Assembly (NCBI RefSeq): GCF_015057185.1
Contig: NZ_SVEV01000022.1
Span: forward strand, 1-60,126
Direction: 5' to 3'
Origin: Pseudobutyrivibrio sp.
Lineage (GTDB): Bacteria; Bacillota; Clostridia; Lachnospirales; Lachnospiraceae
DNA length: 60,126 bases
The notes under the pieces were generated by a model, which worked only from the letters and a program-made list of their open reading frames with translations, had not been told where the DNA came from and made no database searches. Position numbers and translations under genes: made by a program. Below are positions 1 through 60,126 of the stretch, one piece after another. Every line of letters begins with the position of its first letter. Position 1 is the first letter of the stretch.

Positions 1-2
1 TA

Positions 3-1073
3 AATACTAAAAATCCAGGAAATTTTAAAGACCAGTGGAATTTACCATTTCACTGGAATTTACAATTTCAAGTTAGCGATTTTACTGAATTTGCAGCATT
101 ATGCTCCTATATTCGAGATACAGAAAACTTGGCTGATGAAACTATGAAATTTGTGGATAATGTAGCAGCTGATGATATTTTTGAGCGAATGAATTATCTT
201 TCAGCATTTTCTATTGAGGTAGGAAAATTTGAATTTGCTGGACTTAGTAATTTAGCTGCTGAAAAATTAATGCCGCATATCAATAGGCTAATGGAAGTTT
301 TGATTAATTCAGGTATAGGGGATATTGAAGGTGCAAGGATTAATGTGGTACCAACAGAAAGTAATATATCTAGTACAGGAGTTATTTCTTCACTAAGCCT
401 TGAATATGATGTTGATTTAAGTGAGTCAGAGCCGAAAGATAATAAGGTTCAGGAAAAAGATTTAGGCATGGGATTTGTTCTTACGCCTGGTATGGGACAT
501 GGAATGACGGCTACACAGCTAATCAATGAAGATATTGATGATGTCATTGTTAGAGTAAATATTTCTAATGGCTCATCTTATGATGTAAATCTTTCTGAGG
601 TAGATCCAAGAAATGCTACAGCTATAGAAATGTTTGCTTATTGTCAGTATGCTGATGAAAATGGTACGGGAATAGCTGGAAATCATTTTGGTAGTTGGAG
701 TGCCCTCAAGAGTTTTATGGACCCATTAGGTGGACTAGAACTTTCATCTGTTGAAGAAGCGGCAACTAAGAAATTAAACTGGGTGCAAGCTATTTCTGAG
801 GCTGACGTATCATTTAAAAGAGAATCAACTGGTGAAGTTATGGATGTCCAGGATGTATTAAAGATGCTCATTGAGACGTACAGTAAGCTAGAATCAAAGA
901 ATGAAGAGGATGATTGGCGAGGCATGTCTGATGAGGAATGGGAAAAGCTTCTTGATCGAGTTGATAATGATATTAATGCTATGATTGAGCGTATTAGAGA
1001 AGAAGCCGAAAAAGCAAAAGAGACTCATCAGAAAGAAGATGAATTAGACGAACAGGTCACAGAAGAAATATAG
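3..1073 (+). CDS. Unrecognised protein, 5'-truncated by window edge
   Basis: The reading frame is open from base 3 to the stop at 1071-1073, so the gene begins upstream of the window; a TTG at 129 is not needed as a start. The visible part has no signal peptide or membrane segment. Its middle (around 560-690) carries a stretch reading DVNLSEVDPRNATAIEMF and then AYCQYADENGTG, which has the look of a conserved motif, and its C-terminus (from about 920) is a highly charged, probably helical or coiled tail rich in E, K and D. I cannot assign a family. It precedes another unknown gene that has a sigma-28-like promoter, so a motility or surface role is possible but unproven. Certain as a coding region because of length and codon pattern; function unknown. 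Confidence 0.8.
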   Translation, partial: NTKNPGNFKDQWNLPFHWNLQFQVSDFTEFAALCSYIRDTENLADETMKFVDNVAADDIFERMNYLSAFSIEVGKFEFAGLSNLAAEKLMPHINRLMEVLINSGIGDIEGARINVVPTESNISSTGVISSLSLEYDVDLSESEPKDNKVQEKDLGMGFVLTPGMGHGMTATQLINEDIDDVIVRVNISNGSSYDVNLSEVDPRNATAIEMFAYCQYADENGTGIAGNHFGSWSALKSFMDPLGGLELSSVEEAATKKLNWVQAISEADVSFKRESTGEVMDVQDVLKMLIETYSKLESKNEEDDWRGMSDEEWEKLLDRVDNDINAMIERIREEAEKAKETHQKEDELDEQVTEEI

Positions 1074-1116
1074 ATATCTATTCAATACATTATTACTGCT
1101 ATTGATTACATCTCTA

Positions 1117-1143
1117 TAAATGAGCAGATGTAATGGTCGATAG
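1117..1143 (+). promoter_or_regulatory. Sigma-28 (SigD/FliA)-like promoter
   Basis: TAAA at 1117-1120 is followed after 15 bases by GTCGATAG at 1136-1143. The family consensus is TAAA, about 14-15 bases, then GCCGATAA or GCCGATAT. It lies about 95 bases before the start of the next gene. A closely similar site precedes the FliD-like gene at 11273, which supports the call. Confidence 0.5.
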
Positions 1144-1173
1144 ATATTACATCATGGAAGTTATGAGTGCTTT

Positions 1174-1220
1174 TGGCATTGTTTCAAGGAGGAAATCTAA
1201 TTTGAAGCAATGCCATTTTT
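1174..1220 (+). terminator. Terminator-like hairpin before RBS
   Basis: GGCATTGTTTCAA (1175-1187) pairs with TTTGAAGCAATGCC (1201-1214), followed by a run of T. It sits between the sigma-28-like promoter and the ribosome binding site (GGAGG at about 1224) of the 1239 gene. It could therefore act as a leader attenuator, or end transcription from the upstream gene. Confidence 0.55.
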
Positions 1221-1238
1221 AATGGAGGTGTAAGAACT

Positions 1239-2084
1239 ATGTATGGTATGTCAGTGCAACAGGCAATATTTAACTATTCCGGTTCTTTAATACAAGGAAT
1301 GCAGAAATATACTAAAATTAATAGCTCAAACAGTAGTTTCTCAGAAACACTTTCGAAGATTGACTCTGCAAAGAGCTCTGGAAAGAAAAGAATCCAGCCA
1401 GAAGAAAGTACAGTAGATAAATACATATCAAAACATAAGGATAGAAAAGCTGATGTTGATAAGATGGTTAGTGCTGGTGAAAATGTTATAAAGCAGTACC
1501 TTGGTGAAAATTACAATCCTGATGATTTGACATTAGAAGAATATAAGAGTCTCATTAATGATGTGATTTCTAAGATTCCTTATGATTCCAGTCAACTTAA
1601 TGATGTTGAATATATAAATATTACGGAAGAAGGCTATAAACAGATGAAATCGGATCCTAAATATGAGGCATGGGTACTTGGATATTTTAAAATTGACAGG
1701 GCTGTGCATTTTCCATTTGGAGCTCAGGGACACTACCATGCTGAACACTTTGGAGCTTCAATAGAAGAACATCATGGGGAAGGCTATCCTTTAGAGTATG
1801 CTGATTCTAAAGATGATGAAAGCTGGTGGGAAAAGAGACAGAAACGTCATGATATGTTAATGGAGCTTATGGAAAAATATTATGAAAAACGTCATATGGA
1901 AAGAGAAGCAGCTACGAAGAAAAATGCAGAAAGAATGATTGCTTCGGATGCTTTTAGTTTATTCGGAGCTAAGGGGGTCGATAATGTTTTCTCTGAAACT
2001 AGTTATTTGGGTGGAGAGATTAGTGCCGCAGCTGAATTTTTTATGATGATGTTCACAGGAACAGGAAATGGAGCAGCACAGTAG
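1239..2084 (+). CDS. Unrecognised 281-aa protein, putative motility-regulon member
   Basis: ATG at 1239 follows a strong ribosome binding site (GGAGGT). No signal peptide or membrane helix is apparent. The N-terminus is Ser/Asn-rich and low in complexity, the centre contains a His-rich segment around residues 160-185 (GAQGHYHAEHF, EEHHGEGY), and residues 195-230 are strongly charged and probably helical. The C-terminus is hydrophobic and Gly/Met-rich. I do not recognise the family. The sigma-28-like promoter at 1117 suggests expression with flagellar late genes. The His cluster might bind metal, but there is no recognised metal-site signature. Confidence 0.8.
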   Translation: MYGMSVQQAIFNYSGSLIQGMQKYTKINSSNSSFSETLSKIDSAKSSGKKRIQPEESTVDKYISKHKDRKADVDKMVSAGENVIKQYLGENYNPDDLTLEEYKSLINDVISKIPYDSSQLNDVEYINITEEGYKQMKSDPKYEAWVLGYFKIDRAVHFPFGAQGHYHAEHFGASIEEHHGEGYPLEYADSKDDESWWEKRQKRHDMLMELMEKYYEKRHMEREAATKKNAERMIASDAFSLFGAKGVDNVFSETSYLGGEISAAAEFFMMMFTGTGNGAAQ

Positions 2085-2103
2085 AACGCAATGCGTTTAT
2101 TCT

Positions 2104-2134
2104 ATTTATGACATTTATCAGTCCATTTATGACA
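2104..2134 (+). promoter_or_regulatory. Direct repeat, candidate LytTR binding site
   Basis: ATTTATGACA occurs at 2104-2113 and again at 2125-2134, exactly 21 bases apart. LytTR regulators such as AgrA bind pairs of short direct repeats at two-turn spacing. The site lies 64 bases upstream of the LytTR regulator gene, so autoregulation is plausible. Confidence 0.45.
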
Positions 2135-2197
2135 ATAAATTCTAGTTGAGATATATTTAAGGTATACTTTTTAATAAGATGAAAAAGGGGAAAGAAA

Positions 2198-2956
2198 ATG
2201 GTTGTAGGTATATGTGATGATGAAATAATAGTTAGAGAATCTTTAGAAAAGTATGTATCTGAATTACTTGGTACTGCCAAATGTGTTCAATTTTCCTCTG
2301 GAGATGAAATTTTACACTATTACTTATGCCCAAACAAACCTGAAATAGATATTCTGCTTCTAGATTTAGCTATGGCTGAAACGGATGGTATGGTTGTTGC
2401 AGAAACCATTCAGGCTAAAATAAAGGAAAAAGAGCAAAGTTTGAGAATTACAAAACCTTTAATTATTTTTGTGACTGGGATACAGGACAGAATGGCTGAA
2501 GCATTTAATGTTAATGCCTTCGATTACATAGTTAAGCCTATAAACAAAGATAAATTTAAAAATACAGTATTGAGTGCTGCAGAGGAAATAAAAAGAATTG
2601 ATTTGATGCCTAATTCTTGCAGAGAAGAAAAACTTATAACAATAAAAAATGGTGGAACTACTTTTTCATTGAATGAGAAAGATATAGTTTGCATTGAAAG
2701 TGTAGGAAGAAAAGTTGTTATTCATGCACTTGGACGGAAAATTGAAATTTATGGAAAAATTGGCGAATGGGAACAGAACTTGGGTGATACATTTTTCAGA
2801 GTGCATAAAAGTTATCTCGTAAACATGAAGCATGTGAAAAAATATACCAGAGGAGACATCACAATGGCTAGCGGTCAACAGGCATTACTGTCAAAGTATA
2901 GGTATAATGATTTTGTCCAAAGTTATATGAATTATATTGCAGATAGGGAGAGTTGA
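2198..2956 (+). CDS. LytTR-family response regulator (AgrA-like)
   Basis: A 252-residue response regulator. The N-terminal receiver domain (about 1-125) has the acidic pair near residues 8-9 (GICDDE), a phosphoacceptor Asp in LLLDLAMAETDGM and a conserved Lys in DYIVKPI. The C-terminal LytTR DNA-binding domain (about 145-245) contains the typical FFRVHKSYLVNMKHVKKY segment. ATG at 2198 follows AGGGGAAAG. The sensor kinase gene starts one base after its stop, giving a classic two-component pair. This resembles AgrA/AgrC or BlpR/BlpH quorum-sensing pairs, but no clear autoinducer peptide gene was found. A tandem ATTTATGACA repeat just upstream may be its own binding site. Confidence 0.92.
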   Translation: MVVGICDDEIIVRESLEKYVSELLGTAKCVQFSSGDEILHYYLCPNKPEIDILLLDLAMAETDGMVVAETIQAKIKEKEQSLRITKPLIIFVTGIQDRMAEAFNVNAFDYIVKPINKDKFKNTVLSAAEEIKRIDLMPNSCREEKLITIKNGGTTFSLNEKDIVCIESVGRKVVIHALGRKIEIYGKIGEWEQNLGDTFFRVHKSYLVNMKHVKKYTRGDITMASGQQALLSKYRYNDFVQSYMNYIADRES

Positions 2957-2957
2957 T

Positions 2958-4346
2958 ATGACAGAGGCTACATTTCAAATTATACAGAAGATATATGAGC
3001 TTACATTAATTCTTATTCAATTAGAGATTATTGTGAGCTTATTTTTCATTTTTGTTCCAAACGAAGGAATTACAATACGTAAGAGGAATCTTTTTATAGC
3101 AACTATATCAGTAGAGCGTTTGGTGATTAGTTTTGTTACAGCTGAAACAAAAGGGGTGTTTTTGGTTATTTCTGCCGTGACAGTATTATTGTTTTTTTAT
3201 AAGAGAGATAGGGAAATGTTGCCATTGTTGGTATATCTTTATTTCTTATGGAATAGTATTTTTAGTATTTGCTTTATTTTTACAGGGTTTTTATCTGATA
3301 GTATTTCTGATTTTCTTTTAGAGCGCATAGATTATGCCTCAGGCGATGCTATGGAAAGCGTGTATAATCAGCTTACAATCTGGATAGTAATAATGGCATT
3401 TATCTATGTGGTTTGTGTAACCTTCGAGCTGGTGATAGTGAAAAGAATAGTTAGAAAGAAATACCTTATGACGGTTAAGCAGGCAGGCTTGTTGTCGGTA
3501 TATTCAGTAGTTGCAGTATTGATGATGTATATGCTAAGTGAAATATCTATTATTCCGTTGGATAAAGAAGTCTTTATCTTTAGTGAGCAGGACATAGGTA
3601 TAAGAATTAAATTGCCAGTGATGGCTGTATTACTCTTTTTAGGCCAACTTTCTGGAGTAGTGTTATGGCAGGAGTTCCAAAAGTTAAAAGAACAAGAACT
3701 TGAAAATCAGAAAATTATAGCAAGTACAAATTATGCAAAAAAGTATATAGAAGATTTAGATTCTTATCATACTAAAATCCGTATACTTAGACATGATATG
3801 GCTGGCAAACTTATGACATTACGCGGATTGATAGAGTCTCATAGTAATGAAGAGGTAATAGAATATTTATCTCAAATGGGAATAGAACTTAATAGTACTA
3901 TGCATAAGTTTAATACTGGAAATGCGTTGATAGATGTAATTGTTAACGAAAAGAGTGCATTGGCAGAAGAAAAAGGGATATTATTTGAAAGTGATTTTTT
4001 ATGGTCTAATGTAATTAGTATTCCTCCATATGACATAGGGGTTATTATGACAAACTTGTTGGACAATGCGATTACAGAGTGCATGGAATATAATCATGAA
4101 AGAAGGATAATATTAAGGGGCATCAAAAAAGATAGTTTCTTTATAGTGGAAGTTAAGAATACCTTTACAGGGACGATAACTAAATTTGATGATGGGCTCC
4201 CTGTGACAACAAAATCTGGAGAACATGGATTGGGGTTAAAAAGTGTTAAACAGATAGCGGAGAAATATTTTGGTGGTATTACTATAGAGAATAAGGACGG
4301 ATGGTGTAGCGCAATGGTGATGTTGCAGAATTTAGACCAGTTATGA
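2958..4346 (+). CDS. AgrC-like sensor histidine kinase
   Basis: I take ATG at 2958 (462 residues), preceded by GGGAG, rather than an upstream TTG inside the regulator gene. The first roughly 240 residues form about six to seven hydrophobic segments (polytopic sensor domain). A dimerisation region follows with the RHDM histidine motif in KIRILRHDMAGKLM. The C-terminal GHKL ATPase domain has N-box DNAITE and G-box GEHGLGLKSVKQIAEKY. This layout is the HPK10/AgrC type. It is co-transcribed with the LytTR regulator just upstream. The input signal is unknown; a peptide is likely for this class. Confidence 0.9.
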   Translation: MTEATFQIIQKIYELTLILIQLEIIVSLFFIFVPNEGITIRKRNLFIATISVERLVISFVTAETKGVFLVISAVTVLLFFYKRDREMLPLLVYLYFLWNSIFSICFIFTGFLSDSISDFLLERIDYASGDAMESVYNQLTIWIVIMAFIYVVCVTFELVIVKRIVRKKYLMTVKQAGLLSVYSVVAVLMMYMLSEISIIPLDKEVFIFSEQDIGIRIKLPVMAVLLFLGQLSGVVLWQEFQKLKEQELENQKIIASTNYAKKYIEDLDSYHTKIRILRHDMAGKLMTLRGLIESHSNEEVIEYLSQMGIELNSTMHKFNTGNALIDVIVNEKSALAEEKGILFESDFLWSNVISIPPYDIGVIMTNLLDNAITECMEYNHERRIILRGIKKDSFFIVEVKNTFTGTITKFDDGLPVTTKSGEHGLGLKSVKQIAEKYFGGITIENKDGWCSAMVMLQNLDQL

Positions 4347-4448
4347 CACCCTGGTGCCCAGTTGTTACAAAGCTATTCTTTATCATGTTTTGATGGACGA
4401 TACTAGATTTAACAGTAGTTAATCATCCAAGCAGATAAGGAGGCACTT

Positions 4449-4526
4449 ATGAATTTTGGAATGGATTATTTCAGCTTGTTAACTGGAGCCTTTAGTACTA
4501 TCGATAATAGTAATATAGTGCGTTGA
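4449..4526 (+). CDS. Short ORF (25 aa), possibly frameshifted
   Basis: ATG at 4449 has a good ribosome binding site (AAGGAGG, 7 bases upstream). It encodes a peptide beginning MNFGMDYFSLLTGAF and ending at TGA 4524-4526. Another frame carries on with ALNNYGLSSFFGSWF and stops at 4568-4570. The two halves read together like one small Ser/Phe/Gly-rich protein of about 40 residues. So this is either a 25-residue peptide or a small gene broken by a single-base indel. Its position after an AgrC-like kinase raises the idea of a signal peptide, but it lacks a clear AgrD pattern. Function unknown. Confidence 0.4.
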   Translation: MNFGMDYFSLLTGAFSTIDNSNIVR

Positions 4527-4604
4527 ATAATTACGGACTATCTTCGTTCTTTGGAAGCTGGTTTATTTAACAGATTAGAAATATAAAAGCAATAGGTGTT
4601 AAGG

Positions 4605-4650
4605 AAAGCATCTGCATTCTATGGATGGATAGAGTGCAGATGCTTTTGTT
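4605..4650 (+). terminator. Strong hairpin with T-tract, just before RBS
   Basis: AAAGCATCTGCATTCT (4605-4620) pairs with AGAGTGCAGATGCTTTT (4631-4647). The T-rich end is followed within 20 bases by the start codon of the EF-hand gene, leaving no room for a promoter between them. It is therefore a terminator for upstream transcripts that the downstream gene must read through, or an attenuator. Confidence 0.7.
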
Positions 4651-4666
4651 TTGTGAGGTGTTACAT

Positions 4667-5653
4667 ATGAGAATTGGCGAAAGTAATGTAAATAGCTATT
4701 CAAACAGACAATATTCAAAGACATATGGTGGAGGAGTGGCACATGGCGCTTCCTTTGGAGGCGTTGTTGAAAGTAGAGTTGAAAAGGAGCAAACTAATTA
4801 TAGAGCAGAGGGAAAAGTTAAAACTCAGGATGGGAGAGAAATAGATGTTGACTTAAAGATGGAAATGGCAAGAACCAAAAAGCATGATACTTTTATTCAG
4901 ATGAGTTCTCCATTGGATGTATTGTGTGATCCATTAATTATCAATATAGATGCAAAATCTGCAAGCCTAAGTGATTCAAAGTTTAAATTTGACTTAGATG
5001 CAGATGGAAAGGATGATGAGATTTCTTGTCTTGGCAAAGGGAGCGGATTTCTGGCATTAGATAAAAATGGTGATGGACATATAAATGATGGCACTGAGTT
5101 ATTTGGTGTGAAGAGCGGAGATGGTTTTAAAGATCTGGCTGAGTATGATAAGGATAATAATGGCTGGATTGATGAAGAGGATGAGATTTTTAATGATTTA
5201 AAGGTATGGTATCGAGATGAAAATGGGATTGACCGTTTAATAGATCTGAAAGAAGCTGGCGTAGGAGCAATTTATTTAGGTTCTGAATCTACTGAATTCA
5301 CAATGGAAGGAAACGATGAGGCATTAGATGGTAAATTAAGAAGAACAGGGTTCTTCCTGAAAGAAAATGGTGAGGCAGGTACCATCCAGCATGTCGATTT
5401 AGCTATAAAAGGCAGAGAAAATGAATTGTTGACAGTAGAAGAACAAATGGAAAAGGTCTTGGATAACATAAAATCTAATCAGAGCCGAAGCAGGAGAAAT
5501 AATAATAATGCTCAGAGAGAGGCAAAAGCAAGAGCTCAGAAGGCTGCAAAAAGGAAAGCGGATTTAAAGAAGCATTATGAAAAACAAGAGGAATATCGAA
5601 AAATGGTGAAGGAATGGCACGAGAGCAAACCTAATCAAAATTTACTTAACTAG
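4667..5653 (+). CDS. EF-hand-type calcium-binding protein, unknown role
   Basis: The likely start is ATG 4667 (328 residues), preceded by GAGGTG; an in-frame ATG at 4625 lies inside the terminator hairpin and is unlikely. Residues about 105-180 hold Asp-rich loops: DLDADGKDDE, LDKNGDGHINDGTELFG and YDKDNNGWIDEEDEIF, close to the EF-hand/dockerin calcium-loop pattern DxDxDG. The C-terminus (about 270-328) is basic, Lys/Arg/Glu-rich and probably helical. There is no signal peptide. Proteins with this kind of calcium-loop core exist in many bacteria without known function. Codon use matches its neighbours. Confidence 0.8.
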   Translation: MRIGESNVNSYSNRQYSKTYGGGVAHGASFGGVVESRVEKEQTNYRAEGKVKTQDGREIDVDLKMEMARTKKHDTFIQMSSPLDVLCDPLIINIDAKSASLSDSKFKFDLDADGKDDEISCLGKGSGFLALDKNGDGHINDGTELFGVKSGDGFKDLAEYDKDNNGWIDEEDEIFNDLKVWYRDENGIDRLIDLKEAGVGAIYLGSESTEFTMEGNDEALDGKLRRTGFFLKENGEAGTIQHVDLAIKGRENELLTVEEQMEKVLDNIKSNQSRSRRNNNNAQREAKARAQKAAKRKADLKKHYEKQEEYRKMVKEWHESKPNQNLLN

Positions 5654-5749
5654 GATTAACTTTGGTACTTCTTTGGTACCAAAAATTCTAAAAACCATAA
5701 AAAATAATGCGAATATGAATAATCACATTAAAAGAAACACCGAAATTAT

Positions 5750-5782
5750 GCCCTTCGAGGTTTTCCTCGGAGGGCTTTTTTT
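5750..5782 (+). terminator. Intrinsic terminator
   Basis: GCCCTTCGAGG, a TTTT loop and CCTCGGAGGGC form an 11-bp stem followed by seven T. It ends transcription of the EF-hand gene. Confidence 0.9.
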
Positions 5783-5825
5783 ATTATCTTAGATTAGCTA
5801 TGATAAAAGAAAAAGGAGAGGAATT

Positions 5826-6191
5826 ATGAAGCTTAGAAATATTCTGATTGTAGTTAAAGATATAGAAAAATCCAAGAAGTTCTATCATGACTTGTTTGGA
5901 CTTGATATGATTCTAGATAATGATGGCAATATGATACTTACCGAAGGGCTTGTTTTACAGGATGAGGCTATCTGGAAGAAGTTTTTAGATAAAGATATTA
6001 AGTATGAGAGTAATGCTTCTGAGTTGTATTTTGAGGAGCGTAACATAGAGGACTTTGTGGAAAAGCTTGATAGACTTTATCCTGATATTAAGTATGTAAA
6101 CAGATTGATGACACATTCGTGGGGACAAAAAGTAGTTAGATTTTACGATTTAGATGGTAATCTAATTGAAGTGGGCACCCCTATGGGATAA
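5826..6191 (+). CDS. VOC-family (glyoxalase/bleomycin-resistance-like) protein
   Basis: A 121-residue single-gene VOC protein. The N-terminus (residues 3-30, ILIVVKDIEKSKKFYHDLFG) and C-terminus (VRFYDLDGNLIEVGTP) are the paired beta-alpha-beta signatures of the vicinal oxygen chelate fold. Start ATG 5826 follows AAAGGAGAGG. Members act as metal-dependent lyases, dioxygenases or drug-binding proteins; the substrate cannot be told. The final Glu of the NLIEVG motif is a typical metal ligand. It stands alone between two terminator-bearing spacers. Confidence 0.85.
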   Translation: MKLRNILIVVKDIEKSKKFYHDLFGLDMILDNDGNMILTEGLVLQDEAIWKKFLDKDIKYESNASELYFEERNIEDFVEKLDRLYPDIKYVNRLMTHSWGQKVVRFYDLDGNLIEVGTPMG

Positions 6192-6268
6192 ATAAGGCTA
6201 CAATAGATTTAGACTAGATAATTTATAAATAATAAGGCGTGGTTATATTCACCGAATATAAATACATA

Positions 6269-6297
6269 TTGACATAATACTGTGGATTATTTATACT
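6269..6297 (+). promoter_or_regulatory. Consensus sigma-70 (SigA) promoter
   Basis: TTGACA (6269-6274), a 17-base spacer and TATACT (6292-6297) form a near-perfect promoter. It would start a leader transcript at about 6304, ahead of the 33-residue ORF and the terminator before the GNAT-methyltransferase gene. Confidence 0.8.
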
Positions 6298-6327
6298 ACC
6301 AACTAAATAATTAAGAAGGAAAAACAA

Positions 6328-6429
6328 ATGGTTAGACTTTATCTCACAATTAATCACACAAATAATGCCAATCCCGTGAATAATAATCAGGGGATTAGTT
6401 TTGATGTGATTGATGAGAGACATGGTTGA
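6328..6429 (+). CDS. 33-aa leader-peptide candidate
   Basis: ATG at 6328 follows AAGAAGGA. The ORF encodes a peptide beginning MVRLYLTINHTNNANPV and stops at 6427-6429. It lies between a consensus promoter and a terminator-like hairpin. The 3' end of the ORF (TGATTGATGAG, 6407-6417) can pair with the 5' arm of that terminator (6464-6475), as expected for an antiterminator. This arrangement resembles ribosome-stalling leader peptides of attenuated resistance genes. The peptide itself matches no family I know. Confidence 0.5.
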   Translation: MVRLYLTINHTNNANPVNNNQGISFDVIDERHG

Positions 6430-6458
6430 ATTATCTTTAATATATTAATCTGGTACAC

Positions 6459-6500
6459 AAAGCCTCATCAAATCATTAGTGATTTTGATGGGGCTTTTAT
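6459..6500 (+). terminator. Terminator/attenuator before GNAT-methyltransferase gene
   Basis: AAAGCC plus CATCAAATCA pairs with TGATTTTGATG plus GGGCTTTT (one bulge, TTAG loop), followed by T-rich sequence. The ribosome binding site of the 6525 gene follows immediately, so all leader transcripts must pass it. A competing pairing with 6407-6417 is possible. Confidence 0.75.
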
Positions 6501-6524
6501 TATATATAAATCAGGAGGATATTT

Positions 6525-7814
6525 ATGGAACTAATTAGAGTACAGGATTCAGACTACAAAAAAACATACGACTTGCTAATGACTTTTGACAATGATGAGA
6601 ATGGCTTTATTAATCCTGTTTATGGATACGATTATGAGCGATTCCTTGAATGGATTGAAATAAAAAAAGATTGGTCCCTAGGTAAGAATCTTCCTGAAGG
6701 ATTTGTGCCAGATACAACATTTGTATTGGAGGATGAAAGTGAGTATGTGGCAATTTTTAACTTGAGACATTGCCTAAATGATTTTCTTAGAAAGGGACCT
6801 GGCCATATAGGTTATGGTGTAGGTAAAGCGTATAGAGGAAGAGGATATGCTACAAAGGGGCTGAAATTAGCACTTGCTGAGGCGAGAAAGAAAAACATCC
6901 ATGAAGCCTATCTTTCTGTAAACAAAGACAATACACCTAGTTTGAAAACGCAGCTTAACAATGGAGCATACATTCACCATGAGGACGAAGAGAAATATTA
7001 CACAAGAATAAACCTAATAGATGATAAGGCCCCTAGGCAGGATATTGTAAGGGATTTTTACACCGCATATGATGAGCATGATAGATTGGAAAAGTCGGTT
7101 CATGGAAAGCTTGAATTTGCAACTACAATGTACTACATCCACAAATATTTAAAGCCAGAAGATAAAATCCTAGAAGTGGGAGCAGGAACAGGCAGATATT
7201 CCATTGCACTTGCAAAAGAAGGTCATGAAGTTACTGCGGTTGAACTAGTTGAAAAAAATATTGATATTCTAAGAGAAAGTAGCGAAGATATTTTAAACCT
7301 CAGGGCAATACAAGGGGACGCCACAGATTTAAGTGACTTAAAGGATGATACATTTGATATTACTCTAGTCTTTGGTCCAATGTATCATCTGTATGAGGAT
7401 GCTGATGTTCAAAAGGCTATTGATGAGGCAATCAGAGTAACAAAGCCAGGTGGAACTATATTATTTGCCTTTATCTCAATATATGCCATATTGTATTCAA
7501 ACTATTTCTATGGTAACTGGGACAAAGCAGAGGAAATAAACTTCGCTGAAGACTATAAAATAAAGCATTTAAAGGAACAGCTTTTTACGGGATATGATAT
7601 AGTGGAGTTTGAAGATTTGTTCAAAGAAAAAGCTGTTGATTGGATTACCACCGCCGGGACTGATGCATTGCTTGAACCAATTGAGCATCGTGTTGATTTC
7701 AGCTTAGAAGGAGAAAACTTTGATAAATTCTTTAAATGGTATTTGCACATTGCGGAAAAACGTGAGCTTCTAGGTGCAACAAATCATTTACTATACATAT
7801 GCAGAAAGAGATAA
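6525..7814 (+). CDS. GNAT acetyltransferase fused to SAM-dependent methyltransferase
   Basis: A 429-residue two-domain protein; ATG 6525 follows AGGAGG. Residues 1-165 form a GNAT domain, with the acetyl-CoA-binding segment GYGVGKAYRGRGYATKGLKL (about 95-115) and a downstream SVNKDNTPSLKTQLNNGA. Residues about 175-429 are a class I methyltransferase: motif I ILEVGAGTGRYSIALAKEG, acidic motif in AVELVEKNI, GDATDL and a VFGPMYHLYE segment. Fusion of the two enzyme types suggests paired modification of one small molecule or tRNA/protein target, possibly a resistance or detoxification function. The substrate is not known. The promoter, leader ORF and hairpin upstream suggest induced expression. 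Confidence 0.9.
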   Translation: MELIRVQDSDYKKTYDLLMTFDNDENGFINPVYGYDYERFLEWIEIKKDWSLGKNLPEGFVPDTTFVLEDESEYVAIFNLRHCLNDFLRKGPGHIGYGVGKAYRGRGYATKGLKLALAEARKKNIHEAYLSVNKDNTPSLKTQLNNGAYIHHEDEEKYYTRINLIDDKAPRQDIVRDFYTAYDEHDRLEKSVHGKLEFATTMYYIHKYLKPEDKILEVGAGTGRYSIALAKEGHEVTAVELVEKNIDILRESSEDILNLRAIQGDATDLSDLKDDTFDITLVFGPMYHLYEDADVQKAIDEAIRVTKPGGTILFAFISIYAILYSNYFYGNWDKAEEINFAEDYKIKHLKEQLFTGYDIVEFEDLFKEKAVDWITTAGTDALLEPIEHRVDFSLEGENFDKFFKWYLHIAEKRELLGATNHLLYICRKR

Positions 7815-7815
7815 C

Positions 7816-7878
7816 ATGAAAGCTTATTATCATTTGCCAGGGCTTTTTGAGTATAATACAATTGATAATAATTCCTGA
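7816..7878 (+). pseudogene. N-terminal remnant of the 12184-type gene
   Basis: ATG at 7816 begins a 20-residue frame, MKAYYHLPGLFEYNTIDNNS. Its first 12 residues match the start of the 297-residue protein at 12184 (MIAYYHLPGLFEF). Everything after that point is missing. It is best read as the remnant of a duplicated or deleted copy of that gene family rather than a working gene. Confidence 0.6.
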
Positions 7879-7897
7879 GAAATAAGAGGATAAAACA

Positions 7898-8371
7898 ATG
7901 AAGAACAATGATAAAACAAATGTAATGCGTGTGCTTGATTCTAAAAAGATAAAATATGAAAGTCATTCTTATGAGGCCGACGCCACACTTACTGGCGAGC
8001 AGATAGCAGGCATTCTTGGGGAAGAGGCTGATAAGGTTTTTAAAACACTTGTAACTCAAGGAAAAACTGGAACATATTATGTTTTTGTCGTTCCAGTTAA
8101 GGAAGAACTTGATTTAAAGAAGGCTGCCAAGGCGGCTGGAGAAAAATCTATTGCTATGATTAAGCAAAAGGAGTTACTTGGCCTTACTGGATATGTACAT
8201 GGCGGTTGTTCGCCTATCGGTATGAAAAAGCAGTTTACAACATTTATACATGAAACAGCAGAAAACTTTGACAAGATATTTGTTAGTGCTGGAAAAGTAG
8301 GTTTTCAAATTGAATTGGCGCCAGGTGATTTAATCAAAGTGGCAAATTGCAAGGTGGCAGACATAATATAA
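7898..8371 (+). CDS. ybaK: YbaK/EbsC-family Cys-tRNA(Pro) deacylase
   Basis: A 157-residue YbaK-type protein, the usual length for the family. It begins with TNVMRVLDSKKIKYESHSYE and contains the conserved VFKTLVTQGKTGTYYVFVVPV, KEELDLKKAAKA and GYVHGGCSPIGMKKQFTTFIHE blocks, including the catalytic-site Lys and GGxSP-like turn. Family members hydrolyse Cys-tRNA(Pro) mischarged by prolyl-tRNA synthetase. ATG 7898 follows AAGAGG. It is followed closely by a small coiled protein and a LUD gene; these may form an operon. Confidence 0.93.
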   Translation: MKNNDKTNVMRVLDSKKIKYESHSYEADATLTGEQIAGILGEEADKVFKTLVTQGKTGTYYVFVVPVKEELDLKKAAKAAGEKSIAMIKQKELLGLTGYVHGGCSPIGMKKQFTTFIHETAENFDKIFVSAGKVGFQIELAPGDLIKVANCKVADII

Positions 8372-8388
8372 TTCAGGCAGAGGGACAA

Positions 8389-8673
8389 ATGGAAAATAAA
8401 GAACTACAAGATTTATATCAAAATATGCTTCAAATTCATGGCAAAGTCGATAACATATTTCAAACAGTTGAGGTGCCATCCATGCTTAGAAATGAGTATA
8501 ATAACAAGGTTTCTCAATACGAGAATATGTTTGAATCTGTTGAAACCATGAAATCAATTGCCAAGACTGAGGAAGCCAAGGATAGTTTGGTAAATCAACA
8601 GATTGAAATTCTAAAAGTCAGAATAAAATGCGAGGTAGCACTGGCAGAAAAAGCTAACGCATTAAAAAAATAG
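8389..8673 (+). CDS. Small helical protein, unknown function
   Basis: I choose ATG 8389 (94 residues), preceded by GAGGGA, over an in-frame ATG at 8347 that overlaps the end of ybaK. The sequence is acidic and helix-forming throughout, with heptad-like Leu/Met/Ile spacing (about residues 1-90), no signal peptide and no membrane segment. I recognise no family. It is 18 bases after ybaK and 30 bases before the LUD gene, so it is probably co-transcribed with them. Confidence 0.65.
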   Translation: MENKELQDLYQNMLQIHGKVDNIFQTVEVPSMLRNEYNNKVSQYENMFESVETMKSIAKTEEAKDSLVNQQIEILKVRIKCEVALAEKANALKK

Positions 8674-8703
8674 AATTATTGAAGTGGTTAAAGGAGGAGT
8701 CTA

Positions 8704-9342
8704 ATGAACGAAAATATTTACAAGCGAAATGAACTTTTGGCTCATAAGGTTATCAAGGGACTTGAGTCTAGAAATATGACGGGTTATTATGCTGCCGATA
8801 AAGAAGAGGCACTTAAAATAGCTTTAGAATTAGTTCCTGAAAATTCAACTGTTACAATGGGTGGTGCTATGTCTGCTAGAGAGATTGGGCTGGTGGATGC
8901 AATAAAAAATGGAAATTATCATTTTATTGAAAGAGAAGGAGCATCTACTGCAGAAGAGAAGCGCAAAGCTACGCTTGAAGGATATGATGCAGATTATTTC
9001 TTGTCTAGCGCAAATGCCATAACAGAAGATGGGGTAATGGTAAATATTGATGGAAATTCCAATAGAGTTTCATTTATTGCTTTTGGCCCTAAGCATGTAA
9101 TATGTATAGTTGGAATGAACAAGGTTTGCCCAGATGTAGACGCTGCTATGAAGCGTGCAAGAAATGTGGCTGCGCCAATAAATGCACAGCGCTTTGGGTT
9201 AAGCACACCATGTGCTAAAACTGGCTCTTGTATGAACTGCAAATCTCCTGATACAATTTGTTGTCAGTTTTTAATTACAAGATACTCTCGTCATACTGAT
9301 AGAATTCACGTAATACTAGTAAATGATGCATTAGGTTTTTAG
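8704..9342 (+). CDS. LUD-domain protein (LutC/DUF162-like)
   Basis: A 212-residue LUD-domain protein. Conserved features include TVTMGGAMSAREIGLVDAI, the DADYFLSSANAITEDG block and the C-terminal VGMNKVCPDVDAAMKRARNVAAPINAQR. A short Cys cluster follows (GSCMNCKSPDTICCQF, about residues 175-190) that could hold an Fe-S centre or metal. LUD proteins such as LutC take part in lactate oxidation, but stand-alone versions like this one have no settled role. LutA and LutB partners are not nearby. ATG 8704 follows AAAGGAGG. Confidence 0.88.
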   Translation: MNENIYKRNELLAHKVIKGLESRNMTGYYAADKEEALKIALELVPENSTVTMGGAMSAREIGLVDAIKNGNYHFIEREGASTAEEKRKATLEGYDADYFLSSANAITEDGVMVNIDGNSNRVSFIAFGPKHVICIVGMNKVCPDVDAAMKRARNVAAPINAQRFGLSTPCAKTGSCMNCKSPDTICCQFLITRYSRHTDRIHVILVNDALGF

Positions 9343-9376
9343 ATATATTTAAATAATTAAAAATTAGAATTTTTTT

Positions 9377-9406
9377 AAGGCTTCCGAAGGTTATCGGGAG
9401 CCTTTT
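9377..9406 (+). terminator. Intrinsic terminator after LUD gene
   Basis: AAGGCTTCCGA and TCGGGAGCCTT pair around a short loop and are followed by T residues. Confidence 0.8.
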
Positions 9407-9488
9407 GATTATAAAGTTGATGAGTGATAAAGCTTTTAGTAGCATCTATATTGGTTTATATAGATTTTTTGGGAAAACTATGTAATAT

Positions 9489-9529
9489 CCGTAGATTTTT
9501 TACGGCATTATAAGTGTAAGGCGCTTACA
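9489..9529. promoter_or_regulatory. Two palindromes upstream of ECF sigma gene
   Basis: CCGTA...TACGG (9489-9505) and TGTAAG-GCG-CTTACA (9515-9529, a perfect inverted repeat) lie just before the sigma gene's ribosome binding site. They are candidate operator sites for this operon. No regulator can be named. Confidence 0.35.
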
Positions 9530-9551
9530 AATAAGAACAAAGGGGGAAGAA

Positions 9552-10115
9552 ATGAAAGACCAGGAAATAATTGAAATGTATTTCAAAAGAAATGAAAGAG
9601 CAATAGAAGAGACCGATTATAAATACGGAAATTATTTGGAGTCAATTGCCGTAAATATCCTAAATGACCGACAAGACACTGAGGAGTGCATAAATGATAC
9701 TTATTTAAAAACATGGGATAGAATACCACCTACAAGACCAAGAATGCTAAAAGCCTTCTTGGCAAAAATTACTAGAGAACTTGCATTTGATAAATATAGA
9801 GCTTCTCGAAGTAAAAAGCGTGGTAGCGGCACTATACATGAAGTTTTAGATGAACTTGAGGAATGCATACCAGCAACAAATGGTGTTGAGCAATCAATTT
9901 TAGAGAGCGAGCTACAAGGGATAATAGCAGACTTTGTCAAGGGGCTGCCAGAAAAGGAAGCTTATATTTTCCTAAGCAGATACTTCTACGTAGAAGATAT
10001 TGCAACCATATCAAAGAAATTCGACATAACTAAAAACAATGTTTCAGTGACACTTAGTAGGTTGAGAGCGAAGCTACAAGTTCGTTTGATGAAGGAGGGG
10101 TATTTGGTATCATGA
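9552..10115 (+). CDS. ECF-type RNA polymerase sigma factor
   Basis: A 187-residue sigma-70-family factor. Region 2 is seen in LNDRQDTEECINDTYLKTWDRIPP and KAFLAKITRELAFDKYRA; region 4 in LPEKEAYIFLSRYFYVEDIATISKKF followed by the helix-turn-helix ITKNNVSVTLSRLRAKLQ. ATG 9552 follows AAAGGGGGAAG. Its last bases overlap the start of the downstream membrane protein (ATGA), the usual layout for an ECF sigma and its anti-sigma. The target promoter is not identified; palindromes just upstream may be part of its control. Confidence 0.93.
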   Translation: MKDQEIIEMYFKRNERAIEETDYKYGNYLESIAVNILNDRQDTEECINDTYLKTWDRIPPTRPRMLKAFLAKITRELAFDKYRASRSKKRGSGTIHEVLDELEECIPATNGVEQSILESELQGIIADFVKGLPEKEAYIFLSRYFYVEDIATISKKFDITKNNVSVTLSRLRAKLQVRLMKEGYLVS

Positions 10116-11122
10116 AAAAAGAAAATCTATTTTTAGCTTTTAATGGTGTGGATGATATTTTGATTGCTAATTGCGCCAAATATCAGTCTAACAATAAAAT
10201 AATAAAATTTAATAAAAAGTTTTCAATGGCAGCTTGTATATGTCTTATACTTTTGACAACCATAACAGCAACTGCTGCTATTCATCATTTCTGGGGACGA
10301 GGTCTGAGTAGCTATTTTAATGCCTCTGATGAGCAACAACAGACGCTTACAGATCAGGGTCAGGCAATAGTATTTTCTGAAGAAGAGGACTACTCAAGTT
10401 ATGCCATAACAGACAGTGGAATAACATTAACTCCTGTTGCTATAGTGGCTGATGATAACAAGATTAATCTTACAATAAAGTATTCCGGTGCAGATTTAGG
10501 AGAAGGATGCGAACCAAATATTCAAATTGATGATATATACATACAAGGTTATGAGGGCGATACATTAGGCATTAGTATGGGAATCAGGGATGATGAATTC
10601 ATGTTTACGATTGATGGAACAGATTCTATTGATTCAAGCATGACTCTAACTGGTAAAATGTTGCATATAGAATTAAGTGATTTTAGCATCGTAAATAGTG
10701 ATTTCTCAGAGGATATTATAGGCGGTAAATGGACATTTGATTTACCTATTCCTGAGGTAAGTAATGCAATTGAGATTGAATTAAATCAACAATTACCTGA
10801 GCTTGAATGTGAAGTAGCTTCTATTAAGATAAGTCCAATTTCAGCAGAGATGCGCTATAACATAACTGAAGAAGTTAAAGAAAAATGGTTCGAAATTCCA
10901 CTTGGACAACAAAGCGTACCATATATTTCAAGCTTAATTCTAGAGGATGGGACAGTTATCGATTGTGAAGATTTCGATAATTTACATGATATTGATGGGC
11001 TAAATAACAATGCACTATATTCTGTAGAATTTAACAATATAATTGATCCAAATTCCGTTAAATCAGTCGAGCTAAAGGATATTAATGGAAATACGGCTAC
11101 AATAGATTTGCACAATTTTTAA
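10112..11122 (+). CDS. DUF4179-type membrane protein, probable anti-sigma partner
   Basis: A 336-residue protein whose start overlaps the sigma gene by 4 bases. Residues 1-33 are cytoplasmic, a single membrane helix covers about 36-56 (MAACICLILLTTITATAAI), and the remainder is an extracytoplasmic beta-rich domain. The SGITLTPVAIVADDNKINLTIKYSG region (about 105-130) is typical of DUF4179 proteins encoded next to ECF sigma factors. The short N-terminus would hold the sigma factor at the membrane; the outer domain would sense an envelope signal. This role is inferred from context. Confidence 0.82.
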   Translation: MKKENLFLAFNGVDDILIANCAKYQSNNKIIKFNKKFSMAACICLILLTTITATAAIHHFWGRGLSSYFNASDEQQQTLTDQGQAIVFSEEEDYSSYAITDSGITLTPVAIVADDNKINLTIKYSGADLGEGCEPNIQIDDIYIQGYEGDTLGISMGIRDDEFMFTIDGTDSIDSSMTLTGKMLHIELSDFSIVNSDFSEDIIGGKWTFDLPIPEVSNAIEIELNQQLPELECEVASIKISPISAEMRYNITEEVKEKWFEIPLGQQSVPYISSLILEDGTVIDCEDFDNLHDIDGLNNNALYSVEFNNIIDPNSVKSVELKDINGNTATIDLHNF

Positions 11123-11147
11123 CCTCAAAATTATATAGATTGATGAT

Positions 11148-11173
11148 TAAATTTAGAAATGATATGTCGATAA
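11148..11173 (+). promoter_or_regulatory. Sigma-28 (SigD/FliA)-like promoter
   Basis: TAAA (11148-11151), 14 bases, then GTCGATAA (11166-11173) closely fits the flagellar sigma-28 consensus. It precedes the FliD-C-like gene by about 100 bases. Confidence 0.6.
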
Positions 11174-11205
11174 ATAAGTGTAAACATATATAAAGGCTAA
11201 GGATG

Positions 11206-11250
11206 GCGTCTATTTCAATGGAATGAAGTTGAGATAGACGCTTTTATTTT
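11206..11250 (+). terminator. Hairpin with T-tract between promoter and RBS
   Basis: GCGTCTATTTCAA (11206-11218) pairs with TTGAGATAGACGC (11229-11241), followed by TTTTATTTT. The ribosome binding site of the FliD-like gene follows at about 11262. A sigma-28-like promoter lies before it, so it may be a leader attenuator. Confidence 0.65.
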
Positions 11251-11272
11251 AATCAAAATCTAGGAGGGTGCG

Positions 11273-11917
11273 ATGAGTTCAATAAACAATTCTTATGAAT
11301 ATTATCAGTCGAATCAAGGTTTATTATCTATGCTCAATAAAAGTAAGAGTGGTAATCCTCTAATTAATCAGCTGATTGCTAATAATGAGATGGAATACCA
11401 GCAAAAAATGGAAAAATATGGTCTTGGAACTGGTAACACCAATAATAAATATAAGAATGTTGAAACATCAGCAAATAATTTGGAAGATGCGTTGGCGAGC
11501 CTTGGCAAAGATGAACTGTATACATCTGAAAGTGGCGAAGAATACGACAATACACAACTAATAAAAACAATTAATAATTACGTTACCGCATACAACAGTA
11601 CTATTACATCCCTTGTAAATTGTGGCGGCTCACTTAAAAATATTTTCAGCACAGAGCTTAATGAGGCATTCAAGAATAAGACGGAGGCATTTAGTAATAT
11701 TGGAATTACAATGTCAAAGGATGGAAAGCTTTCAGTGGACCAGGAAAAGCTAAAGGCTGCTAATCCATCAGATGTAAAAAGCATATTCAATACAGAATCA
11801 GATTATTATAAATCTATAATGAGCAGCACCAGCTCTATGGATGCTATTATTAATAAAGCGTTAGCCATGAAATCTGGAACATATAATTCTAGCGGTTTAA
11901 TTAACGGAGTATTATAG
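11273..11917 (+). CDS. FliD C-terminal-domain-like flagellar protein (short)
   Basis: ATG 11273 follows AGGAGGG. The 214-residue product resembles the C-terminal part of the flagellar cap protein FliD: NTQLIKTINNYVTAYNSTITSL, then an F..IGITMSKDGKLSVDQEKL block and an ANPSDVKSIF-like segment, which are hallmarks of the FliD_C region. Full FliD is usually 450-900 residues, so this is a short stand-alone form lacking the N-terminal D0/D1 and domain insertions. The N-terminus is low in complexity and rich in Asn/Ser. The sigma-28-like promoter at 11148 supports expression with late flagellar genes. No other structural flagellar gene is nearby. Confidence 0.65.
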   Translation: MSSINNSYEYYQSNQGLLSMLNKSKSGNPLINQLIANNEMEYQQKMEKYGLGTGNTNNKYKNVETSANNLEDALASLGKDELYTSESGEEYDNTQLIKTINNYVTAYNSTITSLVNCGGSLKNIFSTELNEAFKNKTEAFSNIGITMSKDGKLSVDQEKLKAANPSDVKSIFNTESDYYKSIMSSTSSMDAIINKALAMKSGTYNSSGLINGVL

Positions 11918-11925
11918 AGTAAATT

Positions 11926-11957
11926 AAGGCATTCTACTTTAGGTAGAGTGCTTTTTT
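11926..11957 (+). terminator. Intrinsic terminator
   Basis: GCATTCTAC (11929-11937) pairs with GTAGAGTGC (11943-11951), followed by TTTTTT. It ends the FliD-like transcript. Confidence 0.8.
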
Positions 11958-12004
11958 ATTGGGTTTTTGTTACCATAGTATCTAGAGAAGAGAGGGGGAG
12001 CATA

Positions 12005-12160
12005 ATGGATGCAAAATATACAGGACAAATAATTTCAGAAAGAAGAAAAGATAAGGGACTATCACAGAAAGCATCACTTGGTATGATAGGATTTATTGGG
12101 ATAATCATATCTAATGGGTTAGTTAGTATTCGAAATGGAATTATAGTAAAGCATAAGTAG
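12005..12160 (+). pseudogene. Remnant of an XRE-family HTH regulator
   Basis: ATG 12005 follows GAGGGGGAG and begins MDAKYTGQIISERRKDKG followed by LSQK, which is the first half of a Cro/C1-type helix-turn-helix. After that the expected HTH continuation is missing and the frame runs directly into a hydrophobic stretch (IGFIGIIISNGLVSI) and a short basic tail. This looks like an internal deletion joining the N-terminus of an HTH-membrane protein to its C-terminal end, leaving 51 residues. It is unlikely to work as a repressor. Confidence 0.55.
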
Positions 12161-12183
12161 ATATATATAGATAGAAAGTAAAA

Positions 12184-13077
12184 ATGATAGCATATTACCA
12201 CCTTCCAGGTTTATTTGAATTTTATGAATTATATAAGGCGTTCTTGCCGCTGTATAGAGAGCATCCAGAGTACTTTTATGATTGGTGTGAGATTGGGTCT
12301 ATCTATGGCGCACCAGCCGATTGCATTTGGGGTGGCGGGAGAGTTGGTTTCGGAGATGAACGAGCAACAGATGTAATCAAATTACTTAATGAATATGATA
12401 TCTCTGCTAGATTGACGTTTAGCAATTCTTTGTTACAACAAGCCCATCTACAAGACAAGAAATGTAATCGATTATGTGAGTTATTTGAAAAGACTGTAAA
12501 AGTGCAAAACGGTATAATTATTTATTCTGATTTGTTACTAGAATATATTAAGAAAAACTATCCAGACTTTTATTTTGTATCATCAACAACAAAGGTGCTT
12601 ATAGATTTTAAGGATTTTGAAGCAGAGCTTAATAGAGATGACTTCAAATATGTTGTACCTGACTTTCGTTTGAACAAAGAGCTTGATAAATTAGGTGAGT
12701 TGTCCACAATTCAGAAGGATAAAGTAGAATTTTTGTGCAATGAATGCTGTTCCTTTTCTTGTATGGAACGCAAAGAATGCTATGAAAATGTTAGCAGGAA
12801 GAGCTTAGGAGAAGACTGTGATGACCACATTTGCCCATCACCCCAGGCTAAGACTGGCTATAGATTTTCAGATGCCATGAAAAATCCAGGCTTTATCAGC
12901 ATTGAGGACATTAAGAACACATACATGCCATTAGGATTTTCCAATTTTAAAATAGAAGGTCGAAGTCTTGGCAGTGCCATCATACTTGAATTTTTGCTAT
13001 ATTATATGACCAAACCAGAATATCAGCTAAAGGTTAGAGAAGAAATATACCTGGATAGTATGCTAGATTTATTTTGA
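12184..13077 (+). CDS. Uncharacterised U32-peptidase-like conserved protein
   Basis: A 297-residue soluble protein. Features include an N-terminal MIAYYHLPGLFEFYELYKAF, a GGGRVGFGD turn, a Cys-rich centre (FLCNECCSFSCMERKECYE, about residues 183-202, then a further C..C pair), and a C-terminal GFSNFKIEGRSLGSA. The Cys cluster and the FKIEGR motif recall U32-type proteins that bind an Fe-S cluster and modify tRNA or rRNA, but similarity is partial and the function is unproven. I believe highly similar full-length proteins occur across Lachnospiraceae. ATG 12184 has only a weak ribosome binding site (AGAAAG). A truncated copy of the N-terminus lies at 7816. Confidence 0.7.
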   Translation: MIAYYHLPGLFEFYELYKAFLPLYREHPEYFYDWCEIGSIYGAPADCIWGGGRVGFGDERATDVIKLLNEYDISARLTFSNSLLQQAHLQDKKCNRLCELFEKTVKVQNGIIIYSDLLLEYIKKNYPDFYFVSSTTKVLIDFKDFEAELNRDDFKYVVPDFRLNKELDKLGELSTIQKDKVEFLCNECCSFSCMERKECYENVSRKSLGEDCDDHICPSPQAKTGYRFSDAMKNPGFISIEDIKNTYMPLGFSNFKIEGRSLGSAIILEFLLYYMTKPEYQLKVREEIYLDSMLDLF

Positions 13078-13085
13078 AACACATA

Positions 13086-13119
13086 AACCGTTCAGCCTAG
13101 TAGGGCTGAACGGTTTTTT
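13086..13119. terminator. Bidirectional terminator between convergent genes
   Basis: AACCGTTCAGCC and GGCTGAACGGTT form a 12-bp stem with a six-base loop, followed by T on the plus strand. It separates the 12184 gene from the convergent alanine symporter. Confidence 0.85.
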
Positions 13120-13163
13120 GTATAATTAAAAGGTATTTAGGCAACCATAATTGGGAGCCATTA

Positions 13164-14693
13164 TTATGCGGTTTCTTCACATTCTTTAGTAATAAGCTCT
13201 CTTTCGTTAAGCTCCATCTCGTGAAGCTCTTGTATATCATCAATGGCAGAAAGCATAGGCTTAACATCCTTGCCAAGGATTTTTCTTTGAACATAATTAT
13301 GAGTAATTTTCATAACAGTTCCAGAAAGAGCAACAACACCGATAAGGTTAGGAATTGCCATCATTCCGTTGAATGTATCTGAAAGGTCCCAAGCAAGGGA
13401 TAAATCCATTGTTGCACCAATAACAATAAAGAGTACAAATATAATCTGGTAAAACTTTATTCTCTTACGACCAAATAAGTATTCAAATGCTTTACTTCCG
13501 TATTGGCTCCACCCAAGAACAGTAGAAAAGGCAAACAACAGAATTGCCACTGCAATAAAGTAAGAACCAAATTTGCCAAATACAGTTGAGAAAGCCTCTG
13601 CTACAAGAGCAGTAGAAACCTGGTCAGAAAGTACTGCGCCTGTATTTAAATCTACTAAACCGCTGGAAAGTACTGCAAAAGCAGTGATTGAACAAACAAT
13701 GATTGTATCAGCAAAAACCTCAAAAATACCCCACATACCTTGGATAACAGGCTCTCTAACGTTGGAACTAGAGTGAACCATAACTGAGGAACCAAGACCA
13801 GCTTCATTTGAGAAAACGCCTCGCTTCATACCCCATTGAACAGCCATAGCAACACCGCTACCAACGATTCCACCGCCTACAGCTTGTAATCCGAAGGCTC
13901 CCTTGATAATTGAAGAAAAAACAGCGCCTGCCTGATCTATGTGAACGAAGCAAACAATAAGTGCACAAATCAAATAGATAACAGCCATAAAAGGCACAAG
14001 CTTTTCAGTAACTGATGCAATTCTCTTTAAACCACCAACAATTACGAGGCTGGCAAGAATCATTAGGAAAATACCAGTGACAACAAAAGGAATTCCAAAT
14101 GCTGAATTAATATTTACAGCAATTGAGTTAATCTGACCCATATTGCCGATACCAAATGATGCAATGATACAAAATACGCTAAATAGTACAGCTAGAACAG
14201 AGCCTAAATGTTTGCAGCCTCTTTTTGAACCAAGTCCATCGTGGAGATAGTACATGGCACCACCGCACCACTCATTTTTCTCGTTACGTCTGCGATAATA
14301 GATACCAAGAACATTTTCTGAGAAGTTTGTCATCATACCGAAGAATGCCACAATCCACATCCAGAAAATTGCTCCAGGACCACCTGATGCAATAGCAGCT
14401 GCAACACCAGCAATATTTCCTGTGCCAATAGTTGCAGCAAGGGCAGTGCAAAGACTCTGGAACTGAGAAATTTGTGTATCTTCTTTATCTGTATGAGCTG
14501 TTACATGAGAATCCTTGAAAATACCGCCGATGGTGTTTTTCATCCAATGCTTTATGTGTGATAGCTGGAAAAATCTAGTAAGGATTGTCATTAAAATGCC
14601 TGTACCTACTAAAAGAATCAGCATTGGAAGGCCCCAAACAAAATTATTTACGGCTGAGTTGATTTTTTCCACATTAGCGAGAAAGCTGTCCAT
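13164..14693 (-). CDS. Sodium:alanine (AGCS-family) amino acid symporter
   Basis: A 509-residue polytopic membrane protein of the alanine/glycine:cation symporter family, at the family's usual size. Recognisable blocks include GTGNIAGVAAAIASGGPGAIFWMW (shown here only as a pattern near residues 92-115), NFSENVLGIYYRRRN, CGGAMYYLHDG, and SNEAGLGSSVMVHS (about residues 292-305). It imports alanine, glycine or D-alanine with sodium. The start at 14693 follows GGAGG on the minus strand. Its leader carries a terminator-like hairpin (14730-14755), so expression may be attenuated. Confidence 0.93.
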   Translation of the reverse strand: MDSFLANVEKINSAVNNFVWGLPMLILLVGTGILMTILTRFFQLSHIKHWMKNTIGGIFKDSHVTAHTDKEDTQISQFQSLCTALAATIGTGNIAGVAAAIASGGPGAIFWMWIVAFFGMMTNFSENVLGIYYRRRNEKNEWCGGAMYYLHDGLGSKRGCKHLGSVLAVLFSVFCIIASFGIGNMGQINSIAVNINSAFGIPFVVTGIFLMILASLVIVGGLKRIASVTEKLVPFMAVIYLICALIVCFVHIDQAGAVFSSIIKGAFGLQAVGGGIVGSGVAMAVQWGMKRGVFSNEAGLGSSVMVHSSSNVREPVIQGMWGIFEVFADTIIVCSITAFAVLSSGLVDLNTGAVLSDQVSTALVAEAFSTVFGKFGSYFIAVAILLFAFSTVLGWSQYGSKAFEYLFGRKRIKFYQIIFVLFIVIGATMDLSLAWDLSDTFNGMMAIPNLIGVVALSGTVMKITHNYVQRKILGKDVKPMLSAIDDIQELHEMELNERELITKECEETA

Positions 14694-14722
14694 AAGATAT
14701 CCTCCGAATTGTCATAAAATGT

Positions 14723-14755
14723 AAAAAAAGGTGCACATGAAAGTCATGTAACACC
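14723..14755 (-). terminator. Terminator-like hairpin in the symporter leader
   Basis: Read on the minus strand, GGTGTTACATGA and TCATGTGCACC pair around a short loop (14730-14755) and are followed by seven T (14729-14723). It lies about 30 bases before the symporter's start codon. A possible minus-strand promoter (TAGACT, 17 bases, TAAACT) lies further upstream at about 14780-14812. This is a likely attenuator; the sensing element is not identified. Confidence 0.5.
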
Positions 14756-14883
14756 CTTGTTGTAACTTAAAAAAGAGTTTAGCACATTAAAGCGGCAAAG
14801 TCTAGAATTAATTGCAAACAAAAATGTTGAAACAGAGGAAATTAATTAATATACTATATGAAGTCAGTGTTATGAAATGTCAT

Positions 14884-14911
14884 GGGGCAAGGAAACTTGC
14901 CCCTTATTTTA
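14884..14911 (+). terminator. Hairpin with T-rich tail before helicase gene
   Basis: GGGGCAAG, a GAAA tetraloop and CTTGCCCC, followed by TTATTTTAT. It lies just before the ribosome binding site of the UvrD-like helicase gene, so that gene is probably read from a promoter upstream of the hairpin. Confidence 0.7.
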
Positions 14912-14925
14912 TGTTAGGATGAGAA

Positions 14926-16872
14926 ATGACAGAGCAGGATTTTTTAAATAAATTTGGTAAACACCTTAGCACTCAGCAAATAGAAGCAGTTAAGCAGGTT
15001 GAAGGCCCAGTGCTTTTGCTTGCTGTACCGGGAAGCGGCAAGACAACAGTTTTGGTAAATCGCTTGGGATATATGATTTATGCTAAGGGGATAAGGCCGG
15101 AGAATATTTTGACCTTGACCTATACAGTAGCAGCCACAAGGGACATGGCAGCTAGATTCCAAAGACTCTTTGGAGAAGATTTGTCCGACAAGCTGGAGTT
15201 TAGAACCATCAATGGAATATGTGCAAAAATTATTGCATATTACGGGAAAATGATAGGTAAAACTTCTTTTCAGCTGTGTAGTGATGAAAAGGATACCGGA
15301 CAAATTTTAACAAACACATATATACAGGTTGTTGGGGAATATCCAACAGAAAGTGATATAAAGGGGATTCGTACTCTAATAACATATTGCAAGAATATGT
15401 ATTTTGGCCCAGATGAAATAGAAAAATTAGGCAAAGAACAGGACATCGATCTACTTAAGATTTATGAAATCTATAATAATGAGCTGAAAAATCGAAGCCT
15501 GATGGATTATGACGACCAGATGATGTATGCCTATAGGATTATAAAGGGGTCCCCTGTAGTTTTAGATCATTATCGCAAAATATATCAGTATATTTGCGTG
15601 GATGAGGCTCAAGATACCTCAAAGATTCAGCATATGATTATCTCCTTGCTTGCCGGAAATAATGGTAATTTATTTATGGTTGGTGATGAGGACCAAAGTA
15701 TCTATGGATTTAGAGCAGCATATCCAGAGGCACTTTTGAATTTTGAAAAAGAGCATATTAATGCCAAGGTCCTAGTTATGGATAAAAACTATCGTTCCAA
15801 CGCAAAAATTGTTGAGGCTGCTGATATTTTTATTCAGCATAATAAGGATAGGCATAAAAAACACATATGCGCTACAAAGGAATCACATAGTGATGTTAGT
15901 ATATTAAAGCTTGAACGCAGCAAACAATATGAACATCTTCTTAACTTGGCAAAGCATCTTGGTACTAAAACCGCTATTTTATATAGGGATAATGAAAGTG
16001 TTTTACCACTTGTTGATTTGTTAGATAGAAATAATGTTTCATATAATATAAGAAATGCAGATATTGGATTTTTTACAAACAGAGTTGTAATGGATATAAT
16101 CAACACCCTGCGATTTGCATTTGTGCCAATGGATGCAGATTTGTTTATGAAGATATATTTTAAATTCCAAACATATCTTTCCAAGAAGGATGCAATTGCT
16201 ATGTGCCAGTTGGCGGAGCGTAACCATTCTGGAATACTTGATGCAGCAGAATGTATAGATTTAAATGGCCATGTGTTAGGAAATTGTCGCTCTCTAAGGA
16301 CACATTTCAAAAATATGGCAGGAGAGAGCCCATCAAAAGCTATTAACAGAATAGAAAACTTTATGGGATATGGCGATTATTTAAATTCTAATAATATCGA
16401 TACAAACAAAATCTATATTTTAAAGATGCTTGCTAAAAATGAAAAGGATATTCCTTCCTTCATTAATAGGCTTAATGAGCTTAGAAAGCTAATAGTAGAA
16501 AAGGAATATGATAATAGCTCGAAGCTTGTTTTATCAACAATCCATTCAAGCAAGGGCTTAGAATACGATTCAGTAATACTCATGGATGTGCTTAATGGCG
16601 TATTCCCTAGCAAGGTCGTTAGAAATATGGCCAAAGCATCCTTGCAAGAGAAAAAGGATTTCGAGGAAGAACGCAGAATATTTTATGTAGGAATGACTAG
16701 AGCAAAGGAAAATCTTACAATCCTACAATACAAAGACAGGGCGTCAACATTTATCAAAGAATTAAGCCCTACAGAGGAGAAACAAGAAACGGTTTCAGAA
16801 GTGAAATCTTACTTCAAGGCGCCGGCAAGCTCCTATTATAAAAGAATGATGTCAAAGGAGATTACTCAATGA
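14926..16872 (+). CDS. UvrD/Rep-type DNA helicase (superfamily 1A)
   Basis: A 648-residue ATP-dependent 3'-5' DNA helicase. Motifs in order: Q-motif LSTQQIEAVKQVEGPVL, Walker A AVPGSGKTT (about 33-41), motif Ia TLTYTVAATRDMAARF, motif II YICVDEAQDTSK, motif III GDEDQSIYGFRAA, motif IV DKNYRSN, motif V STIHSSKGLEYDSVILMD, motif VI EERRIFYVGMTRAKENL. It is shorter than PcrA (about 720-740), with a reduced 2B region. The end overlaps the ABC-F gene by 4 bases, so the two are co-transcribed. Likely role: DNA repair or replication-fork clearance. Confidence 0.93.
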   Translation: MTEQDFLNKFGKHLSTQQIEAVKQVEGPVLLLAVPGSGKTTVLVNRLGYMIYAKGIRPENILTLTYTVAATRDMAARFQRLFGEDLSDKLEFRTINGICAKIIAYYGKMIGKTSFQLCSDEKDTGQILTNTYIQVVGEYPTESDIKGIRTLITYCKNMYFGPDEIEKLGKEQDIDLLKIYEIYNNELKNRSLMDYDDQMMYAYRIIKGSPVVLDHYRKIYQYICVDEAQDTSKIQHMIISLLAGNNGNLFMVGDEDQSIYGFRAAYPEALLNFEKEHINAKVLVMDKNYRSNAKIVEAADIFIQHNKDRHKKHICATKESHSDVSILKLERSKQYEHLLNLAKHLGTKTAILYRDNESVLPLVDLLDRNNVSYNIRNADIGFFTNRVVMDIINTLRFAFVPMDADLFMKIYFKFQTYLSKKDAIAMCQLAERNHSGILDAAECIDLNGHVLGNCRSLRTHFKNMAGESPSKAINRIENFMGYGDYLNSNNIDTNKIYILKMLAKNEKDIPSFINRLNELRKLIVEKEYDNSSKLVLSTIHSSKGLEYDSVILMDVLNGVFPSKVVRNMAKASLQEKKDFEEERRIFYVGMTRAKENLTILQYKDRASTFIKELSPTEEKQETVSEVKSYFKAPASSYYKRMMSKEITQ

Positions 16873-18434
16873 GTATTTTAAATGTAGAGCATTTATCACA
16901 CGGTTTTGGAGACAGAGCAATTTTTGAGGATGTGTCTTTCAGACTGTTAAAAGGTGAACATATTGGACTTGTTGGAGCAAATGGTGAAGGTAAGTCTACA
17001 TTCATGAACATTATCACTGGCAAGCTCCAGCCAGATGAAGGAAAAATTGAATGGTCAAAGAAGGTTCGAGTTGGATACTTGGATCAGCATACAGTTTTGG
17101 AAAAAGGTATGACAATAGGCGATGTACTTCGCTCAGCATTCGATTTCCTTTATGAAATGGAACAGGAAATGAATGATATATATGCCAGCCTAGGAGATGT
17201 GACTGACGATGATGAGATGAATAAGAAAATGGAAGAGGCAGGTACAATTGCTGACCTGCTTACCATGCATGATTTTTATATGATTGATGCCAAGGTAGAA
17301 GAGGTTGCCAGAGCCCTTGGCTTATTAGAACTAGGCCTTGACAAGGATGTAACCGAGCTTTCAGGTGGACAACGAACCAAGGTTTTAATGGCAAAATTGC
17401 TATTGGAAAAACCAGACATTCTTCTACTAGATGAGCCTACAAACTATTTGGATGTAGAGCACATTGAGTGGTTAAAGCGATACCTTAACGATTACGAGAA
17501 CGCATTTATTCTTATATCTCATGACGTGCCATTTTTGAATTCAGTTATTAATCTTATTTATCACATGGATAATAAACAGCTAAATCGCTATGTGGGAGAT
17601 TATGACAAATTCCAAGAAGTATACGAAATGAAAAAGAGTCAGCTTCAGGCTGCTTATAACAGACAGCAGAAGGAAATCGCTGAATTAAAGGATTTCGTTG
17701 CTAGAAATAAAGCGAATGTGGCCACTAGAAACATGGCAATGTCGCGACAGAAAAAGCTGGATAAAATGGATATGATTGAGCTTGCCCAGGAAAAGCCAAA
17801 GCCAGAGTTTTATTTCAAAGAGGCTAGAACTCCTAGCCGAGTTATATTCTCCACAAAGGATTTGATTATTGGATATGATAAAAATGAACCATTATCAAAG
17901 CCTTTGAATTTGGAAATGCAGAGAAAACAAAAGATAGTTCTCACTGGTGCTAACGGTATCGGAAAAACCACACTTTTAAAAAGTATTTTAGGACTAATTC
18001 CACCCATTTCAGGAACAGTATACCAGGGAGAGTTTTTGGAAATCGGCTATTTTGAGCAGGAGATGGATCAGCATATTTCCACAACATGTATTGAAGAAAT
18101 CTGGAATGAGTTCCCATCATATAATCAAAACGAAGTAAGAGCCGCATTGGCAAAATGTGGACTTACAACAAAGCACATTGAGAGCTTATGTAGGGTACTT
18201 TCCGGTGGAGAGCAGGCCAAGGTGCGTCTCTGCAAATTGTTAAATCGTGAGACAAATCTTTTACTTTTAGATGAGCCCACTAACCATTTGGATGTGGACG
18301 CAAAGGATGAGTTAAAGCGTGCCCTCAAGGAATATAATGGTAGCATTCTTATGGTTTGCCATGAACCAGAGTTTTATGAGGGTTTGGCAACTGATGTATG
18401 GGATTGCAGCCAGTGGACAACTAAAACAATATAA
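16869..18434 (+). CDS. ABC-F family ATPase (ribosome-associated)
   Basis: A 521-residue protein with two ABC domains and no membrane segments. Domain 1: Walker A GANGEGKST, signature LSGGQRTK, Walker B LLLDEPTNYLD. A charged inter-domain linker (about 245-300) includes the ABC-F P-site arm. Domain 2: Walker A GANGIGKTT, signature LSGGEQAK, Walker B LLLDEPTNHLD. ABC-F proteins bind the ribosomal E site; some rescue stalled ribosomes and some give antibiotic resistance. Length and motifs are closest to the YbiT/Uup-like housekeeping type, but a resistance role cannot be excluded. Start overlaps the helicase stop (ATGA). Confidence 0.92.
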   Translation: MSILNVEHLSHGFGDRAIFEDVSFRLLKGEHIGLVGANGEGKSTFMNIITGKLQPDEGKIEWSKKVRVGYLDQHTVLEKGMTIGDVLRSAFDFLYEMEQEMNDIYASLGDVTDDDEMNKKMEEAGTIADLLTMHDFYMIDAKVEEVARALGLLELGLDKDVTELSGGQRTKVLMAKLLLEKPDILLLDEPTNYLDVEHIEWLKRYLNDYENAFILISHDVPFLNSVINLIYHMDNKQLNRYVGDYDKFQEVYEMKKSQLQAAYNRQQKEIAELKDFVARNKANVATRNMAMSRQKKLDKMDMIELAQEKPKPEFYFKEARTPSRVIFSTKDLIIGYDKNEPLSKPLNLEMQRKQKIVLTGANGIGKTTLLKSILGLIPPISGTVYQGEFLEIGYFEQEMDQHISTTCIEEIWNEFPSYNQNEVRAALAKCGLTTKHIESLCRVLSGGEQAKVRLCKLLNRETNLLLLDEPTNHLDVDAKDELKRALKEYNGSILMVCHEPEFYEGLATDVWDCSQWTTKTI

Positions 18435-18441
18435 AATAAAT

Positions 18442-18468
18442 AAGGAAGGCCTATATGCGGCCTTCCTT
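18442..18468. terminator. Terminator overlapping nudC stop codon
   Basis: AAGGAAGGCC and GGCCTTCCTT pair over a short loop. On the minus strand the stem is followed by a T-rich run, so it chiefly ends the nudC transcript; its 5' arm contains the last codons of nudC. It also separates the convergent ABC-F gene. Confidence 0.7.
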
Positions 18469-19281
18469 AAAGTTTGTCATCATTTCATTTGTAAGACTAT
18501 ATTCTAGCGGTTGTAATACCACATCTTCTCTATTTACCCATTCGGCAAATTTTAATTCCGAAGAATCCATTTTAATGGTGTCGTCACCATCTACTTCGCA
18601 GTAATATCCTAAAAGAATATCGCTGGCAATTCCCCAAGGTTGGGATTTATAGTAACGAATATTTTTAACCTTTATGCCGGCTTCCTCCATTACTTCACGC
18701 TGAACTGTTTCTTCCATGGTTTCGCCTATTTCAGTAAAGCCAGCAATCAAAGCATAATGAGCAAATCCAGTTCTATATTTGGTTAATAGGATTTTATCCC
18801 CATTAATAACTCCAACAATTACAGCAGGGTTAATTCGTGGGTAGATAATGTTGCCACAATGTGGACAAACCATTGCTCTTTCCTTGTTAGAGTGGATATT
18901 TTCATGACCGCACTTTCCACAATACTTTGTAGTTTCATACCATTCGGCCAACTGCAAAGCAGTAAAAGCAGCAAATACATAGTGTTGAGGTGAAAGATAC
19001 CAACTTCTTAACTGCTTCATATTATAGAGCTGAAAGCGGTCTTCCTTGAGCTGGTAGTCGGTTACATAAAAGAAATCTTCATCATCTATTGAAAACATGT
19101 AAATAGGAGTAGAGGTTTCTTTAAAATCCTTTAGCATTGGATATGCAAGATTCTTTGTATCCTCATTTAAATCCAACAGGAGCTGACCCTGCTCATGTAC
19201 GATGATTAAACTATTCTCTGATGCAACTGCCTCAGGCTTGTAGCTATTTGAAAGCTTCTTAGGAAAAATATCTTGAATCAT
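18451..19281 (-). CDS. nudC: NAD-capped RNA / NADH pyrophosphatase NudC
   Basis: A 276-residue Nudix hydrolase. A zinc ribbon (Cys 121, 124, 139, 142) precedes the catalytic domain. The Nudix box starts at Gly181 (GFTEIGETMEETVQREVMEE, about 181-200) and is followed by the SQPW motif (213-216) that marks NudC-type enzymes. NudC removes the NAD cap from RNA and cleaves NADH. ATG 19281 is used; the PHP phosphatase gene ends 12 bases away on its 5' side, so the two genes form a short minus-strand operon. Confidence 0.94.
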   Translation of the reverse strand: MIQDIFPKKLSNSYKPEAVASENSLIIVHEQGQLLLDLNEDTKNLAYPMLKDFKETSTPIYMFSIDDEDFFYVTDYQLKEDRFQLYNMKQLRSWYLSPQHYVFAAFTALQLAEWYETTKYCGKCGHENIHSNKERAMVCPHCGNIIYPRINPAVIVGVINGDKILLTKYRTGFAHYALIAGFTEIGETMEETVQREVMEEAGIKVKNIRYYKSQPWGIASDILLGYYCEVDGDDTIKMDSSELKFAEWVNREDVVLQPLEYSLTNEMMTNFKEGRI

Positions 19282-19293
19282 AACATTCCTCTA

Positions 19294-20067
19294 TTAAACT
19301 GGTTTAAGTTCAATAATATTATCTTGGATAGGTTTTATCTTGTTTTTGTTTAAAAAGTCTATAAATCCAGAAACACTGTTAGGTTGCATAACATGCACAG
19401 GATTGTGAGCATCGCAACCAATTACAAATTTGGCTCCCATTGATGCTGCCAGTGAATAGAATCTGTCACTAGGGTAATTTCTGTCAGTCATGAAGCCTAA
19501 CATGTTTACCTCAAGAGGAATATCTAAATCTATAGATGTCTGTATAATCTCTTTCATGTGCTTTTGGAACACTTCATCTGGTCCAACATAATTAATTAAA
19601 TCAGGGTGGGCCAAATAGCTAAACTTGCCGGTCTTCATTCCTTCGACTGTAAATTCTACATATTCAGCAAGGGACGACTCCTGAGTAGTCATAGCACCAG
19701 CGTAGAATCCATCAATTTCGTTTGGGATAAAATGCTGACCTTGAATAATATAATCAAGTGGATATTGACGGATGTGCTCTAGCATTTTATCAAAGAATTT
19801 ACGAGTGTATTCTACCTCGTAGCCGATCAAAATCTGGATGTCAGATTTGTATTCGTCACGAAGCTTAACAAGAGTGTCAGTATAGGACTCAGCCTCTTCC
19901 ATTCTCATACGAATATGAGACTCATAATCAGCTGGATAAGGCTGGGGAACATGATCGGAAAATCCGAGAATCTTAAAACCATTTTGAATGGCATTTTCAA
20001 TATATTCACGCTCCGTTCCAAATGCATGATTGCAACGGGCTGTGTGTGTATGATAATTTGCTAACAT
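19294..20067 (-). CDS. PHP-domain phosphatase, histidinol-phosphatase (HisK) family
   Basis: I choose the start at 20067 (257 residues, MLANYHTHTARCNHAF), preceded by AGAGGT; a longer frame from 20112 adds 15 unlikely residues. The N-terminal HTHT metal motif, GFSDHVPQPYP, YEVEYT and LIQGQHF-like segments, SYLAHPDLI and the C-terminal GCDAHNP are the metal-binding blocks of the PHP fold. These proteins hydrolyse histidinol phosphate in histidine synthesis, though no other his gene is near. It is upstream of nudC in the same operon. Confidence 0.88.
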   Translation of the reverse strand: MLANYHTHTARCNHAFGTEREYIENAIQNGFKILGFSDHVPQPYPADYESHIRMRMEEAESYTDTLVKLRDEYKSDIQILIGYEVEYTRKFFDKMLEHIRQYPLDYIIQGQHFIPNEIDGFYAGAMTTQESSLAEYVEFTVEGMKTGKFSYLAHPDLINYVGPDEVFQKHMKEIIQTSIDLDIPLEVNMLGFMTDRNYPSDRFYSLAASMGAKFVIGCDAHNPVHVMQPNSVSGFIDFLNKNKIKPIQDNIIELKPV

Positions 20068-20151
20068 ATTTAATACCTCTAATCGTAGGGAGTATATCAC
20101 AAAAATTTGCATTTTGCATGGAAATAAGTAAAATAGTACGAATAGTTAATG

Positions 20152-20178
20152 GAACACATTTTAGACACAAAAATGTTC
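20152..20178. promoter_or_regulatory. Imperfect inverted repeat, possible operator
   Basis: GAACA-C-ATTTT at 20152 and AAAA-ATGTTC ending at 20178 form an inverted repeat in the divergent spacer between the PHP phosphatase and the secreted SGNH gene. The binding protein is unknown. Confidence 0.3.
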
Positions 20179-20225
20179 TAGAATGCTAAAAGTTTTTGGC
20201 TTAGAGAAGAGGTTTATTTAGAAAT

Positions 20226-20975
20226 ATGTATAAGAGAGTATTAAGAAGTGCTGGTGTCTATGTTTTGCTAGTTGCAATGCTTGTTCCTTGCAAAGTAACT
20301 AATGCAGAAGAAGCTACTTATAATGTAGAAACAAATGTGGACACTGTTGCAGAAGTAAGTGCTGAAGCTCAGGCGGTAGTGCCAACTGAGGAAGAATTGC
20401 AGGCTGCAGTTACAGCTGTAACAAATGAGCAGGCTACAAGACAGCTGGTTTTCATCGGAGATTCCAGAACAGTAGGAATGAACAATGCAGTTGGTAATGA
20501 CGGTAACCTTTGGTCTGCAAAGGTTGGCATGGGATATTCATGGATGAAAAATACTGGTGTTCCAGCAGTTGAGTCAAATATTAATGCCAATTCGGATGTG
20601 GTAATTCTAATGGGTGTTAATGATGTAAGATCAACATCCTATACAAGTAAATATATTTCCTATTTGAACGAAAAGGCTGCCACATGGAAGTCCTTAGGTG
20701 CAAACGTTTACTATGTATCCGTTAATCCTATGGTATTTGAAACATCATCATATCCAGGTATTAGTAATTCAATCATTGAGGCTTGGAACACAGCCATGAT
20801 TCAGGGACTTAGTGAGGACATTACTTATATTGATACCTATTCGCAGGTGTTAGGACAGCTTTCATCTAGAGATGGTATCCACTACAGCAACAGTAGCTAC
20901 AGGACAATTTATGCTTTGGTTCAACAGGAGATTATTCAGGACAAGGTTGCCAAGGAATACAATTATGCCATTTAA
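20226..20975 (+). CDS. Secreted SGNH/GDSL-type hydrolase
   Basis: A 249-residue secreted protein. Residues 1-27 form a signal peptide (basic start, hydrophobic core, cut near TNAEE). An acidic Ala/Glu/Val-rich spacer (about 30-75) leads to the SGNH domain: the FIGDSRTVGM block (Ser nucleophile), the GVNDV block (Asn) and the C-terminal DGIHYS block (Asp/His). Members remove acetyl or other ester groups from polysaccharides or peptidoglycan. The GDSRTVGM form is common in Clostridia. It stands alone and ends at a strong terminator. Confidence 0.88.
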   Translation: MYKRVLRSAGVYVLLVAMLVPCKVTNAEEATYNVETNVDTVAEVSAEAQAVVPTEEELQAAVTAVTNEQATRQLVFIGDSRTVGMNNAVGNDGNLWSAKVGMGYSWMKNTGVPAVESNINANSDVVILMGVNDVRSTSYTSKYISYLNEKAATWKSLGANVYYVSVNPMVFETSSYPGISNSIIEAWNTAMIQGLSEDITYIDTYSQVLGQLSSRDGIHYSNSSYRTIYALVQQEIIQDKVAKEYNYAI

Positions 20976-20988
20976 AGGTTAGTGTATT

Positions 20989-21020
20989 AAGGCTTGAGAC
21001 ATTGGTCTCAGGCCTTTTTT
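20989..21020 (+). terminator. Intrinsic terminator
   Basis: AAGGC, TGAGAC and their complements GTCTCA and GGCCTT form a long stem followed by TTTTTT, ending the SGNH transcript. Confidence 0.85.
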
Positions 21021-21127
21021 ATTGCCCATTATTTACCTTTCACATAGAAATAATTACCTCTTGTCCCAAAATGTTGAGTTTAAAATCATGTTATGTAAAA
21101 TAAAATTATAAGGAGGCGCCGATAGTT

Positions 21128-21589
21128 ATGAGAATAAACATTGACGTAGATCCTTCACTAGAACAAGATATGATAACCATTCACTGTAAAGAGATAACAG
21201 ATGAGATATTAGAGCTGCAGCGGCTGTTATCCAATCAAGCAAGTGGTGGTCAAAAAATATCAGCATTTATGGATGATACAGAATACTATCTGGATCTGAA
21301 AAGCATTATTTTCATGGAAGCTGATGGTAATTACATATCAATTCATACGGGGAAGGAAATCTATAGGACTAGGCAAAAATTATATGAGCTGGAAGAAATG
21401 CTTCCAAGAGATTTTCTTAGGGTTTCGAAATCGACAATAGTTAATACCACGATGATATCTTCAATCAAGAAGAATATCACAGGAGCAAGTGAGGTTGCTT
21501 TCAAAAATAGTGTTAAGAAAGCATACGCATCAAGAAATTATATAAAAGCATTATTAGAAATTATGGAAGAAAAGAGGTTAAAAAGATGA
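21128..21589 (+). CDS. LytTR-domain transcription regulator without receiver domain
   Basis: A 153-residue DNA-binding protein. The C-terminal half (about 45-150) is a LytTR domain: IIFMEADGNYISIHTG, YRTRQKLYELEEMLP and DFLRVSKSTIVNTTMISSI. The N-terminal 45 residues are not a receiver domain. Such stand-alone LytTR proteins usually pair with a membrane protein that controls them; here the LiaF-like gene starts inside its stop codon (ATGA). ATG 21128 follows AAGGAGG (about 21110). Confidence 0.9.
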   Translation: MRINIDVDPSLEQDMITIHCKEITDEILELQRLLSNQASGGQKISAFMDDTEYYLDLKSIIFMEADGNYISIHTGKEIYRTRQKLYELEEMLPRDFLRVSKSTIVNTTMISSIKKNITGASEVAFKNSVKKAYASRNYIKALLEIMEEKRLKR

Positions 21590-22293
21590 AAGAAAGAAGA
21601 GATAAAAGTATTTTATGGGGTTTAGCAGTTATAGCATTTGGTGTGTTTATCCTTTTAGATAATATGGGAATGTGGCCAGAGCTACCATTAATGAAAATCG
21701 CAGTTTTAATTATTGTTGGTATTGTATTTTTAGGCTGCCTCAGAAAAGCAGACTTTCTTGGAATGTCATTTAATTTAGGTGTTGCTGCATGTTTATTCTC
21801 TAAAGAAATAGGAATTGGAAATGTATCTGTTCCAATAATTATGTTGGTAGCAATTCTTATTGGTGTAGGCTTATCCTTAATTTTTGGCAAAAGTCACTTT
21901 TCAAACTTTAGTCATAAGGATTTCAGTGATCGAAACGTATCTTCATTTTCCCAGGGGGAGGGAGAGTTTGATGTGGACAACAACCTTGGAGCAAAGACAG
22001 AATATATTCAGGTGAAGAACATTCGCCGCGGAAAAATCGATAATGCTCTTGGCAAAATGACAGTTTATATGAATGGCTCTACAATTGACCCAGCAGGCGC
22101 ATTTATCGACATGGATAATGGTCTTGGAAAGCTAGTTGCATTTATTCCAAAGGAATTTAGAGTAACATTTGTTACAGAAAATGGGCTTGGTAAGGTAAAC
22201 ATTCATGGGGATTGTTCACATGATGAAACACTTCCACTTGTAACCGTAAAATTGGACAACGGACTAGGAGATGTGGACATTTATTTTGAATAA
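21586..22293 (+). CDS. LiaF-like membrane protein
   Basis: A 235-residue protein overlapping the LytTR gene by 4 bases. Residues about 10-100 hold four closely packed hydrophobic helices (DUF5668/LiaF N-terminal type: ILWGLAVIAFGVFILLDN). The C-terminal part (about 120-235) is the beta-rich 'toastrack' domain, with repeated NALGK, NGLGK and NGLGD turns. It probably controls the LytTR partner in response to envelope stress, as LiaF controls LiaSR. Ends at a strong terminator. Confidence 0.85.
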   Translation: MKERRDKSILWGLAVIAFGVFILLDNMGMWPELPLMKIAVLIIVGIVFLGCLRKADFLGMSFNLGVAACLFSKEIGIGNVSVPIIMLVAILIGVGLSLIFGKSHFSNFSHKDFSDRNVSSFSQGEGEFDVDNNLGAKTEYIQVKNIRRGKIDNALGKMTVYMNGSTIDPAGAFIDMDNGLGKLVAFIPKEFRVTFVTENGLGKVNIHGDCSHDETLPLVTVKLDNGLGDVDIYFE

Positions 22294-22310
22294 TAAAGCC
22301 GTTTTTGACT

Positions 22311-22346
22311 GGCTACTGAGAAGTATTCTCAGTAGCCTATTTTTTT
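22311..22346 (+). terminator. Intrinsic terminator
   Basis: GGCTACTGAGAA and TTCTCAGTAGCC form a perfect 12-bp stem with a three-base loop, followed by a T-run. Confidence 0.9.
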
Positions 22347-22416
22347 GCAAAAATATACATGAAATTTTGTAGTTTCGTGGTATTATAGTATGGCGTTAAT
22401 AATAGACCTATTGTTT

Positions 22417-22450
22417 GTAGGGTAAATACCGCTGGCACGGTTATCCTACA
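22417..22450 (+). promoter_or_regulatory. Leader hairpin upstream of suf genes
   Basis: GTAGGGTA pairs with TATCCTAC (one G-U), enclosing ACCG/CGGT. The stem lies just upstream of sufC and has no T-tail, so it may be a regulatory or stability element of the leader. No known riboswitch consensus was recognised. Confidence 0.35.
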
Positions 22451-22479
22451 TGTTATTTTTAGTTAGAGGAGTTATAGTT

Positions 22480-23220
22480 ATGCTTGAAATCAAAAACCTT
22501 ACTTACAGGGTTGATGATGAAGGTGATTCTACAAAAGAAATCATCGACGGACTTAACCTTACAGTAGAGGATGGCAAATTCGTTGTCATCACAGGACCAA
22601 ACGGTGGCGGCAAGTCTACACTTGCCAAACTTATCATGGGTGTAAATCAGTTAACATCTGGTCAGATTATCCTTGATGGTGTGGATATCTCAGAGAAAAA
22701 TATCACTGAGCGTGCAAAAATGGGTATTAGCTTCGCATTCCAGGCACCAGTTCACTTTAAGGGAATCAGAGTTATTGATTTACTTAGACTTGCAGCAGGC
22801 GAGAACATTTCAGTAGCAGCTGCATGCGAGTATCTTTCAAAGGTAGGACTTTGCGCTAAGGATTATGTTGAGCGTGAGGTTAACAGCTCACTTTCAGGTG
22901 GTGAGCTTAAGAGAATCGAGATAGCTACAGTTCTTGCTAGAGGAACAAAGCTTTCGATTTTCGATGAGCCAGAGGCAGGTATCGATCTTTGGAGTTTCCA
23001 GAACCTTATCAAGGTTTTTGAAAATATGAGAAAGACTGTTAATGGCACTATTATTGTCATCTCTCACCAGGAGCGTATTCTTAACATTGCCGATGAAATC
23101 GTTGTAATCGAAAATGGTAAGGTTAAGAAGAAGGGACCAAAGGATGAAATCCTTCCTGAGCTTCTTGGAACATCTGCAGCAGCAAGCATTGCTTGTGAGA
23201 AGTTAGGAGGTGACCAGTAA
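22480..23220 (+). CDS. sufC: SufC-like Fe-S assembly ATPase
   Basis: I choose ATG 22480 (246 residues), preceded by AGAGGAG; an upstream in-frame start at 22450 lies in the leader hairpin. Motifs: Walker A GPNGGGKST, Q-loop FAFQAPVHFKGI, signature SLSGGELKRIEIA, Walker B LSIFDEPEAGID, H-loop VISHQ. The pattern SFAFQ and GGELKR is that of SufC, the ATPase of the SUF iron-sulphur scaffold. It overlaps the SufB/D gene by one base (TAATG). SufS, SufU and SufE are not present here, giving a two-gene scaffold system. Confidence 0.9.
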   Translation: MLEIKNLTYRVDDEGDSTKEIIDGLNLTVEDGKFVVITGPNGGGKSTLAKLIMGVNQLTSGQIILDGVDISEKNITERAKMGISFAFQAPVHFKGIRVIDLLRLAAGENISVAAACEYLSKVGLCAKDYVEREVNSSLSGGELKRIEIATVLARGTKLSIFDEPEAGIDLWSFQNLIKVFENMRKTVNGTIIVISHQERILNIADEIVVIENGKVKKKGPKDEILPELLGTSAAASIACEKLGGDQ

Positions 23221-24143
23221 TGGCTCTTGATGCAATTCAGATGAATATTTTACATGAGGTTGCTGATTTAGATAGCATTCCTCAGGGTGCATATAACATC
23301 CGCGCAAATGGTGCAAGCGCAGGACGTAATACTACAGCAAATATCGATATTGTTTCAAAAGAGGACAAACCAGGTATCGATATTATTGTTAAGCCCGGTA
23401 CAAAGGGCGAGAGTGTTCATATCCCAGTAGTTCTCTCAGAAAGTGGACTTAAGGATATGGTATACAATGATTTCTATATTGGTGAGAATGCTGATGTAAC
23501 TATCGTTGCTGGTTGTGGTATTCACAACTGTGGAGATCAGGATTCTCAGCATGATGGTATCCACACATTCCATGTTGGCAAAAATGCCAGAATCAAATAC
23601 GTAGAAAAGCACTATGGTGAAGGTGATGGAAAGGGGGCTCGAATCCTTAATCCAGTTACTAATGTTTACCAGGAAGAGGGCAGCTACGTTGAGATGGAAA
23701 TGGTTCAGATCAAGGGAGTTGACTCTACAGTTCGTACAAATCTTGCTGAATTAAAGGAAGGCGCTACACTTCTTATTCATGAGGCTCTTATGACTCATGG
23801 TGATCAGAAGGCAACTTCGGATTACAAGGTTATTCTTGATGGAGAGGGCTCTAGTGCAGACGTTGTATCTCGTTCGGTAGCTAAGGATGATTCAGAGCAG
23901 ATTTTTGAGGTTGCCATCGAAGGAAATACAGCATGTAATGGTCATGCAGCATGTGATGCCATTATCATGGGAAATGCCCATGTAGTTGCTATTCCAAAGC
24001 TTGACGCTAAGAATGTTGATGCAGCTCTTATCCATGAGGCAGCTATTGGTAAAATCGCTGGAGACCAGCTCATTAAGCTTATGTCACTAGGTCTTACAGA
24101 AGAAGAGGCAGAGGAGCAAATTGTAGCTGGATTCCTTAGATAA
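23220..24143 (+). CDS. SufB/SufD-like Fe-S scaffold protein (short form)
   Basis: A 307-residue beta-helix SufB/D-type protein. Full SufB is usually about 460-480 and SufD about 400-430 residues, so the N-terminal region is missing. Typical features are HIPVVLSESG, the beta-helix repeats, HEALMTHGDQKATSDYKV and GHAACDAIIMGNAHVVAIPKL near the C-terminus, and IHEAAIGKIAGDQLIKLMSLGLTEEEAEEQI at the very end. With SufC as its only partner it fits the minimal two-gene SUF-like layout described for anaerobes. Confidence 0.88.
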   Translation: MALDAIQMNILHEVADLDSIPQGAYNIRANGASAGRNTTANIDIVSKEDKPGIDIIVKPGTKGESVHIPVVLSESGLKDMVYNDFYIGENADVTIVAGCGIHNCGDQDSQHDGIHTFHVGKNARIKYVEKHYGEGDGKGARILNPVTNVYQEEGSYVEMEMVQIKGVDSTVRTNLAELKEGATLLIHEALMTHGDQKATSDYKVILDGEGSSADVVSRSVAKDDSEQIFEVAIEGNTACNGHAACDAIIMGNAHVVAIPKLDAKNVDAALIHEAAIGKIAGDQLIKLMSLGLTEEEAEEQIVAGFLR

Positions 24144-24310
24144 TTTTCTAAGGCTGATAGATAGAGTGTTACACGGTTTTACCTAGACATATTTTATTAT
24201 TTGTTTCTTAGTGAATAATCTGAGAAAATATTTTTTAAAATTTGTGTATTTTGGTTTAGCCACTTTGGTGAGTGCTATTATGGTCTTACGCACCCGTTGG
24301 AGGTAATGAT

Positions 24311-24667
24311 ATGGCAATAGCACCTATTAGTGGTTTAAGTTCATACACACCAACAGCAAGTATTCAGCCTATGAATTATGCTGTGGACAATGAGTCTGAT
24401 TTTTCCGCTGTCTACAATAATGAGTCAGTAAAGAGCGGTTCGTCTGTTACAGGCGCCAAGCCAGTCCAGTATCCTAATGCTAGGGTTGAAGAAGCAAAGG
24501 AGTCTACTCTTATTGATCCTACAAAGATGCTTGAGGAGAAAAAGAGAGCAGCCAGTGCATTTAACGAAATCGCTCAAAACTATGCTACAACCTTTACAGG
24601 CTATGCAAGTTCTGGTATTGGAAATTCATATGGCATGGCAGGAAGCAGATTTGATGCATTTGCTTAA
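24311..24667 (+). CDS. Unrecognised 118-aa protein
   Basis: I choose ATG 24311, preceded by GGAGGTAATGAT, over an in-frame start at 24272. The protein is Ser/Ala/Asn-rich, with MAIAPISGLSSYTPTAS at its start, a charged stretch around residues 72-90 (EEAKESTLIDPTKMLEEKKR) and a Gly/Ser/Phe-rich C-terminus. There is no signal peptide. This composition recalls small flagellum-associated proteins in this window, but no family is recognised. The gene sits alone and is ended by a strong terminator; a chemoreceptor gene follows. Confidence 0.7.
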   Translation: MAIAPISGLSSYTPTASIQPMNYAVDNESDFSAVYNNESVKSGSSVTGAKPVQYPNARVEEAKESTLIDPTKMLEEKKRAASAFNEIAQNYATTFTGYASSGIGNSYGMAGSRFDAFA

Positions 24668-24689
24668 TCAAATGAAATATTGATTTTTA

Positions 24690-24713
24690 GGACCGCATGA
24701 GCGGTCCTTTTTT
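24690..24713 (+). terminator. Intrinsic terminator
   Basis: GGACCGC, an ATGA loop and GCGGTCC followed by TTTTTT. Confidence 0.9.
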
Positions 24714-24862
24714 GATGGAATAATTATTGTTTAGAGAAAATACACACATATTAAACAATTTGTACTAAATGATTTGATATATTTATTCTGTTTAAGTAGG
24801 CGATTTAGCTATGTATTCGTTAGGCTTTTTAAGGAAATGCCACACTGTTGGCGGAGGTTTTT

Positions 24863-26911
24863 ATGAGAATAAAAAAGTTATCTATCAGAATTACTTTATT
24901 TATTGTTTTGGCTACAACAATTGGTATTCTCATTCTTAGTTTATTGTCATCCTATAATATGCAAAAGATTATGGAGAATGAAGCCAAGGAAGAGCTGGAA
25001 TCTTTAGTAAATCAAATTACAGTCCGTTTAGATTTATATATGGAAAAGGAGTATGTATATTTGGACGGATTTATGGAAGCTAAGGAGATGGTTGATTTAG
25101 TAGAGGATTCCACCAATCCAGATACAGTAGGCATGGCTCAGGTTCATACAGAAAAGTACATGAATGCTATACCTAATTGTAAAAGCTTGCTTTTTGCAGG
25201 ATATGAAGGAGTAGTAATTACTCATAATCTGCCAGAGATGATAGGTTACAGAAATAGTGAGGAAATAGAAAAAAAGATTCGGACGCTATACTACAATGAT
25301 ACGGCAACGCCTGTATATAGCAGTGTTACAGCAGTGTCACCGGCTACTAATGAGGTAAGTTTAGTATTCTCAAAAAGCGTATATAAATCAAACGGAACAC
25401 CATCAGGATACTGCGCTGAGGAAATAGATATAACAGAGTTTTACAAACTTTTGACGGAAGGAATTAATGTAACATCTAATCAAGATATTATTTTGACAGG
25501 TCTTAAAAACCCTACAGTATATTTCTCAACAAATCAGGATGAGATAGCACAAAGCCCAGAGAATGAAGCAGTTTTGTCTGCCATGAACCAAATAACATCA
25601 GAGGGAAAGGAATCTGGAAATATAAGCTATAAACAATCTGGCTCAGGTAAAGAAATGTATGGATATTATATGTATCTGCCAGAGAGAGATTGGCTCTTAT
25701 TTGTAGGTGCAGACATAGAGCAATTATATGACCAGGCGCAGCATGCATCTTTTCAGTTCTTGGAAATAGGTGCAGTGGTAATTGTGGTTATTGCAATTGT
25801 ATTAGCCTTTATTATTGGATATCTAATCAGACCAATTACCAAGATTCAGGAAGCTCTTACAAGGGTTGCAGCCCTTGATTTGTCAGAGAATAAAACTATT
25901 GATTCATTTGAAAAACGTGCTGATGAAATAGGAAAATTGGCAAAGGATACAAGGAGCGTAATTTATAACCTAAAGGGCGCAATGGGTGTATTCAAAGAAT
26001 ACAGTAATATGCTTGATGAAAATTCAGGAAATCTGGACAAGGCATCTAAACAGCTTACAGCAATTACCAGTGAAAATAAGGATATTGCTGATGGCTTATC
26101 ATTAAAGATAAATGAGACAAATGAAGCCATCGAGACAATTCATGCGGAAATAGAGAACATCGTGTCCTTGGTGGATGAGGTTTCAGAAAAGGTTCAGGTT
26201 GGACAGGAGGATTCGGAGAAATTAATCCAATCTGCAGAGGAAATTAATGGAAAGATTAATACAGAAATAGAAAGCAACATGGCTACATTGCAGGAGACAA
26301 TGGCGAATATGCAGGAAGCCCTTGAAAGCTTAAATGCCGTTGAGCAAATTAACGCTTTGGCTGAGGACATTATGTCTATTACATCTCAGACAAACCTGCT
26401 TTCTTTAAATGCTTCTATTGAGGCCGCTCGTGCTGGTGAAGCAGGACGAGGCTTTGCTGTAGTTGCAGGAGAAATTGGACAATTAGCTGACCAATCAAAG
26501 GAAACTGCAATGAACATTACTGAGATTGTAGCAGCAAGCAACAAATCTGTTGCCGATGTACGTGATCAGGTTACTAAACTAATTGACTTTATCAAGAATG
26601 ATGTAATCGCCAGCTTTGAAGTATTCTCTGCTCAAAGTCAGCACTATGATGAAGGCATCACTGAAATCAAGCAAGCAGTTGCTGATATCGGTACCGTAAT
26701 GGATAACCTATCGAAATCAGTAGATGAAATTGCAAATCAGATTTCTTCTGTAAATGATGCTTCTCTTGAAAATACTGATGGCGTTTCAAGTATCCTTGGC
26801 ATGAATTCTGAGACAAACGATATTTCGGATAATATTGAATTGTTAGCAAAGAATAATAGAGACAATGCAGATGACCTGAGAGCAGCCATAAATCAGTTTA
26901 ATGTTGATTAG
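24863..26911 (+). CDS. Methyl-accepting chemotaxis protein
   Basis: I choose ATG 24863 (682 residues), which follows GGAGG. Membrane helix 1 lies at about residues 8-28 and helix 2 at about 298-322. Between them is a large extracytoplasmic (dCache-like) sensor domain. A HAMP linker follows (LIRPITKIQEALTRVAALDL), then a methyl-accepting helical bundle whose hairpin tip carries the conserved EDIMSITSQTNLLSLNA and IEAARAGEAGRGFAVVA. It signals to CheA/CheW. The ligand is unknown. The AI-2 pathway genes downstream raise the possibility of a link, but nothing in the sequence shows it. Confidence 0.95.
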   Translation: MRIKKLSIRITLFIVLATTIGILILSLLSSYNMQKIMENEAKEELESLVNQITVRLDLYMEKEYVYLDGFMEAKEMVDLVEDSTNPDTVGMAQVHTEKYMNAIPNCKSLLFAGYEGVVITHNLPEMIGYRNSEEIEKKIRTLYYNDTATPVYSSVTAVSPATNEVSLVFSKSVYKSNGTPSGYCAEEIDITEFYKLLTEGINVTSNQDIILTGLKNPTVYFSTNQDEIAQSPENEAVLSAMNQITSEGKESGNISYKQSGSGKEMYGYYMYLPERDWLLFVGADIEQLYDQAQHASFQFLEIGAVVIVVIAIVLAFIIGYLIRPITKIQEALTRVAALDLSENKTIDSFEKRADEIGKLAKDTRSVIYNLKGAMGVFKEYSNMLDENSGNLDKASKQLTAITSENKDIADGLSLKINETNEAIETIHAEIENIVSLVDEVSEKVQVGQEDSEKLIQSAEEINGKINTEIESNMATLQETMANMQEALESLNAVEQINALAEDIMSITSQTNLLSLNASIEAARAGEAGRGFAVVAGEIGQLADQSKETAMNITEIVAASNKSVADVRDQVTKLIDFIKNDVIASFEVFSAQSQHYDEGITEIKQAVADIGTVMDNLSKSVDEIANQISSVNDASLENTDGVSSILGMNSETNDISDNIELLAKNNRDNADDLRAAINQFNVD

Positions 26912-26994
26912 TGTTTCTTTAGAAAAACTTTGTATAATAGTTGCTTCAAGCTTATAATGTAATGAGTGATTCATTGATTAGATGGGAGGTAACT

Positions 26995-27546
26995 ATGAGC
27001 AAAGTATTAATATTTATGGCAGAGGGACATGAGGAAATCGAGGCCCTTACAGTTGTAGATTTACTTAGAAGAGCTGGAATCGAAATTGAGATGATTTCAA
27101 TTACTGGTAATAAAAAGGTTCCAGGCTCACACGGCATTACTACTGTATGTGACAAGTATCTTGAAAATGCTGATTTTGAAGGTGCAGACATGCTTGTGCT
27201 TCCAGGTGGAATGCCAGGTACACTTAATCTTGAGCTTTGTGAGCCTCTTATGGACCAGATTCACGGGTTCAATACATCAAAGAAGGGGCTAGCTGCAATA
27301 TGCGCTGCACCTACTGTTTTTGGTAAAGCAGGAATACTTGAAGGCAAAAAGGCAACATGCTATCCAGGAATGGAAAAGGATTTGCTAGGAGCCAATGTAT
27401 CAACAGACGCTGTTTGCCACGACGGCCACATTATTACTAGCCGTGGTATGGGTACAGCAATTCCGTTTGCCCTTGAAATAGTTAAAACATTCCAAGGCGA
27501 TGAAGCAGCAAACAAGCTCGCCGCAGGAATTGTATATAAGCAATAA
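26995..27546 (+). CDS. DJ-1/PfpI-family protein
   Basis: I choose ATG 26995 (183 residues) after a GGGAGG site, over an in-frame start at 26941. The protein has the DJ-1/ThiJ fold pattern: VLIFMAEGHEEIEALTVVDL at the start, MLVLPGGMPGT, and the nucleophile elbow LAAICAAPTVFGKAG with Cys103; Glu14 is the likely supporting acid. Family members act as glyoxalase/deglycase-like enzymes or redox chaperones. It lies 20 bases before luxS, in the same direction and probably the same operon. Confidence 0.9.
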   Translation: MSKVLIFMAEGHEEIEALTVVDLLRRAGIEIEMISITGNKKVPGSHGITTVCDKYLENADFEGADMLVLPGGMPGTLNLELCEPLMDQIHGFNTSKKGLAAICAAPTVFGKAGILEGKKATCYPGMEKDLLGANVSTDAVCHDGHIITSRGMGTAIPFALEIVKTFQGDEAANKLAAGIVYKQ

Positions 27547-27565
27547 TAAATAAGGAGATATAGAT

Positions 27566-28090
27566 ATGGATTTAATACCAAGTTTTTCTGTTGACCACAC
27601 AAAAATCGTTCCAGGAATTTTTGTAAGCAGACAAGATGAAGTTGGAGGCAGCATCGTTACAACATACGATGTACGTGTAAAGCGTCCAAATAGAGAACCA
27701 GTTGTTGATGTTGCTGCTATGCATTCTTTAGAGCACATCATTGCAACATACCTTAGAAATGAACCAAATTGGAAAGACCAGGTGATTTACTGGGGACCAA
27801 TGGGATGCCTTACAGGCTTCTACCTCATTCTTAAGGGAAATAAAAAGCCAGAGGAAATCTATGATTTACTTCTTGCAGCATTTAAATCAGTAGAGTCATG
27901 GGACGAAGTGCCAGGAACTACTCCAGAGAATTGTGGACATTACCTTATGCACAACCTCGGCATGGCTAAGTGGTATGCAGCAGAGTTTGCAGAGTATCTT
28001 ACAGCAAATGCCGGCAAACCAGAAATCTTCGAGTATCCAAAGTCTGAGAGACTTGTAACTGATGATGGACGTCAGTTCTTTGATTCCTAA
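27566..28090 (+). CDS. luxS: S-ribosylhomocysteine lyase LuxS
   Basis: A 174-residue LuxS protein (usual length about 150-170). The HSLEH motif (His53, His57) and Cys123 (in ENCGHYLMHNLG) are the Fe/Zn ligands, and Cys81 in GPMGCLTGFY is the catalytic cysteine. It splits S-ribosylhomocysteine to homocysteine and DPD, the precursor of autoinducer-2. The start follows AAGGAG. The next gene is the nucleosidase that makes its substrate, 20 bases downstream. Confidence 0.97.
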   Translation: MDLIPSFSVDHTKIVPGIFVSRQDEVGGSIVTTYDVRVKRPNREPVVDVAAMHSLEHIIATYLRNEPNWKDQVIYWGPMGCLTGFYLILKGNKKPEEIYDLLLAAFKSVESWDEVPGTTPENCGHYLMHNLGMAKWYAAEFAEYLTANAGKPEIFEYPKSERLVTDDGRQFFDS

Positions 28091-28110
28091 AAGATAATAG
28101 GAGGCACCAA

Positions 28111-28797
28111 ATGAAATTAGGTATTATAGGCGCGATGCAGATTGAAATCGAAAATCTCAAACCTTCAATCAAAGGGGCGAAAACCGAGACAATTAGCGGA
28201 GTAGAATTCATAACAGGAACAATTGATGATATAGAAGTAGTGGCAGCAGTCAGTGGCATCGGCAAAGTATTTGCTGCAGTATGCACAGAAATCATGGTTC
28301 TACACTTTGGAGTAGACCACGTAATCAACATTGGAGTTGCCGGCTCACTTGTACGTGACCTCAAGGTCCTCGACGTAGCAGTAGCAGAGTCAGCAGTTCA
28401 GCACGACATGAACACTACAGCCCTCGGCGACCCAGCAGGTCTCATCTCAGGCATCAACGTAGTCAATTTCGAAGCCGACAAGGAACTCAGCAAACTAGTC
28501 ACAGAAGTCCTAGAGGCTAGAAACATACCATACGAAACAGGTGTCATCGCATCAGGCGACCTTTTCGTAGACACAGACAGACAGCGTACAACCATCCATA
28601 AAAAATTCGACGCAATCGCAGCCGACATGGAAGGCGGCAGCATCGCCCACGTATGCTACATCAACAACGTACCATTCACACTCATCCGCTCCATCTCTGA
28701 TGCGGACGGCAGTGCTATGGACTACAATACCTTTGCAGGCAAGGCAGCGCAGCAATCCATCGCCATCGTCCTTGACCTCATCGCAAAGCTTAAGTAG
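28111..28797 (+). CDS. mtnN: 5'-methylthioadenosine/S-adenosylhomocysteine nucleosidase
   Basis: A 228-residue nucleosidase. It starts MKLGIIGAMQIEIENLK, with the active-site Glu12 kept, followed by GIGKVFAAVCTEIM, NIGVAGSL, the AADMEGGSIAHVC segment (Glu) and SISDADG (Asp). It makes S-ribosylhomocysteine for LuxS, closing the activated methyl cycle. Base use shifts strongly inside the gene: the last roughly 400 bases are rich in C-ending codons (ATC, GTC, CTC, GAC, AAC) unlike its 5' part. This tracks the approach to the giant palindrome, whose left arm begins within its last codons. Confidence 0.97.
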   Translation: MKLGIIGAMQIEIENLKPSIKGAKTETISGVEFITGTIDDIEVVAAVSGIGKVFAAVCTEIMVLHFGVDHVINIGVAGSLVRDLKVLDVAVAESAVQHDMNTTALGDPAGLISGINVVNFEADKELSKLVTEVLEARNIPYETGVIASGDLFVDTDRQRTTIHKKFDAIAADMEGGSIAHVCYINNVPFTLIRSISDADGSAMDYNTFAGKAAQQSIAIVLDLIAKLK

Positions 28798-29441
28798 GCT
28801 AAGGCCCACCACCCTTGTAAGTGTTGGCCGCCAGGCCCATGCCCACTGGTCCCGCCCACCCTGGGTGCTGTGTGCTTTGCAAGAATATTATGTTTTCCAT
28901 ATATGCAAAGACTCGCATCCTTTATTAGCATGTGTCTTTCTCATGTCTGGACAATTTTGAAAAAAGTATTTTATGGGCGGACACAAAACCTAAAATTAGT
29001 ACAACTCAGGCTCAGGGGGAATTGGGCGATTTTGGAGTGAACCTAGAAAAATAAAAGCTGGATTATCAATATATTGGCATGCGCCGCTAGGACGGCGGCG
29101 CAAGTGCGACACGCGACACGATGTCGTATAAAGCACGGTGCCAATATATGATAATCCAGCTTTTTAATTTTTCTTGGTGAACGTATTATGAGCCCAATTC
29201 CTCCTTGAGACCTGAGTTGTACCAATTAGAATTTACTAATATGTCCGCCCAACAAAAATACAGTTTTCAAAATAGTTCATCCATAGAAAGACACATGCGA
29301 GATGCTCCCTTTTTGCATATTGGAAAACTATAATATTCGCAAAATTGCACACAGCACCCAGGGTGGGCGGGACCGGTGGGCATGGGCCTGGCAGCCAGGA
29401 TAGGCAGTGGGTGGTGGGCCTTAGCCTATAAGCTGTGGGAT
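28779..29441. repeat. Giant palindromic element, copy 1
   Basis: An imperfect palindrome of about 660 bases filling the spacer between convergent mtnN and the YesM-like kinase. The core shared with other copies runs about 28876-29346. The outer arms are specific to this copy yet mirror each other: CCCACCCTGGGTGCTGTGT (28855-28873) pairs with 29349-29367. The mirror continues through both stop codons into the last codons of each gene. The centre (29055-29162) folds into a long stem with two small hairpins. There is no transposase, no ORF with coding character and no target-site duplication that I could find. Function unknown. Confidence 0.9.
29055..29162. other. Central branched hairpin of copy 1
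   Basis: The outer stem pairs GCTGGATTAT with ATAATCCAGC and continues through ATATTGGCA/TGCCAATAT. Inside are hairpin a (TGCGCCGC 29080-29087 with GCGGCGCA 29095-29102) and hairpin b (CGACA 29114-29118 with TGTCG 29122-29126, inside GTGC/GCAC). The hairpin b region is identical in copies 1, 2 and 3. Confidence 0.85.
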
Positions 29442-31211
29442 GCGGATGGTTACCTCGGTGCCGCTGCCTTCTGTGCTTGAGTAGGTGAGTCCATAGCCTG
29501 GGCCGCATAGGAGCTGGAGCCGGTGGTGTATGTTGGAGATGGCTACGTTGCTTCCTTTTGTGGGGCCGATTGGCTTTTCGGAGAGTACGGCTTTGATTTT
29601 GTCGGCTGGGATGCCGACGCCGTCGTCTGAGACGATGATTAGGATGTCGTCATTTTCTTCCCATCCGGTTATGATGATGGTGCCAGATTTGTTTGCTTTC
29701 TCAAGAATGCCGTGTAGGATGGCATTTTCTACGATTGGCTGTAGGGTGAGCTTAGGGATTGTGAAGTTGGTAAGCTCGTCTGGCATATCTATGACTAAGT
29801 CTATTGCATTTCCATGGCGCATGTTCATAAGGTCTACGTAGATTTGGACATGCTCTAGCTCGTCAGCGATTGAATTGATGGTATTCTTTCGGCTAAGGGT
29901 CAGCTTGTAAAAACGAGAAAGTCGCTGGACTACTTCGCTGACTTCATCGGTGCGGCCTTCCTTAGCCATCCAGTTAATCATGTCCATGGTGTTATATAGA
30001 AAATGAGGATTAATCTGGGCTTGTAGCGCATTGAACTCGGCGATGCGAAGGTTTTCTGCGGTGCGTTGCTCCTGGAGAATCAGCTCCTGCATTTCCTTTG
30101 CCATATAGTTGTAGGTGGTGATAAGCTCACCAACCTCGTCTGTTGAGTCCGGCTCAGGAATAGGAATAGGTGGACCGTTTTTGGCAGCACTCATTTGGTG
30201 AACCACCTTGGAAATACGTCCGGTGATAGAACGGGACATAAGGATACCTAAAATTATTGCGATTATGATAATGGACATAACAAGGATTATAAATCTGCGC
30301 ACTACAAGATTGCCCTGTTTGATAAGCGGCTTTTCTGGAATAACAGTAACAATAAACCAACCAGGGGTCTTAACATAATTTAAGGCAACGTAAACCTTTG
30401 CCCCTAAAACATCCTTTGGAATAAAGTTGTTTGAAGACATAAGGGATTCGCTAATGTTTGAGTATGTTAAACGATAGGTTGCTGAAAGCGCCAAATCAGT
30501 TGAGGCAACGATTTCCTCACGGTCATTGATGATGTAGGAAACACCGTTGTCAAAGGTCATATTGTCCTTGAGAATGTTTGTGTAAATATCTGAGGAATAA
30601 TAGAGAGCCATATAGCAAGGATAGATTTCTCCCTCGTCATAAGTTGTCATATAGGTTATGTAGGCGTTGTCCCCAAGTTTTTCCTTTTCAAATTTACCGA
30701 GGTAGGCAGAAGGACAGTATAAGGCTGAGCTATGCTTGCCCTGAAAAATACCATACCAGTAAGTACCCTTTGCCTTTGAAATAGGATAGAAAATGTCCTG
30801 AGAGCTTGGGGCTGAAAAGAAGGCAGAATCATCAGGAATACTCATGTAGATGCGGACCTTAATTCCATCGTCCTCTAAGGCTGAGATGTAATCATGAAAG
30901 TCCTCAGCCTCGGTGGAATTAGCAATCAGATTAAAATCGCAGCCAGTACTTGTAAAGAATATTTTTTCAAAGTAAGGATTAGCAGAAATATTAGAAGAGA
31001 TTTCTGAGATTCCATCTACCACATTGGTTACCTTTGGAGTGGTAACGTTGGCTGCAATCTGAGCATTTTTTACAGTTTCAGAAATAATCATATCGTAAAA
31101 ACGATTCATAAATACGATAGAAAGAACCAAAAATGGAACAAGAATTGCCCCTGCAATTAATAGTGTAAATTTTGTCTGAATCTTGAGATTTTTAAAGGAG
31201 CTTCTAATCAT
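29421..31211 (-). CDS. YesM-type sensor histidine kinase
   Basis: A 596-residue kinase. Membrane helix 1 is at about 14-34 and helix 2 at about 300-322, flanking an extracytoplasmic sensor (dCache-like) domain. A HAMP domain follows, then the His_kinase domain (NPHFLYNTMDMINWMAKEG, with the acceptor His) and a GHKL ATPase (VENAILHG, SDDGVGIP). This class senses sugars or peptides and partners YesN-type regulators. Its start overlaps the regulator's stop by 4 bases. The last codons lie in the mirrored arm of palindrome copy 1, and the 3' end is unusually G/T-rich on the plus strand. Confidence 0.94.
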   Translation of the reverse strand: MIRSSFKNLKIQTKFTLLIAGAILVPFLVLSIVFMNRFYDMIISETVKNAQIAANVTTPKVTNVVDGISEISSNISANPYFEKIFFTSTGCDFNLIANSTEAEDFHDYISALEDDGIKVRIYMSIPDDSAFFSAPSSQDIFYPISKAKGTYWYGIFQGKHSSALYCPSAYLGKFEKEKLGDNAYITYMTTYDEGEIYPCYMALYYSSDIYTNILKDNMTFDNGVSYIINDREEIVASTDLALSATYRLTYSNISESLMSSNNFIPKDVLGAKVYVALNYVKTPGWFIVTVIPEKPLIKQGNLVVRRFIILVMSIIIIAIILGILMSRSITGRISKVVHQMSAAKNGPPIPIPEPDSTDEVGELITTYNYMAKEMQELILQEQRTAENLRIAEFNALQAQINPHFLYNTMDMINWMAKEGRTDEVSEVVQRLSRFYKLTLSRKNTINSIADELEHVQIYVDLMNMRHGNAIDLVIDMPDELTNFTIPKLTLQPIVENAILHGILEKANKSGTIIITGWEENDDILIIVSDDGVGIPADKIKAVLSEKPIGPTKGSNVAISNIHHRLQLLCGPGYGLTYSSTEGSGTEVTIRIPQLIG

Positions 31212-32767
31212 CTCATCACCTTCTCTCTGTATTCGGAAGGGGATAAGCCCACTATTTTTTTGAAGGATTTACCAAAATAGTTGCCATCGTTGTAGCCTAC
31301 CTTGCTTGATATTTCAGAAATTTTGTTTCTTGGGTCTACAAGTAATTGCTTGGCTTTGTCCATTCTGTATTCAGTGATGTATTGGTTGAGAGTGGTGCCA
31401 GTTTCTGTTTTGAAGAAGGTGCATAGGTATGAAACAGAAAGATGGGCATAGTCACTGATATCCTTTACGGAAAGGGCAGGGTTGTTGTAGTTGCTGGCAA
31501 TGTAGTTTTTAATAAGATAAATGGTCTTGTTTTCTGAGACAGTTGAATCTAAATCTGAGAAAAATGCATCTATTTTATCCATTAACAGCTGATGGAGTCT
31601 GTCATATGAAAAACAGCTGTCCATAATATCCATTATGTTTTCATTGTTCTCAATAGATAAATCAGTTATTAATTGATTTGCAGTTCTAATTTGATATAGG
31701 GTAGAAAACAGGTTGAAATAATATGTTTTAACCTGATTAGGCATTAAAATTGTTGAATTTTTGCAACAGCTATAGAGCCTGTCTAAAAGGGTTTTTACCT
31801 GTTTTTGGTCGTTAGCTTCTAATGCACTGCTAAATTCACTTATGATAGTCTCAATACTGTAGTCAGGGCTCTTGGTGCTAACTTCAGGAAGCATAAGGGA
31901 CCCCTCATCAAAGAAGAAGCTTTTTTGCAAAAGAATAACGGCTTGCTCGTAGGAATGATAGGTGTTTTCAATTCCCTCAACAAGTCCACCAACAGCAATA
32001 TAGTAGCTGCCCATGTCTTTGAAAGCGGCTTTTATATAGTCGCAAACATTTTTTACAGAATTATGAGAAATAGGACTATCGCTGTATATGTGATAAACAA
32101 GATGATATAGTCTTTTTTCAGTATAAATAATGTGAATGTGGCTGCTAGAAAGCTCTGTACGAAGATGCTGATAAATATATGGCAGCTCAGAGCTGGCCTC
32201 TGATGCTGAAGCCAATTTCACAATAATAGTGCAAAGATATTTAAATTTATTTTTCTGATTGTAGTGAATATAAAATTGATCAGAAAGCTGCTCAATAGAT
32301 TCCTTACAGGTGTTGTAAGGAGTAGTAAGATAATAAGCCAAGGAATCAGCAGCCTGATTGGCGCTAACCTGCTGGGCAGCAGACTCCCTTTTAAGTCTAA
32401 GGCATAGCTCGATTGCCTTGTGAATAGCAGACTCTAATTCTTTAGAATCGATAGGCTTTTCTATATAGTTAATGGCGCCCATTTTGATGGCGCTCATAAG
32501 ATATTCTTTGTCAGAATAGCCACTCATGAATATGGCTACGATATCTGGATTGATTACCTTTATTCGTTCAAGCATCCCGATGCCATCTAATCTAGGCATG
32601 CGAACATCACATAAAACGATATCAGGATTAAATGAACCTGCTGTCTGAAGACCATTAATTCCATCATCAGCTAGCTCTACCTGGTCAATGCCAAGTGACC
32701 CCCAATCGAAGCTGCTTACCAAGCCATTACGTGTCAATTCCTCGTCGTCAACGATAAGAAGTTTCAT
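31208..32767 (-). CDS. YesN-type AraC-family response regulator
   Basis: A 519-residue regulator. The receiver domain (1-120) has DDEE near residue 7, phosphoacceptor Asp in DIVLCDVRMPRLDG and Lys in NYIEKPIDSKEL. The middle is a long spacer domain. The C-terminal AraC domain (about 420-515) has two helix-turn-helices: LSVSYLCTFFKTETGTTLNQY and VGYNDGNYFGKSFKKIVGLSPSEYR. Together with the kinase it probably controls the divergent ABC transporter operon starting 105 bases away. Confidence 0.95.
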   Translation of the reverse strand: MKLLIVDDEELTRNGLVSSFDWGSLGIDQVELADDGINGLQTAGSFNPDIVLCDVRMPRLDGIGMLERIKVINPDIVAIFMSGYSDKEYLMSAIKMGAINYIEKPIDSKELESAIHKAIELCLRLKRESAAQQVSANQAADSLAYYLTTPYNTCKESIEQLSDQFYIHYNQKNKFKYLCTIIVKLASASEASSELPYIYQHLRTELSSSHIHIIYTEKRLYHLVYHIYSDSPISHNSVKNVCDYIKAAFKDMGSYYIAVGGLVEGIENTYHSYEQAVILLQKSFFFDEGSLMLPEVSTKSPDYSIETIISEFSSALEANDQKQVKTLLDRLYSCCKNSTILMPNQVKTYYFNLFSTLYQIRTANQLITDLSIENNENIMDIMDSCFSYDRLHQLLMDKIDAFFSDLDSTVSENKTIYLIKNYIASNYNNPALSVKDISDYAHLSVSYLCTFFKTETGTTLNQYITEYRMDKAKQLLVDPRNKISEISSKVGYNDGNYFGKSFKKIVGLSPSEYREKVMR

Positions 32768-32871
32768 AAAAAAAATTTACCCCACATCAAAAAAAATTAC
32801 TCTAATTAATTCCCAAAACTAATGATAGCATAATAACAGAGGATAAAGAACAAAAAAAGGGGGAAAATCTT

Positions 32872-34389
32872 GTGTCTGAGTACATTCTGGAATTAAAAGG
32901 TATCACAAAAATATTTCCAGGCGTTAAGGCTCTAAACAACGTACAGTTCCAGCTGAAAAAAGGTGAAGTACATGCGTTGATGGGCGAGAATGGAGCTGGA
33001 AAATCTACTTTTATCAAAGTTATCACAGGTGTTCATAAAGCTGAAGAAGGTGAGATGTTCCTTAACGGTCAAAAGGTTGATTTTAAGGGACCAAGAGATG
33101 CACAGGCAGCAGGTATAGCAGCGGTATATCAGCATCCAACATCATATCCTGACCTTTCAGTTACAGAGAACATTTTCATGAACCATGAAATTAAAAAGCA
33201 TGGCATAATCCAGTGGAAGGAAATGAATAAAAAGGCTCAGGAATTCTTAGATGAGCTTGATGCAGATTTCAAATCTACTGAGGAAATGGGAACACTTTCT
33301 GTAGCACAGCAGCAGATGGTTGAGATTGCAAAGGCTATTTCAACAGGAGCCAACATCATCATTTTAGATGAGCCAACAGCTGCACTTACAGCAAATGAAG
33401 CCGAGAAGCTTTATGAGATAGTAGAGAAGCTGAGAGATAAGGGAGTTTCAATTATCTTCATATCACATAGATTTGAGGATATGTATAGACTAGCAACAAG
33501 AGTTACCGTATTTAGAGATTCTCAGTACATAGGAACCTATGACGTTGATAAAATCACAAATGCTGATTTGATTAAGGCCATGGTTGGTCGTGAGATTAGC
33601 GATATGTATCCAAAGCCAGAGGTTGAATTTGGTGAGGAAATGCTAAGGGTTGAGAATCTATCACGGGTAGGTTACTTTAAGGATGTTAACTTCAACGTAC
33701 GAGCAGGAGAAATCATTGGTCTAACAGGGCTTGTTGGTGCAGGACGTACAGAGGTTGTTGAAGCAATCTGTGGTATCACAAAGCTTAATTCCGGAAAGGT
33801 GTTTTTACAGGGCAAGGAAGTAAATATTAAGAATCCTACAGATTCAAAGAATCTTGGTATTGTACTTCTCCCAGAAGATAGACAAAAAACTGGATTGATT
33901 CTTAGCTGGGGACTAGGAAGAAATGTAACACTTCCAGTATTCGACAGAATCTCAAAGAAGGGCTTCTGTGATGAAAAGAAGGAAAGAGATTTATCAAAGA
34001 AACTTCTTGAGGAAGTAGATACAAAGGCTGTTTCAATATTTGATCCAGCAAGCTCATTATCAGGTGGTAATCAGCAAAAGGTTGTTGTTGCAAAGGCCCT
34101 TGCACAGGACAACATGAAGGTAATTATCATGGACGAGCCAACAAAGGGTGTAGACGTTGGCGCCAAAGCAGAGATTTACTCAATTATGGGTGAGCTTGCA
34201 AAGCAGGGCTATGCAATTATTATGATCTCCTCAGAAATGCCTGAGATTTTAGGTATGTGTGACAGAATTTTTGTAATGTGCAACGGACATATTACAGGCG
34301 AACTTACAAGAGGCGAGGTAAGTCAGGAAGCAATTCTTGAACTTGCAATGGAAAAAGGCAAGGAATCTAAAGAGGAGGTTGTTTCATAA
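32872..34389 (+). CDS. Sugar ABC transporter ATPase (RbsA/MglA family)
   Basis: A 505-residue ATPase with two ABC domains in one chain, as in RbsA and MglA. Domain 1 has Walker A GENGAGKST, signature LSVAQQQMVEIAKA and Walker B IIILDEPTAAL. Domain 2 has a degenerate Walker A (GLVGAGRTE), signature LSGGNQQK and Walker B VIIMDEPTKGVD, both usual for this family. The start is GTG 32872, after AAGGGGGA. It powers uptake of a sugar or sugar-like ligand. The stop overlaps the next permease gene by one base. Confidence 0.95.
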   Translation: MSEYILELKGITKIFPGVKALNNVQFQLKKGEVHALMGENGAGKSTFIKVITGVHKAEEGEMFLNGQKVDFKGPRDAQAAGIAAVYQHPTSYPDLSVTENIFMNHEIKKHGIIQWKEMNKKAQEFLDELDADFKSTEEMGTLSVAQQQMVEIAKAISTGANIIILDEPTAALTANEAEKLYEIVEKLRDKGVSIIFISHRFEDMYRLATRVTVFRDSQYIGTYDVDKITNADLIKAMVGREISDMYPKPEVEFGEEMLRVENLSRVGYFKDVNFNVRAGEIIGLTGLVGAGRTEVVEAICGITKLNSGKVFLQGKEVNIKNPTDSKNLGIVLLPEDRQKTGLILSWGLGRNVTLPVFDRISKKGFCDEKKERDLSKKLLEEVDTKAVSIFDPASSLSGGNQQKVVVAKALAQDNMKVIIMDEPTKGVDVGAKAEIYSIMGELAKQGYAIIMISSEMPEILGMCDRIFVMCNGHITGELTRGEVSQEAILELAMEKGKESKEEVVS

Positions 34390-35378
34390 TGGAGAATAAG
34401 AGTATATGGAAGAAAATTACATCTTCCAGAGAGGTATCTCTTCTCATAGTTTTAGTTATTCTGTGTGCATTGATTACTATTAAGACTCCTTCCTTTTTGG
34501 AATGGGCTAATATATCAGAAATCTTAAAGAACAATGCAACGACAATGATTATGGCACTTGGAATGTTGCTGGTGCTATTAATCGGAGGTATTGATATTTC
34601 AATTGGTTCAACTCTTGCATTTTCAGGAATGACAATTGGAATCATGTATAAGTACAATCACTTATCATCAACATTACTTGGATTTTTAATTGCATCAGGA
34701 ATCGGTATTGCATGCGGACTTGTAATTGGTTTAATAATTGCATACGGCAAGGTTAGTCCAATTATTTGTACCTTGGGTACCATGTATGTTTATCGAGGCT
34801 TTGCTTACTTAGTTGCAAATGATGAGTGGGCAGGTGCAGATGCACTTGGAACCTTCAAGGATTTCGCATTAAAGGATTTCCTTGGAATCAACTCGGCAGT
34901 GTGGATTACAATCATCTGCTATGTGGTCTTTTTCATAGTAATGAAATGGACAAAGTTCGGACGTAATATTTATGCAGTAGGTTCTAATGAAGAGGCTGCA
35001 GAAATTTCAGGTATTAATGTTAGGTTGGTAAAGACCTGCGTATATACAATTATGGGTGGTCTTTCAGGTCTTACCGGTGCATTAATGACATGTGTATATG
35101 CTTCAGCGCAGCCAAACATGGCAACAGGAAAAGAAATGGACGTTATCGCTGCTTGCGTAATCGGTGGTGTATCCATGACAGGTGGTAGAGGTTCAGTTGC
35201 TGGTGCATTAATTGGTGCTTTAATCCTTTCCGTTATTTCTAAGGCATTACCATTAGTTGGTATTGATGCTTTAGCTCAAAACACAGTAAAGGGCATAATT
35301 ATCATAGCTGTTATCATCCTCAACGTAGTAACTCAGAGAATGATGGACAAGGCAGCTCTTGAGAAGAGAGAGATGTGA
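34389..35378 (+). CDS. Sugar ABC transporter permease 1 (RbsC family)
   Basis: A 329-residue polytopic membrane protein with about 8-10 helices. The ALGMLLVLLIGGIDISIGS block (about residues 52-72), AYGKVSPIICTLGTMYVYRG and AVGSNEEAAEISGI are signatures of RbsC-type permeases (BPD_transp_2). Its start codon overlaps the ATPase stop. It would dimerise with permease 2 in a heterodimeric channel. Confidence 0.93.
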   Translation: MENKSIWKKITSSREVSLLIVLVILCALITIKTPSFLEWANISEILKNNATTMIMALGMLLVLLIGGIDISIGSTLAFSGMTIGIMYKYNHLSSTLLGFLIASGIGIACGLVIGLIIAYGKVSPIICTLGTMYVYRGFAYLVANDEWAGADALGTFKDFALKDFLGINSAVWITIICYVVFFIVMKWTKFGRNIYAVGSNEEAAEISGINVRLVKTCVYTIMGGLSGLTGALMTCVYASAQPNMATGKEMDVIAACVIGGVSMTGGRGSVAGALIGALILSVISKALPLVGIDALAQNTVKGIIIIAVIILNVVTQRMMDKAALEKREM

Positions 35379-35382
35379 GGAA

Positions 35383-35450
35383 GGTGCGATTATGACGAAG
35401 TCATAATTTGCATCGCACCGACCGATGTGTCAGGATTGGCATAGCCAATC
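35383..35450 (+). promoter_or_regulatory. Two hairpins between permease genes
   Basis: GGTGCGA-TATGAC pairs with GTCATA-TCGCACC (35383-35419), and GATTGGC pairs with GCCAATC across ATA (35434-35450). They lie in the operon between permease 1 and permease 2 and have no T-tail. They may act in mRNA processing or stability to set unequal expression. Confidence 0.45.
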
Positions 35451-35480
35451 GTGACGATTCAATTTAAGGAGGGAGAAAAA

Positions 35481-36485
35481 GTGGCAGGAAAATCAGGAAG
35501 AACCATTGCCAACACTATAGACCAGCCTTGGAAAAAGGTGGTTCTCAGTTGGGAAGGCGTTTTAGTATTATTATTCATAGCAATCAATATTTTATGTGTA
35601 TGCATTTCTCCAGTTTATAACGTAGAGAATTTGCTTAGAGAAAGTCCAAAGTATTTGGCAGAGATGTTACTACTGTTCCCAATGGCATATTTGTTAATAT
35701 TGGGAGAAATTGATATTTCAGTTGGCTCTATTGTTTGCTTAGCAGCAACAATGGCATGTATGGCTTCAAATGCAGGAGTACCATTTATTGGAGTTGTATT
35801 AATCTCAATTCTTACTGGAGTTGTCTGTGGTGCATTTAACGGATTTGTAACAGTTAAATTTAGAGAGCTACCAACAATGATTATTACTCTTGGAACACAG
35901 ATTGTATTTCGAGGAATCGCAGAAATCGCACTGGGAAGCGGCGGATCTATCTCACTTACAGATTCATCTGGATTTAAGATGTTAAACGGAAAGGTTGGCA
36001 TATTCCCATATTCTTTCTTTTTAATAATCATATGTGCTATCGTATTTACGGTAATAGCTGACAGAAAGAACTATGGTAGAAAGCTTTATGCAATTGGTAG
36101 TAATGCAAAAACAGCTTACTACTCAGGAATAAAGGTTAAGCAGACAATATTTATTGCATTCGTTGTAATTGGATTGTTTGCAGGTCTTTCAGGACTTTTC
36201 CTTACATCTACAGCATACGGTGCAAATACTACAACAGGTAAAAACTTCGAAATGGATGCAATTGCCATGGCAGTATTTGGCGGTGTATCAAATATGGGTG
36301 GTAAAGGAAAGCTTTACGGAGCATTTGTTTCCGCATTTACAATTATCTGCTTGAGAATCGGTCTTGGACAGATAAACGTAAACTCACAGGTTATTTTGAT
36401 TATCCTTGGTATGTTATTAATCTGTGCTGTACTTCTTCCTAATATTGCAGGAATGATTAGTGCAAAAAAGAAGACAGCAAAATAA
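35481..36485 (+). CDS. Sugar ABC transporter permease 2 (RbsC family)
   Basis: I choose GTG 35481 (334 residues), which has a strong AAGGAGGG site seven bases upstream. An in-frame GTG at 35451 lies in a hairpin and lacks such a site. The protein is polytopic and carries LLLFPMAYLLILGEIDISVGS, FRELPTMIITLGTQIVFRG and AIGSNAKTAYYSGI, the same blocks as permease 1. Two different permeases plus one fused ATPase is the layout seen in rhamnose- and AI-2-type transporters. Confidence 0.93.
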   Translation: MAGKSGRTIANTIDQPWKKVVLSWEGVLVLLFIAINILCVCISPVYNVENLLRESPKYLAEMLLLFPMAYLLILGEIDISVGSIVCLAATMACMASNAGVPFIGVVLISILTGVVCGAFNGFVTVKFRELPTMIITLGTQIVFRGIAEIALGSGGSISLTDSSGFKMLNGKVGIFPYSFFLIIICAIVFTVIADRKNYGRKLYAIGSNAKTAYYSGIKVKQTIFIAFVVIGLFAGLSGLFLTSTAYGANTTTGKNFEMDAIAMAVFGGVSNMGGKGKLYGAFVSAFTIICLRIGLGQINVNSQVILIILGMLLICAVLLPNIAGMISAKKKTAK

Positions 36486-36555
36486 TTACCGGTATCCATT
36501 CCGAGAGGGGAATTGATATAAAAACCAAAAACAATATATTGGGAGGTTAAAAGAA

Positions 36556-37662
36556 ATGAAGAAAAAGCTATTGAGCGGGCTGCTTTGTGCAGCAATGGTA
36601 GGATCGTTATTTGTAGGTTGCGGATCTTCAAGTGATTCAGCTCCTGCAGATGATGGAGCAGCAGCAGACACATCTGCACCAGCAGCAGATAGTGGAGAGG
36701 CTGAGACAACAACAGGCGGCGGTGCAGCTGGTACATACGCACTTGTACCAAAGAGCGCTGGTAACCCATTCAACGAGAAGGAAGCTGATGGATTTACAGC
36801 AGCAATCGAGGCTATGGGCGGAACAGCAGTTGTTCAGTATCCTGAGTCAGCTACAGCTGATGCACAGATTACAGTTATCCAGTCACTTATTTCTCAGGGC
36901 GTAGATTCTATCTGCGTAGCTGCTAACGATGAGAATGCTCTTCAGGCAGTTTTAGAGGAAGCTATGGATGCAGGCATTAAGGTTTGCTCTGTTGACTCTT
37001 CAGTAAATAAGGACAGCCGTGCAGTACACTGCAACCAGGCAGGTGTTGATGAAATCGGTCTTGCTCTTATCGATGCAGTTTATGATATCTCAGGCGGCGA
37101 AGGACAGTTCGCTATCCTTTCAGCTACATCACAGGCTACAAACCAGAACGCTTGGATTGATTCTATGAAGTCTTACATGGAGTCAGATTCTAAGTATGCT
37201 GACCTTGAGCTTGTAGAAGTTGCTTATGGTGATGACGAGTCTCAGAAGTCTACAGATCAGACACAGGCTCTTCTTCAGAAGTATCCAGACCTTAAGGTTA
37301 TCTGCTCTCCTACAACAGTAGGTATTGCAGCAGCAGCTAAGGTTCTTCAGGATCAGGGTTCTTCTGTAAAGCTTACAGGTCTTGGTCTTCCTTCAGAAAT
37401 GGCAGCTTACATTGGTGATGGCGATGATTACTCATGCCCATACATGTTCCTTTGGAACCCAATCGACCTTGGTGCACTTGGTGCTTACACATCTGTAGCA
37501 CTTGTAAACGGTGACATCACAGGCGCAGCTGGCGACACATTCTCATGTGAACTTGGCGACTACACAGTAGTTGATGCAGCTGATGGCGGTACAGAGATTA
37601 TCCTTGGTGCTCCATTCAAGTTTGATCCAAGCAACATCGACGAGTGGAAAGAGGTTTACTAA
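36556..37662 (+). CDS. Sugar-type solute-binding lipoprotein (RhaS/LsrB-like)
   Basis: A 368-residue lipoprotein: signal peptide with lipobox ending at Cys22 (SLFVGC), an Ala/Asp/Ser-rich linker (about 24-58), then a periplasmic-binding-protein fold type I. It belongs to the RhaS/LsrB side of the family by the YALVPKSAGNPF start. From memory of LsrB, residues equivalent to its AI-2 contacts are Lys66, Asp147, Asn196 (Asp in LsrB), Gln197 and Pro252. So it may bind rhamnose-like sugars or AI-2. Codon use is strongly biased (CTT, GCA, AAG), suggesting high expression. Confidence 0.92.
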   Translation: MKKKLLSGLLCAAMVGSLFVGCGSSSDSAPADDGAAADTSAPAADSGEAETTTGGGAAGTYALVPKSAGNPFNEKEADGFTAAIEAMGGTAVVQYPESATADAQITVIQSLISQGVDSICVAANDENALQAVLEEAMDAGIKVCSVDSSVNKDSRAVHCNQAGVDEIGLALIDAVYDISGGEGQFAILSATSQATNQNAWIDSMKSYMESDSKYADLELVEVAYGDDESQKSTDQTQALLQKYPDLKVICSPTTVGIAAAAKVLQDQGSSVKLTGLGLPSEMAAYIGDGDDYSCPYMFLWNPIDLGALGAYTSVALVNGDITGAAGDTFSCELGDYTVVDAADGGTEIILGAPFKFDPSNIDEWKEVY

Positions 37663-37682
37663 AATCTAGTTCTTAAAACAAT

Positions 37683-37712
37683 AAGGCTCAGGGATGCTCC
37701 CTGAGCCTTTTC
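37683..37712 (+). terminator. Intrinsic terminator of ABC operon
   Basis: AAGGCTCAGGGA and TCCCTGAGCCTT form a 12-bp stem with a TGC loop, followed by T residues. Confidence 0.9.
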
Positions 37713-37794
37713 AAATGCCTACAGGTTGACATGCATTTGGATAAAACTTAAAATTAAAACAGTTTTAAGTTTAAGAAAAACAGGAGATAGGAAT

Positions 37795-39477
37795 ATGTAT
37801 ATGAACGAATATGAGCGTTGGCTCGCAGCAGATCTTGAGGACTGTGATCTTAAGCCAGAGCTTAACAAAATCAATGGGAATGAGGAAGAGATAAAGGACA
37901 GATTCGCTGTTGCACTTGCATTTGGTACAGCTGGACTTCGTGGTGTACTTGGCGCAGGTACTAACAGAATGAATATTTATGTAGTACGCCAGGCTACACA
38001 GGGTCTTGCCAACTGGGTAAAGACACAGGGCGGCAACCAGACAGTTGCTATCAGCTATGACAGCCGTCTCAAGAGCGACGTATTTGCAAAAACAGCTGCA
38101 GGCGTTCTTGCTGCAAATGGTATCAATGTTCGTATTTACGATGCACTTATGCCAGTTCCAGCACTTTCATTTGCAACTCGTTATTACAAGTGCAATGCAG
38201 GTATTATGGTTACAGCTTCTCATAACCCTGCTAAATACAATGGATATAAAGCATACGGTCCAGATGGCTGCCAGATGACAGATGATGCAGCTGCTATCGT
38301 ATATGCGGAGATTCAAAAGACTGATGTTCTCACAGGTGCAAAGGTTATGTCATTTGCAGAGGGTGTTGAAAAGGGTCTTATCAAATTCGTTGGTGATGAC
38401 TGCAAGGATGCATTCTATGCAGCAATCGAAGACAGACAGGTTCGTCCAGGCCTTTGCAAGACAGCAGGTCTCAAGCTTGTTTATTCTCCACTTAATGGTT
38501 CAGGACTAGTTCCAGTTACACGTGTACTTAACGATATCGGTATCACAGACATCACAATCGTACCAGAGCAGGAATATCCAAACGGATACTTCACAACATG
38601 CAGCTATCCAAACCCAGAGAATTTTGATGCTTTAAAGCTTGGTCTTGATCTTGCTAAGGAAGAGGGCGCAGATCTTATGCTTGCTACAGATCCTGATGCA
38701 GACCGTGTTGGCATCGCTATGAAGTGTCCAGATGGCTCATACGAGCTTGTATCTGGAAATGAAGTAGGTGTACTTCTTCTTGACTACATTGCAGCAGGAC
38801 GCATCGAAAAAGGCACAATGCCAAAGAATCCTGTAGCAGTTAAGTCAATCGTTTCTACACCACTTGCTGATGCAGTTGCAGAGCACTACGGAGTAGAACT
38901 TCGTTCAGTCCTTACAGGCTTCAAGTGGATTGGAGACCAAATCGCAGGACTTGAGGCAGACGGCGAGGTAGACAGATTCATCTTCGGATTCGAAGAATCA
39001 TACGGATACCTTGCAGGTCCATATGTACGCGACAAGGATGCCGTTATCGGCTCAATGCTTATCTGCGAGATGGCAGCATACTACCGCAGCATCGGAAGCT
39101 CGCTCAAGCAGCGTCTTGAGGAAATCTACACAGAGTATGGTCGTTACCTCAATAAGGTAGACTCATTCGAGTTCCCAGGCCTCTCAGGTATGGATACAAT
39201 GGCTGGCATCATGACCTCACTTCGTGAGAATCCACAAGCTGACATTGCAGGCATCGCCGTAACAAAGGTTACAGACTACAAGAACACAGCTGAGACAGGA
39301 CTTCCATCAGCAAACGTACTTATTTACGCTCTCGAGAATGGATGCACCGTAGTCGTTCGTCCATCCGGCACTGAGCCAAAAATTAAGACATACTTCACAA
39401 CCAAAGGCAAAGACTTAGATGAAGCTCAAGCCATGAAGGACAAGCTCGCCGATGCATTAAAGCCACTATTCAAATAA
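37795..39477 (+). CDS. Phospho-sugar mutase (phosphoglucomutase/phosphomannomutase)
   Basis: I choose ATG 37795 (560 residues) after AGGAGATAG; the in-frame upstream start at 37726 has no site. Motifs of the alpha-D-phosphohexomutase family: GTAGLRGVLGAG near the start, active-site Ser loop TASHNPAKYNGYK, metal loop DPDADRVG, sugar loop GFEESYGY and phosphate loop RPSGTEPKIK. It interconverts hexose 1- and 6-phosphates. Its last codons and its terminator are duplicated, in inverted form, on the far side of palindrome copy 2. Confidence 0.94.
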   Translation: MYMNEYERWLAADLEDCDLKPELNKINGNEEEIKDRFAVALAFGTAGLRGVLGAGTNRMNIYVVRQATQGLANWVKTQGGNQTVAISYDSRLKSDVFAKTAAGVLAANGINVRIYDALMPVPALSFATRYYKCNAGIMVTASHNPAKYNGYKAYGPDGCQMTDDAAAIVYAEIQKTDVLTGAKVMSFAEGVEKGLIKFVGDDCKDAFYAAIEDRQVRPGLCKTAGLKLVYSPLNGSGLVPVTRVLNDIGITDITIVPEQEYPNGYFTTCSYPNPENFDALKLGLDLAKEEGADLMLATDPDADRVGIAMKCPDGSYELVSGNEVGVLLLDYIAAGRIEKGTMPKNPVAVKSIVSTPLADAVAEHYGVELRSVLTGFKWIGDQIAGLEADGEVDRFIFGFEESYGYLAGPYVRDKDAVIGSMLICEMAAYYRSIGSSLKQRLEEIYTEYGRYLNKVDSFEFPGLSGMDTMAGIMTSLRENPQADIAGIAVTKVTDYKNTAETGLPSANVLIYALENGCTVVVRPSGTEPKIKTYFTTKGKDLDEAQAMKDKLADALKPLFK

Positions 39478-39486
39478 AAACACTTT

Positions 39487-39516
39487 GGAGCCACCCAATA
39501 CAGTGGCTCCTTTTTT
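39487..39516 (+). terminator. Terminator of phosphomutase, inside palindrome arm
   Basis: GGAGCCAC and GTGGCTCC pair, followed by TTTTTT. A mirrored, decayed copy (about 40288-40310) lies in the right arm. Confidence 0.85.
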
Positions 39517-39839
39517 ATGCCCTGCCTTGCCTCCTGGTCCCACAAATATTTGTCACACGGCCCCCTGTTCTTAGTCCAGATCAACTGGCCCTGCACTCAG
39601 GTCCATCACATTAGTTCAGGTCCCTGCCCCCATGGCCTCTGCCAACAGGTGTAGCTAACACTTCGCAAGAATATTTTGTTTTCCTAATATGCAAAGACTC
39701 GCATCTTGATTAGCATGTGTCTTTCTCATGTCTGTACAATTTTGAAAAAGGTATTTTATGGGCGGACACAAAAAACTATATTTAGTGCAACTCAGGCTCA
39801 GGGGGAATTGGGCGATTTTGGAATGAACCTAGAAAAATA

Positions 39840-39950
39840 AAAGCTGGATTATCAATATATTGGCATGCGTCGCTAGGACGGCGACGCAAGTGCGACACGC
39901 GACACGATGTCGTATAAAGCACGGTGCCAATATATGATAATCCAGCTTTG
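39840..39950. other. Central branched hairpin of copy 2
   Basis: Same fold as copy 1. Hairpin a reads TGCGTCGC/GCGACGCA here, against TGCGCCGC/GCGGCGCA in copy 1, a two-sided (compensatory) change. The hairpin b region is identical to copy 1. Confidence 0.85.
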
Positions 39951-40381
39951 TGATTTTTCTTGGTGAATGTATTATGAGCCCAATTCCCCCTTGAGACCTG
40001 AGTTGTACCAATTAGAACTTACTAAAATGTCCGCCCAACAAAAATACATTTTTCAAAACAGTTCATCCATAGAAAGACACATGCGTGATGCTCCCTTTTG
40101 CATATTGGAAAACTAAAAATATTCGCGAAACTGTGTTAGCTACACCTGTTGGCAGAAGCCACGGGGGCAGGGACCTGAATTGTTTTCATAGAGGACCAGA
40201 GTGCAGGGACAGTTTGACTGTGGCTAAGGGCAGGGGACCGTAACAAAAGTAAAGGTGGGACCAGGGAGGCAGGTATAGGAAATGGGAAGGAGCCACTGTA
40301 CTGGGGGATGCTCGACTTTTTATTTGAATTGGGGCATAATAATACAAAAGCGAGTTGTAATGCAGAGAAAAGAGGCTTGAT

Positions 40382-41200
40382 ATGGATACTAGGATGACGG
40401 TGATTGTGGATAATGTTTCGGCTGATGGAATCGAGGGAGAGTGGGGACTTTCGATTCTGATTCAGCTGGGAGGTAAGCAGATTCTGTTGGATGCAGGGGC
40501 GTCTGAGCTGTTTGTCCAGAATTTTGAGAAGCTTGGTTTTGACATTAGGGATGTGGATTATGGTGTGCTCAGCCATGCACATTATGACCATGCCAATGGT
40601 ATGCCAAAGTTTTTTGAGGAGAATTCGAAGGCTAAGTTTTATGTGAGAGATAAGGCGGCTGAGAATTGCTACTATAAGAAGTTTTTTGTAAAAGAGTATA
40701 TTGGAATACGAAGGAATGTGCTTGAGAAGTATAAGGACAGGATTGAGTATGTTTCCGGAGATTATAGGCTTTGTGAGGGAGCTTATCTGATTCCACACAA
40801 AACAAAGGGCCTGTCACGTCTTGGGCGTAGAGAGTGTATGTACTGTCGTACTGATAAAGGCTGGAAGGTTGATGATTTTTCCCATGAGCAGAGTCTTGTG
40901 CTAGAGATTGAGAAGGGACTTGTTATTCTTAATAGCTGTTCACATGGTGGCGCCCTTAATATAATTAATGAGGTTAAAAGTACATTTCCTGATAAGAAGA
41001 TTTGTGCTTATATAGGTGGTCTCCATTTGTATAACAAGTCGAAGAAGGAAATTAAGAAGGTGGCTCAGGAGCTGAAGGATAGTGATATCCAGTATATATA
41101 TACAGGACACTGCACAAAAAGTAGAGCTTATGGCATTTTGCAGGAGGATTTAGGAGATAGACTTCATAAACTTCATGTAGGGCTAGAGATTGAGTTTTAG
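40382..41200 (+). CDS. Metallo-beta-lactamase-fold hydrolase
   Basis: A 272-residue MBL-fold protein. The metal motif is in GVLSHAHYDHANG (HxHxDH), with further ligands in CSHGG and a C-terminal YTGHCT. The pattern resembles the family annotated as dihydropterin-ribofuranosyl-aminobenzene phosphate synthase-like MBL proteins, without a proven substrate. It has several Cys residues. The 5' part of the gene is unusually G/T-rich on the plus strand, reflecting its place just right of palindrome copy 2. ATG 40382 follows AGAGG. Confidence 0.85.
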   Translation: MDTRMTVIVDNVSADGIEGEWGLSILIQLGGKQILLDAGASELFVQNFEKLGFDIRDVDYGVLSHAHYDHANGMPKFFEENSKAKFYVRDKAAENCYYKKFFVKEYIGIRRNVLEKYKDRIEYVSGDYRLCEGAYLIPHKTKGLSRLGRRECMYCRTDKGWKVDDFSHEQSLVLEIEKGLVILNSCSHGGALNIINEVKSTFPDKKICAYIGGLHLYNKSKKEIKKVAQELKDSDIQYIYTGHCTKSRAYGILQEDLGDRLHKLHVGLEIEF

Positions 41201-41289
41201 GGATACTTGGCTTGGATTTCAGAATGAGCAGATGTAGATTTTATTATTCAAGAAAGTATTTACTTACTACTTTAGATATGATATAACAT

Positions 41290-41328
41290 AACTATTCAAT
41301 CATTGTATTTGGTTGAATAGTTTTTTTA
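41290..41328 (+). terminator. Intrinsic terminator
   Basis: AACTATTCAA and TTGAATAGTT pair, followed by a run of T; it ends the metallo-hydrolase transcript. Confidence 0.8.
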
Positions 41329-41350
41329 TTGTGAAAGAGAGGAAAATGTT

Positions 41351-42868
41351 ATGGCAGGTACAACAATTGCATTAATTGCACTTATAATCGTATTGCTTAT
41401 GGTTATAGTGGCAGGGTACGTAAAGGCGCCACCAGACAGGGCTTACATCATTTCAGGTTTGAGAAAGAATCCTAGAATTTTAGTAGGTCGCGCAGGTATC
41501 AAGATTCCATTTTTTGAGAGAGTTGATAAATTATATTTAGGTCAAATGACAGTTGATATTAAGACCGAGCAGTCTGTTCCTACAAATGATTTTATCAACG
41601 TAAATGTAGATGCTGTTGCAAAAGTAAGAATTGGCACTGATGCCGCTTCTATACAGCTTGCAGCTAAGAACTTCCTTAATAAGAATCCAGAGCAGATTAC
41701 AATGGATTTGCAGGACTCTTTACAGGGTAATATGCGTGAGATTATCGGTACATTGTCACTTAAGGTGATTAATACTGATAGAGATAGCTTCTCTGATCAG
41801 GTTATGGAGAAGGCATCTAAGGATATGAACAAGTTAGGTATCGAGATTCTTTCTTGCAATATCCAGAACGTAACAGATGAAAATGGTCTTATTAATGACC
41901 TTGGTATGGATAACACAGCCAAGATTAAAAAGGACGCAGCAATTGCAAAGGCACAGGCAGATAGAGACGTTGCCATTGCACAGGCTGAGGCAGATAAGGC
42001 TGCTAATGATGCTAGAGTAACAGCTCAGACAGAAATCGCTGAGAAGAATAATGCTCTTGCAATTAAGCAGGCAGAGTTGAAGCAGCAGGCAGATACAGCA
42101 AACGCCGTTGCCGATGCAGCATATTCAATTCAGCAGCAGGAACAGCAGAAGACAATTGAGACTGCTACAGTAAACGCACAGATTGCTAAGGCAGAGCGCG
42201 AGGCAGAGCTTAAGCAGAAGGAAGTACTTGTTAAACAGCAGGAGCTTGCTGCACAGATTGAAAAGCAGGCAGATGCTGAGAAGTACCAGGCAGAGAAAAA
42301 GGCAGAGGCAGAATTAGTTCAGAGACAGAAGAAGGCAGAGGCGGCTAAGTACGAGCAGGAGCGTGAGGCTGATGCTAAAAAGGCACAGGCCGAGGCTCAG
42401 AAGTTCGCAGCAGAGCAGGAAGCAGCTGGTATCAAGGCTAAGTATGATGCAGAGGCAGCTGGTATCGCAGCAAAAGGTAAGGCAGAGGCTGAGGCTATCA
42501 AAGCAAAGGGTCTTGCTGAAGCTGAGGCAATGGAGAAGAAGGCAGAGGCATATCGCAAGTACAATGGCGCTGCTATGGCAGAGATGATGATCAAGGTAAT
42601 GCCACAAATCGCAGCTGAAATTGCTAAGCCACTTGCAGCAATCGATAAGATAAATATTTACGAGACAGGTGATGCTGGTGAAGGCGGAGCCGCAAAGATT
42701 TCTGGTAACATGCCAGTAGTTTTGAAGCAGGTATTTGATACAATGAGTGAGGCAACAGGTGTAGACCTTGCTGAAATCATGAAGGCTAATACATACGATG
42801 CTAAAGTTAACAAGAACGTTAACATTAGTGGGGCAGAGGTTTCAGTAGCTGCAAAAAACGAAGACTAA
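41351..42868 (+). CDS. Flotillin-like SPFH-domain membrane protein
   Basis: A 505-residue flotillin-type protein. An N-terminal membrane helix (about 5-24) leads to an SPFH/PHB domain (about 30-190: PPDRAYIISGLRKNPRILVG, then VDIKTEQSVPTNDFINVNVDA). A long Ala/Glu/Lys/Gln coiled coil follows (about 200-420), and then a C-terminal assembly segment ending GAEVSVAAKNED. Flotillins form membrane scaffolds (functional microdomains). There is no NfeD-like partner gene next to it. ATG 41351 follows GAGAGG. Confidence 0.93.
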   Translation: MAGTTIALIALIIVLLMVIVAGYVKAPPDRAYIISGLRKNPRILVGRAGIKIPFFERVDKLYLGQMTVDIKTEQSVPTNDFINVNVDAVAKVRIGTDAASIQLAAKNFLNKNPEQITMDLQDSLQGNMREIIGTLSLKVINTDRDSFSDQVMEKASKDMNKLGIEILSCNIQNVTDENGLINDLGMDNTAKIKKDAAIAKAQADRDVAIAQAEADKAANDARVTAQTEIAEKNNALAIKQAELKQQADTANAVADAAYSIQQQEQQKTIETATVNAQIAKAEREAELKQKEVLVKQQELAAQIEKQADAEKYQAEKKAEAELVQRQKKAEAAKYEQEREADAKKAQAEAQKFAAEQEAAGIKAKYDAEAAGIAAKGKAEAEAIKAKGLAEAEAMEKKAEAYRKYNGAAMAEMMIKVMPQIAAEIAKPLAAIDKINIYETGDAGEGGAAKISGNMPVVLKQVFDTMSEATGVDLAEIMKANTYDAKVNKNVNISGAEVSVAAKNED

Positions 42869-42883
42869 TTAATAGATAAAAAT

Positions 42884-42930
42884 AAACCAGATCAATATCT
42901 TCAGCTAGAAGAAATTGATCTGGTTTTTTA
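42884..42930. terminator. Intrinsic terminator
   Basis: AAACCAGATCAAT (42884-42896) and ATTGATCTGGTTTTTT (42914-42929) form a long stem with a T-run. It ends the flotillin transcript and may serve the convergent transporter too. Confidence 0.85.
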
Positions 42931-42967
42931 TTTTAGCTGGAGTTTTGACTAGCAAAACTCTTCACTA

Positions 42968-44365
42968 TTATTTTTCCTGACGTGCATCTAATGCTGCATA
43001 AATCTCAGCCATCTTGTCTGGAGAAAGCTTGTAGAAGAAGAACACTGCAACGTTTGAAATAAAAATAATTGCTGCTGGGAATAAGTTTACTATAGCATTG
43101 ATACCGAGCTTTGCTGCCTCTGTCTGTTCTGCATTTGGAACATAACCGATGGCTGCAAGAAGTAATACTGTAACAGAACCTGTGATAGCTGTAGCAAGCT
43201 TTACACCAAAGCTAAGGAATGCATATGTAAGACCTTCCTCGCGGATACCATATTTGTAGTCCCCGTACTCAATACAGTCACAAAGCATACCGAAGCAGCA
43301 GTTAGCGTTACACATACTCAAACCAATAATTCCACTGATGATAATGAGGAACAAATTGTTGTTAGCTGGAATAGCAAACATAACAATCATTCCAGCAATC
43401 TGGATAAGAGAAGTAATAAGTAAGTATCCCTTTTTACCAAATGTTTTTGTACCCCATGGTAAAGTAAAGTTTCCTACGAATTGCATCATTGTCATTGTTG
43501 TAAAAATAGGTGCAATCATAAGTGGATTACCAACAACATAGATTACATAGTATGTAAGCATTGACATACGAGCCATAGAGCCCATAGCACCAGCGAATAC
43601 TGCAAATACAGTTACTACTAAATACTTGTTTTTGAATAATACAAGAAGTGATTCCTTTACAGATTTCTTCTCAACGTTTACAGGGCGAGAAATCTGAACA
43701 GTTTCCTTACATTTCCAACCACATAACCAGAAGCATGGAAGCATTAATGCTGAACAGATTAATACTGTCATGAAGTAGCCATGAGCTGTTGGAACATCAC
43801 TTTTACCAAAGAAAAGAATCATTGGCATAACAGCTGCTGATAAAAACATTTGAACAATAGCACTACCGATAGCTTTACAAGTAGTGTAGTTCATACGAAC
43901 CTGAGAATCTCTTGCGATAACATTTAAAAGTGCGTTGTATGCAATATTAACAGCTGTATAAGCCATACCTGCACCGATGTAGCAAACAAGGCAAATAACA
44001 ACTTTTGCCATACCTGTAACTGGGAACACAGTAAATGTTAATAAGTTAAAGATTGCAAGGAATGGTGGTGCAAATAAAACATAAGGTCTAAATTTACCCC
44101 ATCTAGATTTGGTGCTATCTGCTATACCACCCATCATTGGATCATTAATAGCATCCCATACTCTTGCTATTAACATGATTGTAGAAATTGCTGTTGCGGA
44201 TAGTCCAACAATATCTGTGTAGAAAATTGTTAGATAGGTATTAATCATATACCATGAAAGCTGTGAACCTACCTCTCCAAGACTATAGAAAACACCTAAT
44301 CCCCATTTGGTCTTTTCCTTCACTGCCGCAGTTTGTGGAGCACTAAAAGATACATTTGCGTCCAT
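42968..44365 (-). CDS. GPH-family (MelB-like) sugar:cation symporter
   Basis: A 465-residue membrane protein with 12 predicted helices. The N-terminal GEVGSQLSWYMINTYLTIF and the IARVWDAINDPMMGGIAD block (conserved Asp pair for cation and sugar) are typical of the glycoside-pentoside-hexuronide family. The start at 44365 follows AAAGGGGGA on the minus strand. It is divergent from an AraC-type regulator, which is probably its controller; the substrate is not evident, and no glycosidase is adjacent. Confidence 0.92.
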   Translation of the reverse strand: MDANVSFSAPQTAAVKEKTKWGLGVFYSLGEVGSQLSWYMINTYLTIFYTDIVGLSATAISTIMLIARVWDAINDPMMGGIADSTKSRWGKFRPYVLFAPPFLAIFNLLTFTVFPVTGMAKVVICLVCYIGAGMAYTAVNIAYNALLNVIARDSQVRMNYTTCKAIGSAIVQMFLSAAVMPMILFFGKSDVPTAHGYFMTVLICSALMLPCFWLCGWKCKETVQISRPVNVEKKSVKESLLVLFKNKYLVVTVFAVFAGAMGSMARMSMLTYYVIYVVGNPLMIAPIFTTMTMMQFVGNFTLPWGTKTFGKKGYLLITSLIQIAGMIVMFAIPANNNLFLIIISGIIGLSMCNANCCFGMLCDCIEYGDYKYGIREEGLTYAFLSFGVKLATAITGSVTVLLLAAIGYVPNAEQTEAAKLGINAIVNLFPAAIIFISNVAVFFFYKLSPDKMAEIYAALDARQEK

Positions 44366-44400
44366 TTCAAAATCCCCCTTTATGAATTTGACAATAATGA

Positions 44401-44432
44401 ATGATTTTTTATACTTAAGTTAAAAATCATTA
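44401..44432. promoter_or_regulatory. Inverted repeat in the GPH/AraC divergent spacer
   Basis: AATGATTTTT (44401-44410) and AAAAATCATT (44423-44432) form a perfect 10-bp inverted repeat with a 12-base spacer. It is about 36 bases upstream of the GPH transporter start, and so is a candidate operator for the AraC regulator. Confidence 0.45.
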
Positions 44433-44518
44433 TTTAATTATTATTATAAGGGCTTGAATTATATTAAAATTGTAAAAAGCAAATCAACGAAATTGTAAGA
44501 ATCTATTTGAGAAGAAGT

Positions 44519-45583
44519 ATGGGGAAAAGAGAATTTTTATTAAATGAATATGAGATAGCTCATAAGAAGGTGTTTGAGGGGAATGACAGGGGAAAGCTTT
44601 ATTTTAGGCCCCTTACTGTGACTGATATAGAAAGCAAAAATGAGTACTATCAAATGGAAAAAGAGATATTTGAAAAGTACCATATCAAGGATGAATCTGA
44701 TGTATATAGACTAAAACCACTGCACGAATCTGAAGAGGATAAGTATGTAGCCATGACAAGAATTGGAAGATATACTTTTCCCTTTTTACATAGACATGAT
44801 TTCATAGAAATCCAGTATGTGTATCACGGAGAATGCAGACACTATATTAACAACAATCTTCAGGTTCTAAAGGAAGGTGATATTTGGTTTTTGGGAGAGG
44901 GGACAGTACATGCAAACGAGCTTCTCCATGATGATGACATTGCCTTTAGCTTTATGATTAGTAAAGAGCTTTTTGGAGTAGCTTTTTTTAATCTATTAAA
45001 GGATGATAAAAAGCTATTAGATAGTTTTAGTAATATTCTCAAGAGTAAATCATCTGGTAGCTATATTTTATATAGAACAGGTGATGATGAATGGCTCCAC
45101 AACGAGATACTTAGCTTATATGAGGAGAATATGTGTGGGGATTCCTATATGAATGAGAGCATTTCACTTGGAATTCACCAAATACTGATATATTTAATGA
45201 GACATTATCGTTCTGAGGCTTTTGAAATGGAAGCCAAGGATGATAAATATGAAATACAGTTTATACCGTTATTCCATTACATGACTGATAATTATCAGAC
45301 TGTAACACTCCAGTCTATGGCTGATGATTTTGGCTATAGTGAAATCTATTTAAGCAACTTAATTAAAAAGTCTACAGGAAAATCCTTTATAGATTTCATT
45401 ACTGGGGTGAGAATGGACCTGGCGAAAGATAAGCTGCTTCATACAGCCTTTAGCATAACCCAAATTGCACAAGATGTTGGGTTTTATGATGCTAGTCATT
45501 TTACAAACAAGTTTAAAAGGCTGTATGGCATGACTCCTAATGAATATAGAAAAAACAGCAAAAGTCACATTTTAGGAGTATAA
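44519..45583 (+). CDS. AraC-family transcription regulator
   Basis: I choose ATG 44519 (354 residues), though its ribosome binding site is weak (GAGAAG); a TTG at 44507 is possible. The N-terminal part (about 60-190) has a cupin-like ligand domain, with HRHDFIEIQYVYHGECRHYI and a GDIWFLGEGTVHA segment. The C-terminal AraC domain (about 245-345) has helix-turn-helices FGYSEIYLSNLIKKSTGKSF and VGFYDASHFTNKFKRLYGMTPNEYR. It is divergent from the GPH sugar transporter, which it probably activates in response to a sugar. Confidence 0.93.
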   Translation: MGKREFLLNEYEIAHKKVFEGNDRGKLYFRPLTVTDIESKNEYYQMEKEIFEKYHIKDESDVYRLKPLHESEEDKYVAMTRIGRYTFPFLHRHDFIEIQYVYHGECRHYINNNLQVLKEGDIWFLGEGTVHANELLHDDDIAFSFMISKELFGVAFFNLLKDDKKLLDSFSNILKSKSSGSYILYRTGDDEWLHNEILSLYEENMCGDSYMNESISLGIHQILIYLMRHYRSEAFEMEAKDDKYEIQFIPLFHYMTDNYQTVTLQSMADDFGYSEIYLSNLIKKSTGKSFIDFITGVRMDLAKDKLLHTAFSITQIAQDVGFYDASHFTNKFKRLYGMTPNEYRKNSKSHILGV

Positions 45584-45614
45584 TAATATTGATATTAATT
45601 TTGGAGTAATTAAA

Positions 45615-46712
45615 ATGACACAGACAAAGAAAAATGGGCGAGTTGAGTTATTACGTTTTATTTTTGCTTTGGGGATATTGTTCTTCCATATTACCAAGCG
45701 TTTCATGGAGGACGAGTTACAGAACATGGCCGATGGACAGCTGAATTTCTTCGGTCGAGGTTATATTGGGGTTGAGTTTTTCTTTATTGTATCAGGGTAT
45801 TTGCTGACAGCGGGAGCATATGCCAAAAGAGAAAAGTCTACAGAGCTTATAGGTACAGAGACAGCTCTTGTAATGAAGAAAAAGTTTTGGAATATTTTTC
45901 CATATCATCTATTTGCCATAGTTCTTACTATTATCGTAAATGCGTATTTTCTAGAGCATACTGCTCTTGATAGATATCATTATGTTGTTGATTCATGGGC
46001 ATCAATTTTTTTCCTTCAGGTGTTTGGATTCGATAGCACATGGGTAAATAAGCTTACATGGTATTTGGATGTATGGCTTATGGTTACATTTATTTTCTAT
46101 CCGCTACTTAGAAAATATTATGATGTGTTCGTAAAGATTATTTGTCCACTGTTAGCCCTGTTTATTTTGGGATATATGGCACATGAGTATGAAAGTATTG
46201 CAGGTATTGATGGCTGGACAGGTCTCTTTTATAAATGTTTTTTACGTGGCATGTCAGAGATGGCATTAGGCTGCTGTACATATAGCTTGACACGTCAAAT
46301 TAATAAATATCACTTTACAAAATTAGGAAAAATACTGCTGGCTGCTACAGAGATAGTTTGCTACTTCTTGGTATTTCGTTTTGCTTGTACATCAATGGAT
46401 GCCAAGTATAGCTTCCCAGTCATTTTTATCCTTTGGATAGCAGTTATTTTGACATTCTCAAATATTAATCCAGGTCATGGGATTTTTGATAGACCTATTG
46501 TTTATAAGCTTGGCAAGGCTAGTCTACTAATCTATCTCAATCAGTTCTATGCTATTAGAATTGTTCAGGAGGTATGGCCAAATGTAAGCTTTGCAATGCA
46601 TGTTGTACTATGTTCAGCAATTACCTTTGTGGGAGCGTTTATATGCGATTTTGTGGTGAATTTCATCGGCAAAAAGCATCTTATTAATAGATATTTAATC
46701 AATAATTCGTAA
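45615..46712 (+). CDS. Acyltransferase family 3 membrane protein
   Basis: A 365-residue polytopic membrane protein of the acyltransferase-3 (OafA/YrhL) family. It begins with the conserved RVELLRFIFALGILFFHI (Arg and His typical of the catalytic region) and GYIGVEFFFIVSGYLLT, and has about ten helices. It transfers acetyl or related groups to cell-surface polysaccharides. The gene is 12 bases before the MBOAT gene, in the same direction, and probably forms one operon with it and the AlgX-like gene. Confidence 0.88.
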   Translation: MTQTKKNGRVELLRFIFALGILFFHITKRFMEDELQNMADGQLNFFGRGYIGVEFFFIVSGYLLTAGAYAKREKSTELIGTETALVMKKKFWNIFPYHLFAIVLTIIVNAYFLEHTALDRYHYVVDSWASIFFLQVFGFDSTWVNKLTWYLDVWLMVTFIFYPLLRKYYDVFVKIICPLLALFILGYMAHEYESIAGIDGWTGLFYKCFLRGMSEMALGCCTYSLTRQINKYHFTKLGKILLAATEIVCYFLVFRFACTSMDAKYSFPVIFILWIAVILTFSNINPGHGIFDRPIVYKLGKASLLIYLNQFYAIRIVQEVWPNVSFAMHVVLCSAITFVGAFICDFVVNFIGKKHLINRYLINNS

Positions 46713-46723
46713 GGGAGAATAAA

Positions 46724-48091
46724 TTGGTTTTCAGCTCACTAGTATTTTGCACTATCTTTCTTCCAATATGTCTCTTGGCATACTACGGTGTGCCAAGGAT
46801 AGTAGGGAAGAATGCGGAGCGCAAGCTCACACTTTCAAATTACATACTGCTCGGATTTAGTTTATTATTTTATGCCTTCGGTGGGGTGAAATATCTGCTC
46901 CTTATTTCTGGAGTTATTATCATCAACTGGTTGGCAGGGTTTTTGTGCTCTAAAAAAAGACATGGCTTAATAGTGAGACGTCTAGGTCTCATTTTTGCCA
47001 TAGTCTGCGATTTGGGAGCACTTTTTTTCTTTAAGTATTTAAACTTCTGGATACCGGTAGTATTACCTGTTGGTATTTCGTTTTTCACATTTCAGGCTTT
47101 ATCCTACGTTATTGATGTTTATAAGGATGATGCAGAGCTACAGAGCAATCTATTCTTCTTTGCACTTTATATTTCATGCTTTCCACAGTTAGTTGCAGGA
47201 CCAATTATTCATTACAAGGACGTGGCGACGCAGCTGGTGGATAGAACAGTTAGTGATCAAGGCTTTGTAGTAGGAATAAAGCGCTTTTGCTTTGGCCTTG
47301 GAAAAAAGGTCCTTATCGCAAATACGTTAGCAGAAATAGTAGATAAAATATGGAAAACTGATATATCAAATCTAGATGCCACAACAGCATGGCTGGGAGC
47401 CATATGCTATACCTTCCAAATATACTATGACTTTAGTGGATATTCGGATATGGCAATTGGTCTTGGTAAAATGTTTGGATTTGACTTCAAAGAAAACTTT
47501 AACCATCCATATCGTTCAGAATCCGTTAGAGAATTTTGGAGACGTTGGCACATCTCTTTATCCACATGGTTTAGAGACTACGTATACATCCCACTAGGTG
47601 GAAGCAGATGCAGCATGTCTAGAACCTGTGTAAATATATTTATAGTATTTTTATTAACAGGTATTTGGCACGGTGCTAATTATACCTTTATTGTTTGGGG
47701 TGTTGTTTACGGACTTCTATTGATTTTTGAAAGACTTTGGTTTGGGAAAATTCTTGATAAGAACCCTGTAAAATTTCTAAATAGAATTTTGATATTTATT
47801 GTGGTAACAATCCTTTGGGTAGTATTTAGAGCAGATAGCATCTCATCAGCTGGTATATATATTTCTAGAATGTTCATAGGTGGTGCCAATATACTAAATC
47901 TTCTAAACTACTTATCAGGAATAACAGTCCTTGCATTTATATTTGCATGCTTATTTGGCGGCTTTGTGCAGGCTCACATTAACATAAAGTTTTTGAAAAA
48001 CAGCATGGTTGCAAGTCTTGTATTATTGGCACTTAGCTTGATTTTCCTGGCAAATGGAACCTATAACCCATTTATTTACTATCAATTTTAG
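46724..48091 (+). CDS. MBOAT-family O-acyltransferase (AlgI/DltB-like)
   Basis: A 455-residue membrane acyltransferase. The start is TTG 46724 after AAGGGAG; MVFSSLVFCTIFLP is the standard family start. Conserved blocks: LPVGISFFTFQALSYVIDVY, CFPQLVAGPI, YYDFSGYSDMAIGLGKMFGF, REFWRRWHISLSTWFRDYVYIPLGG and TGIWHGANY (catalytic His). It moves acyl groups across the membrane for O-acetylation of a surface polymer, with the AlgX/AlgJ-like partner downstream. Confidence 0.95.
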   Translation: MVFSSLVFCTIFLPICLLAYYGVPRIVGKNAERKLTLSNYILLGFSLLFYAFGGVKYLLLISGVIIINWLAGFLCSKKRHGLIVRRLGLIFAIVCDLGALFFFKYLNFWIPVVLPVGISFFTFQALSYVIDVYKDDAELQSNLFFFALYISCFPQLVAGPIIHYKDVATQLVDRTVSDQGFVVGIKRFCFGLGKKVLIANTLAEIVDKIWKTDISNLDATTAWLGAICYTFQIYYDFSGYSDMAIGLGKMFGFDFKENFNHPYRSESVREFWRRWHISLSTWFRDYVYIPLGGSRCSMSRTCVNIFIVFLLTGIWHGANYTFIVWGVVYGLLLIFERLWFGKILDKNPVKFLNRILIFIVVTILWVVFRADSISSAGIYISRMFIGGANILNLLNYLSGITVLAFIFACLFGGFVQAHINIKFLKNSMVASLVLLALSLIFLANGTYNPFIYYQF

Positions 48092-48099
48092 GAGAGAAA

Positions 48100-49395
48100 A
48101 TGAGTTTTACTAAGTTAAAAAACATTATCTTCATAGTGCTATTCTTTGGAATTCTCGTCTTTCCATGGATAGGTGGCGGTATTCTTAGGGTGGCATCACC
48201 CTCTACCTACGAGAAACTCTCCACTGTAGAGACCGAAAAACGTCAAATGCAGACCATTGAATGGGATAACCTATTAAATACTGGAGAAAGCATTTCTGGC
48301 TTTGTAGACGACAGAATTCCATTTAGATATACGTTGATTTCTTGGTATAAATCCATGAGTGATGCCATGGACGAAAAGTATCAGGTGGTGGCCACAGCAG
48401 TAGGCTCACGCTTTTATCAATCCGCATTAGGTCTCAAAAAACAGCTGGGAACTATTGCTGGAAACGGAAACAAAATAGCAGTTGCTATTACAAGCAATCA
48501 GGAGGTTATACTTGAGGAACCGGCCGTATCCGATGAGAATTATTTCCCGTTACATGTATACCAGGATGTAATCATAGCCCGTGACGGCTGGCTGTTTTTG
48601 TATGGTGAAAACGAAATCCAGTGCTACCAGGGCACAAATCTATTAACAGAAGAGGAACTACAAAATTACGCTTCTAAAATAAACCAACTACAGGCTTTAT
48701 GCTCAGCCCAAGGCAAGGAGCTATACATTTATATAGCACCTAACAAATCCCAGGTGTACAGCCAATATATGCCAACAGTTGATATAGCAAGCTCCTATAA
48801 GAGAGCGCAGCAGCTAACCAGCTACGTGACTGAAAACTGCAGCACGCCATTCTTATATCCACTGACAGAATCACTAACTGCAGCAGGCATCTACCAAACC
48901 TACTACAAGTATGACAGCCATTGGAACCACCTTGGAGCTTTATATGGAACCAACGCATTATACGCAGCCATGGGCGTTGAACAAACAGACCCATCCCAAT
49001 GGATTACAGGCACCAGTGATGCCGACAAATACGAACTATACACCTACATGGGCATCCCAGACGATATGGTCACCCATGACGACATCGAATACACAATGGA
49101 CTACCGTCCTGAGGTCACCGTCAACGGACTTAACACCGAATCCATGGTATGTCACACCACAAGCGACGGAGCCAACGACAAAAAGCTCTGCGTAATCGGA
49201 GACAGCTTCAGAGTCAACATGATGCCATACCTAGCCAAAGACTTCACCAGCTGCACCTTCTGCCACCGTGACTACATGAACGAAATCCACTCCGACATAA
49301 AGAACGCCGACATAATAGTCATCGAGGCCGTGGAACGCTACGACTACGAGGCCTTCAACGCCATCCAACGCACCATCAATGTCCTCAGCAACTAG
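48100..49395 (+). CDS. AlgX/AlgJ-type SGNH acetyltransferase
   Basis: A 431-residue protein with an N-terminal membrane anchor (about 9-29) and an extracytoplasmic SGNH-like domain. Key motifs are YDSHWNHLGA (DxHW) and VIGDSFRVNMMPYLAKDF (Ser), as in AlgJ/AlgX. It finishes O-acetylation with the MBOAT protein. The last roughly 400 bases have a sharp shift to A/C-rich, C-ending codons. The stop codon lies within the left arm of palindrome copy 3. Confidence 0.9.
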   Translation: MSFTKLKNIIFIVLFFGILVFPWIGGGILRVASPSTYEKLSTVETEKRQMQTIEWDNLLNTGESISGFVDDRIPFRYTLISWYKSMSDAMDEKYQVVATAVGSRFYQSALGLKKQLGTIAGNGNKIAVAITSNQEVILEEPAVSDENYFPLHVYQDVIIARDGWLFLYGENEIQCYQGTNLLTEEELQNYASKINQLQALCSAQGKELYIYIAPNKSQVYSQYMPTVDIASSYKRAQQLTSYVTENCSTPFLYPLTESLTAAGIYQTYYKYDSHWNHLGALYGTNALYAAMGVEQTDPSQWITGTSDADKYELYTYMGIPDDMVTHDDIEYTMDYRPEVTVNGLNTESMVCHTTSDGANDKKLCVIGDSFRVNMMPYLAKDFTSCTFCHRDYMNEIHSDIKNADIIVIEAVERYDYEAFNAIQRTINVLSN

Positions 49396-50028
49396 CATCC
49401 CTCTAAGGGCCCCACATACAACATCAGGCCAGCCCGGCCCTAGGCCCCACCCGCCAGGTATGCCGTGAACTTTGCAAGAATATTTTGTTTTCCAAATATG
49501 CAAAGACTCGCATCTTTTATTGGCATGTGTCTTTCTCATGTCTGGACAAATTTGAAAAGCTGTTTTCTATAGGTGGACACACAAAACTTAAAAAAATTGT
49601 GCATTTCAGGCTCAGGGGAACTTGGCGCGATTTTGGAGTGCGCTTAGAAAATTAAAAGCAGGATTATCAATATATTGGCATGCGCCGCTAGGAGGGCGGC
49701 GCAAGTGCGACACGCGACACGATGTCGTATAAAGCACGGTGCCAATATATGATAATCCTGCTTTTTAAATTTTCTTAGCAAACGTAATATGAGCCCAAGT
49801 CCCCTGAACCCTGAGATGCACATTTAATAAATCTGCAGTGTCCACCTAGTTGGAAAACACTTTTCAAAATAGTTCATCCATAGAAAGACACATGCGGGAT
49901 GCTCTCTTTTGCATATTGGAAAACTACAATATTCGCAAAATTGTTCACGGCATACCAGGCGGGTGGGGCCTAGGGCTGGGCTGGCCTGGTACCTAGTGGC
50001 AGGGCCCTTAGAGGACTGCTATTAGGTG
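49382..50028. repeat. Giant palindromic element, copy 3
   Basis: An imperfect palindrome of about 650 bases filling the spacer between the convergent AlgX-like and SGNH genes. The core runs about 49470-49944. The outer arms are again unlike those of copies 1 and 2 but mirror each other: CCTAGGCCCCACCCGCC (49439-49455) pairs with 49958-49974. The CTCTAAGGGCCC segment near the left edge is repeated inverted at the stop codon of the right-hand gene. The core shows several paired base changes relative to copy 1. Confidence 0.9.
49654..49765. other. Central branched hairpin of copy 3
   Basis: Same fold as copies 1 and 2. The outer stem reads GCAGGATTAT/ATAATCCTGC here against GCTGGATTAT/ATAATCCAGC in the other two, a compensatory change. 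The loop of hairpin a differs by one base; hairpin b is identical. Confidence 0.85.
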
Positions 50029-51072
50029 GGCCGCGATGGCTGCGAAGCCGGCGTCGTTTGGATGGCCTGCTAGGAAGGAGCCTATTGTGTAGACGGTGCC
50101 GTCTGGTGTGGTGTAGGTGTCTCCTTCTTGGAGCTGGTATTCGGCTACGCCTTGGATGTCAGAGAGGCTTACGTAGGTACAGCCGGTGGCAGAGGCTACG
50201 GCCTTTTTGGTGCTGATGATGCTTGAGTATGCCCAGAAGTTGTCTAGCATTACGATGCGGGCATTAGGGTTGTAGGCTCTGATGTAGGTGATCATGTCGG
50301 TGAGGTCTTCCTCAAAGTGGGTTTCGTGACCTTTGACGTTTTCGCCTAGTTCTATGACGATTGTTCCGTACTGGTAGTTTGTGATGTATGGATCTAGGTC
50401 GTCTAATTCGTAGTTACGTGTGTTTGAAAATTCCCATGCTCTAAGTGACATGTAGTCGTAGGAGCTGTAACCCTTTGCGGCTACGGTAAGGTGTACGTAG
50501 TCGTTGTCAGGTGTGGATGCTCCACAGCCCCATCCTGAGCCCCACCAATCGCTGGTGGCTGGATACATGGTGATTGAGTTGCCAATGAATAAAATGTCCT
50601 TGGTGGCTGTTGGCTGACCCTTTGATGTGGATGGCATAGGAATGTCGATGTATTCCTCAGATACGTCATCGAAGGAGATGTAGCCATAGTCTCCATTGGT
50701 CTTTATTTTGTAGAAATCAGTCTGTTCGCAGGTTCCTACGATAGAAACTCGTTGGTCAACAGAGAGTGTGCCAATGATTTCTGCGGCATCGTAAGGCTCT
50801 TGGCGGACTGTGGCATCCGCCTGTGCGAAGTATGTGGCCTCGAATTCCTTGAAGGTGTATTCTTCCTCTTCTTCGGCATTCTCAGTGGCTTCCTCAGCGG
50901 CAGCCTCTTCTTGGGCCTGGGCTTCTACGCGGGCTTGTTCTTCAGCTTCTTGTTGTTCCTTTGCAGCCAGCTCGGCAGCCTTTTGCTTATTTTGATATAT
51001 AACTAGGCTAGCAAATGCAATAATAAGAACTACAAGTGAAATCCATAGTGAAATGACAATTTTCTTTTTCAA
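50008..51072 (-). CDS. Membrane-anchored SH3-like + SGNH-hydrolase-like protein
   Basis: A 354-residue protein starting at TTG 51072, after AGGAG. A membrane anchor lies at about 6-27, followed by an Ala/Glu/Gln coiled segment (about 28-75). Next is a bacterial SH3-like domain (about 78-140: ATVRQEPYDAAEIIGTL, YKIKTNGDYGYIS), then an SGNH domain with LFIGNSITMYP (Ser) and LAGHPNDAGFAA (His), Asp/Asn positions in between. It probably acts on cell-wall or capsule esters. The 3' end lies in the palindrome copy 3 arm and is unusually G/T-rich on the plus strand. Confidence 0.87.
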   Translation of the reverse strand: MKKKIVISLWISLVVLIIAFASLVIYQNKQKAAELAAKEQQEAEEQARVEAQAQEEAAAEEATENAEEEEEYTFKEFEATYFAQADATVRQEPYDAAEIIGTLSVDQRVSIVGTCEQTDFYKIKTNGDYGYISFDDVSEEYIDIPMPSTSKGQPTATKDILFIGNSITMYPATSDWWGSGWGCGASTPDNDYVHLTVAAKGYSSYDYMSLRAWEFSNTRNYELDDLDPYITNYQYGTIVIELGENVKGHETHFEEDLTDMITYIRAYNPNARIVMLDNFWAYSSIISTKKAVASATGCTYVSLSDIQGVAEYQLQEGDTYTTPDGTVYTIGSFLAGHPNDAGFAAIAAHLIAVL

Positions 51073-51094
51073 AATATTTCTCCTGTTAGATAAT

Positions 51095-51111
51095 TAGTAT
51101 TATAATTACTG
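51095..51111. promoter_or_regulatory. Candidate NrtR operator, degenerate
   Basis: TAGTATT-ATA-ATTACTG resembles the perfect TAGTAAT-AA-ATTACTA palindrome ahead of the Nudix gene. It lies 46 bases before the NAD(P)HX repair gene. Confidence 0.3.
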
Positions 51112-51156
51112 TATTATATCACTTTATAAAATATAAGTCATTTAAGGGGTTTTACT

Positions 51157-52650
51157 ATGAAAGCAATTCTATCAGCGAAGTCTATGGCGGCATGCGATGC
51201 TGCCACAATCAATGTGCATAAGGTTCCTTCGTTAGTTCTTATGGAGAGAGCGGCAAAGGCTATTGTGAACCATATCATTAATAGTTATCCAGAGGATTAT
51301 CGTATATGCGTAATATGCGGTCCTGGTAATAACGGCGGAGATGGTGTGGCAATAAGTAGAATGCTAAATTTAGCAAAGAGACATAGCACAATAATTCTTC
51401 TTGGAGATGAAGATAAATATTCAAGTCAGCTAAAGCAACAAATCGAAATAGCAGAGAGCTATAATTTCCCAATCTATCATGGAGTGGACAAATCAATATT
51501 TGATGAGAGCGATTTATTTGTTGATGCCATGTTTGGAATAGGGCTTGCCAGAGGCTTGGAGGGTGAATTTTTAGAGGCGGCAGAGCTTGTTAATAATTCT
51601 AAAAAGCCTGTTATCGCAGTTGATATTCCATCAGGTTATGATACAAATTGTGGAAAACTCCTTGGAAAAGCAGGGGTAAAGGCTGATACAACAATCACAT
51701 TTGCATATTTGAAAAAAGGACTTTTGTTGGGAGACTGCAAAGGGGCAGCAGGAAAGGTTCAGGTGGTGGATGTTGGAATTTACCTAGATGAGCCAGATAA
51801 AGAAAAATGCTTTTTTGTAGATAAAGATATTTTAAAGAAAATGCCAAAAAGAGAGGTAACTGCAAATAAAGGAACTTGTGGAAAGCTCCTTGTGATTGCC
51901 GGCTCAAGTAGCATTTATGGAGCATGCTATTTGTCGGCAAAGGCAGCCATCACTGCCGGGGCAGGACTTGTAAAAATATTTACTCATAAAAATAATGTGG
52001 CATCTATTCAGCAGGCACTGCCAGAGGCAATGTATTATGGATATGAAGCGTTTGAAGAAAAACAGCTGCTTGAGGAAATGAAGTGGGTGGATGCTATATT
52101 AATTGGTCCAGGACTTGGTACCTCTGAGACAGCAGAAAATATCGTAAATACGGTGCTTAAAAATTCAACAGTTCCAGTGATAATAGATGCAGATGGGCTT
52201 AATATTTGCAGTAAAAATCTTGAGCTTCTAAAGGAATGCGCTAAGAGCAATAAAATAATCGTGACTCCTCATTTAAAGGAAATGGAGAGATTGACAGGGG
52301 TACCTGTTGATGAAATAAATTATTCCATGGAAAAGGTGGCTAGAGATTTTTCATCTTCCTGTGGGGTTATTACAGTATTAAAAAATTTTACTACTTTAAT
52401 TACTGATGGAAATATAATTCATTACAATGGAAGCGGTAACCAATCCCTTGCCACTCCAGGCTCTGGAGATGTGCTTGCAGGTATTATCGGTGGCCTTTTA
52501 GTTCAGGGAATAAAACCATATAAGGCGGCAGTAGCAGGGGCTTATTATCATGGCACATGTGGGGAATATGTTTCTAAAAGAGTGGGTATTAAAGGCGTCC
52601 TAGCTAGTGATATTATTGAGGAAATGGCAAAAATAAATGTATTGACATAA
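51157..52650 (+). CDS. nnrDE: Bifunctional NAD(P)H-hydrate epimerase/dehydratase
   Basis: A 497-residue fusion protein. Residues 1-215 are the YjeF-N epimerase (ICVICGPGNNGGDGVAISRML, FVDAMFGIGLARGLEG, VIAVDIPSGYDTN). Residues about 230-497 are the ADP/ATP-dependent dehydratase of the ribokinase fold (ILIGPGLGTSE, IVTPHLKEMERLTG, ATPGSGDVLAGIIGGLL). It repairs damaged, hydrated NAD(P)H. It is followed by a NrtR-like Nudix gene and NAD synthetase, so the neighbourhood is devoted to NAD. Confidence 0.95.
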   Translation: MKAILSAKSMAACDAATINVHKVPSLVLMERAAKAIVNHIINSYPEDYRICVICGPGNNGGDGVAISRMLNLAKRHSTIILLGDEDKYSSQLKQQIEIAESYNFPIYHGVDKSIFDESDLFVDAMFGIGLARGLEGEFLEAAELVNNSKKPVIAVDIPSGYDTNCGKLLGKAGVKADTTITFAYLKKGLLLGDCKGAAGKVQVVDVGIYLDEPDKEKCFFVDKDILKKMPKREVTANKGTCGKLLVIAGSSSIYGACYLSAKAAITAGAGLVKIFTHKNNVASIQQALPEAMYYGYEAFEEKQLLEEMKWVDAILIGPGLGTSETAENIVNTVLKNSTVPVIIDADGLNICSKNLELLKECAKSNKIIVTPHLKEMERLTGVPVDEINYSMEKVARDFSSSCGVITVLKNFTTLITDGNIIHYNGSGNQSLATPGSGDVLAGIIGGLLVQGIKPYKAAVAGAYYHGTCGEYVSKRVGIKGVLASDIIEEMAKINVLT

Positions 52651-52674
52651 TCAAGAAATAGTAATAAATTACTA
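52642..52674 (+). promoter_or_regulatory. Promoter overlapped by NrtR-type palindrome
   Basis: TTGACA (52642-52647), 17 bases, then TAAATT (52665-52670) form a promoter. The perfect palindrome TAGTAAT-AA-ATTACTA (52659-52674) covers the -10 box, which is where a repressor would sit. Confidence 0.5.
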
Positions 52675-52704
52675 CTATATGGGAATATAAATAAGGAGGA
52701 CGCA

Positions 52705-53523
52705 ATGACACAAACATTAAAGGATAAAAATGGTTTGACTGAAGAAGAATTCCTTGCACAATATGATCCTGGTGATTATCCAAGACCTTCCGTTACAGTA
52801 GATATGTTATTACTAGGTCCAAAGAAAGATTTGTCAGGTTTAAGAATATTACTAATCAAAAGAGGAGGACATCCATTTCTTAATTGCTGGGCTCTTCCAG
52901 GTGGATTTGTTCATCCTGATGAGACATGCTATGAGGCTGCTAAAAGAGAGCTTCGTGAGGAGACTGGTGTAAAGGATGTTTACCTTGAGCAGGTTTACAC
53001 ATTCTCAAAGCCTGACAGAGATCCACGTACTCGAGTAATGAGTGTGGCATATATGGCTCTTACAAACAAAATTGTCCCTGTTAGAGGTGGGGATGATGCT
53101 TTAGAAGCAGCATGGTTTGATTTTGAGTATGATGATGGAATGATTCATATTTTCAATGAGGATATCGGTGTTGATATTCAGTATGAATTGACAACAAAGC
53201 GATTCAAGAATGGACATATAAAATATCCTAATCTTGTACCTACTCTTAAGACAAAGACTATGCTTGCCTTTGATCATGTTGAGATTATTATCGAGGCAAT
53301 GAAAAAAATTAGAAAAGAAATAGAGTATACAGATTTACCTTTCAGCATGGCTGATGTAAAGTTCACTCTTCCTGATTTACAGGTTATTTATGAGCTATTA
53401 TTGGGCCACAAGCTTTACAAGGCAAACTTTAGAATTATGATTGCTGACAGAGTTGAGCCATTAGGCGAAAAGGGCAAATCAATTATCGGACGAAGAATGT
53501 CTGAATTATACATACTTAAGTAG
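52705..53523 (+). CDS. Nudix hydrolase/NrtR-type regulator
   Basis: A 272-residue protein. The Nudix box (about residues 72-94) is complete, GFVHPDETCYEAAKRELREE then TGV, so hydrolase activity is possible. The C-terminal part (about 210-272, FTLPDLQVIYELLLGHKLYK, then ANFRI and GRRMSELYIL) resembles the winged-helix domain of NrtR, the ADP-ribose-sensing repressor of NAD synthesis genes. ATG 52705 follows AAGGAGG. It directly precedes nadE by 13 bases. A 16-base palindrome overlaps its promoter, consistent with autorepression. Confidence 0.85.
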   Translation: MTQTLKDKNGLTEEEFLAQYDPGDYPRPSVTVDMLLLGPKKDLSGLRILLIKRGGHPFLNCWALPGGFVHPDETCYEAAKRELREETGVKDVYLEQVYTFSKPDRDPRTRVMSVAYMALTNKIVPVRGGDDALEAAWFDFEYDDGMIHIFNEDIGVDIQYELTTKRFKNGHIKYPNLVPTLKTKTMLAFDHVEIIIEAMKKIRKEIEYTDLPFSMADVKFTLPDLQVIYELLLGHKLYKANFRIMIADRVEPLGEKGKSIIGRRMSELYILK

Positions 53524-53536
53524 GAGGCTCAAATTA

Positions 53537-54286
53537 ATGAGAGAGTTTGATGTGGAGAAGCAGACAAAACAGCTTATAGAATACACGAGAGAGTGGTTCA
53601 ATCGATTTGGCGATAATACTCGTGCAATCATTGGTATTTCAGGTGGCAAGGATTCATCTGTTACTGCAGCAGTTTTAAAGGAAGCAATTGGAGCAGAGAG
53701 AATCAGAGCTGTCATAATGCCAAATGGAGTTATGTCAGATATTGATGATGCCAAATTATTAGTTGATACACTTGGTCTTACATATGAAATCGTGCCAATA
53801 ACAGACTATTACGATGCTGCTATTAAAACCTTTGAAAATGCAAAGACATTTGAGGTAACAAAGGATCTCAAAATCAATCTCGCCCCTAGACTTAGAATGT
53901 CTACATTGTATGCAATTGCTCAGGGACAGGGCGTTACTTCTTTTGTAGTTAATACATGCAATGCATCTGAGGATTACGTAGGCTATTCTACAAAGTTTGG
54001 TGATGCAGCAGGTGATGTATCACTTTTACAGGATTTTACAGTTACAGAGGTACTTCAGATTGGAGAATATCTTGGACTTCCTAACCAGTTAGTTCATAAG
54101 ACACCATCAGATGGTCTTTCAGGTATGTCCGATGAGGACAAATTAGGATTCAAATATGCTCAGCTTGACGAGTACATTTCTGATTCTAATGCTGATATTC
54201 CGGCTGATATTCGTGCTTCAATTGATAAAAAGCACGCAGCAAATTTACATAAGCTTCAGCTTATGCCAGCTTATAAGAGACACTAG
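53537..54286 (+). CDS. nadE: NAD synthetase, ammonia-dependent
   Basis: A 249-residue NadE, the short form lacking the glutaminase domain. The PP-loop is GISGGKDSSVTAAVL (about residues 33-47); further blocks are LAPRLRMSTLYAIAQ, NTCNASEDYVGYSTKFGDAAGD and KTPSDGLSGMSDEDKLGF. It makes NAD from nicotinic acid adenine dinucleotide, ATP and ammonia. Within the Nudix-nadE operon; the next gene starts 10 bases on. Confidence 0.95.
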   Translation: MREFDVEKQTKQLIEYTREWFNRFGDNTRAIIGISGGKDSSVTAAVLKEAIGAERIRAVIMPNGVMSDIDDAKLLVDTLGLTYEIVPITDYYDAAIKTFENAKTFEVTKDLKINLAPRLRMSTLYAIAQGQGVTSFVVNTCNASEDYVGYSTKFGDAAGDVSLLQDFTVTEVLQIGEYLGLPNQLVHKTPSDGLSGMSDEDKLGFKYAQLDEYISDSNADIPADIRASIDKKHAANLHKLQLMPAYKRH

Positions 54287-54295
54287 GAGGGTTTT

Positions 54296-54715
54296 ATGAA
54301 TTACAACGTGGAGAAGATATTTTTGGACTTGCCAAGAATGAGCAAGGTACACACAAAAGCTGATTATGAAAAGTACACTAAGGTGTTTACTGAAGAAAGA
54401 TATGGTGAGTTAGAGAGTCTTGTTAAGGCTGACAACGTAGAAGAGCAGTGTGAGCTTTTCTGCAATGATGTTTTTGAAAACTATAAAAAGTTTGGTAAGG
54501 TTCGTGGTGGGGACCAGATGAATCTTAACTATTTTATGATTTTCTTCATTTTCCCTACAATCCTTACAAAGGAAGAAAATGGCGAAGCTATCTGCAATAC
54601 ACTTAGAGATATTTGGAACAAGAAATTTGATGCTAATATAAATTATACAAATTACGATTCTCTTTATGATGGCTTCCGTACAAAAATTTTTGGAATACCA
54701 ATTGGAAAGAGCTAA
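54296..54715 (+). CDS. Unrecognised 139-aa protein in NAD operon
   Basis: ATG 54296 follows AGGAGGG. The protein is soluble, helix-rich and acidic/aromatic, with no recognised domain. Segments that may be conserved are GGDQMNLNYFMIFFIFPTIL (about 74-93) and the C-terminal YDSLYDGFRTKIFGIPIGK. It lies 10 bases after nadE and one base before the asparaginase gene, so it is in the same operon. A role linked to NAD or nitrogen metabolism is a guess from context only. Confidence 0.75.
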   Translation: MNYNVEKIFLDLPRMSKVHTKADYEKYTKVFTEERYGELESLVKADNVEEQCELFCNDVFENYKKFGKVRGGDQMNLNYFMIFFIFPTILTKEENGEAICNTLRDIWNKKFDANINYTNYDSLYDGFRTKIFGIPIGKS

Positions 54716-54716
54716 A

Positions 54717-55742
54717 ATGAAAAAGATTTTAATGATAGGTACAGGTGGAACTATTGCATCTAAACAAACAGATGCAGGGCTCACACCTGGACTTACGGCT
54801 GAGGACGTTTTGTCCTACATTCCAGCAGTTGAACATGTTTGTGAGGTTAATACTATTCAGATTCTTAATCTAGATAGCACAAATATGACTCCAGTGCATT
54901 GGAAAAAAATAGTTAAAACAATCGAAGATAATTATGATAGCTATGACGGCTTTGTTGTATGTCATGGTACTGATACTTTGGCCTATACAGCAGCTGCTCT
55001 TAGCTATATGATACAAAATTCTGCAAAGCCAATAGTTGTAACTGGTTCACAAAAGCCAATTAGTCGTGACGTTACAGATGCAAAGACTAATCTATTGGAT
55101 TCTTTTATCTACGCTTCAGATGATGCATCTCAGAATGTCAGCATTGTTTTTGACGGCAAAGTTATATGCGGTACAAGAGCAAAAAAGGAAAGAGCAAAAA
55201 GCTACAATGCATTCTCAAGCATTAATTTTCCATATTTAGCTGTAATTCAGGATGGAGTTATTATTAGATATATTCCTGAGGTGCCAGTTAGAGGCATCCC
55301 TATTTTTTACTATGAGATGTCTGACCGTGTAACATTACTAAAGCTATATCCGGGCATGAAGGCAGATGTATTGTCATATCTTTTTGAAAACTACGATATT
55401 GTGGTTATTGAGAGCTTTGGTGTAGGTGGCATGCCTGCAACTCTTATGGAGACCTTCTATCAGGAGATGGAAAAATGGCAGGGCACTGACAAGCTTGCAG
55501 TTATGACAACTCAGGTAGCCAATGAAGGCAGCAATATGACTGTTTATGAGGTAGGACGCCAGATTAAGGCTGATTTCCACATGATAGAGGCCTATGATAT
55601 GACCTTGGAGGCTACAATTACTAAGCTTATGTGGCTTAGAGGAATGAATTACAACAACAAGAGACTTCGTGACGTTTTTTATACTGAAATAAACAGAGAT
55701 ATGTTATGGAGAAAAAATGAAAACAATTCCATTGTACGATAA
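54717..55742 (+). CDS. L-asparaginase
   Basis: I choose ATG 54717 (341 residues, MKKILMIGTGGTIASK); the longer frame from 54666 lies within the previous gene. The two catalytic Thr motifs are MIGTGGTIASK and FVVCHGTDTLAYTAAALSYM, with TDAKTNLLDSF downstream. There is no signal peptide, so it is the cytoplasmic type I. It releases ammonia from asparagine, which NadE could use. The 3' end overlaps the AlaX-like gene by 26 bases. Confidence 0.93.
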   Translation: MKKILMIGTGGTIASKQTDAGLTPGLTAEDVLSYIPAVEHVCEVNTIQILNLDSTNMTPVHWKKIVKTIEDNYDSYDGFVVCHGTDTLAYTAAALSYMIQNSAKPIVVTGSQKPISRDVTDAKTNLLDSFIYASDDASQNVSIVFDGKVICGTRAKKERAKSYNAFSSINFPYLAVIQDGVIIRYIPEVPVRGIPIFYYEMSDRVTLLKLYPGMKADVLSYLFENYDIVVIESFGVGGMPATLMETFYQEMEKWQGTDKLAVMTTQVANEGSNMTVYEVGRQIKADFHMIEAYDMTLEATITKLMWLRGMNYNNKRLRDVFYTEINRDMLWRKNENNSIVR

Positions 55743-56874
55743 GGATGCCTTCGCTAAGGAATTTGCGGCGAAGGTGATTTCTTGTGAAGAGGTTTTTACC
55801 GGCGACAGAAAACTTTATAAGGTAGTGTTGGATCAGACACTGTTTTTCCCAGAGCAGGGGGGACAGACCAGTGATATAGGTACGATTGATTCATCAAATG
55901 TAGTAGACGTCCAAATCGAAAATGAGATTATCTACCATTATTGTACTAGCGGCTTTCTTAGCGGCGAGTCAGTAAATGCCAAAATCGATTGGAATCATCG
56001 ATTCAACAATATGCAGCAGCACACCGGTGAGCATATTTTCACAGGATTGGCTCACAAAAAATATGGAGCTGACAATGTTGGATTTCATTTAAGTGATAAC
56101 ACAGTTACATTGGATTTAAATGTTGAATTAAACCAAGAGCAAATCAGAGAATTAGAACTGGCTGCTAACCAATTGATTGCAAAGGATGTAGAGGTTAGGG
56201 CCTATTATCCAGAACCGGCATTGTTGCCAGCAATTGATTATCGCAGCAAAAAGGAAATATCAGGGCCAGTACGACTTGTGGAAATCGAAGGTACAGATAT
56301 CTGTGCTTGCTGTGCACCACATGTTAAAACCACAGGTCAGGTAGGTATTTTAAAGGTTGTTGATTTTGGAAAGTACAAGGGCGGTACTAGAGTGTACATT
56401 TTGTGTGGACTTAGAGCTCTTGAGGATTACAACCGCCGAATGAGTATTCTTGCTAAAACATACCAGAAACTAAGCTGTATGGAAGATGAGATTCCTGAAA
56501 AGGTAGCTGGTATAATCGAGGACAACAAGCAGCTGAAATTCAGCGTTTCCGAAGTGAAATTTAGTGCTCTTATGAGCCAAATTGAAAAATATCCATCAGA
56601 TTTGATTGATGTGACAATATTCACCGAAGACTTAGATGCTAAAAATATGCGCGACGGAGTTAATGCATTGGTTGAAAAGCACGCAGGCTTATGTGCCATT
56701 TTCTCAGGAAATGACGAGGATGGATATAACTTTGTTATTGGCAGCTCTACAAGAGATTGTAGCGCCATTGCAACTGGACTCCGTGAGCTTTTAGGTGCAA
56801 AAGGCGGCGGTAGCAAGCAAATGGCGCAGGGAAATGTTATGGCCACTAGAAGCCAAATCGAGAACACATTGTAA
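55717..56874 (+). CDS. Alanyl-tRNA editing protein (AlaX-like, long form)
   Basis: A 385-residue stand-alone editing protein. The first part is the AlaRS-type beta-barrel (FFPEQGGQTSDIG) and editing domain with zinc ligands H102xxxH106 (QQHTGEHIF) and the C-terminal pair in CACCAPHVKTTGQVG (about 190-204). The last 100 residues form a DHHA1-like segment ending AKGGGSKQMAQGNV. It removes Ser or Gly wrongly charged on tRNA(Ala). ATG 55717 overlaps the asparaginase gene, indicating translational coupling. Confidence 0.92.
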   Translation: MKTIPLYDKDAFAKEFAAKVISCEEVFTGDRKLYKVVLDQTLFFPEQGGQTSDIGTIDSSNVVDVQIENEIIYHYCTSGFLSGESVNAKIDWNHRFNNMQQHTGEHIFTGLAHKKYGADNVGFHLSDNTVTLDLNVELNQEQIRELELAANQLIAKDVEVRAYYPEPALLPAIDYRSKKEISGPVRLVEIEGTDICACCAPHVKTTGQVGILKVVDFGKYKGGTRVYILCGLRALEDYNRRMSILAKTYQKLSCMEDEIPEKVAGIIEDNKQLKFSVSEVKFSALMSQIEKYPSDLIDVTIFTEDLDAKNMRDGVNALVEKHAGLCAIFSGNDEDGYNFVIGSSTRDCSAIATGLRELLGAKGGGSKQMAQGNVMATRSQIENTL

Positions 56875-56952
56875 TAAATATGTAACAAATTGTAACAATT
56901 GTGTTATACTACACTTAACGAAGTTGTAACAAGCAAATGAAAAGGGAAGAAT

Positions 56953-57669
56953 ATGGAAAATTTAAAAGAGATTTTGAGCAATGTGTTCAGCAATGCAAAC
57001 GTCCGTAGATGGATTGTGGAGGGATGTATTTGTATTGCACTTGGAATTAGTGTTGCTTGTATTACATTTAATGTGCTAAATAAAGAAAAGAAAGAGCTTA
57101 CAGTTAGTGCTGAGGCTGCGGCTTCGCCAGTTACAGAAGAGGAAACTACAGCTGAGGTAAATGGTGAGGGCTTGCCAGCAGATGATCCAGATGCAGATGT
57201 TGTAATAGAGGTTGTAGAAGGAACCTCTGATGATGAGGTAGATAATACTTCAGCCTATGGTTATGCACCTGAGATTGCTGATTGGTCATCTGAGGAGATA
57301 GATGCTGCTATCCAGGAGAGAAGCGGATATATTTCAAAGACAAAGTATCAAAGCGCTGTAGCCCATTTATGGGAGAGTCAAAGAGAGGTGACAGATGTTG
57401 CCTGCTACTGTATGTATCTTTTTAACACAGATTCAACCGTTTATACAGCAGCTGATTTTGAGGATATGTCTCCAGAAATCATTCATTTAGCAAAAAATGA
57501 AATATATGCAAGACACGGATATTCTTTCAAGGATGCTGATCTTTACAATTATTTCATGGCACAGATTTGGTACACACCATCGGTGCTTCCAGCAGACTTT
57601 AGTGAGGATGTTTTTACTGAAACCGAGGTAAAGAATCTTGATATGCTTAATGAAATAGATACTCTTTAA
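56953..57669 (+). CDS. YARHG-domain membrane-anchored protein
   Basis: A 238-residue protein with an N-terminal membrane helix (about 22-42, IVEGCICIALGISVACITFN), an acidic low-complexity spacer (about 50-100) and a YARHG domain near the C-terminus (LAKNEIYARHGYSFKDADLY, about 179-198, then WYTP). The domain is extracytoplasmic and of unknown function, often on the cell surface. ATG 56953 follows AAAGGGAAG. TGTAACA repeats in the spacer before it may be regulatory. Confidence 0.88.
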   Translation: MENLKEILSNVFSNANVRRWIVEGCICIALGISVACITFNVLNKEKKELTVSAEAAASPVTEEETTAEVNGEGLPADDPDADVVIEVVEGTSDDEVDNTSAYGYAPEIADWSSEEIDAAIQERSGYISKTKYQSAVAHLWESQREVTDVACYCMYLFNTDSTVYTAADFEDMSPEIIHLAKNEIYARHGYSFKDADLYNYFMAQIWYTPSVLPADFSEDVFTETEVKNLDMLNEIDTL

Positions 57670-57686
57670 TATATGCCGAAATGTAG

Positions 57687-57716
57687 AAGGACTGACAGTA
57701 ATGTTGGTCCTTTTTG
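57687..57716 (+). terminator. Intrinsic terminator
   Basis: AGGACTGAC and GTTGGTCCT pair around a short loop, followed by TTTTT. Confidence 0.75.
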
Positions 57717-57785
57717 TTATGATTTTCTCTAGGATTTTGGCTAAGGAGTCTGTATAATTGATAAGGATTTTTATGAGGAGAGAAT

Positions 57786-58937
57786 ATGGAAAAGAAAACA
57801 GCTAGACAGTCAAATATAGAGATACTTAGAATTGTGGCGATGTTGATGATCATCGCTTATCACATTATTATACATTGCGTAAATATTCAGCTTAGCAATA
57901 CAATGTCCATCGAGAGGATGCAGAATGGATGGTTTAGCACACCAGACTTCTATCGTCAGCTTATGATGTTGGCCCTTATGATGCCGATGGGATTGGTTGG
58001 CAATGCTATTTTTATCATGATTTCAGGATATTTCTTGATTGATAGAGATATCGATATGCTAAAAATATCAAAGAAGCTTCTAGGACAGCTTTTATTTGCG
58101 GCAGTGGTACTTGTTTTAGCGTCCACATTTTGCATTTGGTACACCAAGGACAATATAGCTACCGAAAATTTACTTAACTACATTAAAATTCAGTACTTTA
58201 ACAAAATGTCCTGGTTTGTTGGCTACTATTTTATAATAATTCTCATAGCATTTATGTTTTTAAACAAGTTCCTAGCGAAGCTTAATGCAAAGCAGCATCT
58301 AGGCTTTATGTTTGCAATCTTCGCCGTTACCGAACTAGGCTGGTCAGGCAAGCTTCTAGATGATTTAGCAAGTGGACTTAGAACAGTATTCATCGGAGTA
58401 TTCTTATATTCCTTTGCAGGTTACATCAAAAAATATGACCCATTTAAAAGAGTTAGGACCTACGTATTTTTCCTTTTAATCATATTAGTAAATGGAATTG
58501 TAGGTATCTCTTATTACAACAACGTTATGGGCAAAATCCAGACCTACAACTACAATCTTTTGGTGGACCCAACAGTTGAACTAGATTTTGTTCAAACAAT
58601 TCCAAAGTACGAAAACTTTAGTATTGTTGTAGTTTTAATTGGTATTTGCATGTTTGAGCTCTTTAGAAGAATGCCTATTCCATCAAGCAAACCAATTAAC
58701 TATTTAGCACAAACTACCTTTATGATATACTTGCTTCATGACAATGGATTGGCTTACAGTATATGGGAAACAGAAGATTGGATTACACTTCTTTACCATG
58801 ATGCGTCCGGATTTTTAGTCAAATTATCATGCTGGACCTTAAAGGTATTTGCAGTAGGTGCACTGGCATACGGAATATATATCGCACTAGTTATGATACT
58901 GAAAAAGTCTAGCTGGCTTTTTATAAAGAAAGGGTAA
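57786..58937 (+). CDS. Acyltransferase family 3 membrane protein
   Basis: A 383-residue polytopic membrane protein with about ten helices, beginning RQSNIEILRIVAMLMIIAYH (Arg/His catalytic region) and carrying NAIFIMISGYFLID, of the acyltransferase-3 family. It is paralogous in type, but not close in sequence, to the 45615 gene. It would acylate a surface glycan. ATG 57786 follows GAGGAG. Confidence 0.9.
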   Translation: MEKKTARQSNIEILRIVAMLMIIAYHIIIHCVNIQLSNTMSIERMQNGWFSTPDFYRQLMMLALMMPMGLVGNAIFIMISGYFLIDRDIDMLKISKKLLGQLLFAAVVLVLASTFCIWYTKDNIATENLLNYIKIQYFNKMSWFVGYYFIIILIAFMFLNKFLAKLNAKQHLGFMFAIFAVTELGWSGKLLDDLASGLRTVFIGVFLYSFAGYIKKYDPFKRVRTYVFFLLIILVNGIVGISYYNNVMGKIQTYNYNLLVDPTVELDFVQTIPKYENFSIVVVLIGICMFELFRRMPIPSSKPINYLAQTTFMIYLLHDNGLAYSIWETEDWITLLYHDASGFLVKLSCWTLKVFAVGALAYGIYIALVMILKKSSWLFIKKG

Positions 58938-58946
58938 AGGGAGACA

Positions 58947-59198
58947 ATGGAGAAATACACTTACACACCAAAGGGCGTATGTGCTCGCCAAATCGAATTT
59001 GAATTAGAAGATGGAAAGCTTCACAACGTAAAATTCACAGGTGGCTGTGACGGAAACACAAAGGCTATCGGAAAGCTTCTTGAAGGGGCTGACGCTGCTA
59101 ACACAGTCAACATCCTCAAAGGAAACATCTGCGGAATGAAGGGAACAAGCTGCGCAGACCAGCTTGCAAAAGGAATCGAAGAAGCATTAAGCAACTAA
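58947..59198 (+). CDS. TIGR03905-family (TSCPD) small protein
   Basis: An 83-residue protein with EKYTYTPKGVCARQIEFELE at the start, VKFTGGCDGNTKAIGKLLEG in the middle and GMKGTSCADQLAKGIEEAL at the end. The three Cys residues and pattern are those of the TIGR03905 (TSCPD-type) family, found alone in Clostridia and as a C-terminal domain of some ribonucleotide reductases. Its own function is unknown. The start follows AAAGGGAG. Confidence 0.88.
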   Translation: MEKYTYTPKGVCARQIEFELEDGKLHNVKFTGGCDGNTKAIGKLLEGADAANTVNILKGNICGMKGTSCADQLAKGIEEALSN

Positions 59199-59200
59199 AC

Positions 59201-59234
59201 AAAAAATGCTGGCGTAGCGCCAGCATTTTTTTAT
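59201..59234. terminator. Bidirectional terminator
   Basis: TGCTGGCG and CGCCAGCA pair over a TAG loop, with A's before and T's after, so it works in both directions between convergent genes. Confidence 0.9.
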
Positions 59235-59722
59235 ACCATCTCAGCATTAGCCGAAACAACATTTTCTTCATTCTTTTCTCTAAAAATTGTTCTAAATATT
59301 AATCTTACAAAAGGTCCACAATAAAAAATCTGATACAAAAGAGCCATTGGGAAATTCATACCCCAAGTCTGTACCCATGTACCAAAGCTTTGATTCTCCT
59401 TAAACAAGAGTGTAGCCACAAGGCTCATGATAGGACACATAATGCAGCAAATACATGCTGAAATAGCAAATGTAATAACTGCAGGTCTATCAGTAGGTCT
59501 CACAACTCTAAAGGCAAGAGCTCCCGCAAGCTTACTAACTGCAAAAAACTCTAAAATAAAAGCGATTGGAACCATAATAGGCAGCTCATGAAGTGCCATC
59601 ACGAAAGTAGCATTAGTAACACCACCTGTATTCAATGCTACATTGTAGCAAACCATTCCGTAAACCATAACAGTCGCCATAATTATTGTAAAAATAACAT
59701 CCTGAAATTTTGTCTTAGGCAT
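59231..59722 (-). CDS. DUF2798-type membrane protein
   Basis: A 163-residue protein with four membrane helices, PKTKFQDVIFTIIMATVMVY at the start (typical of DUF2798) and SFGTWVQTWGMNFPMALLYQ in the second half. It probably faces the cytoplasmic membrane with both ends inside; function unknown. The minus-strand start at 59722 follows AAGGAGG. Although it is on the minus strand, the plus strand through it is A/C-rich, in line with its position left of palindrome copy 4. Confidence 0.85.
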   Translation of the reverse strand: MPKTKFQDVIFTIIMATVMVYGMVCYNVALNTGGVTNATFVMALHELPIMVPIAFILEFFAVSKLAGALAFRVVRPTDRPAVITFAISACICCIMCPIMSLVATLLFKENQSFGTWVQTWGMNFPMALLYQIFYCGPFVRLIFRTIFREKNEENVVSANAEMV

Positions 59723-59879
59723 AAAAAACCTCCTTCGCCAATGAATAACAAATACGTGTGTTGTTCGTTGGCTCCAGGAGGAGTGTCGTTTCCAATATCT
59801 ACCAAATATTTAACTAACGCAGATTATATTATCATCATTTGACACCAAATTGCATGGTAATTTTCACCAATATTCAAGC

Positions 59880-60126
59880 CCTATACATTTGTACAATTTG
59901 CCACCTCTCACAACCTGCCACCTCAAATTGGCCCCTGCCCCATGCTGGCCCACTATATTTTACGTGCCCCTTCCTGGCTCCTACCTGCCGGCCGCCCCTA
60001 GTGGCAACACAATTTCGCGAATATTTCAGTTTTCCAATATGCAAAAGGGAGCATCCCGCATGTGTCTTTCTATGGATGAACTGTTTTGAAAAATGTATTT
60101 TTGTTGGGCGGACATTTTAGTAAGTT
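59880..60126. repeat. Giant palindromic element, copy 4 (partial, inverted)
   Basis: From about 60008 to the window end the sequence is the reverse complement of the right-hand core arm of copies 1 and 2 (GCATGTGTCTTTCTATGGAT and TGTTGGGCGGACAT are diagnostic), so this copy is in the opposite orientation. The C-rich stretch at about 59880-60007 is the expected left outer arm. The other half and any mirror partner lie beyond the window. The 59723-59880 spacer holds no gene I can support. Confidence 0.85.

Follow-up and report, generated by a model that had tools for sequence, protein, structure and literature searches.

Long palindromic elements with an RF01731 centre and copy-specific arms in Pseudobutyrivibrio

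Features of the locus

The window analysed is one entire contig (C55; 60,126 nucleotides) of a Pseudobutyrivibrio genome. It contains three full copies of a giant palindrome and a fourth that is cut by the contig end, all with a common core of about 470 bases (Table 1), as the initial annotation had reported. The full copies follow one another at intervals of about 10 kb (10786 and 9815 bases), and in each of them the inner arms, 46-60 bases long and 471-472 bases apart, show 87-96% complementarity. The ends of copy 1 meet the stop codons of two convergent open reading frames (28111-28797 on the forward strand and 29421-31211 on the reverse strand); the stop codon of the reverse-strand frame 50008-51072 falls inside the right arm of copy 3. 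On our own reading, the gene upstream of copy 2 has a terminator-like hairpin, part of which falls inside the left outer arm. Copy 4 consists of about 118 core bases and an adjoining C-rich stretch, the partner of which is absent from the contig.

Table 1. Coordinates of the palindromic copies and their parts in the window
Feature	Position	Strand	Remarks
Copy 1, whole palindrome	28797..29427	+	
Copy 1, left inner arm, copy-specific, C-rich	28825..28875	+	96% complementary to 29347-29397
Copy 1, quasi-palindromic conserved core	28876..29346	+	
Copy 1, RF01731 TwoAYGGAY match	29030..29189	+	60.4 bits
Copy 1, right inner arm	29347..29397	+	pairs with 28825-28875
Copy 2, whole palindrome with patchy outer arms	39490..40309	+	ends approximate
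Copy 2, left inner arm	39602..39661	+	87% complementary to 40133-40192
Copy 2, RF01731 match	39817..39974	+	57.1 bits
Copy 2, right inner arm	40133..40192	+	pairs with 39602-39661
Copy 3, whole palindrome	49400..50014	+	
Copy 3, left inner arm	49425..49470	+	96% complementary to 49943-49988
Copy 3, RF01731 match	49631..49790	+	60.6 bits
Copy 3, right inner arm	49943..49988	+	pairs with 49425-49470
Copy 4, cut by the contig end, opposite orientation	59985..60126	-	start approximate

No open reading frame of at least 90 amino acids found in the window covers a core, in agreement with the lack of coding capacity noted initially. Folded as single-stranded DNA, copy 1 (28798-29425) forms one long hairpin of -236.9 kcal/mol; shuffled versions reached -82.1 +/- 6.5 kcal/mol (n=20), and none was as good as the real sequence. 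A scan of 28700-29520 for intrinsic terminators (G+C-rich stem followed by a T run, loops of 3-8 bases) yielded no hit.

The central 160 bases or so of all three full copies match the Rfam family RF01731 (TwoAYGGAY) over model positions 1-168, with scores of 57.1-60.6 bits against a gathering cut-off of 43 bits. The initial annotation, which recognised no known RNA family, had itself named an Rfam match as grounds for giving up that statement, and at 57-61 bits the statement no longer stands. In copy 1 the first hairpin loop, UAGGAC, keeps the GGA and the second has lost it; in copy L024 the first loop reads ATGGAC. RF01731 is typed Cis-reg in Rfam. The available text of Weinberg et al. 2010 (PMC2864571) lists TwoAYGGAY for human gut, gamma-Proteobacteria and Clostridiales and rates it probably not cis-regulatory, and an excerpt of PMC4333381 proposes CsrA binding. 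Of 108 elements, 98 have the better fold of their central 170 bases on the + strand (mean -4.4 kcal/mol); one place in G032 appears twice in this count, and the copies are related to each other. Given this strand preference, which fits RNA and single-stranded DNA alike, the centre may still act as an RNA or as a single-stranded DNA substrate.

Distribution and genomic context

The palindromes of Pseudobutyrivibrio, a genus of rumen bacteria, are 600-800 bases long and occur in dozens of copies. The four copies in 32 kb reported initially are real, but the family reaches past the window: the 3.25 Mb genome holds 23 full-length places (at least 384 bases) and nine shorter fragments, all nine at contig ends, and a tenth short piece on C40 is part of the split copy L017. 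The initial annotation had staked its case on the core recurring in related genomes, and the family was found in 27 of the 29 Pseudobutyrivibrio genomes and in 65 of 397 sampled genomes of Lachnospiraceae. The most element-rich genome of the genus, G021, has 38 RF01731 matches. Most elements (82/88) are found downstream of one or more genes, and the remaining six lie between divergent genes.

Like a MITE, the element is short, non-coding and multi-copy, has inverted-repeat ends and, at one site (L012; three relatives), faces an element-free site in relatives. A search with PF01797 (Y1/HUH transposase) gave matches in 10 of the 29 genomes, with one hit in G000 and none in the element-rich G021, and the Y1 transposase was therefore rejected as the mobiliser; within the Y1 family no mobilising enzyme was identified. 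The premise of the initial annotation that SbcCD makes long palindromes unstable carries no weight in this genus, since 26 of the 29 genomes, including that of the window, lack an SbcD match above the curated cut-off. SbcD is present in G002, G015 and G019, the last of which nevertheless has 10 RF01731 matches.

For the first window site, BLAST of the cores found no element in loci L101-L126 of 26 relatives, which reach about 1.5 kb past the orthologous gene (less at contig ends). The gene neighbourhoods of these loci differ, so that absence there is uninformative on gain or loss. The text available from the open-licence papers searched yielded no account of these elements.

Arms of the copies

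The most telling feature is that the outer arms are unrelated across copies and complementary inside each copy. Among 20 copies, the mean identity of a left arm with its own right arm was 0.89, compared with 0.57 (maximum 0.67) for the right arms of other copies. The cores of L007 and L010 are 98% identical and their left arms 0.64 alike; between copies, core identity and arm identity correlate at 0.15, by which the possibility that arms are copied along with the core was rejected. Searches of the window's own genome with the arm of copy 1 (28798-28876) and that of copy 2 (39515-39672) found only the query and its partner, at E below 1 and E below 0.1, respectively; for these two arms an origin as copies of other genomic sequence was rejected (only the partner at E below 0.1).

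Read inward, the inner arms are C-rich (461 C and 201 G in 1000 bases), and the inner block ends 42-54 bases out in 10 of 20 copies of G000. The inner paired block is shorter than 20 bases in 9 of 86 elements, so that long private arms are not universal. Exact matches of at least 12 bases between an element's own arms were present in 73% of the 86 elements at 248-272 bases from the centre, in 12% at 320-344 bases and in none from 392 bases on, pairing having fallen to background by about 390 bases; between copies such matches were absent from 224 bases on.

That arms vary among copies while each still pairs with its own counterpart suggests copying of one arm onto the other at the level of the DNA. 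Arm mismatches showed no significant G-U excess, either in gene orientation (52 elements; 98 G-U against 85 A-C, p 0.38) or in RF01731 orientation (136 G-U against 151 A-C), so that the pairing looks maintained in DNA rather than RNA. This bears on the alternative that the whole palindrome is selected as a giant RNA hairpin (a 3'-end stabiliser, a terminator or a CsrA sponge), its arms co-varying for an RNA stem. The strand preference of the centre, the position of the elements downstream of genes, the Cis-reg type and the proposed CsrA binding would all accord with such a hairpin. Apart from the missing G-U bias, however, the element flips relative to its genes, copy 1 shows no intrinsic-terminator pattern at loops of 3-8 bases and has lost the GGA of its second motif loop, and the rating in PMC2864571 also points away from cis-regulation; a giant RNA is distinctly unlikely.

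Comparison of sites

In G012, G015 and G016 the two genes of the L012 site abut or overlap and have no element between them. In the genome of the window, where the element is present, the pairing reaches into the ends of both genes: these ends, themselves unrelated, hold a common inverted block of 19 bases, against 10, 6 and 7 in the relatives. The near-zero gap of the relatives contains no C-rich inner arm, which thus seems not to have been copied from that target.

These observations weigh on the suggestion that an ordinary MITE inserts into inverted repeats already in place, for instance terminator hairpins, and that the arms are the stems of the target. Terminator-like hairpins do lie within the outer arms at L010 and L011 (again our own reading), and a smaller repeat seems, by eye, to be set in terminator loops downstream of a mutS2-like gene in several species. 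Terminator stems, however, are far shorter than inner arms of some 45 bases followed by patchy pairing as far as about 150 bases from the core, and at L012 intergenic DNA is nearly lacking in the three relatives, which makes this origin highly improbable. Of 28 loci looked at for the mutS2-like gene, three (in G000, G016 and G012) have the convergent neighbour; G000 and G016 carry elements with unrelated arms, and G012 lacks an element and has a smaller palindrome.

Four sites can be compared between the close species G011 and G019, and three of them differ by an inversion of the core. With the flanks opposite, the cores match at 373/402 in L156/L158, 218/224 in L139/L144 and 313/390 in L135/L159 (L135 being a shortened copy), compared with 290/425, 170/237 and 272/430 the other way round; the core of L157/L161 is not inverted. 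Together with the matching of arms within copies, these inversions are signs of the restoring process that the initial annotation had envisaged. In a comparison of four close pairs, the two arms had undergone the same change at 10 columns, all of them in two pairs, the other two having no concerted column, and 61 columns had changed on one arm only, which argues that homogenisation is not fast. Close species have almost the same inner arms (L140/L141, L157/L161), so that drift alone would not make arms unrelated.

The core of L136 is nearer to L130, in the same genome (0.043), than to L137, its partner at the same site (0.184), with which its arms are partly shared. Of 16 same-site copies, 12 have their nearest core in their own genome; elements at the same site were consequently not upheld as proof of vertical descent and may have been inserted independently or be old copies that were homogenised. 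The same distances limit another account, in which each insertion of an active mobile element creates new arms, by snapback fill-in of a tailed hairpin or by untemplated addition and subsequent copying: the cores may look young only through homogenisation, and no polymerase or transposase is linked to the family (Y1 searched). This account is unlikely, although it would fit cores up to 98% identical whose arms are little more alike than those of other pairs, arms of two window copies that match only their own partner in the genome at E below 0.1, the absence of the L012 arm from relatives, the C-rich style common to the arms and the near-constancy of inner arms between close species.

Proposed origin and maintenance

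On balance, the elements are probably old and MITE-like, with arms that are formed and kept matched through template switching or inverted-repeat gene conversion. The quasi-palindromic core would form a hairpin or cruciform, probably during replication, and a polymerase (or inverted-repeat recombination) would switch across it, with one arm templating the other. Repeated switching could write mirror copies of the core flanks, keep the inner arms matched, extend the matched blocks into adjacent DNA, even as far as the ends of genes, and flip the core. Recent copying or gene conversion between copies may keep the cores within one genome alike. Tolerance of copies would be greatest downstream of genes, the position at which a strong hairpin is least harmful, and the element may serve there as a two-way transcription barrier.

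Template switching is supported by the arm columns that change together (10 columns in two of four pairs, beside 61 one-arm changes) and by the inversion of the core at a fixed site (three of four G011/G019 sites); an excerpt of PMC8604942 describes template switching as homogenising arms and inverting spacers. Against it, the C-rich inner arms are not predicted by the process, and the end of the inner block at 42-54 bases in half of the 20 G000 copies looks designed. A more speculative and rather doubtful reading has RF01731 primarily as the engine of a Lachnospiraceae-wide self-palindromising DNA element that builds a private mirror image at each site by a dedicated process, the RNA-like covariation being at least partly a by-product of DNA copying; the similar length and C-rich style of the inner arms would here indicate dedicated rather than accidental arm building.

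The reality of a predicted RNA structure is usually proved by covariation. In the present family the candidate RNA RF01731 lies inside co-varying stems that carry no significant RNA signature, and copying at the DNA level may imitate RNA evidence across hundreds of bases. The family occupies up to dozens of sites in one genome, shows inversions between close species and belongs to a genus with 26 of 29 genomes lacking an SbcD match above the cut-off; it offers a natural system for measuring how long bacterial palindromes arise, persist and flip.

Relation to known systems

Homogenisation of long inverted repeats is already known: excerpts of PMC8604942 and PMC8794818 on template switching and quasi-palindrome correction describe the same arm homogenisation, with multi-base changes, spacer inversion and changes in coding DNA. 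The present case differs in that a single element family bears these marks over 600-800 bases, in dozens of places and with a common core between private arms. The coding palindromes of nematomorph mitochondria are likewise numerous long inverted repeats with both arms matched; according to the part of PMC6649704 available, they are perfect, reach 284 bp and lie inside genes, with no common core mentioned there, whereas those of Pseudobutyrivibrio are intergenic and surround a conserved core. REP elements with TnpA-REP (PMC8266576, in excerpt) are also dispersed intergenic palindromic repeats, but at 20-40 bp (PMC3733652, in excerpt) they are far shorter, and the Y1 transposase associated with them is confined here to 10 of 29 genomes, with none in G021. 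With RF01731 the elements share the central 160 bases or so, matched over the full model; the Rfam model ends at 168 positions, and the core of about 470 bases, the copy-specific arms and the inversion lie outside it. The placement of RF01731 inside a conserved quasi-palindrome of about 470 bases with copy-private arms appears to be new.

Element family in the genome

The initial annotation had claimed a family of giant palindromes with a shared core in the window, and re-analysis bore this out with three full copies and a fourth that the contig end truncates. Folded as DNA, copy 1 yields -236.9 kcal/mol, against a mean of -82.1 (sd 6.5) for shuffles (n=20). The window is the complete contig C55 of its genome (G000), a 3.25 Mb assembly of 62 contigs. 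A search of G000 with the 451-base core located 23 stretches 384 or more bases long, besides nine shorter stretches that without exception lie at contig ends; one further short piece on C40 is part of a split copy (L017), whose insert of about 120 bases, with many small hairpins, is probably another small mobile repeat. Since eleven contig ends fall inside an element (C5, C11, C16, C30, C32, C36, C44, C52, both ends of C53, and C55), the assembly breaks there within elements, and the true copy number therefore needs long reads. Neighbouring copies are 10.8 kb, 9.8 kb and then about 10 kb apart in the 28.8-60.1 kb part of the window and 7-18 kb apart on other contigs of G000; copies in this genome may be locally clustered.

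Coordinates of elements and other features in G000
Feature	Contig	Position	Remark
Copy 1	C55 (window)	28797-29427	full
Second copy	C55 (window)	~39490-40309	full
Third copy	C55 (window)	49400-50014	full
Fourth copy	C55 (window)	~59985-60126	cut by contig end
GA-cis RNA (RF02987) match	C55 (window)	35375-35465	41.3 bits, cut-off 34.7
Insert splitting L017	C40	~57085-57204	L017 ~1381-1500

Anatomy of the element

From the centre outwards, the element consists of the RF01731 motif, the core, the inner arm and patchy blocks with internal loops between them. The core is a conserved quasi-palindrome reaching about 235 bases from the centre on each side, with bulges that recur in aligned copies; the inner arm is well paired and differs from copy to copy. 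Among 20 G000 copies, inner arms showed a mean identity of 0.89 to their own partner and of 0.57 (maximum 0.67) to right arms of other copies; L007 and L010, the best core pair (98% alike), have left arms that are 0.64 alike. Of 98 elements collected from the genus, 90 reached 700 bases to either side, of which 86 were analysed (L017, L135, L145 and L149 were dropped). Exact matches of at least 12 bases to the own partner were found in 73% of windows at 248-272 bases from the centre, in 12% at 320-344 and in none at 392 or beyond; those between copies (random picks, copies of one genome) were zero from 224 bases on. The inner block was shorter than 20 bases in 9 of the 86 elements, and inner-arm length was 42-54 bases in 10 of the 20 G000 copies. 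In the inward direction the inner arms are rich in C (461 C, 201 G, 174 T and 164 A in 1000 bases), with a C/G ratio of 1.98 at 260-285 bases versus 1.13 at 735-760, a gradient lying partly outside the paired zone.

RF01731 centre and distribution

The central ~160 bases match the whole RF01731 model (TwoAYGGAY, Rfam) with 57-61 bits (cut-off 43). A 2010 source (PMC2864571) rates this motif as probably RNA, probably not cis-regulatory and probably not a switch, with which the type in the Rfam entry, Cis-reg, is at odds; CsrA binding is proposed in a 2014 paper (PMC4333381), and Rfam 15 gives two added covarying base pairs for the motif (PMC11701678). Within the genus, 27 of 29 genomes had a match; in the rest of the family it was 2 of 8 genera sampled and, in a wider family sample, 65 of 397 genomes (58 of 334 genera). 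There were none in 24 genomes of other families or 14 controls. All these counts are minima, owing to strict filters and a limited number of candidates scored per genome. The core pattern matched 44 stretches of named records (43 Pseudobutyrivibrio, one Butyrivibrio fibrisolvens 16/4), a count that may leave out the window's own genome. The RF01731 count is zero in genome G009, yet the core pattern matches Butyrivibrio fibrisolvens 16/4.

No giant palindrome was present at the 17 loci (16 places, one included twice) of genomes G032 and G036, which lie outside the genus. The stem just outside RF01731 is nevertheless copy-specific there (longest exact match 15.8 own vs 7.9 cross), and in most of the copies listed both arms of one copy have the same variants, with L094 as a counter-example. 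The wider sample gave 29 new loci, one per genome, of which 26 could be used and three were too short; in these 26, own matches of at least 10 bases stood at 58% in the 84-108 base range and at 38% in the 132-156 range, and the control, between genomes only, at most 0.8%. Private arms therefore look common in the Lachnospiraceae RF01731 family, with the large form in Pseudobutyrivibrio. Pairing reaches at least 200 bases from the centre in L285 and L307. Two opposite-orientation RF01731 copies each in L096 and L098 (G036), 241 and 295 bases apart, form one larger palindrome.

RNA or DNA

Under RNA selection, G-U mismatches should be favoured. After six divergent elements, L135 and L145 were left out of 88 placed elements, 80 remained; arm mismatches were 98 G-U and 85 A-C in gene direction (52 co-directional elements, p 0.38) and 136 G-U and 151 A-C in RF01731 orientation (all 80). 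As no significant G-U excess was seen, it is probably in DNA that the arms are maintained. At the centre, in contrast, the + strand folds better in 98 of 108 elements (copies related, one place counted twice), and this part may work as RNA or as single-stranded DNA.

Inversion and vertical change

Several same-site pairs of RF01731-oriented loci have opposite flanks. Between genomes G011 and G019 (89.6-96.7% alignment around the compared sites; ten copies each, four sites pairable), three of four comparable sites were inverted, the cores matching much more closely once turned the same way round; in more distant pairs, opposite orientation may equally reflect separate insertions. Gap-free arm columns of four close pairs comprised 342 identical in all four arms, 93 shared mismatches, 61 one-arm changes, 10 changes alike on both arms, 8 swapped and 16 other. 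Concerted changes were confined to L136/L137 and L156/L158, and the inner arms of L140/L141 and L157/L161 were almost unchanged. In vertical descent, then, the arms do not change fast; that they are unrelated from copy to copy calls for either the making of arms at insertion or old copies whose cores were homogenised. The nearest core of same-site copies was in the own genome for 12 of 16, the exceptions (L135, L156, L157, L140) having it in a close species.

Sites with and without the element

Crude ORF context (raw counts) placed 88 elements between 29 convergent, 53 co-directional and 6 divergent gene pairs, with RF01731 against the genes in 35 co-directional cases and with them in 18. L012 of G000 lies between genes for a putative PfkB-type sugar kinase and a putative small lipoprotein; in three relatives (G012, G015, G016) these convergent genes abut or overlap and have no element between them, which might also reflect loss there. 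A 19-base inverted block is common to the two unrelated gene ends in G000 (longest common block 10, 6 and 7 bases in the respective relatives). Because the relatives' resemblance to G000 is greater at the lipoprotein end than at the kinase end, copying probably ran from lipoprotein to kinase, as judged from sequence.

At a mutS2-like site, G000 and G016 carry elements with unrelated arms, and G012 has the same neighbours and no element. Judged by eye, a second, smaller palindromic repeat (~105-120 bases) lies 3' of the mutS2-like gene in G012 (L244), G022 (L245), G004 (L248), G002 (L252), G013 (L255) and G015 (L262); these have similar cores and copy-specific outer stems, that of L244 being terminator-like in appearance.

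Comparison with known mechanisms

SbcD, part of the palindrome-cleaving nuclease SbcCD raised in the initial annotation, scored above cut-off in 3 of 29 genus genomes, with two adjacent pieces just below it in G011. In seven species an Mre11/SbcD-like gene has an element within a few hundred bases of it; the gene is a sub-cut-off TIGR00619 match (L015, L140, L141 and L150; also SbcD-like matches in G005, G018 and G025). A search covering Y1 transposases found no mobilising enzyme. Template switching at inverted repeats is described in two papers (PMC8604942, PMC8794818) as producing arm homogenisation, multi-base changes and spacer inversion. Although it leaves the C-rich style and, in half of the G000 copies, the similar length of the inner arms unexplained, its marks are present in the element family.
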